A stretch of 23,023 nucleotides of DNA from a virus: positions 1 through 23,023 of the IMG/VR virus record IMGVR_UViG_3300011445_000070; one strand, written 5' to 3'. The stretch's first letter is position 1; every line of letters starts with the position of its first letter. Below the pieces are notes generated by a model. It was not told the DNA's origin. It made no database searches and saw only the letters and a list, made by a program, of their open reading frames with translations. The translations under genes were made by a program, and so were the position numbers. Shown here one piece after another: positions 1 through 23,023 of the stretch.

Positions 1-123
1 ATCAGGATAGGGAATATCTGTTGTATAAGTTTTAAACATTTCCTACCAGAATTCGTGATAGAAATCGGCGCTTCTTAGGTCTGATTATGCTTATAACCAG
101 ACTTATCAATAGGGTGGGGTATG
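1..123 (+). repeat. Left inverted terminal repeat, 123 bp
   Basis: Bases 1-123 are the exact reverse complement of 22901-23023. The match stops at base 124 (A, where the other copy read inward has T). Inside it, GTCTG (81-85) and CAGAC (98-102) can form a short stem just before the inward-pointing motif at 104-122. The repeat contains no gene of its own; an ATG at 121 reads only M-K-stop. The true repeat could extend beyond the window, because the match runs to the very last base on both sides. Confidence 0.97.
104..122 (+). promoter_or_regulatory. Candidate phage promoter motif in left ITR
   Basis: The 19-mer TATCAATAGGGTGGGGTAT lies at the inner edge of the repeat and points into the element. 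The same motif occurs in the other ITR and, with two substitutions, upstream of the major capsid gene. A run of G after an AATA block recalls the start region of single-subunit phage RNA polymerase promoters, which begin with G. If transcription starts at the G at 112, the leader to the ATG at 130 is only 18 nt. The role is inferred from recurrence and position. Confidence 0.45.
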
Positions 124-129
124 AAATAG

Positions 130-318
130 ATGGAAATCGGTGAGATTCTTCAAGAGATACAAAGCACTTTAGACCTGTTAATTAAGGTCATGGCTGCTGG
201 TCACAATCAAATAGTAGAAACATTAAATGGTGTGGTGCCCTCACAAGTGAAGGAACCAGATTACGATACTCAGCGCGGTATCTCAGTTCCAGTAGACATG
301 GACAGGTCAAAAGACTAA
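130..318 (+). CDS. Hypothetical protein, 62 aa, next to left ITR
   Basis: Unrecognised 62-residue protein. The first half (residues about 1-33) looks helical and amphipathic; the second half is polar and probably loose. It has no signal peptide or membrane segment. The start at 130 is fixed by an in-frame TAG at 127-129, so nothing further upstream in this frame can be used; this TAG also ends the tiny M-K reading frame opened by the ATG in the ITR. There is no good Shine-Dalgarno site, only a G-rich stretch at 112-119. The gene is transcribed towards the main late operon, opposite to it. It is supported by a sensible composition and by the inward motif just upstream, but it could be spurious. 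Confidence 0.5.
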   Translation: MEIGEILQEIQSTLDLLIKVMAAGHNQIVETLNGVVPSQVKEPDYDTQRGISVPVDMDRSKD

Positions 319-463
319 TCGAATTGGTTTCGGCGTGTGTCTTGCGCATATGATATCCACGGATGCCCCCTCGAAGCCAATACTAACAAAGCCCTCCAAG
401 CCTCTGTAGCGCACATATAGCACACATGCTCAAATCGTGAGGGCTACTTTAAAGGAAGAAAGG
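319..463 (+). other. Non-coding stretch with two stem-loops
   Basis: No gene is visible here. Two plus-strand hairpins can be drawn. The first pairs 323-332 with 372-381: ten base pairs including one G-U, with a 39-nt loop that can itself form a small GCAT/ATGC stem. The second pairs 391-396 with 439-444: six perfect GC-rich pairs. Inside the second lie two similar 11-mers, TAGCGCACATA and TAGCACACATG. Neither hairpin is followed by a T-run, so they do not look like simple terminators. They may be a structured RNA or an mRNA leader for the gene at 464. Confidence 0.4.
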
Positions 464-532
464 ATGCGAGTTACCAAGGGATTTTCGTTAAGCAAATGGC
501 GTGAGACGTATGACAAGGTTCGTGAGATTTGA
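464..532 (+). pseudogene. 22-codon 5' part of an ORF cut by an in-frame TGA
   Basis: An ATG at 464 follows a strong Shine-Dalgarno site (AAGGA at 452-456, seven bases away). It encodes 22 residues, beginning MRVTKGFSLSKW, and stops at TGA (530-532). The same frame then stays open from 533 through 775, and the next ATG (545) has no comparable ribosome site. The simplest reading is that 464-775 is one gene of 103 sense codons broken by a point mutation, a sequencing error, or a TGA that is read through. A genuine 22-residue leader peptide is also possible. Confidence 0.45.
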
Positions 533-544
533 ACCTACCTAAAG

Positions 545-775
545 ATGTGTAGTGAGAATGGAATCCAGATTGGTTTAGCAGAAAGAGAATCAAAAGAAAA
601 TGAAATCAACGAGCTTCTAAAATCTTCCATGCAATACATGGACAGCGTTGGAATGCCGATGCCTAAACCTCTTTGGGTTTACGACAATAAAGATGAGGAA
701 ACCTGGGCATCTTCAGATAAATTTGAATACCATCATCTATTAAAAAAACCATGTTGCCAGCGGCGCGCGGCTTAG
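545..775 (+). CDS. Hypothetical protein, 76 aa (probably the 3' part of a longer gene)
   Basis: Unrecognised small, charged, soluble protein. Residues about 10-30 are rich in Glu and Lys and probably helical. The middle has a Met/Pro-rich turn (GMPMPKP) followed by an acidic stretch. The start at 545 lacks a convincing Shine-Dalgarno site. The frame is open back to the TGA at 530-532, and just before that lies a well-initiated 22-codon frame, so the original gene was probably 464-775. It converges with the large terminase gene, whose stop is only 21 bases further on, so this is the end of left-end plus-strand transcription. Confidence 0.5.
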   Translation: MCSENGIQIGLAERESKENEINELLKSSMQYMDSVGMPMPKPLWVYDNKDEETWASSDKFEYHHLLKKPCCQRRAA

Positions 776-796
776 AATAGGTATAATTCATACCAA

Positions 797-2107
797 TCAT
801 AGACTCGTTGTATACTTAATCGTTGACTGTGGGTTATCGTATAGTCTTCGATAATTCACGGCAAGGTATCTCAATGCGTCCACAATGTGAGTCGCCCAAT
901 TATCCAAAGGCTTGCTTTTGTAGCAAGCGCGTGATTCGTCATACTCGCGTTGATACTCTCGGAGCGCACGAACACCAATTGGACAGTTTAGTTTATCTAT
1001 CCGCAGCTTGGGAAGAATGTAGCGCATTGCCTCAATCCCATCTTCAAAGTTTACTTTCGGGGTTACCTGAAACATCCACCCATGTTTTCTCGCCATCATT
1101 AATCGAGACTCGGTTGACTCCCAGCCCTGATGACCTTGATTGACATCATGAGGCATGAAGTGATTTCCCCAGCGACATCCGAAAGACTGACGAATTTGTT
1201 CTGCTTTATCTAAGTACCATTTCAATCCCTGGCCGGAATCATGAAGCAAGTGAACGAGATTAATGTGACGCCCTTCAATCTGAAAGAACCATCCTGCCGT
1301 GGCGTCTGTACCTCCTAAGTCCCATACTGTGTGTAATGGCAAGTTAGGGTTTGGCTTGATGGTGGTAAGACGCCCTTCTATTTCCATGTCGGAAATTTCT
1401 CGGGTAAAGTACGCCCCGATGTTACCTACATCGAAATCGCACATGAATTCCTGACGAATCATTTCCTCAGACATACCCATTCGGCGCGCTTCCTCGATAT
1501 GCTCTGGAGGAATTACACGTGAACCGTCTTCAAGAAACGTCTGCTCTACATTAAGATGCTGAACAAAGTAACGAGGGTTGTCTCGTACCGTGTCCATAAC
1601 TTCCCAGCCATGGTTCTTGCCACGAGGTGTGAACTGGAATATTTCAATGCCGCCATTCTGAACAAGGATAGGGTTAAGATATTGGCGTGCCAAAGGATTG
1701 TGTAAGCTAAACTCAGAGTAAATAATGGTAACGGGGTTTGTACCCATGAGACCATTGTAGTTATTGCTTCCACCTAGCACCATCCTTGAGCCGTTGATTA
1801 GCTCTATCTCCATGCGGGCTTCATTCTTTTTTGCAATAAGAACTTCAGGGATTGCCGAAAGAAAAGGCTTCCCATCAAAATCCATCCCCTTCCAAATAAC
1901 AGAGCGAGCCTGTTGAATCAGAGGGAATAAATAGACATGGGTTCCCACGCGAGTTAAGGCGCGAGTAAGCCATGCCTGTACTGAGATAACATCCTTTCCA
2001 CCCCTTCGGTGTATTACCGAGCAGACATTCAATCCCTGAATCACTGCTCTTAAAAAATCAACTTGGTAGTGCCGAGGTGTCATACCATAAGGTATTTTTA
2101 TGTACAC
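797..2107 (-). CDS. Terminase large subunit
   Basis: ATP-driven motor and nuclease that pumps DNA into the procapsid through the portal. The N-terminal ATPase domain has a Walker A motif (RRGGKD, residues 34-39) and a Walker B stretch ending in Ser-Glu (126-132). The C-terminal RNase H-like nuclease has the expected acidic residues at Asp263 (WDLGGTD), Asp321 (PHDVNQ) and Asp410 (HIVDALRY). At 436 aa it is shorter than T7 gp19 but both domains are complete. The start is GTG at 2107, with an AAGG-type ribosome site; it overlaps the stop of the nuclease gene upstream by ten bases. An alternative is ATG at 2083. It is the last gene of the late operon, as in T7, and lies about 700 bp from the left ITR. 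Confidence 0.96.
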   Translation of the reverse strand: MYIKIPYGMTPRHYQVDFLRAVIQGLNVCSVIHRRGGKDVISVQAWLTRALTRVGTHVYLFPLIQQARSVIWKGMDFDGKPFLSAIPEVLIAKKNEARMEIELINGSRMVLGGSNNYNGLMGTNPVTIIYSEFSLHNPLARQYLNPILVQNGGIEIFQFTPRGKNHGWEVMDTVRDNPRYFVQHLNVEQTFLEDGSRVIPPEHIEEARRMGMSEEMIRQEFMCDFDVGNIGAYFTREISDMEIEGRLTTIKPNPNLPLHTVWDLGGTDATAGWFFQIEGRHINLVHLLHDSGQGLKWYLDKAEQIRQSFGCRWGNHFMPHDVNQGHQGWESTESRLMMARKHGWMFQVTPKVNFEDGIEAMRYILPKLRIDKLNCPIGVRALREYQREYDESRACYKSKPLDNWATHIVDALRYLAVNYRRLYDNPQSTIKYTTSL

Positions 2108-2487
2108 TCGCCACCTTTCAAATACAATTTAATTGCATCTAAAGCCTGGTCAACTCCTACCACCATCTTGGCGAAATAGCCCTTGAGGTTCATTTTGGCG
2201 ATGAAATTTGTCTGGCATTCATGGTGTAGCTTTTGTTTTTTACCTGATGGGCCTCGCCATCCGTCCGGCTTAATTTCTAACCACAGGCCGTAATATTTCA
2301 GGGTAGGCCACGCAATGAATAAATCACTGGCACCTTTATGCAGCCCCATGCGCTTAGCGAGAATGTGCCCTCCAATCGTTCTCTTTCCTTCGTTGTCAAT
2401 CTTGATAACGTGCTCAGATACGTGTGGATGTTGTAGTGTAAGCCATTCGCAGATGGCTAATTGAGTTTTCTGTTCTTGAGTAGGCAT
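2098..2487 (-). CDS. VRR-NUC family nuclease
   Basis: Likely structure-specific DNA nuclease of the PD-(D/E)XK superfamily, VRR-NUC type. The core is visible as a Gly-x-Ser-Asp-Leu motif (KGASDLF), then the Glu-x-Lys motif in WLEIKPD, then a Gln in GKKQ, and a C-terminal helix ending near LDAIKLYL. The family often cuts branched or junction DNA. Its place directly before, and overlapping, the large terminase suggests a role in trimming concatemers or branched DNA for packaging (inference). The ATG at 2487 gives 129 aa and has AAGGAG twelve bases upstream, a long spacing; a TTG at 2526 would add 13 residues. The first 74 bases overlap the end of the lipoprotein gene in another frame. Confidence 0.82.
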   Translation of the reverse strand: MPTQEQKTQLAICEWLTLQHPHVSEHVIKIDNEGKRTIGGHILAKRMGLHKGASDLFIAWPTLKYYGLWLEIKPDGWRGPSGKKQKLHHECQTNFIAKMNLKGYFAKMVVGVDQALDAIKLYLKGGECT

Positions 2488-2917
2488 GGTTACAAAGTGC
2501 TCCTTGATTAAAATGTGAGTTTCCAAAAATACGAACAGCCATCCAGTATTTAAATGCCGTTCGTTTGGAAAACCCTTGATAGACTAAAGCGTCATAAAAA
2601 ATAGAATCCGCTTCCTTACGGCTTCGTTGTTGCGGGCAGAAATAAAGATAGTCATGGATTACAGCAGCTGGAATGGTCTCCGCCTTGTTTGGAGAATAGA
2701 CAGACCATAAGAATCGAGGAATGGTCGCCCAGTCCGTAGTAAAGCCTTTAGGTATAGTCTGCGATACCCCATCAACCGAGAAAGTAAAATCTTCACACAA
2801 AGTAAAGTCATAGTTCTTTAGTGGATAGAAGCATGGCTCTTTTGCTATTTTAATTTGATGGTTAGTTGAGCACGAAGACAAGCACAGGCACAGCAACATC
2901 CCTGTTAGTCTATTCAT
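2414..2917 (-). CDS. DUF1353 family lipoprotein
   Basis: A 167-aa protein with a bacterial lipoprotein signal: MNRLTG, a hydrophobic stretch, then a lipobox ending in LSSC, so Cys16 would be acylated. The mature part carries the DUF1353 signature: PKGFTTDWATIPRF, then VIHDYLY, then an acidic helix (KEADSIFYDAL). Its biochemical function is unknown. As an exported lipoprotein expressed late it could act in the host envelope, in lysis or in superinfection exclusion (inference). The start at 2917 is preferred because AAGGG lies six bases upstream and it puts the signal peptide at the N-terminus; an ATG-less extension to 2944 exists. About 40 residues after the domain run into the overlapping nuclease gene. 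Confidence 0.82.
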   Translation of the reverse strand: MNRLTGMLLCLCLSSCSTNHQIKIAKEPCFYPLKNYDFTLCEDFTFSVDGVSQTIPKGFTTDWATIPRFLWSVYSPNKAETIPAAVIHDYLYFCPQQRSRKEADSIFYDALVYQGFSKRTAFKYWMAVRIFGNSHFNQGALCNHAYSRTENSISHLRMAYTTTSTRI

Positions 2918-2993
2918 ACAAATCCCTTTGTATAGGACTGGCATCGAAGGAGGGAAAGGAAGGGAAACCCCACGACAACACCAGTTTTATTGT

Positions 2994-3131
2994 TTAACGC
3001 TTGGTCTTTTTTCCGACCTTAGTCATAGCGGACTCCATGCCCGTCTGTTTTTTGGCGTCATAGTTTGGTGCGTATTGCACTCTGTCTTTAACCAGAGTCT
3101 TTGAGGGTTTTACTGGTGATTTACCTTTCAT
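2994..3131 (-). CDS. Small basic protein, 45 aa
   Basis: A 45-residue, strongly basic peptide starting MKGKSPVKPSK and ending KVGKKTKR, with many lysines and few acidic residues. The start codon overlaps the TGA of the gene before it (ATGA), and AAGGAG sits six bases upstream, inside that gene. This is a textbook coupled start. The function is unknown; the charge suggests nucleic-acid or virion binding. The ATGA coupling and clean ribosome site are the evidence that it is real. Confidence 0.65.
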   Translation of the reverse strand: MKGKSPVKPSKTLVKDRVQYAPNYDAKKQTGMESAMTKVGKKTKR

Positions 3132-3349
3132 TTGTCGCTCCTTCGCCCTTTACCCAAAACATTATTTGCTTTGGCGTCAATCCTTGACAGTTCTGATTTT
3201 GACATGTTGCCCTTGTCAAATTGTTGTTGTGCCCTAGCCTTTGCATTAGCAGCATGGCTTGCATCCTGTATGGGATACTTGCGCTGCTTCGGTTCCGCAA
3301 ACGCCTTCGATGGCAGGCTATTCCGTTGGTTCGTTGTTAGCTTCGCCAT
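3128..3349 (-). CDS. Conserved small phage protein, 73 aa
   Basis: Starts MAKLTTNQRNSLPSKAF and has the pattern Lys-Tyr-Pro-Ile-x-Asp-x-Ser-His-Ala-x-x-Ala, followed by an alanine-rich helix and a basic tail with Ile-Asp-x-Lys-Ala-Asn. This pattern is familiar from small conserved phage proteins near structural genes (a DUF6582-like arrangement, recognised from memory). Its function is not known. The ribosome site GGAG lies seven bases before the ATG. It overlaps the upstream coiled-coil gene by 32 bp and the downstream basic peptide by 4 bp, so the three small genes form a coupled cassette between the tail fibre and the lipoprotein. Confidence 0.8.
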   Translation of the reverse strand: MAKLTTNQRNSLPSKAFAEPKQRKYPIQDASHAANAKARAQQQFDKGNMSKSELSRIDAKANNVLGKGRRSDK

Positions 3350-3521
3350 TTAATTGCTCCTTGTCTTTTTCTACTTGGGCTTCCGTTTCTTTCTTTATGG
3401 CTTCCACTAACCAATGCTGAGCTTCATTAAGATGACCTTCAAGCTTTGTGCAATTCGCTTTGGTCTGAATCAGCTCCATGTTGATTGCTTCAATTCGTTG
3501 TTGTAATTCTAATTTGTTCAA
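3318..3521 (-). CDS. Hypothetical coiled-coil protein, 67 aa
   Basis: Unrecognised 67-aa acidic protein, almost entirely helical, with a heptad-like pattern over residues about 3-55, which suggests a coiled coil. It ends in a polar, Glu/Asn-rich tail. The start is TTG at 3521, chosen because a strong AAGGAG lies six bases upstream and the next ATG is well inside the helix. It follows the tail fibre gene after 58 bp and overlaps the following gene. It could be a small chaperone or a regulator of lysis, but nothing in the sequence decides this. Confidence 0.65.
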   Translation of the reverse strand: MNKLELQQRIEAINMELIQTKANCTKLEGHLNEAQHWLVEAIKKETEAQVEKDKEQLNGEANNEPTE

Positions 3522-3579
3522 CTTTATCTCCTTGTTATAAAAAGTATCCTACGATTGATATTTTACACCTATTACCGTT

Positions 3580-6390
3580 TTAGCTCCATCCAGTAATGGG
3601 AACGCTAAGCATGAAAGTAATTGCTTGGCCGTTGGAGAATATAGTACTTGCATTCTGGTTAGTAACTCCTGCTTTTGTTCCATCTTGAACACCGAAAGTA
3701 AAATATCCACTTGATGCTATTCCTAAACAGATAAATTGAGATGTTCCAGTTTGAGCTTGCGCTATATTTCCTATAATCTGATTCTGTGAATTAACAACAG
3801 TACTTGACATCGTTACATTAGAATTTGTTCCGTTATACCCTAGCGTAATTCTTGCCTCTGTTGCGGTTACAGTACCAGCCGCAAAAGAACCACGAATCTC
3901 TAGATCTCCACCAACTCGTCTTGACCATATATTGACAGAAGTTGGCGTTCCAAATCCTGTAAATGTAGGCGTATATTGCACCCAAGCATCAATGATTCCT
4001 GAGCCACCACCGCTTGTACTAAATGAAGTTGTCCACGAAGCAGCACTTGTTCCACTGGTTAAAATACAGGTGACAATAGCGGCCGTATTAGGTTGTAGGG
4101 AAATAATTAAATTACCACCTGATGAATTAACGGTTACAACACCTGTGCTGTTATTAATAATCTGCCAGGATTGACCTTGAGCCAGAGTGCTTGTTACTGG
4201 CATCTGTATTGTTTCAGTTGTTACTCCGACTACTTGTTGAATGTAGTTACTGCCGACAACCAATGTAGTTGTTCCGGCAGCTGAAGTAATTGATGTGAAT
4301 CCTTCAATGTGGTTTTTAGCGGAGAGATTGCTATTAGCATCCCACCCAGCAAAAGACGTTGCTGTTGGTGCTGTCGTTACTGAAGTTACTGCTGTACCGC
4401 CATTAGCAATTGGAAGCGTACCTGTGACTCCAGTGGTTAAAGGCAATCCAGAACAATTGGTTAAAATGCCAGCAGTTGGGGTGCCTATATTAATATTTGG
4501 TAATGTAGTGGAAAGGCTTGGTATACCTGTGACATCTGTAACAAGCACCGAACTATTGGCAGTTGCTAAACCAGTAATAGTATTATTCGCGGAGGAATAT
4601 AAGAGCTGATTAATTGTAGACGTAGATGGGTATGTGGCCGTAGTAAACCCAGGAAGCACCCCAACACCATTGGATTGATAAATAGTTCCAGAAGCGCCCA
4701 ATGTAATTGATTGCAAACTTCCAGTGGTAGTTGTGCCGCCTACGATTGGCGCATAGGCAGTAAAGGATGTAACACCTGTTCCACCACTTGGGACGTTTAC
4801 GGGAAGACTTGCTGTGAATTGAACAAACGTTATTGGATCCGTTCCGATTGCTGTAACCGTTGCAGTCTCTACCCATGAGGATTGCGTTTGCGTTGTTCCA
4901 CCTGTCAATATAACCAAATCACCTGGAGCAACTTCGGTAGGTGTATCGTAATCTGTGGCACGAGTAAGAACCCAGTTTGTAGCACCTGAGCCAACAGTAG
5001 TCACAGTATAAATACCATTTTGTAAGGATGATGTTTGGTTTTTTATAAGGACTCGTTGTCCCACTGTAGGGCTAACTCCATCCAACTGAATCGCCGCTTG
5101 TGCACCAGCGTTGGTAAGTGTTGCGCCAACACCAGATGCGCCATTGGCATAGGTTACAGTTAATGCCACAGTACTTGCGCAAACGCATGAACCCTGGATA
5201 TTTAATCCAGTTACCAATGAGTCAACATAGGATTTAATTGCCGCACTTGAAGATAAGTTTGAAGTCGTTGCCGTGGCCATAGATGCATCATTGATGATAG
5301 CAGATACGGCATTGGTTCCCTGTATATTAAAAGTTCCAGGTAAATTTAATGTTGAAGACAAAGAAAAAGCGGGATCGCCAAGTCCATCAGTATTGGTGAT
5401 ATCAATCTGATTCGCGGTTGGAACAAGTAACCTAGAGGCTAGATCGCCTGAGACTGTAGTAACTGTAACAAACCCTGTGGGCAATGTTGGGAAGTCTGCT
5501 GAATCTTGTACCTGTACCCAACTTGAACCGTCATGAAACTCTATAAACTGAGTATCAGTATTATACCTCAAGCCAATGCCGACTATGGGAATCACGCGCT
5601 GAGCAGTCGTTCCCTGAGGAATTCCCATGCCCGCAGTACCAGGGATTACGGGATTCGAAGCGATTGATGCTGTTGGGTTCCCACTGATACCAGTTCCATT
5701 AGCAATATCAATTTGCCCAGTTGTTCCAGTAAATATACGAGTTAACAATACACCTGTCGTTGTAGTATTGATTAAAATTCCACTTGGTAGGTCACCTAAT
5801 ACTTGGGCATTTGGGACTTCGCTATCAGCTACACGAACAATATATTCCGCATCATCAGGAGCAATCCCTCCGCCACTTGGTACATCGTAGGCAATAAATG
5901 CTGTGTTCGTAGGATTCATAGCCCATATTTGATTTGCGCCAAGGATGGGAAGTATTTTGTCTTTATCGGCAATCGTTGCAGAGATGTTATAACCAGGGTT
6001 TACAACGGTGTCATACATCTGAGCTTGCTGATCAACCAGAGTAAGGATTCCAAAGTCTTGGTTCAACATACTTGGCACGAAATTTGTGTTGATATAAAGG
6101 TTGGTGCGCTCAGCTGGCGTATTTCTAACAATGGTTATAACGTCATCGGCCGTTCTTCCAGAAAGGAAGGTAACTCGAACTGTACGAGTAACCCCAATGA
6201 ATGTGACATTGTAGAGTGATGAGCTAACTAACTGTGTCGCATCATCTGGATCAACACCAGAAGCTCTAGCATAGACATTGATGTCTGTAGTGACATCAGC
6301 AGTCCAGTTGGTATTAAAAACAGTTTGACTGGCCGTAGCTATCAACTGTGTGCGTGGTATGATGTCGTCAATGACTACCTGTACTGTCAT
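3580..6390 (-). CDS. Tail fibre protein (T7 gp17-like N-terminus)
   Basis: A 936-aa receptor-binding fibre. Residues about 1-150 resemble the T7 tail-fibre N-terminal domain that attaches to the tail: an IIPRTQLIATASQTVFNT start, then RTADDVITIVRNTPAERT, then a segment ending in QQAQMYDTVVNPG. The rest is a long, Thr/Ser/Gly/Val-rich, low-charge shaft with fibre-type motifs such as TGTLPIANGGTAVTS and GLRYNTDTQFIEF. It ends in a compact beta-rich tip. No catalytic motif for a depolymerase was seen. The ribosome site AAGGATT immediately precedes the ATG. It follows the largest internal virion gene, the same order as T7 genes 16 and 17. Confidence 0.93.
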   Translation of the reverse strand: MTVQVVIDDIIPRTQLIATASQTVFNTNWTADVTTDINVYARASGVDPDDATQLVSSSLYNVTFIGVTRTVRVTFLSGRTADDVITIVRNTPAERTNLYINTNFVPSMLNQDFGILTLVDQQAQMYDTVVNPGYNISATIADKDKILPILGANQIWAMNPTNTAFIAYDVPSGGGIAPDDAEYIVRVADSEVPNAQVLGDLPSGILINTTTTGVLLTRIFTGTTGQIDIANGTGISGNPTASIASNPVIPGTAGMGIPQGTTAQRVIPIVGIGLRYNTDTQFIEFHDGSSWVQVQDSADFPTLPTGFVTVTTVSGDLASRLLVPTANQIDITNTDGLGDPAFSLSSTLNLPGTFNIQGTNAVSAIINDASMATATTSNLSSSAAIKSYVDSLVTGLNIQGSCVCASTVALTVTYANGASGVGATLTNAGAQAAIQLDGVSPTVGQRVLIKNQTSSLQNGIYTVTTVGSGATNWVLTRATDYDTPTEVAPGDLVILTGGTTQTQSSWVETATVTAIGTDPITFVQFTASLPVNVPSGGTGVTSFTAYAPIVGGTTTTGSLQSITLGASGTIYQSNGVGVLPGFTTATYPSTSTINQLLYSSANNTITGLATANSSVLVTDVTGIPSLSTTLPNINIGTPTAGILTNCSGLPLTTGVTGTLPIANGGTAVTSVTTAPTATSFAGWDANSNLSAKNHIEGFTSITSAAGTTTLVVGSNYIQQVVGVTTETIQMPVTSTLAQGQSWQIINNSTGVVTVNSSGGNLIISLQPNTAAIVTCILTSGTSAASWTTSFSTSGGGSGIIDAWVQYTPTFTGFGTPTSVNIWSRRVGGDLEIRGSFAAGTVTATEARITLGYNGTNSNVTMSSTVVNSQNQIIGNIAQAQTGTSQFICLGIASSGYFTFGVQDGTKAGVTNQNASTIFSNGQAITFMLSVPITGWS

Positions 6391-6415
6391 AATCCTTACT
6401 CCCTGTAAGTGATGT

Positions 6416-9400
6416 TTAGCGTTTGCTTTCTCTTTTTTCCGGCAGTCCTTCCGTTACCGCGTCTATAAACTTTTGCTGCAATTGATACCCATACCACGTT
6501 TGAATCCCAGGGATTGCCCTGACCATTTTAGAAATGTCCGTTTTGTTATATTCTCCAGTGCCAACCATGGACAATACACGCATGTAATCTCTAAAAACTC
6601 CTATGCCCGCACCGCTCACCATTCCCAGCTGAGAGATTGCTCGTTGCTTATCATTTTGCATTTTGTTCAAAAATTCATTGTCCATGAACTGATTGGCAAA
6701 CATTGCTGATTTATACAGCATGGCAAATGGTGCAGAGTTTGAAAACGCTTCAGCCATGAAGTTTTCATCGTCCATATCGACTTCTTCGCCACGAGCAAGT
6801 TTTCTGGTGACTCCTTCCATGGAGGCCACCATAGCCATGACAACAGTACCTATAATCTGATTGGCCTCACCACGTTGTAATAACGGTACTGTGTAGCGGT
6901 TGAACGCTGCAAATCCCCAGCCCATGAATTGAGTAACAAGCGACAGTACAGAGTTATTGACAAAAAACGGCGCATCGGCTTTTCCCTTCCTGATAATGGT
7001 GTTGCGTGTGGCATTGAACACGGCATTAGACATCTTCACCTTGGCGGCTGAATCAGCCCAGTTGTAGTAATAGCTTTGGTAACCACCGAAAACTCCTTTC
7101 TCGCCGTGTTGGGCAAATTGCTCCATGAATGGCTTAGCCCAGGTCTCAGCATTCAAACCTATTCTGTCAAGTTCTTTAAGTTGAGATTTCTTAATCGAGC
7201 CCTTGATATATCGCTCCATCAAATCCATAATTTTGCTTTGAGCAATAGATGCCGTCATGCGGTGATTCATGTTCTCGATGTAGTTTGTTCCGGAAATATT
7301 TCCAGAGAAATGAGCGGCCTTTTCAAGCATCGCGGATAGCTTATTGCTAGGCGCTATGTCGCCGTAGGAATCATGGCCATAGAATTTTTTCACCATCCCA
7401 CCGCGGAAATGCTCCAAGGCAAGATTAGCTTCACTGGCATACTGACGAAATCTCTCGGCATTTTTCGTACCAAGCTTGCCATTCAATGTTGCAAGTGTTG
7501 GTGCGAATCCATCGCGTATAAATCGATACACACCATGTTTAAAAACATTCCCCATCATGTCTGATACCTGCGTCAATGGAACAAAGCCTAGACGCGTACT
7601 AGCAGCAAGATTTCTAATACCAGCAGCCATTTCTCGGATTTCTTTCCGATCATGATTTTTTCCTAGCATGGCATCAATTAAGTTCGTGGCAAATTGTTTC
7701 TCTTTAGCAAACTCCTTTCCAAGCTTCGCTTGCGCTTTAACAGCCTCTTTTCCACTCAGGTGAGAAATCTCGCTTAATTTCTTCTGGTATTCTTTTCCCA
7801 TGACCTCATAGACGCCAGCAACACCTTTTTTGCTATAGCCAATACCAGATAGAGCTTCTTCCATTGCCGCAGCTTTACCAACACCCATAGCGTAGTTATG
7901 AGCTATGGCTGGCATATCAGTAACGAGGAAGTTATTGTTTAGAAAAAGTGTTGAAGGAAGCATGATAGACCGCGCATAGGTAGGGTCTTCTTTCATGATG
8001 CCAGTTAGGTTTGAAACCTGGTGCCCCATCACTTCCTCATCAGATTGATTCATAATCGAAACCCAATGCGAATCAGCTGCAAAGCGTGTGGCCTCTTCAT
8101 CTTCATAAAGTGGTCTGAACTTCGGCAAGTCGCTTGGGTCACGGAAATGAATAAATCCAGTTTCGTGATGACGGTAGAAATAGGAATCAGGTAGCTCACC
8201 ATTCATAGCGCGCTCACTAAGGGCTGCTTGCTCGTCTAGTGTGGCGCGCTCAAAGGCGTCTGCTTCTTGTTGAGCTGTAGAAATTTCTTTATCCAGTCGA
8301 TCAATGTTTTCTTTAATTTCCGCATGTTGTTTCTTAAGTATTTCATCACTCAATCCCTCTGGACGTTCTGCCTCTAAATTGCGAACCTGTGAGGCGCGCT
8401 CCTTCTTTAATCCTGATATAACCTTCTTGGCTTTTGTATGAGACTTCTTAATATCGTTAAGAGGTTTTAATACCGATTTAAGCCCCTCAGCTTCTTTGCT
8501 TGTTAAAAGGTTTCGTTCACGCAGCAACATGTTGTGATCTGGATTGTCTCTCAGTGTTGCGATTAAATTATCGCGCTCTATGCGTTTTTGCTGGCGCAGG
8601 CTAGACAATTCTTGTCGGCTTGACTCAAGGTCTATCCCATTCAATATGTCTTCTCTAACAGTTTGTATTTGCGCCTCAATGTCATCAATTGGTTTTGTAA
8701 GTGAGCGAATCAAGGCATCTTGTTCCTGAAGACCTTTACTAACCGCATCAATCCATCCATCCTTATCGGCAGCCATTTGCATTCGATTGTAGACTTGAGT
8801 GAGATATCCCTTGGCATTAGCTAGTGGTAAAGTCTCTTCCCGAAACCCCATGGCTCGTTGATAGCGTGACCAGTACTTGGCAGAAAACCCATCCCATAAT
8901 TTCTTGGCCTCATTAATCTGGAGACCTTGAGCGGATGAATCAGTAATTACAGCCGAGGCTACTCTTCTTCCAAAGCTTGCAGGGTCATAGGGATCTTTCT
9001 TGTTCAGGGTAGAGTTGAGCTTCTTCAGCGACTCTTCTTCATCGACTGTCAGGTCAATACCGTTATATTGCTTGCGTAGACCTTCCATTTCCACACCAAA
9101 GGATGCGGCATCCCCTTCAATGTTCATGAGCCTTTTCTCAAAGGACATGCTATCCGGAACGTGTTTATTTCCGCCTATAGTTCCGATGTCATGGTCTACC
9201 AGACGATTGGTTAAAGCGCGGTTAATCCCATAAGAACTATTAAGTCCACGAACAATGGGGCTTGCTAGACCTGCGAGTTTGGTGACTTTGGGGAACCAGA
9301 ATAGCCCAGTCTTTGCGAAGCTTGAGTCAAGGAATTCCTGGGCATAGCTGTGTTCAGCTGCACTGATCGAGCGGTTGCCAACAGGAGTTGCTTCATAGCC

Positions 9401-10279
9401 TGTGATTTGTCCTTTGTCATTTAATTTCCATTTCGCAGAGATGCCATTAAAATTCAAGTTTTGAGCTTGCTTTACGCGATAAAGCTTATAGCCTTCCCAT
9501 CCTCGTCCAAGTCCTGCCATACTACCTATCAGAAATGTACCAGCCAATGTATCTCTGATTGCATTATATCCCGATTCCTTTAACGACATATCAGGGTCTT
9601 GACTTAGATTGAATGCTTCCTTTGTGCCTTCTATTGCTAATACTGATGGAGCCGCTTTTGCAGCACCAATAAGGAAATTCTGGCTGACTTTCAAATACTT
9701 CATGCTGGCAGCAAATGGAATTAGATTATAGGGGTCAACTACAATTCCGCCTGGTATGCCTAATGATTTCGAGACAATTTTCTGCATGAGAGAACCGCGC
9801 TGGAAATATTCCTCTTTGGCCATTTCGTCTCTGGCATAGTTGTATCGGGCTTCCTGGTCTTTTGGGCTTTTGCTTTGAAACAGTAAGTCCCAATGCTCTC
9901 TTGAAACATTGAGGTACATATCGCGATTATCAAAAGGCGTCCAGTTATCTGGAATTGGATCATCGCTTGGGTTGTCATAGATTTGATTCTCAGGTTTTAA
10001 AGCCTGCCCCTTTTGATAAGCCTTGATGTTGGAGCCTATAGCACTCCAATTCTTCCATTCATGAAGAACGCCCTCAATGATGCCAGGTCTTTCTCCAGGC
10101 TTATATCCTGTTTGTTCAGGAGTAGGGGTATAGCGAGCCTGATTGAATGGCTCAAAGTTAATCGTCTGCGATTCATTGTTTATGGAATTAGTAAGGTCTG
10201 TATTCAGGACGAAGGGATTTCTTGCCTGAAACGCATGGTGAATATCATCTCTTGCACTATCCAATTCTTCCTTATCCAT
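6416..10279 (-). CDS. Internal virion protein, T7 gp16-like
   Basis: A 1287-aa protein, the largest gene, in the T7 gene 16 position. T7-type gp16 is ejected into the host at infection and helps form the channel through the envelope. Here a charged coiled-coil region is visible at residues about 525-680, and a more hydrophobic, potentially membrane-active stretch around 1105-1165 (NSVLSLVTQFMGWGFAAF, then IIGTVVMAMVA). Unlike T7 gp16, no lytic transglycosylase motif (ES...GLMQ) is visible at the N-terminus, so wall digestion at entry may be done by another protein. It starts at 10279, overlapping the stop of the preceding gene by 8 bp. Confidence 0.88.
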   Translation of the reverse strand: MDKEELDSARDDIHHAFQARNPFVLNTDLTNSINNESQTINFEPFNQARYTPTPEQTGYKPGERPGIIEGVLHEWKNWSAIGSNIKAYQKGQALKPENQIYDNPSDDPIPDNWTPFDNRDMYLNVSREHWDLLFQSKSPKDQEARYNYARDEMAKEEYFQRGSLMQKIVSKSLGIPGGIVVDPYNLIPFAASMKYLKVSQNFLIGAAKAAPSVLAIEGTKEAFNLSQDPDMSLKESGYNAIRDTLAGTFLIGSMAGLGRGWEGYKLYRVKQAQNLNFNGISAKWKLNDKGQITGYEATPVGNRSISAAEHSYAQEFLDSSFAKTGLFWFPKVTKLAGLASPIVRGLNSSYGINRALTNRLVDHDIGTIGGNKHVPDSMSFEKRLMNIEGDAASFGVEMEGLRKQYNGIDLTVDEEESLKKLNSTLNKKDPYDPASFGRRVASAVITDSSAQGLQINEAKKLWDGFSAKYWSRYQRAMGFREETLPLANAKGYLTQVYNRMQMAADKDGWIDAVSKGLQEQDALIRSLTKPIDDIEAQIQTVREDILNGIDLESSRQELSSLRQQKRIERDNLIATLRDNPDHNMLLRERNLLTSKEAEGLKSVLKPLNDIKKSHTKAKKVISGLKKERASQVRNLEAERPEGLSDEILKKQHAEIKENIDRLDKEISTAQQEADAFERATLDEQAALSERAMNGELPDSYFYRHHETGFIHFRDPSDLPKFRPLYEDEEATRFAADSHWVSIMNQSDEEVMGHQVSNLTGIMKEDPTYARSIMLPSTLFLNNNFLVTDMPAIAHNYAMGVGKAAAMEEALSGIGYSKKGVAGVYEVMGKEYQKKLSEISHLSGKEAVKAQAKLGKEFAKEKQFATNLIDAMLGKNHDRKEIREMAAGIRNLAASTRLGFVPLTQVSDMMGNVFKHGVYRFIRDGFAPTLATLNGKLGTKNAERFRQYASEANLALEHFRGGMVKKFYGHDSYGDIAPSNKLSAMLEKAAHFSGNISGTNYIENMNHRMTASIAQSKIMDLMERYIKGSIKKSQLKELDRIGLNAETWAKPFMEQFAQHGEKGVFGGYQSYYYNWADSAAKVKMSNAVFNATRNTIIRKGKADAPFFVNNSVLSLVTQFMGWGFAAFNRYTVPLLQRGEANQIIGTVVMAMVASMEGVTRKLARGEEVDMDDENFMAEAFSNSAPFAMLYKSAMFANQFMDNEFLNKMQNDKQRAISQLGMVSGAGIGVFRDYMRVLSMVGTGEYNKTDISKMVRAIPGIQTWYGYQLQQKFIDAVTEGLPEKRESKR

Positions 10280-12740
10280 TCTTCACCGCCTTGGACTGCT
10301 CATATTCTTTTAGGTTGTCTTCATACGAAGGTTGTGCGCCAAAGCGATTATGAAATGCCGCGTAGTCCTGTCTGATTTGTCCAAAGTTAGGAGAGTAATA
10401 AACGGGTGCTGATTTGAACCCCTGGATGCTGTCTAAGTTCTCAAGGTTTCCATTGGGAGTAATGAGTTTCACAAAATAGTTTCCAATCACGGGCTGTGAG
10501 TTGTCATAACTCAATGTGGTGTTAGTTTCAGGCTCGATAGCTAGATTCATTGTTTGAACCTGTCCTGCTTTGCCATTGCTTCCACGCCACACTTTCTCAA
10601 TCTCAATTGGCTTTTGATTGGTGTCGATGCTGCTTAGTCCTTTTTGAATTTGTCTGTTTTGCCGAATGATTTCCCCACGTCTATCTGTCAGGGATTTATA
10701 TTCGGAATCAAGTTCCATTGACTTAAGGTAGGGTTGCTTGGCAATTTCACCCAGTCTAGTCTCAATAAAATCCATTTCTTTGGTATTAGCGCGATTTTGC
10801 TCTATAGGAGTCTTAAGAGTAGACAAGTCATACTTCTCTGGATTTTTTATTCGATAATAATAATCACTATGTCCGGCATCGTAGGCTTCTTTAAACATGC
10901 CAAGCTTATCTTGCATCTGATTGACTACATCTTTTTGAACAAAGAACGTCCCGCCTTGATCGAGATGTGCTATTTTCTCAACGGATAGATAGGCCATCTC
11001 ATGACGACCATTAACCCAGGTGTCACCATAAACATTTTTAACGGCCTTTTCAGTCATAGCCTTTGCGGTCTCTACATCCCCGCCAAGCAAGCGAACATTC
11101 TTCTCAAGCATATTGGTAATGTGGTCTTGAGCAACTGCTTGGTTCTGAATAAAAGTTGAATTGAAATAGGTATCAGTGCCTAGCATTTTTCTGGCAAGTT
11201 TATTGCGTTGCTCAGGAGTAGAGTAGCTCTTACGGTAGACAGCATTCCATGCTTCATCAACCGCCTTTTTCTCTTCTGGCGTTCGATTAATGAGCGCATT
11301 ACGGGTTTGAGCTAAAGCAGTTTGAGGGTCTCCAGGGTTCTGTTCCCTAAAGGAATCAAAGGCGCTAAGGAAGTTATAAGCATCCTCATTAAGTCCTATC
11401 ACGTTTTGCGGTGAAACACTTTGAACCCGATGATAGGCATTGGACGCCGCCATCACATCATCCAAATTATTAGACTTTGAAAGATTCGCTACTGTATTGA
11501 GAAAACGAGGGATGCTACCGCCAGCCATAGAAGCAATAGAAGATTCAGCCTCCATTGGGGAAAGGTTTGGATTTTTATCTTTAGCGGCCGCAACCAATCC
11601 AGAATAAGTATCGTTGATGGTCTCGCCAGTAGCCTCTCCAAAGGATTGGGCATTCGAGAAATTCTCAGTAAGAGTCTGTATTTTTTGAGCCTTAGTTGTC
11701 GCTTTGCCTCGGCTAGAATACATCTTGGTAAGTAATTCATTTAAATCAGTCCTGTTAACAGAAGGCGATTCATAGGCAGTTAATATGTCCTGTTCAGTCA
11801 ATTCATTCATGGCAAGCTTCTCATGAAGCTCTGACATTATCAGGTTTTTATCCGTTTGCTGTAATGCGTCCATGTGACGCATTAAGCCAAGCGTATTATT
11901 TCCAATCGTGTTCCATTCAGAGAAACTTAAATCAGCTGGTTTGTTTTTAATTTCTGCGAATCCTGCCAGATATTTTCCAAGCGCATCACCTTTCTTATTA
12001 CGCGCAGCTATAGCTTGTGCATTGCTTAGGCCGGAATAATAACTCAATTTAGCGGAAGTATTACTGGTGCTTTCCTCAAGAGGCGTCATCATCCCCGTAG
12101 CACGTTGCTTCTTATTCTGCGCAATTTTTTGCTGATAAAGGTCATGGGCTAATTTATCATTGCCAGTAGCCGCATTATCAAGAATTGCCGTGTCTGTATT
12201 TTTATCAGCCACCTTCATGTTGCTGATAGATTCTTCTTTATTCTGCCCAATCATCCGGCGATTTAGCTGACCAGTAGTGCTGATAATTGAATTGGCATAC
12301 TGAACCCCAAGTTCCTGCTTAACCCCAGTAGGCGCATTCTCAAGAATTTGTGAGGCACCTTCACTTATTTGTTTTTGGAAATCAGAAACCATGCCAGGAG
12401 TAATTCGATAGGCTTTGGATAATTCTGTCTGCGCATCGCTCATCATCTTGTTAAGCTGCAATCCAAGTACGTTCTTAGATTGGGCTAGATAGGATTCTTG
12501 GTAGTGTTTATCAGCCTCAGTAATAGGCGGCAATATATCGCCATGAGGATTCATTCCCTCTGCATAGCCCATCTTGGTACTTAAGGCATTCGCGGAATTC
12601 TGAGCAATGGTAGAGCCTAACTCTCCAAGCAAAGTCTCTTTCATGGCTGCATTATCAAACGCAACTCCGAATCCTGCGGGAGTGGTTACTGCATCCAATT
12701 TGACTTGGCTTGGCATGCTTTCAGGCGTTTCTCGAGCCAT
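10272..12740 (-). CDS. Internal virion protein, T7 gp15-like
   Basis: An 822-aa, mostly helical, soluble protein with no membrane segment or enzyme motif. Its place between a gp14-like and a gp16-like gene, and its size, fit the T7 gp15 class of ejected core proteins, which form the middle of the periplasmic DNA conduit. Notable are helical, Asn/Gln/Lys-rich segments. The C-terminal part is less charged and ends near SYEDNLKEYEQSKAVKNG. It begins 3 bp after the gp14-like gene and overlaps the gp16-like start, so the three are probably translated together. The assignment is mainly by position, size and composition. Confidence 0.85.
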   Translation of the reverse strand: MARETPESMPSQVKLDAVTTPAGFGVAFDNAAMKETLLGELGSTIAQNSANALSTKMGYAEGMNPHGDILPPITEADKHYQESYLAQSKNVLGLQLNKMMSDAQTELSKAYRITPGMVSDFQKQISEGASQILENAPTGVKQELGVQYANSIISTTGQLNRRMIGQNKEESISNMKVADKNTDTAILDNAATGNDKLAHDLYQQKIAQNKKQRATGMMTPLEESTSNTSAKLSYYSGLSNAQAIAARNKKGDALGKYLAGFAEIKNKPADLSFSEWNTIGNNTLGLMRHMDALQQTDKNLIMSELHEKLAMNELTEQDILTAYESPSVNRTDLNELLTKMYSSRGKATTKAQKIQTLTENFSNAQSFGEATGETINDTYSGLVAAAKDKNPNLSPMEAESSIASMAGGSIPRFLNTVANLSKSNNLDDVMAASNAYHRVQSVSPQNVIGLNEDAYNFLSAFDSFREQNPGDPQTALAQTRNALINRTPEEKKAVDEAWNAVYRKSYSTPEQRNKLARKMLGTDTYFNSTFIQNQAVAQDHITNMLEKNVRLLGGDVETAKAMTEKAVKNVYGDTWVNGRHEMAYLSVEKIAHLDQGGTFFVQKDVVNQMQDKLGMFKEAYDAGHSDYYYRIKNPEKYDLSTLKTPIEQNRANTKEMDFIETRLGEIAKQPYLKSMELDSEYKSLTDRRGEIIRQNRQIQKGLSSIDTNQKPIEIEKVWRGSNGKAGQVQTMNLAIEPETNTTLSYDNSQPVIGNYFVKLITPNGNLENLDSIQGFKSAPVYYSPNFGQIRQDYAAFHNRFGAQPSYEDNLKEYEQSKAVKNG

Positions 12741-12743
12741 ATC

Positions 12744-13262
12744 TTAATACCCCCAAGAGAACGCGCCACCAGTATTGGCAGTCGCATTGCTAGAGCTTTT
12801 TTTCTTGTTCACTAAAGAATCAAAAGCTGAACTGATTGGAAGCGTATTCAAGAAGTCTTTCATTAAGCTTTGACCAAGTTGAGATTCAGCTTCGGCAGTA
12901 TGTAGACCTGATAGAATATTTCCGGCACGAAGTTCTGACTCTTTCGCCATTAAGTTCATACGGCGCTTGCGCTCATCACTTTCAAAGTTTCTGTTGGTCT
13001 CATTAATTCCGCCAAAGGTATTCCGATTTCCGCGAGCTGCATTAACGGCAATTTGAGAGCCTATGTTTTGTCGGACTAGCTTCATCTCATCCAAAGAACC
13101 TTCGGCACTTTGTAATTTGATTGCAGCCATATTAGTGGTGAACTGTTCCTGCTCGAGTTGCCGTCCTTGCTTGATTTTTTTCATTTGGGATTGCTTCCCA
13201 AAAAAACTTGTGACTAATCCTGCTGCTTGCATGGATAATAAAAACGCTGTCATTGGATTCAT
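12744..13262 (-). CDS. Internal virion protein, T7 gp14-like
   Basis: A 172-aa protein starting MNPMTAFLLSMQAAGLVTSFF, that is, a hydrophobic N-terminal segment suited to insertion in a membrane. A long helical, charged region rich in Gln, Lys and Arg follows (residues about 25-110), and a Ser/Asn-rich tail ends in GAFSWGY. T7-type gp14 is ejected first and inserts in the outer membrane. The ATG at 13262 is preferred because AAGGAG lies seven bases before it; a TTG two codons upstream would be too close to that site. It sits directly after the tail tube B gene, as in T7. Confidence 0.87.
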   Translation of the reverse strand: MNPMTAFLLSMQAAGLVTSFFGKQSQMKKIKQGRQLEQEQFTTNMAAIKLQSAEGSLDEMKLVRQNIGSQIAVNAARGNRNTFGGINETNRNFESDERKRRMNLMAKESELRAGNILSGLHTAEAESQLGQSLMKDFLNTLPISSAFDSLVNKKKSSSNATANTGGAFSWGY

Positions 13263-13277
13263 TACCAAACTCCTTTT

Positions 13278-15803
13278 TTAAGCATCTACTTTGTAGAATA
13301 TTCCTGTTAACTTCATGTCAAAAGGCTCACGATGATTAATCGTAAAGCTATTGTACGTGAAGTCGTTCCAGCCTCCTAAGATAGACATCTCAAAGCTTCC
13401 AGTAATTGGAGAAGGTGGGTCGCCTGGTATTGTTTGTTCCAGAGTTGTCATAGAAATAGGCACTACATTTCCGTCTTGGGTAATCGTCCCTCCAATGGTA
13501 TCTGCGAATAAAAATGTCGCAAATCGAAGATGTTTCGTGTCAAGAAGGTTGGAACTTTTGGCATTGCCCGACATAGAAATAGACAAAGGCAAAGGAGTTA
13601 TTTCTACTTCGATCGGAAATCCGTATTGCGCCACCAGAACCTCAACATCCTGGCCATGTGCTATAAATTCAACTTCACCACCAACCACCTCATCTTCAAA
13701 GCCAAATCCATCGCCTTGCATCAAAATCTCTTGTGCATTGAACCGTGTTTGACCTGATATAGAAGATGTAGCTATGCCATCATAGAAGCCTGCACAGTCA
13801 ACACGAGCGTCAAAGTCTAGCTGTTCAATAAAGAACTTGGTTGCGAGCGGATATGCAACAACATTTGCAGTGGTTCCAAAGTTGGTAAACGCAATAGCAT
13901 TCTCCCCAGCCATCGCATCCTCTTGGCTTAAATAAACTTTAAAAGTGTTGGCGGTCACACCAACTACCCAGTAAAAAGTGTTTACTTCAATTTGCGGGGA
14001 ACTCGTTGGCAAAGCTGCACCTATTGTAAATAAGGCAGCCGTGAAGGTTGATGTGCTGAAATTACTTGCCACAGCAGTTAAGGTGTCCGCTGAATTTGCA
14101 GTCAATGCAATAGGTGCTGCGGCTGATGCAATCTCACGCTCAATGACGAACCATGCGCGCCCATCGAAATTAGAAGTAACCCAGCGGAAATAAGCATTTC
14201 CATAGGTCTGGTCAAGTTCTGCTGGAGTAAAGCCATTCACATTTTCTGAGATAAGTGTTTGGTAAATAGCCATCGTACCATCTGCATTAATGATGAACAT
14301 GTATCGAGAACCCGCCCGAATTAAGTCAACATAGGCTGCTTCATCTATTGGCGTTCTAATCAACTGCTCATTGGCAATCGATATGATGCTTGAGGTATAA
14401 GCGTTGTTAAATCCATCCCAAAGAAGACTATGAGCATCATTCCCAGAGAGTACGATTATTTGGTTATCAATCCCTCGAGGTTGTACTGATTCTGCAGGCG
14501 TTGAATCCTGTAAGCTTAATGAAAAGTTCTTTGGAGTGATGGCTGTCTCAACTGATAAAGGAGTAGAGTAGACACCGGAATTTGTATGTACTGTAAGACT
14601 TCGATAGGGAACAATCCATTGTATATAGTTCACTGAGTCTGATGTGGGATACCAACTGATTGCATTATCATCATCATTTTCTAAGTCATTAAAGTCATCG
14701 AAGTCATTAATGACAGAAGCCCATAAGCCATTAGAAAGTAAATCGGTATTTGCAAAGAATGCTCGGTTTTGAAACGAAGAACATTTGCTTGGCCATCCTC
14801 GAGCGTCACTCCAAGCGGGTTCTGCGATTAATGATTCTTTGCCTGGGATTGCAGCCGTTGAAATGAATGGCTGAATAATATCGACAGTTGCCGTGTTTGT
14901 GCCATTGGTTGCCGTAATGCGGGCAATTCCACCGTTACCAGAGAACACACCACCAACATAGGCCGCTACAAAATTAAATGCACCAGATGTTCTAGTAATT
15001 GTTATTCCATAACCTGTAACAGCTCCTGGAGTAAATGCCGAGGTGTCATAACCTCCTGTAAAGTCAAACACAGGTAGATTCTTAAATACCACATTGGAAA
15101 AAGTCCAAGTGTTTAAAAAGAAATAATTTACGGTTCCAGTGCCGCCAGAAGACACCGTATAGTGATTAATTTCCTCTTTGGCATCTTCGGCAGTTGAATA
15201 AATTTGGCCTGTAGTAGTAGTTAGCGTTCTCATGAAGTATGTTCTATTTGAACGAACCTGCGGAACAGTCGTAGGCAAAGTTAGGGTCGATGTAATTCTA
15301 AATGGATATATGGCTCCGGCCAAAAGTGGCGTTGTCCACGTTACAATATCCGCCGCACCACTGACTCCTGCATTGGCGGCATTGGCTGTTCGAATCAAAT
15401 CTTTAGGAGGCAAAACCCCTGTTGTAACTCGAAACCGGTTATCAAGAACCGTATGGTCAATCAATGGAATTTCTCCCAAGAGAATTCCCGATGTGGCAAC
15501 AGTTGCGATTAAAATCCCTTCCAAATAAATATCAATGGAGTCTGGCTTGAATACCAATAAGTAACAACATTCATTGAGGTATTGAAAGGATTTAAAATAC
15601 ATTTGAGTGTAGGCGGTAACGCCTGTAATCTCATTGAGATACTCAGTCCCAAAGCGTTTTCCAGCAGAGCCTTGAGGATAGGTGATCACATTCTTGGCGC
15701 GCTTTAATCCTTGGTAATAGGCATTAAGCGTGACGCGAGAATACATCAGTGGAGATAATTCCCCTTTTGCGAAGAAATCTTGTGACCATAAAATATCTGT
15801 CAT
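13278..15803 (-). CDS. Tail tubular protein B (T7 gp12-like nozzle)
   Basis: An 841-aa protein forming the distal tail nozzle. The N-terminus (WSQDFFAKGELSPLMYSRVT, then LKRAKNVITYPQGSAGKRFG) is typical of this podovirus tail family. A large beta-rich middle follows. Internal segments such as WPSKCSSFQNRAFFA, AISWYPTSDSVNYIQWI and ALLWDGFNN fit the propeller-like body seen in gp12 relatives. It ends near NHREPFDMKLTGIFYKVDA. The ribosome site AAGGAC precedes the ATG. It follows tail tube A with an 8-bp gap. Confidence 0.92.
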   Translation of the reverse strand: MTDILWSQDFFAKGELSPLMYSRVTLNAYYQGLKRAKNVITYPQGSAGKRFGTEYLNEITGVTAYTQMYFKSFQYLNECCYLLVFKPDSIDIYLEGILIATVATSGILLGEIPLIDHTVLDNRFRVTTGVLPPKDLIRTANAANAGVSGAADIVTWTTPLLAGAIYPFRITSTLTLPTTVPQVRSNRTYFMRTLTTTTGQIYSTAEDAKEEINHYTVSSGGTGTVNYFFLNTWTFSNVVFKNLPVFDFTGGYDTSAFTPGAVTGYGITITRTSGAFNFVAAYVGGVFSGNGGIARITATNGTNTATVDIIQPFISTAAIPGKESLIAEPAWSDARGWPSKCSSFQNRAFFANTDLLSNGLWASVINDFDDFNDLENDDDNAISWYPTSDSVNYIQWIVPYRSLTVHTNSGVYSTPLSVETAITPKNFSLSLQDSTPAESVQPRGIDNQIIVLSGNDAHSLLWDGFNNAYTSSIISIANEQLIRTPIDEAAYVDLIRAGSRYMFIINADGTMAIYQTLISENVNGFTPAELDQTYGNAYFRWVTSNFDGRAWFVIEREIASAAAPIALTANSADTLTAVASNFSTSTFTAALFTIGAALPTSSPQIEVNTFYWVVGVTANTFKVYLSQEDAMAGENAIAFTNFGTTANVVAYPLATKFFIEQLDFDARVDCAGFYDGIATSSISGQTRFNAQEILMQGDGFGFEDEVVGGEVEFIAHGQDVEVLVAQYGFPIEVEITPLPLSISMSGNAKSSNLLDTKHLRFATFLFADTIGGTITQDGNVVPISMTTLEQTIPGDPPSPITGSFEMSILGGWNDFTYNSFTINHREPFDMKLTGIFYKVDA

Positions 15804-15811
15804 CTAAGTCC

Positions 15812-16402
15812 TTAATAGCCATTGCCAATTATCGTGCCCAGCATTCGGTTATTAAGAACAGGGAAGGTCGCCTGTGTGAATTGAGGTCTATTCTGAGCCT
15901 CAACCGCCGCGCACATTGCATAGGCTGTTGTTCGCTTCGCCTCAAGTGGAGCGTAGAAATCAGGTCGTTGCGCACTAGACAATGCGAGATACGCTGCTAT
16001 CTCATAAACAAAGTACTGTACAAAATGAGGTGGCAATTTAGAGATGTCGGGTTGAAAGACATACTCCATAAACCATTCCCCACTGTATTGGGCATAAACT
16101 TTGGAGTTTTCATAAATATCCCAGACATAAATGTTCGGGTAGACACGAATTGTTTTTAACCATCCAGCAGGCAATAAATAAATCGTCTGCCATGGTATAG
16201 GTGGCACTTCAACTGATTCCGATAATTGCTGAATCTGAGTTGCAAATCGCCAATTGTTTTGAGCAAGAATTGCGGGCAACAACATGTCAAATGCTTGTTC
16301 CGCTGCAACAACCATTTGGTCGCCATTTGTTAAACTAGAAATAGGAGCATGGCCCAGCAACGCAATTGCGTTGCTTATCATGTTGACTTTAGATTGGGCC
16401 AT
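15812..16402 (-). CDS. Tail tubular protein A (T7 gp11-like adaptor)
   Basis: A 196-aa tail adaptor that binds below the portal and joins it to the nozzle. The N-terminus (NMISNAIALLGHAPISSL, then AAEQAFDMLLPAILAQNNWRF) matches the usual gp11 pattern of an ALxxLG motif followed by a helical bundle with a conserved NxWRFA. A Trp/Tyr-rich beta segment occupies the middle. The length is normal for the family. AGGAG lies shortly upstream of the ATG. It is followed directly by tail tube B, the standard pair. Confidence 0.93.
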   Translation of the reverse strand: MAQSKVNMISNAIALLGHAPISSLTNGDQMVVAAEQAFDMLLPAILAQNNWRFATQIQQLSESVEVPPIPWQTIYLLPAGWLKTIRVYPNIYVWDIYENSKVYAQYSGEWFMEYVFQPDISKLPPHFVQYFVYEIAAYLALSSAQRPDFYAPLEAKRTTAYAMCAAVEAQNRPQFTQATFPVLNNRMLGTIIGNGY

Positions 16403-16415
16403 GCAGTGCTCCTAA

Positions 16416-17360
16416 TTATACAGTTGGTATAACTTTGTACCATACGTGCGCGACAAATGTTGAGTCACCAGTGGTGAATGCACCAGTGATGTTCGACAAA
16501 TAAAGTCCTTTGTTTACGCAAGTACTGAAGGTTTGTGCAACCACACCAGCATTAAAGTTAAATCCAGTACTCGCAGCAGCTTGGAATGTAGCAGCGGCTA
16601 AAGTAGTGGATGCGATAACGCCAGCACCGTTTGCTGTTGAGTCGTACTGTACTGCGGCTACACCACCATCAGCATAGTTTGCAGAAACATAAGTCATCAG
16701 CAATTCACAGCGGTCGAGAACTAACAACGTGTTCGCGCCACCAGCGGCTACAAGTAGCTTAGGAGCTGCATACATTCCGTTAAATTCAGCGGCAGAAATT
16801 GCAACAGCTGCGTACTTAAGCATTAATGGGGAAACCATTGAGCTTAGGATTTTGTTGGCTCCAATTGCAGTCACACCAGTGTTTCCAATGGTCACGTCTC
16901 CAGTCATTGCACGAGAGGTAGCAACACCACCCGCAGAACCTACGAGGATGTTAGTGGAGGCAAGGGTTGCCAATTTGCTGAAATCGATCGCAGCAGCAGC
17001 GTTTACTTTGGCGTTAGTTACAGCGCCATCGACGATGTTTGCAGTATCAACAGCAGCAGCGGCAGTAAACGGAATTACCGTTACAGTACCCGCATCTTTA
17101 TCAACGGTTGCAACCTGAAGCATTTCAGAGGCATCACTTCCTACAGCTATGATTAAGTCATTTACTGAAAGGTCATAAACCACATCAGCAAAATAGTTAG
17201 CTCCAGCAATAGTAGCAATAGCATCAGCAGCAGATGCATAACTGAACCAACATGGGCCGTTTAATAAAACGGGTGTAGCACTTGGATTTAATACCGAGGT
17301 AATTTGACCAGCGTTATACGCGACGGTTTGTCTTACCCAACGATTTATACTAAAAGCCAT
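16416..17360 (-). CDS. Putative head fibre or decoration protein
   Basis: A 314-aa, Ala/Val/Thr/Gly-rich, low-charge protein directly behind the major capsid gene (14 bp gap). The middle contains fibre-type motifs: IVDGAVTNAKVNAAAAIDFS (residues about 111-130) and TGDVTIGNTGVTAIG (about 153-167), of the kind seen in trimeric phage fibre shafts. The C-terminal third looks like a globular beta domain. From position and composition I infer a virion surface protein: a head fibre, a decoration protein or an additional short fibre. It carries no enzyme motif. AGGAG precedes the ATG. Confidence 0.62.
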   Translation of the reverse strand: MAFSINRWVRQTVAYNAGQITSVLNPSATPVLLNGPCWFSYASAADAIATIAGANYFADVVYDLSVNDLIIAVGSDASEMLQVATVDKDAGTVTVIPFTAAAAVDTANIVDGAVTNAKVNAAAAIDFSKLATLASTNILVGSAGGVATSRAMTGDVTIGNTGVTAIGANKILSSMVSPLMLKYAAVAISAAEFNGMYAAPKLLVAAGGANTLLVLDRCELLMTYVSANYADGGVAAVQYDSTANGAGVIASTTLAAATFQAAASTGFNFNAGVVAQTFSTCVNKGLYLSNITGAFTTGDSTFVAHVWYKVIPTV

Positions 17361-17374
17361 GATTTATCTCCTAA

Positions 17375-18205
17375 TTAGACTGATTCGTCACATTCGATTG
17401 CGATAACGCCACGGTTGTCGATAACCTTAGCTCCTGCTGAGAAAATACCGTTTACAAGCCAAGAAGTTCTGTCTGGTAAATAGTTAATCTCGGTTCTAAA
17501 GTCATGGCCAATCGCCATACCAGTAGACATTTTGTGCCACGCTAAAGCGGTACGAATGTCGCCAGTCTTAGGCAAACCACCTTCAGTCATTTGTGGGATA
17601 GTGACTACGTTGATACCTAAGTAATCAAGGAAGTAACCACGGTCTAGGATTCTATTTTCTGTGTAGAAAGTAGAAACGAATTGGTCGTCTTGCATTAAGC
17701 TGCGAACGTTTGAAGCACTTACTGCAATCCAACGCTCACCCTTAGGAACAGCATTGTTTTCGAAGTACTCATACACGCGAGTAAATTTCTCGTAATCGAA
17801 GTTAGTACCGCCATCAACAATGGTGTCGCCTGGATCAGCTGCCAAAGCATCAATGATGATTTGGTCAGAACGTCTACCCATACCTTGACCAACCAACATG
17901 GCATTTTCCATTTTGGCATCGAAGTTAACGGTAAGTTCCTGAACTGTATCCACAGCTGTTGGAGTGGTGTACTTTTGAATGGTACAGATTACTTTGGTGT
18001 AATCAGGGTCTTGGATGTTAACGGCTGCTAAGTACGCAGTAGGAACAGAGATAACCTGGTCTACTTTGCGAAACTCAACGCTTGCGCCAATTACATCATT
18101 CTTAGTACGAACTGAATCGCGCAATAGGAAACCCTTAGAGCGGTATTCAGCTTTTACTAACTCGTCAAAGTCTGTTTGTTGTACGGCTGTCAATGATTGT
18201 GACAT
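17375..18205 (-). CDS. Major capsid protein
   Basis: A 276-aa shell protein, placed directly after the scaffold gene and before the tail genes. Features typical of a podovirus HK97-fold capsid protein are visible: an N-terminal arm, a long helix around the middle (MGRRSDQIIIDALAA), ERWIAVSASNVRSLMQDDQF, and a C-terminal segment with TEINYLPDRTSWLVNGIF followed by DNRGVIAIECDES. It is somewhat short for T7-type capsid proteins but complete. AGGG lies about six bases before the ATG. A 184-bp leader with its own candidate promoter and a hairpin precedes it, which fits the need for very high expression. Confidence 0.92.
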   Translation of the reverse strand: MSQSLTAVQQTDFDELVKAEYRSKGFLLRDSVRTKNDVIGASVEFRKVDQVISVPTAYLAAVNIQDPDYTKVICTIQKYTTPTAVDTVQELTVNFDAKMENAMLVGQGMGRRSDQIIIDALAADPGDTIVDGGTNFDYEKFTRVYEYFENNAVPKGERWIAVSASNVRSLMQDDQFVSTFYTENRILDRGYFLDYLGINVVTIPQMTEGGLPKTGDIRTALAWHKMSTGMAIGHDFRTEINYLPDRTSWLVNGIFSAGAKVIDNRGVIAIECDESV

Positions 18206-18235
18206 GATAATCCCTCATCAAATAATTAAGAACGT

Positions 18236-18253
18236 GTTACCGACCTCGGCAAC
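18236..18253 (-). promoter_or_regulatory. Hairpin in the major capsid mRNA leader
   Basis: On the minus strand the sequence reads GTTGCCGAGGTCGGTAAC, which folds into a stem of seven pairs (one G-U) around an AGGT loop. It lies 30-48 bases before the capsid start codon and leaves the ribosome site free. There is no T-run, so it is not a terminator. It may protect the 5' end of a capsid mRNA or mark a processing site (inference). Confidence 0.4.
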
Positions 18254-18368
18254 TCGTGGCTAATTACTAATTAGGGCTATCACGTTAATGAAGGTGTCCT
18301 TTCGGGCTTCAGTGAGAGGTGTCCTGTTCGTATATTGGTATAATATTAATCCTCAATTCTCTATAAGT

Positions 18369-18387
18369 AAACCCCACTCTATTGATA
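18369..18387 (-). promoter_or_regulatory. Candidate phage promoter upstream of capsid gene
   Basis: The minus strand reads TATCAATAGAGTGGGGTTT, identical to the ITR motif except at two of 19 positions. It points towards the capsid gene and begins just three bases past the scaffold stop codon. A match this long in a gap before the most highly expressed gene is unlikely to be chance. Overlap with a possible -35 box means host polymerase use cannot be excluded. Confidence 0.45.
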
Positions 18388-18389
18388 GA

Positions 18390-19115
18390 CTATCTTCTTC
18401 CTACAATATTCTCTAATTTTCTTTCCATTTCTTTACGATATGCAGGATCGGTTTTGTATTTGGAGTAGTTGGCGTTTAGTTCAGAGCGATATTCTTCCAT
18501 TGTCAGTCCTGCTTGAGTGACCGAAGCATTTCCATTTGGAACCAAAGTATTTCCGCCAATCATCTTACTGCGTATTTCTTCAAGTGCTTCAATGGCCTCA
18601 GCCGTCCTCATACCTGAGCTTAGTGTCTGGAACGCTTTCTCAGACAGATTTGACTTAGCCCAATTGTTAAGAACCTGGAGGCGTTCGCTTGCGTTCTCTC
18701 CGAGCTTGGCTTTTTCCTCATTCATATCTGTTCGGAATTCTTCTAAGTACAATCCAACTGTACCTAAGAATTTATCCATGACTTCTTGAGGTACGTGTTT
18801 GGATTTCGCAAACTCTGCCATCTCAATAAATGGCTCATAGTCAGGTTCAATCCATCCGTCCCCTTTACTAAAGTCATATTCCTTGGGAGCTGTTCCAAGA
18901 CGGGACTCTAGCTCTTTGTAGGCTTTGGCAACGTCTGCGACTGATTTATATTTCTCAGGCAAGAACTGGGGCCTGTCTCCAGTACCAGGGGTATTGTCGT
19001 CCCAGTACCAGGAAGGGGCTTCTGAGACTGGAGCTCCGCTTTCTGGCGCAGTTGTTCCGCTATCTTCTGGAGTTGTATCTGGTGGGGTAGCAATGCCTTC
19101 ATTTAATAAACTCAT
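18390..19115 (-). CDS. Capsid assembly scaffolding protein
   Basis: A 241-aa protein with the make-up of T7 gp9-like scaffolds. It has an acidic, Pro/Thr/Ser-rich disordered N-terminus (about 1-45), then an FLPEKYKSVADVAKAYKELE motif (about 52-71) typical of this family, then charged helices, and a basic C-terminal helix ending in YRKEMERKLENIVGRR that would bind the capsid protein. It starts at 19115 with ATGA overlap to the gene before it. It is followed by the regulatory gap and the major capsid gene, as expected. Confidence 0.9.
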   Translation of the reverse strand: MSLLNEGIATPPDTTPEDSGTTAPESGAPVSEAPSWYWDDNTPGTGDRPQFLPEKYKSVADVAKAYKELESRLGTAPKEYDFSKGDGWIEPDYEPFIEMAEFAKSKHVPQEVMDKFLGTVGLYLEEFRTDMNEEKAKLGENASERLQVLNNWAKSNLSEKAFQTLSSGMRTAEAIEALEEIRSKMIGGNTLVPNGNASVTQAGLTMEEYRSELNANYSKYKTDPAYRKEMERKLENIVGRR

Positions 19116-19435
19116 TGTTTTGTACTCTCCGCTTCAATTCTTTGTTCATGAGATTTAATGCAATTACGAATCATGCGAAATGCTTCTTTAAATCCTTCAT
19201 AGTAGACTGAAGAGTATTGTATGTTTTGCCCATTCGGATGAATGAACCCTGGTATTAAAAAGCGCTCTGTAACTTCCTCCAGAAATTTTTTCCCATCTGG
19301 TGTAGAGAACACGAAATAGCAAAGCTTCTCCATCTCCATTGACTCAGGTTTATTTTTTAGCTTCTCGATATTATCTTGATAGCCCTGGTAATAATTCTCA
19401 GGCTCTAAAAAAGGATTAGGTGTTTCTGTAGTCAT
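19112..19435 (-). CDS. Small structural-module protein, Bbp19-like
   Basis: A 107-aa protein in the small gene slot between portal and scaffold. It contains a CYFVFSTPDGKKFLEEV segment (about 44-60) that recalls the Bbp19 family of small phage structural proteins, where a Phe-x-(T/S)-x-(D/E)-G-x-x-x-Leu pattern is common. It is otherwise acidic and helical. The ATG shares its A with the portal stop codon (TAATG) and the gene ends in ATGA overlap with the scaffold start, so it is coupled on both sides. The exact role is not known; the family name is tentative. Confidence 0.72.
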   Translation of the reverse strand: MTTETPNPFLEPENYYQGYQDNIEKLKNKPESMEMEKLCYFVFSTPDGKKFLEEVTERFLIPGFIHPNGQNIQYSSVYYEGFKEAFRMIRNCIKSHEQRIEAESTKQ

Positions 19436-21060
19436 TAAGCTTCTGCTCCTTGTGGTGGTAAAGGTTGTTCTTCACCTTCTTGTTGTGCTTGTGCCATCAT
19501 GGCGTCTTGCTGGTCTTGAGCCATTTGTCCAGCTGCCTGGACTTGCTCAGGAGAGTTTAAGTAACGAGCATCAACCTGCATTTGTTCAGCTATGAGATAA
19601 GGCGCGAGACCTGGATTGATATACATCAATGCGGGGCCAGCACCGAATACGCCTTGCATCAACTGGTAGTACTGAGTGAAGCGTGCGATATCCTGCTGCC
19701 CTTTAGCCAAGGCCAATGGCGATCGGTACCGAAAATTAACCTTAACCCCTTTGATTTCAGGCTTAGGCAATAGACCCATCTTATCCAGTATGTATGAGCA
19801 TCGCTTAATCACAGGCCATAAAAATTCCTGCTGCAAGCGAGAAAACAATGGGCCAATTCTCTGAGCAAGATTCTGCTGAACAATCATTAGCTCGGTAGCA
19901 GTTTGAGGCTGTACAGATTGATTGGGATTTACGTCATTGAACAGCAACGCTTTAATCTGATTGCGCAAATCCATGATGGTGAGCTGTGAGAATTGGGGAT
20001 TGCTCGAGTCAGGAAGAGGAACAAGCGGAGGCGAACCCCCTACTCCAATTGGAGCAATCGGTATTACTGTAAACGGTTCTAGCTTAAAAGTATGTGGGTT
20101 AAATACGGCGTCACTAAATCCCATGTAGGGCTTGAAGGTGTTTAAGTTAGCCGCTGCAAGCTCTATACGTGCCAGCTCATTCAAAGAAATAATTGATGGC
20201 AGCGCGTCCATCACTGGGCCACGGCCAAAGACTTCATTATTTACTTTCTGGAAGCGCCACACGATACCCGGATTGGACTCGAACTCTTCACAGAGTACGG
20301 GGCATTCAGCCGAACCTACCATATACATGTAGGGCTTTTTCCTATGTGGCATGTACATCACACCTTCATAGAGTGTTTCAATTCGTGCGTCTGGATTCTC
20401 CACCAATAGCATTAACATCTCTGGTGTAAGGATCGCATTAGGCCAGCGGATTTGGATTTCATTAATCTTCACGCTTTCCCAATTCCTGAACCATGAATCG
20501 ACACGACCAGTCATTGACTCTTCAATGGCGAGCTTATCCATAGGGATTGAAGTAAAAAGCAAAGGCTGTTCATCAGTGAAGCTATTTACCACGAGGCAAC
20601 TTGTGCCGATTGCTAAGTCAAAGTAACACTCGTTAATAACCACATCAAAGTTAGACTCGTGGATATAGACAAATAGTCTGCGCATGTAGTTATCGAGCAT
20701 TTCCTGGATTTGATTGCGATCAATATCTTCTTCAGTATCAAAAGTTTCATCTATGTCTAAATATCCCCACTGAACTTGGGGAGGGGTCATGGCATCATGG
20801 ACTTTAGATACGAATGTCTTGGTTGCCTCCACCGCAGTCGTATCATAGATTCGTGATCCCTTAAACTCGCCTTGCTGCTCTTTAGGACGATAGAATCTGT
20901 TTCGATAGGGGATCGCATAGTAATAGCATGCTTCAAGGAGTGATGCCCATAAGTCAGCTACCTGCTGCGCGGCATCATATCTCTTTTTAAATAAACGCCA
21001 ATTCTTCTCGTGCTCTGCGTAGAGCGCAGCCTCACGCTCTACCACTTCCATGTTATCCAT
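19435..21060 (-). CDS. Portal protein (head-tail connector)
   Basis: A 541-aa dodecameric portal of the T7-type head-to-tail connecting protein family. The N-terminal helical region contains WASLLEACYYYAIPYRNRFY, followed by GSRIYDTTAVEATKTFVSKV and HDAMTPPQVQWGYL, all familiar in this family. The middle has WRFQKVNNEVFGRGPVMDALPS and SLNELAR, and the C-terminus is a Gln/Ala-rich helix (VQAAGQMAQDQQDAMMAQAQQ). The length is normal. The ribosome site AAAGGA lies five bases before the ATG. It forms the channel for packaging by the terminase and carries the tail adaptor. Confidence 0.95.
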   Translation of the reverse strand: MDNMEVVEREAALYAEHEKNWRLFKKRYDAAQQVADLWASLLEACYYYAIPYRNRFYRPKEQQGEFKGSRIYDTTAVEATKTFVSKVHDAMTPPQVQWGYLDIDETFDTEEDIDRNQIQEMLDNYMRRLFVYIHESNFDVVINECYFDLAIGTSCLVVNSFTDEQPLLFTSIPMDKLAIEESMTGRVDSWFRNWESVKINEIQIRWPNAILTPEMLMLLVENPDARIETLYEGVMYMPHRKKPYMYMVGSAECPVLCEEFESNPGIVWRFQKVNNEVFGRGPVMDALPSIISLNELARIELAAANLNTFKPYMGFSDAVFNPHTFKLEPFTVIPIAPIGVGGSPPLVPLPDSSNPQFSQLTIMDLRNQIKALLFNDVNPNQSVQPQTATELMIVQQNLAQRIGPLFSRLQQEFLWPVIKRCSYILDKMGLLPKPEIKGVKVNFRYRSPLALAKGQQDIARFTQYYQLMQGVFGAGPALMYINPGLAPYLIAEQMQVDARYLNSPEQVQAAGQMAQDQQDAMMAQAQQEGEEQPLPPQGAEA

Positions 21061-21078
21061 GTGAGTCCTTTCTTTTAG

Positions 21079-21369
21079 TTATCCTAATGTATCGCTTAAA
21101 CCACCAGTAGCTTCATCCATGAATCCTGGAGCACGATAAGAACGTCTCATGCTTTTAATTTGTTTCTCAGCAATTTTTTTCTTTTGAGTGGTGCGTTCAT
21201 CTTCGACGCGCTTTGTCTCATTAGCCATTTCTTCTTTTGCTTTCTGATAATAATCAATCTGCTCAGATACGGCTTGATTGGCAGCACGTCTGTCCGCACT
21301 ATGCTCATGTGGGATAGCCTTACTTACAGCCCTCTCAGCGTTTTTAAGCCACTTTGATAATTTGCTCAT
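21079..21369 (-). CDS. Conserved small basic phage protein, 96 aa
   Basis: A helical, highly charged protein just upstream of the portal. It opens with an amphipathic basic helix (KLSKWLKNAERAVSKAI), has a long charged coil (about 35-75) and ends in RRSYRAPGFMDE followed by GLSDTLG. This C-terminal signature is familiar from small proteins next to podovirus portals. By position and composition it could be the counterpart of T7 gp7.3 (a small virion/tail assembly protein), but no clear homology is visible. AGGAG precedes the ATG. A 102-bp gap separates it from the small terminase, the second largest gap in the operon. Confidence 0.75.
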   Translation of the reverse strand: MSKLSKWLKNAERAVSKAIPHEHSADRRAANQAVSEQIDYYQKAKEEMANETKRVEDERTTQKKKIAEKQIKSMRRSYRAPGFMDEATGGLSDTLG

Positions 21370-21471
21370 GGTTCAATCTCCTATCAAATCCATATGTGAA
21401 CGTATATTACTTTTTCCTCAAACTCCTGTTCGAGAATCTGTCTATTAACAAACTTAATTGAATAAGGAATG

Positions 21472-22053
21472 TTAATTTGTTTCTGTAGCTTTCTCAGCTG
21501 TGCCATTATTGTGGGCATGATTCGTCTTCATCCTTGACACATCTTCTTTCATAGAATCAATTTCTTCCTGGAGCTTGAAGGTTTCAAATGCTCCTCGGCC
21601 TACGTTGATGGATTCCATGAGTTGTTTAATTTCGGCAGCAGTGAACTCTTCTGTGCCAGCTTGTCGAATAAGTTGCTGGTATTGTTCGTAAGGGTTTGAT
21701 TCAGGGTTGACGGCCATTCGGACACGGTTTCTACCAATCCCATACCGATATGCCCCAGTGAGTCGCCAATGGTCAAAATTGAAGAATTCCTCGTCTTTTC
21801 CATTTTCTCCCTCGTCTTCCCAATTACTCTTCGAATATATCTTTCCCATTTCATAACACTCTTTGAATATGGGGTACTGCATAGTCCATTTATAAAACAG
21901 GGCATCACTTATTCCGGCCTCTTTACAGAATGCCGTCATGGTTCCTTTGGTATTCATTACCTGAAGAACCATTGGGCAATGCACCTCTTCGTCATAGGTT
22001 CTTTGGCCTGTCTTTATTTGCAAATAAATCAGTTTTGCATCAATCTCTGCCAT
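21472..22053 (-). CDS. Terminase small subunit
   Basis: A 193-aa DNA-recognition subunit that brings the phage DNA to the large terminase. A helix-turn-helix is visible at residues about 37-57 (GTMTAFCKEAGISDALFYKW), the usual N-terminal DNA-binding domain. A central part with FNFDHWRLTGAYRYGIGRN and a C-terminal coiled coil (EEIDSMKEDVSRMKTN) follow. It is the first gene of the leftward operon, while the large subunit is the last, about 20 kb away. The ATG at 22053 has AAGGA twelve bases upstream, a long spacing. Confidence 0.88.
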   Translation of the reverse strand: MAEIDAKLIYLQIKTGQRTYDEEVHCPMVLQVMNTKGTMTAFCKEAGISDALFYKWTMQYPIFKECYEMGKIYSKSNWEDEGENGKDEEFFNFDHWRLTGAYRYGIGRNRVRMAVNPESNPYEQYQQLIRQAGTEEFTAAEIKQLMESINVGRGAFETFKLQEEIDSMKEDVSRMKTNHAHNNGTAEKATETN

Positions 22054-22103
22054 GGGATAATAAGTTCCTTACTCAAACACATTAACATTTAAGGATAAAT
22101 GCT

Positions 22104-22574
22104 ATGCTTGATTGCTCTCAGTTCCGTTCGCTCATCATTGAGCCTGTATTATCTAAGCTTCAAGTTTATTCCAAGGACGCGGAAGAAATACTTGTCTTCA
22201 CATGTGCTGCGGAATCCCTTGGCGGTCATTATCTCGCACAGGTCAAAGGCCCAGCCCTTGGCGTGTATCAAATGGAACCAAATACTTATACTGATATCTG
22301 GGTGAATTTCATTCGTGCCCGCAATCAGCTTGCAACTCTTATGGCTCTGCATTTTGGCTGCAACAAGATTCCTGATGTAGACCGCTTAATCTATGACCTA
22401 CATTTTGCAACCGCTATGACTCGTATTCATTACTTGCGATGTACGGGCAAGTTACCTGATGCGAAAGACGTTGATGGAATATGGGATTACTACAAGAAGA
22501 ATTACAACACTGAGAAGGGTAAGGCTAAGAAAGATGAATCCATCAAGAAGTACCAGGAATTCATCAAGTCTTAA
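22104..22574 (+). CDS. Lysozyme-like muralytic enzyme, putative endolysin
   Basis: A 156-aa protein with a transglycosylase/lysozyme-type active-site pattern: a catalytic Glu in CAAESLGGHYL, then GPALGVYQMEPNTYTDIW, equivalent to the ES...A.G..Q..P.T motif of soluble lytic transglycosylases. Its C-terminal part (RCTGKLP, then WDYYKKNYNTEKGKA) resembles other small phage muramidases. It has no signal peptide, so it would need a holin or enter in another way; no holin was recognised. It is on the plus strand, opposite to the late operon, with its start 50 bp from the small terminase start. AAGGA is eight bases before the ATG at 22104. A virion-associated role is also possible. Confidence 0.8.
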   Translation: MLDCSQFRSLIIEPVLSKLQVYSKDAEEILVFTCAAESLGGHYLAQVKGPALGVYQMEPNTYTDIWVNFIRARNQLATLMALHFGCNKIPDVDRLIYDLHFATAMTRIHYLRCTGKLPDAKDVDGIWDYYKKNYNTEKGKAKKDESIKKYQEFIKS

Positions 22575-22767
22575 GGTTATCTCGATGTTTAAATGCTTCT
22601 GTGATGTTCACCTCATGGAAGCATATGCCACACATGATCATCGTCACCGTTTCACTTCCTGCACTCTTTACTTTAGATATTGGCATCCACTTATGGTATG
22701 GCTCAAATCCTTTAGCAGCTTTTGGGCATCGACAAGCTTTATCGTTCCAGTCGTCACAATTACTCAT
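22564..22767 (-). CDS. Small cysteine-rich (possibly zinc-binding) protein, 67 aa
   Basis: A 67-aa protein with Cys4, Cys12, Cys14 near the N-terminus and a CxxC pair (Cys46, Cys49) followed by His51 and His61, in the pattern MCGICFHEVNITEAFKHRD. This suggests a zinc-binding fold. I recognise the C-terminal pattern as one seen in small phage proteins but know no function. AAGGG lies seven bases before the ATG. It converges on the endolysin gene with an 11-bp overlap. A terminator sits directly upstream, so its mRNA must come from readthrough or a promoter not seen here. Confidence 0.65.
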   Translation of the reverse strand: MSNCDDWNDKACRCPKAAKGFEPYHKWMPISKVKSAGSETVTMIMCGICFHEVNITEAFKHRDNLKT

Positions 22768-22780
22768 TGATGAACCCTTA

Positions 22781-22804
22781 AATTAAAACCCTCATCCTTG
22801 AGGG
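22781..22804 (-). terminator. Rho-independent terminator after the tRNA-like element
   Basis: On the minus strand, CCCTCA (22804-22799) pairs with TGAGGG (22794-22789) around the loop AGGA. The stem is followed at once by TTTTAATTT. The stem is short (six pairs) but perfect and the T-rich tail is well placed. It would end a transcript starting at the right ITR motif. Confidence 0.6.
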
Positions 22805-22820
22805 CACTACATAATCCTTT

Positions 22821-22883
22821 ATGGCCTAGTTAGGATTCGAACCTAACCTATGTCAATCGCTTAACCACTAGGATATAGACCAT
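22821..22883 (-). ncRNA. tRNA-like element without an anticodon arm
   Basis: Minus-strand RNA of 63 nt. The ends pair over eight bases (ATGGTCTA with TAGGCCAT, one G-U). A perfect T-arm follows: GTTAGG and CCTAAC around the loop TTCGAAT, the canonical T-loop. A D-loop-like TAGTGGTTA is present on the 5' side. Only 28 nt lie between the acceptor strand and the T-arm, too few for both a D-arm and an anticodon arm; about 13 nt are missing and no 5-bp stem with a 7-nt loop can be drawn. It could be a deleted tRNA gene, a tRNA-mimic RNA, or an old attachment-site remnant. Confidence 0.6.
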
Positions 22884-22900
22884 TCATAGATAGCATACCA

Positions 22901-23023
22901 CATACCCCACCCTATTGATAAGTCTGGTTATAAGCATAATCAGACCTAAGAAGCGCCGATTTCTATCACGAATTCTGGTAGGAAATGTTTAAAACTTATA
23001 CAACAGATATTCCCTATCCTGAT
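22901..23023 (-). repeat. Right inverted terminal repeat, 123 bp
   Basis: Exact reverse complement of bases 1-123 with no mismatch. The inner boundary is sharp at 22901. The tRNA-like element begins only 17 bp further inside. No direct copy of the repeat was noticed elsewhere in the window, apart from its 19-nt inner-edge motif near 18378. Confidence 0.97.
22902..22920 (-). promoter_or_regulatory. Candidate phage promoter motif in right ITR
   Basis: Mirror copy of the motif at 104-122, pointing inward on the minus strand. If transcription starts at the first G of the G-run (22912), the product would read through the tRNA-like element and stop at the terminator, giving an RNA of about 130 nt. 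Readthrough would reach the Cys-rich gene and, further on, the small terminase operon. Confidence 0.45.

What the first reader, a model, noticed from the sequence alone, without database searches (positions are those of the whole stretch)
1..23023. Perfect 123-bp inverted terminal repeats on a T7-like virion gene set
T7-type phages have direct terminal repeats; inverted ones belong to protein-primed or hairpin-ended linear genomes, which carry very different genes. Here both ends match base for base over 123 bp, with sharp inner borders. Three readings compete: a real linear element with ITRs; one part of a divided genome; or the late arm of a larger phage flanked by an inverted repeat that an assembler could not cross (possibly because the arm flips orientation). 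123 is not one of the common assembler k-mer sizes I know, which argues mildly against a pure k-mer overlap artefact, but I consider the third reading at least as likely as the first two.
Basis: partly seen in the sequence, partly recalled or inferred. Interest (0 to 1): 0.85.

Follow-up and report, generated by a model that had tools for sequence, protein, structure and literature searches.

The report
Phage late arm between inverted repeats
The contig is not a complete linear virus but the 23-kb virion-gene half of a larger, circularly mapped phage genome whose two halves are separated by inverted copies of the same sequence, so short-read assemblies stop there and the half can probably flip; dozens of relatives show the same layout.

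Summary
The 123-bp perfect inverted end repeat is real, but its length is set by the assembler. 123 is the largest k of the documented JGI MEGAHIT setting. Two unrelated-sequence relatives, G002 and G064, also end in exactly 123 bp, others in 127 or 99. Relatives show what lies beyond. Of 58 TerL-bearing contigs of this family, 44 end within 300 bp of the TerL match and 23 are late-arm-only pieces of 19.5-25 kb. Seven near-complete contigs have the layout late arm - inverted repeat (IR) - early arm, with both contig ends running into the two edges of a second, inverted IR copy. That implies a quadripartite, circular-mapping genome of 32-36 kb with IRs of 0.49-1.19 kb. The same early flank is joined to the TerL end in some contigs and to the portal end in others, including contigs of one 100%-identical phage. 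Inversion is likely but unproven, because short reads cannot phase IRs this long. A conserved ~75-bp element sits in the IR zone family-wide. I found no description of such tailed phages.

The parts
1..123 (+). Left copy of the inverted repeat (inner 123 bp of a longer repeat, cut at the assembler k)
   Evidence: Perfect reverse complement of 22901-23023; relatives' IRs are 487-1193 bp where complete
22901..23023 (-). Right copy of the inverted repeat, joined to the TerS/portal end of the arm
79..102 (.). Imperfect dyad GTCTGATTAT-GCTT-ATAACCAGAC inside the left IR; conserved in G003, G005, G010, G009, G012, G015; protein-binding or crossover site (speculative)
   Evidence: Alignment of IRs and G015 end
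22922..22945 (.). Same dyad in the right IR
104..120 (+). Promoter-like motif TATCAATAGGGTGGGGT reading into the arm from the left
   Evidence: 3 matches in window, 0.02 expected
22904..22920 (-). Promoter-like motif reading into the late genes from the right
18371..18387 (-). Internal copy of the motif 165 bp upstream of the major head protein gene; same place (160-165 bp) in ten W-clade relatives
797..2107 (-). Terminase large subunit; the 3' end lies at or inside the IR in most relatives
   Evidence: phrog_2, E 2.4e-22; contig-end distances
3580..6390 (-). Tail-fibre-like / head-decoration-like protein
   Evidence: PHROG matches
6416..10279 (-). Large internal virion protein (phrog_342)
13278..15803 (-). 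Tail protein (phrog_376)
15812..16402 (-). Tail protein (phrog_394)
17375..18205 (-). Major head protein
   Evidence: phrog_3437
18390..19115 (-). Head assembly / scaffolding-like protein
   Evidence: phrog_1052
19435..21060 (-). Portal (head-tail adaptor), the query used to find relatives
   Evidence: phrog_332, E 8.4e-73
21472..22053 (-). HTH protein in the terminase-small position
   Evidence: HTH_Tnp_1
22104..22574 (+). Conserved 156-aa protein (phrog_3108), marker of the portal end of the arm
   Evidence: used for synteny

Best explanation
The window is the large (late, virion and packaging) arm of a 32-36-kb podovirus-like phage with a quadripartite, circular-mapping genome: late arm - IR - early arm - IR. 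The two IR copies are identical within a genome and inverted. The contig ends because a k=123 assembler cannot decide which early-arm end follows the repeat; it therefore shows only the inner 123 bp of each copy. Shown: the IR, its family-wide position at the arm ends, the continuation into an early arm in relatives, and both alternative joinings in the contig record. Inferred: the window's own genome has the same early arm; recombination between the IR copies (relatives encode RecE-like exonuclease and RecT/ERF-like annealing proteins; the W subclade also a serine recombinase) keeps them identical and flips the arm, giving two co-existing isomers, as in chloroplast DNA, herpes simplex or the 2-micron plasmid. 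A conserved element inside the IR may be a replication, packaging or recombination site.
For: Perfect IR of exactly 123 bp, with the same 123 in G002 and G064, 127 in G050 and G053, 99 in G059; k-list and maxK overlaps documented. G003, G005 and G010 continue past the IR into an early arm with recE-, recT-like and serine recombinase genes. G027, G042, G046, G057, G062, G063 and G067 each contain one complete IR (817, 497, 487, 1170, 539, 1193, 984 bp), and their two contig ends match its two edges inverted, 13 of 14 end pieces perfectly. G039 from another sample is exactly G027 124-24183, the late arm between the IR edges. G028 is an early-arm-only contig with perfect 114-bp inverted ends. Both joinings: G025 (early flank-IR-TerL) and G027/G026 (early flank-IR-portal) are 99.98-100% identical DNA; G062 vs G063 and G042 vs G063 have collinear early arms in opposite orientation to the late arm. 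IRs are identical within genomes but align between genomes mostly in a short core, i.e. concerted evolution. The core occurs in the IR zone of about 24 contigs, with the same late-to-early direction wherever checked.
Against: No reads were available. Where the IR is longer than a read pair, the assembler's choice of joining can be arbitrary, so two assembled orientations do not prove two molecules. The window's own outer flanks were not found (empty). In no contig are both IR copies seen complete. G003's visible IR copies differ slightly (95.7%).
Confidence: 0.86

Rival explanations
1. A complete linear element with true inverted terminal repeats, replicated by protein priming or hairpin ends.
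For: Perfect inverted ends with sharp inner borders; CheckV-type rules treat such ends as a sign of a closed genome.
Against: Length equals assembler k in several unrelated-sequence cases; no replication gene in the window; close relatives run through the repeat into an early arm.
Confidence: 0.03
2. One segment of a divided genome: late and early arms are separate molecules sharing terminal sequences.
For: Late-arm-only contigs (23) and one early-arm-only contig (G028) with perfect inverted ends.
Against: More than ten contigs join the two arms through the IR; the IR inner edge is at the late arm and its outer edge at the early arm, so the arms do not share ends as segments would.
Confidence: 0.05
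3. Static quadripartite genome: the inverted repeat is real but the arms keep one orientation; identity between copies comes from gene conversion, and opposite assemblies are arbitrary assembler joins across a long repeat. (This is a rival to the flipping step only, not to the architecture.)
For: Complete IRs of 0.49-1.19 kb cannot be phased by short reads; joinings are split roughly evenly (about 8 portal vs 5 TerL), as arbitrary joining would also give. IR-less outgroups G029 and G031 have only the portal joining.
Against: Inverted identical repeats on one molecule plus phage RecE/RecT-like enzymes normally give inversion as well as conversion (general knowledge); G025 and G027 are the same phage with opposite joins.
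Confidence: 0.25
4. Site-specific inversion by the serine recombinase at the dyad inside the IR (Hin/Gin type), switching a phage trait.
For: A 189-aa Resolvase-domain protein is encoded beside the IR in G003, G005 and G010; a dyad with a 4-bp centre is conserved in the W-subclade IRs.
Against: The recombinase was not found in 46 TerL-bearing and 11 other contigs, including near-complete genomes with IRs; the dyad is not in the G002 IR; no alternative fibre or open reading frame is seen to be switched, and the inward promoter-like motif moves with the arm.
Confidence: 0.12

Closest known systems
Chloroplast-type quadripartite genomes (LSC-IR-SSC-IR) with two co-existing isomers (PMC7145664, abstract only)
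   Same: Two single-copy arms separated by identical inverted repeats; IR edges shift in and out of neighbouring genes (here the TerL 3' end); copies identical within, divergent between genomes
   Different: Phage of about 33 kb with IRs of 0.5-1.2 kb; isomers not yet shown by long reads
Double rolling circle systems: 2-micron plasmid and proposed HSV/cpDNA replication (PMC3147054)
   Same: Inverted repeats on a circular-mapping genome plus recombination functions
   Different: No test of replication mode here; most members lack a dedicated flipping recombinase
Invertible L-region of halovirus phiH1 (PMC6210493)
   Same: A large (11 kb) invertible segment of a tailed-virus genome flanked by repeats
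   Different: phiH1 repeats are the insertion sequence ISH1.8/ISH12 and the segment becomes a plasmid; here repeats are intergenic/TerL-end sequence with no transposase seen, and the segment is the whole virion-gene arm
Mu G / P1 C / phiCh1-type fibre switches
   Same: Recombinase gene next to inverted repeats in the W subclade
   Different: 23 kb of late genes instead of a fibre segment, no alternative fibre ends; recombinase missing in most members
Methylophilales phage MEP301 and Pelagibacter phage EXVC031P (nearest annotated portal matches)
   Same: 34-kb podovirus late module; MEP301 also annotated with recombinase, YqaJ and ERF genes
   Different: Portal only 28-29% identical; no long inverted repeat

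Membership tests
Quadripartite (IR-bearing, circular-mapping) genome | Two inverted identical repeats separating two single-copy regions | tested here: met
   Seven near-complete relatives; for the window itself only the late arm and the inner 123 bp are seen
Quadripartite (IR-bearing, circular-mapping) genome | Both relative orientations of the arms exist in one population | tested here: inconclusive
   Both joinings assembled for one near-identical phage (G025 vs G027), but not phased by long reads
Protein-primed linear phage with ITRs (phi29/PRD1 type) | Protein-primed DNA polymerase and terminal protein | tested here: not met
   None in the window; early arms of relatives carry lambda-P-like and SSB genes, largest ORFs 289 and 336 aa
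Protein-primed linear phage with ITRs (phi29/PRD1 type) | Inverted repeats are physical genome ends | tested here: not met
   Relatives continue through the repeat
T7-like Autographivirales | Single-subunit RNA polymerase gene | tested here: not met
   No ORF of that size in the near-complete relatives' early arms; the window's own early arm is not available
T7-like Autographivirales | Direct terminal repeats | tested here: not met
   No DTR in the window
Serine-invertase phase-variation cassette (Gin/Cin type) | Invertase gene linked to its inverted sites | tested here: inconclusive
   Present beside the IR in G003/G005/G010, not found elsewhere; not seen for the window
Serine-invertase phase-variation cassette (Gin/Cin type) | Inversion exchanges alternative coding ends | tested here: not met
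   No alternative fibre or other gene fused across the IR in W, G003 or G010; only the TerL 3' end overlaps the IR in some relatives

The most novel reading that the evidence does not exclude
A whole family of tailed phages keeps its genome as two arms separated by recombining inverted repeats and routinely flips the entire virion-gene arm during infection, as part of a recombination-driven (double-rolling-circle-like) replication, with a conserved IR element acting as the origin, packaging or crossover site.
Probability: 0.3. Interest if true: 0.88.

Novelty: new variant of a known kind. Interest (0 to 1): 0.72.

Why it matters
A chloroplast-like quadripartite layout across a tailed-phage family would be a new genome architecture for Caudoviricetes and a natural system for asking why inverted repeats persist on circular genomes. 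It also has an immediate practical side: 20-25-kb contigs with perfect inverted ends can be taken as closed genomes by common rules (DTR/ITR of at least 20 bp), although here they are fragments lacking the early genes. A cohort study already noted that ITR contigs are commoner than described ITR phages would explain.

Tried and rejected
Exact search for the outer IR of the window in viral contigs: no hit. Portal relatives in GTDB genomes: none confirmed, so no host or prophage was found. TerL relatives in phages and plasmids: best 37% in phages, no close isolate or phage-plasmid. RNA structure for the IR core: only four nearly invariant pairs, no covariation, so treated as a DNA element; no Rfam match. 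Serine recombinase as the general cause: rejected because most members lack it. I first read the G003/G010/G005 IRs as 106-116 bp; these are truncated by contig ends and the core element lies just outside the visible part, so the true repeats are probably longer. MEP301 and EXVC031P as IR-bearing relatives: no IR. Literature searches for quadripartite or isomerising phage genomes found only chloroplast and unrelated papers; the library lacks most subscription journals.

Full report
OBSERVATION. The window's first and last 123 bases are perfect reverse complements and the match stops sharply at base 124 on both sides. There is no direct repeat. The arm holds a podovirus late module, with TerL near the left end and the portal/TerS-like genes near the right end. 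The record is a 23,023-base virus contig with nothing beyond it.

WHY 123. Published JGI work assembled with MEGAHIT k-list 23,43,63,83,103,123 (PMC6243002; PMC8125072), and contigs that break at repeats carry end overlaps of exactly maxK (PMC10914622). The cited papers describe metatranscriptome assemblies; that the same setting was used for the window's metagenome is inference. The data agree: relatives whose end repeats have quite different sequence also end in exactly 123 bp (G002, G064; the TerL end of G027 too), while others end in 127 or 99 bp, values used with metaSPAdes. A few end in other lengths (120, 71, 25). So 123 is how much of a longer repeat the assembler keeps.

WHAT LIES BEYOND. 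Relatives of the portal include G003 (33,262 bp) and G010 (28,859 bp), which contain the same arm between inverted repeats and continue outward into early genes: SSB, lambda P-like, P22 Cro-like, a PD-(D/E)XK exonuclease of the RecE type, a RecT/ERF-like protein and a Resolvase-domain serine recombinase. The RecE and RecT names rest on gene order and on the annotated YqaJ/ERF genes in MEP301; Pfam gives DUF3799 for the former and nothing for the latter. A TerL-profile search then gave 58 loci. In the pooled set, 44 of 58 TerL-bearing contigs (at least 50% identity) end within 300 bp of the TerL match and 23 of these also end just past the portal side, with lengths of 19.5-25.0 kb. The family's assemblies break at the same two places.

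THE QUADRIPARTITE MAP. Seven contigs of 31.6-35.3 kb (G027, G042, G046, G057, G062, G063, G067) run late arm - complete IR - early arm, and their two ends are the inner and the outer edge of a second, inverted IR copy. Thirteen of the fourteen end pieces are identical to the internal copy, the other 231/234. The IRs are 487-1193 bp; adding the missing second copy gives genomes of 32-36 kb on a circular map. G039, from another sample, is exactly the stretch between the IR edges of G027 (24,060 bp, 100%), and G028 is the complementary early arm of a relative (7,786 bp) with perfect 114-bp inverted ends.

ORIENTATION. Call the recT end of the early arm A. A is joined to the portal end in G005, G010, G023, G024, G026/G027, G046, G057 and G063 and in the IR-less outgroups G029 and G031; it is joined to the TerL end in G003, G025, G042, G062 and G067 (weakest for G057 and G067). 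G025 and G027 are the same phage: G025 1-4168 equals the reverse complement of G027 24184-28351, and G025 4046-14855 equals G027 1-10810, both at 100%. G062 and G063 carry collinear early arms in opposite orientation. Caution: an 817-bp IR cannot be phased by short reads, so the joins may be arbitrary; this is why I separate the architecture (strong) from the flipping (likely).

WHAT KEEPS THE IR. Copies are identical within a genome, yet between genomes they align mostly over a short core. Their inner edge lies outside TerL in W, G003 and G010, at the TerL stop in G002 and G027, and inside the TerL coding region in G018. This is concerted evolution with moving borders, best explained by recombination between the copies. 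The serine recombinase is limited to the window's subclade (found in G003, G005, G010; not in 46 and 11 other records; the tool warns that an empty answer without a positive control in the same call is weak), so general homologous recombination is the better default.

THE CORE ELEMENT. A ~75-bp element with consensus near GACTGGTGACTCA-TT-AGAGAGTTGTGGGGCACCGGAATCC lies in the IR or the zone just outside its visible part in members from several subclades, including G003, G005 and G010 of the window's own subclade, reading from the late to the early arm wherever checked. It shows no covarying RNA structure. Candidate roles are origin, packaging start or recombination site. In the window it would lie just beyond both ends (inference).

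INWARD PROMOTER-LIKE MOTIF. TATCAATAGGGTGGGGT occurs at the inner edge of both IR copies, reading inward, and 165 bp upstream of the head-protein gene; the latter position is kept in ten W-clade relatives. Since it lies on the arm side, flipping would not change which genes it drives, so a simple expression switch is unlikely.

VERDICT. The finding is correct as an observation and its third reading is supported. The element is a fragment; the interest lies in the family-wide architecture, which I could not find described for tailed phages, within the limits of the library searched.

Noticed in passing
window 392-444 (+): Match to the Rfam abiF RNA (RF03085), 32.2 bits against a gathering score of 37, E 0.0009 when only bases 1-800 are searched. 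A phage-borne copy of an RNA linked to AbiF abortive infection could be a decoy; not found in five related loci.
   Followed up: partly
window 22822-22881 (-): tRNA-like stretch with a good acceptor stem, D-loop and T-arm but apparently no anticodon arm, just inside the right IR; not called by ARAGORN. G018 has an odd tRNA with a 4-base anticodon in the same position (L115 4377-4454).
   Followed up: partly
L299 3055-3140, L279 2954-3040, L024 9358-9444 and others: Conserved ~75-bp DNA element in the IR zone of the family, oriented from late to early arm, role unknown.
   Followed up: partly
G018 (L114/L115) 23473-23780: The IR edge lies inside the TerL coding region, so one joining gives an intact TerL and the other would fuse its N-terminal part to other sequence; either a flip-dependent terminase or an assembler join.
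   Followed up: partly
G033 (L213/L214): Related 31.6-kb contig with a 99-bp direct end repeat (circular) and no long-range IR, with lambda-P-like and RecE-like genes; useful outgroup for the origin of the IR.
   Followed up: no
G027 (L209) and G024 early arms: Several small early genes share the leader TTAACGGGAGAAGAGA upstream of their start; the outer IR edge of G027 falls on one copy, which hints at how the IR border moved.
   Followed up: no
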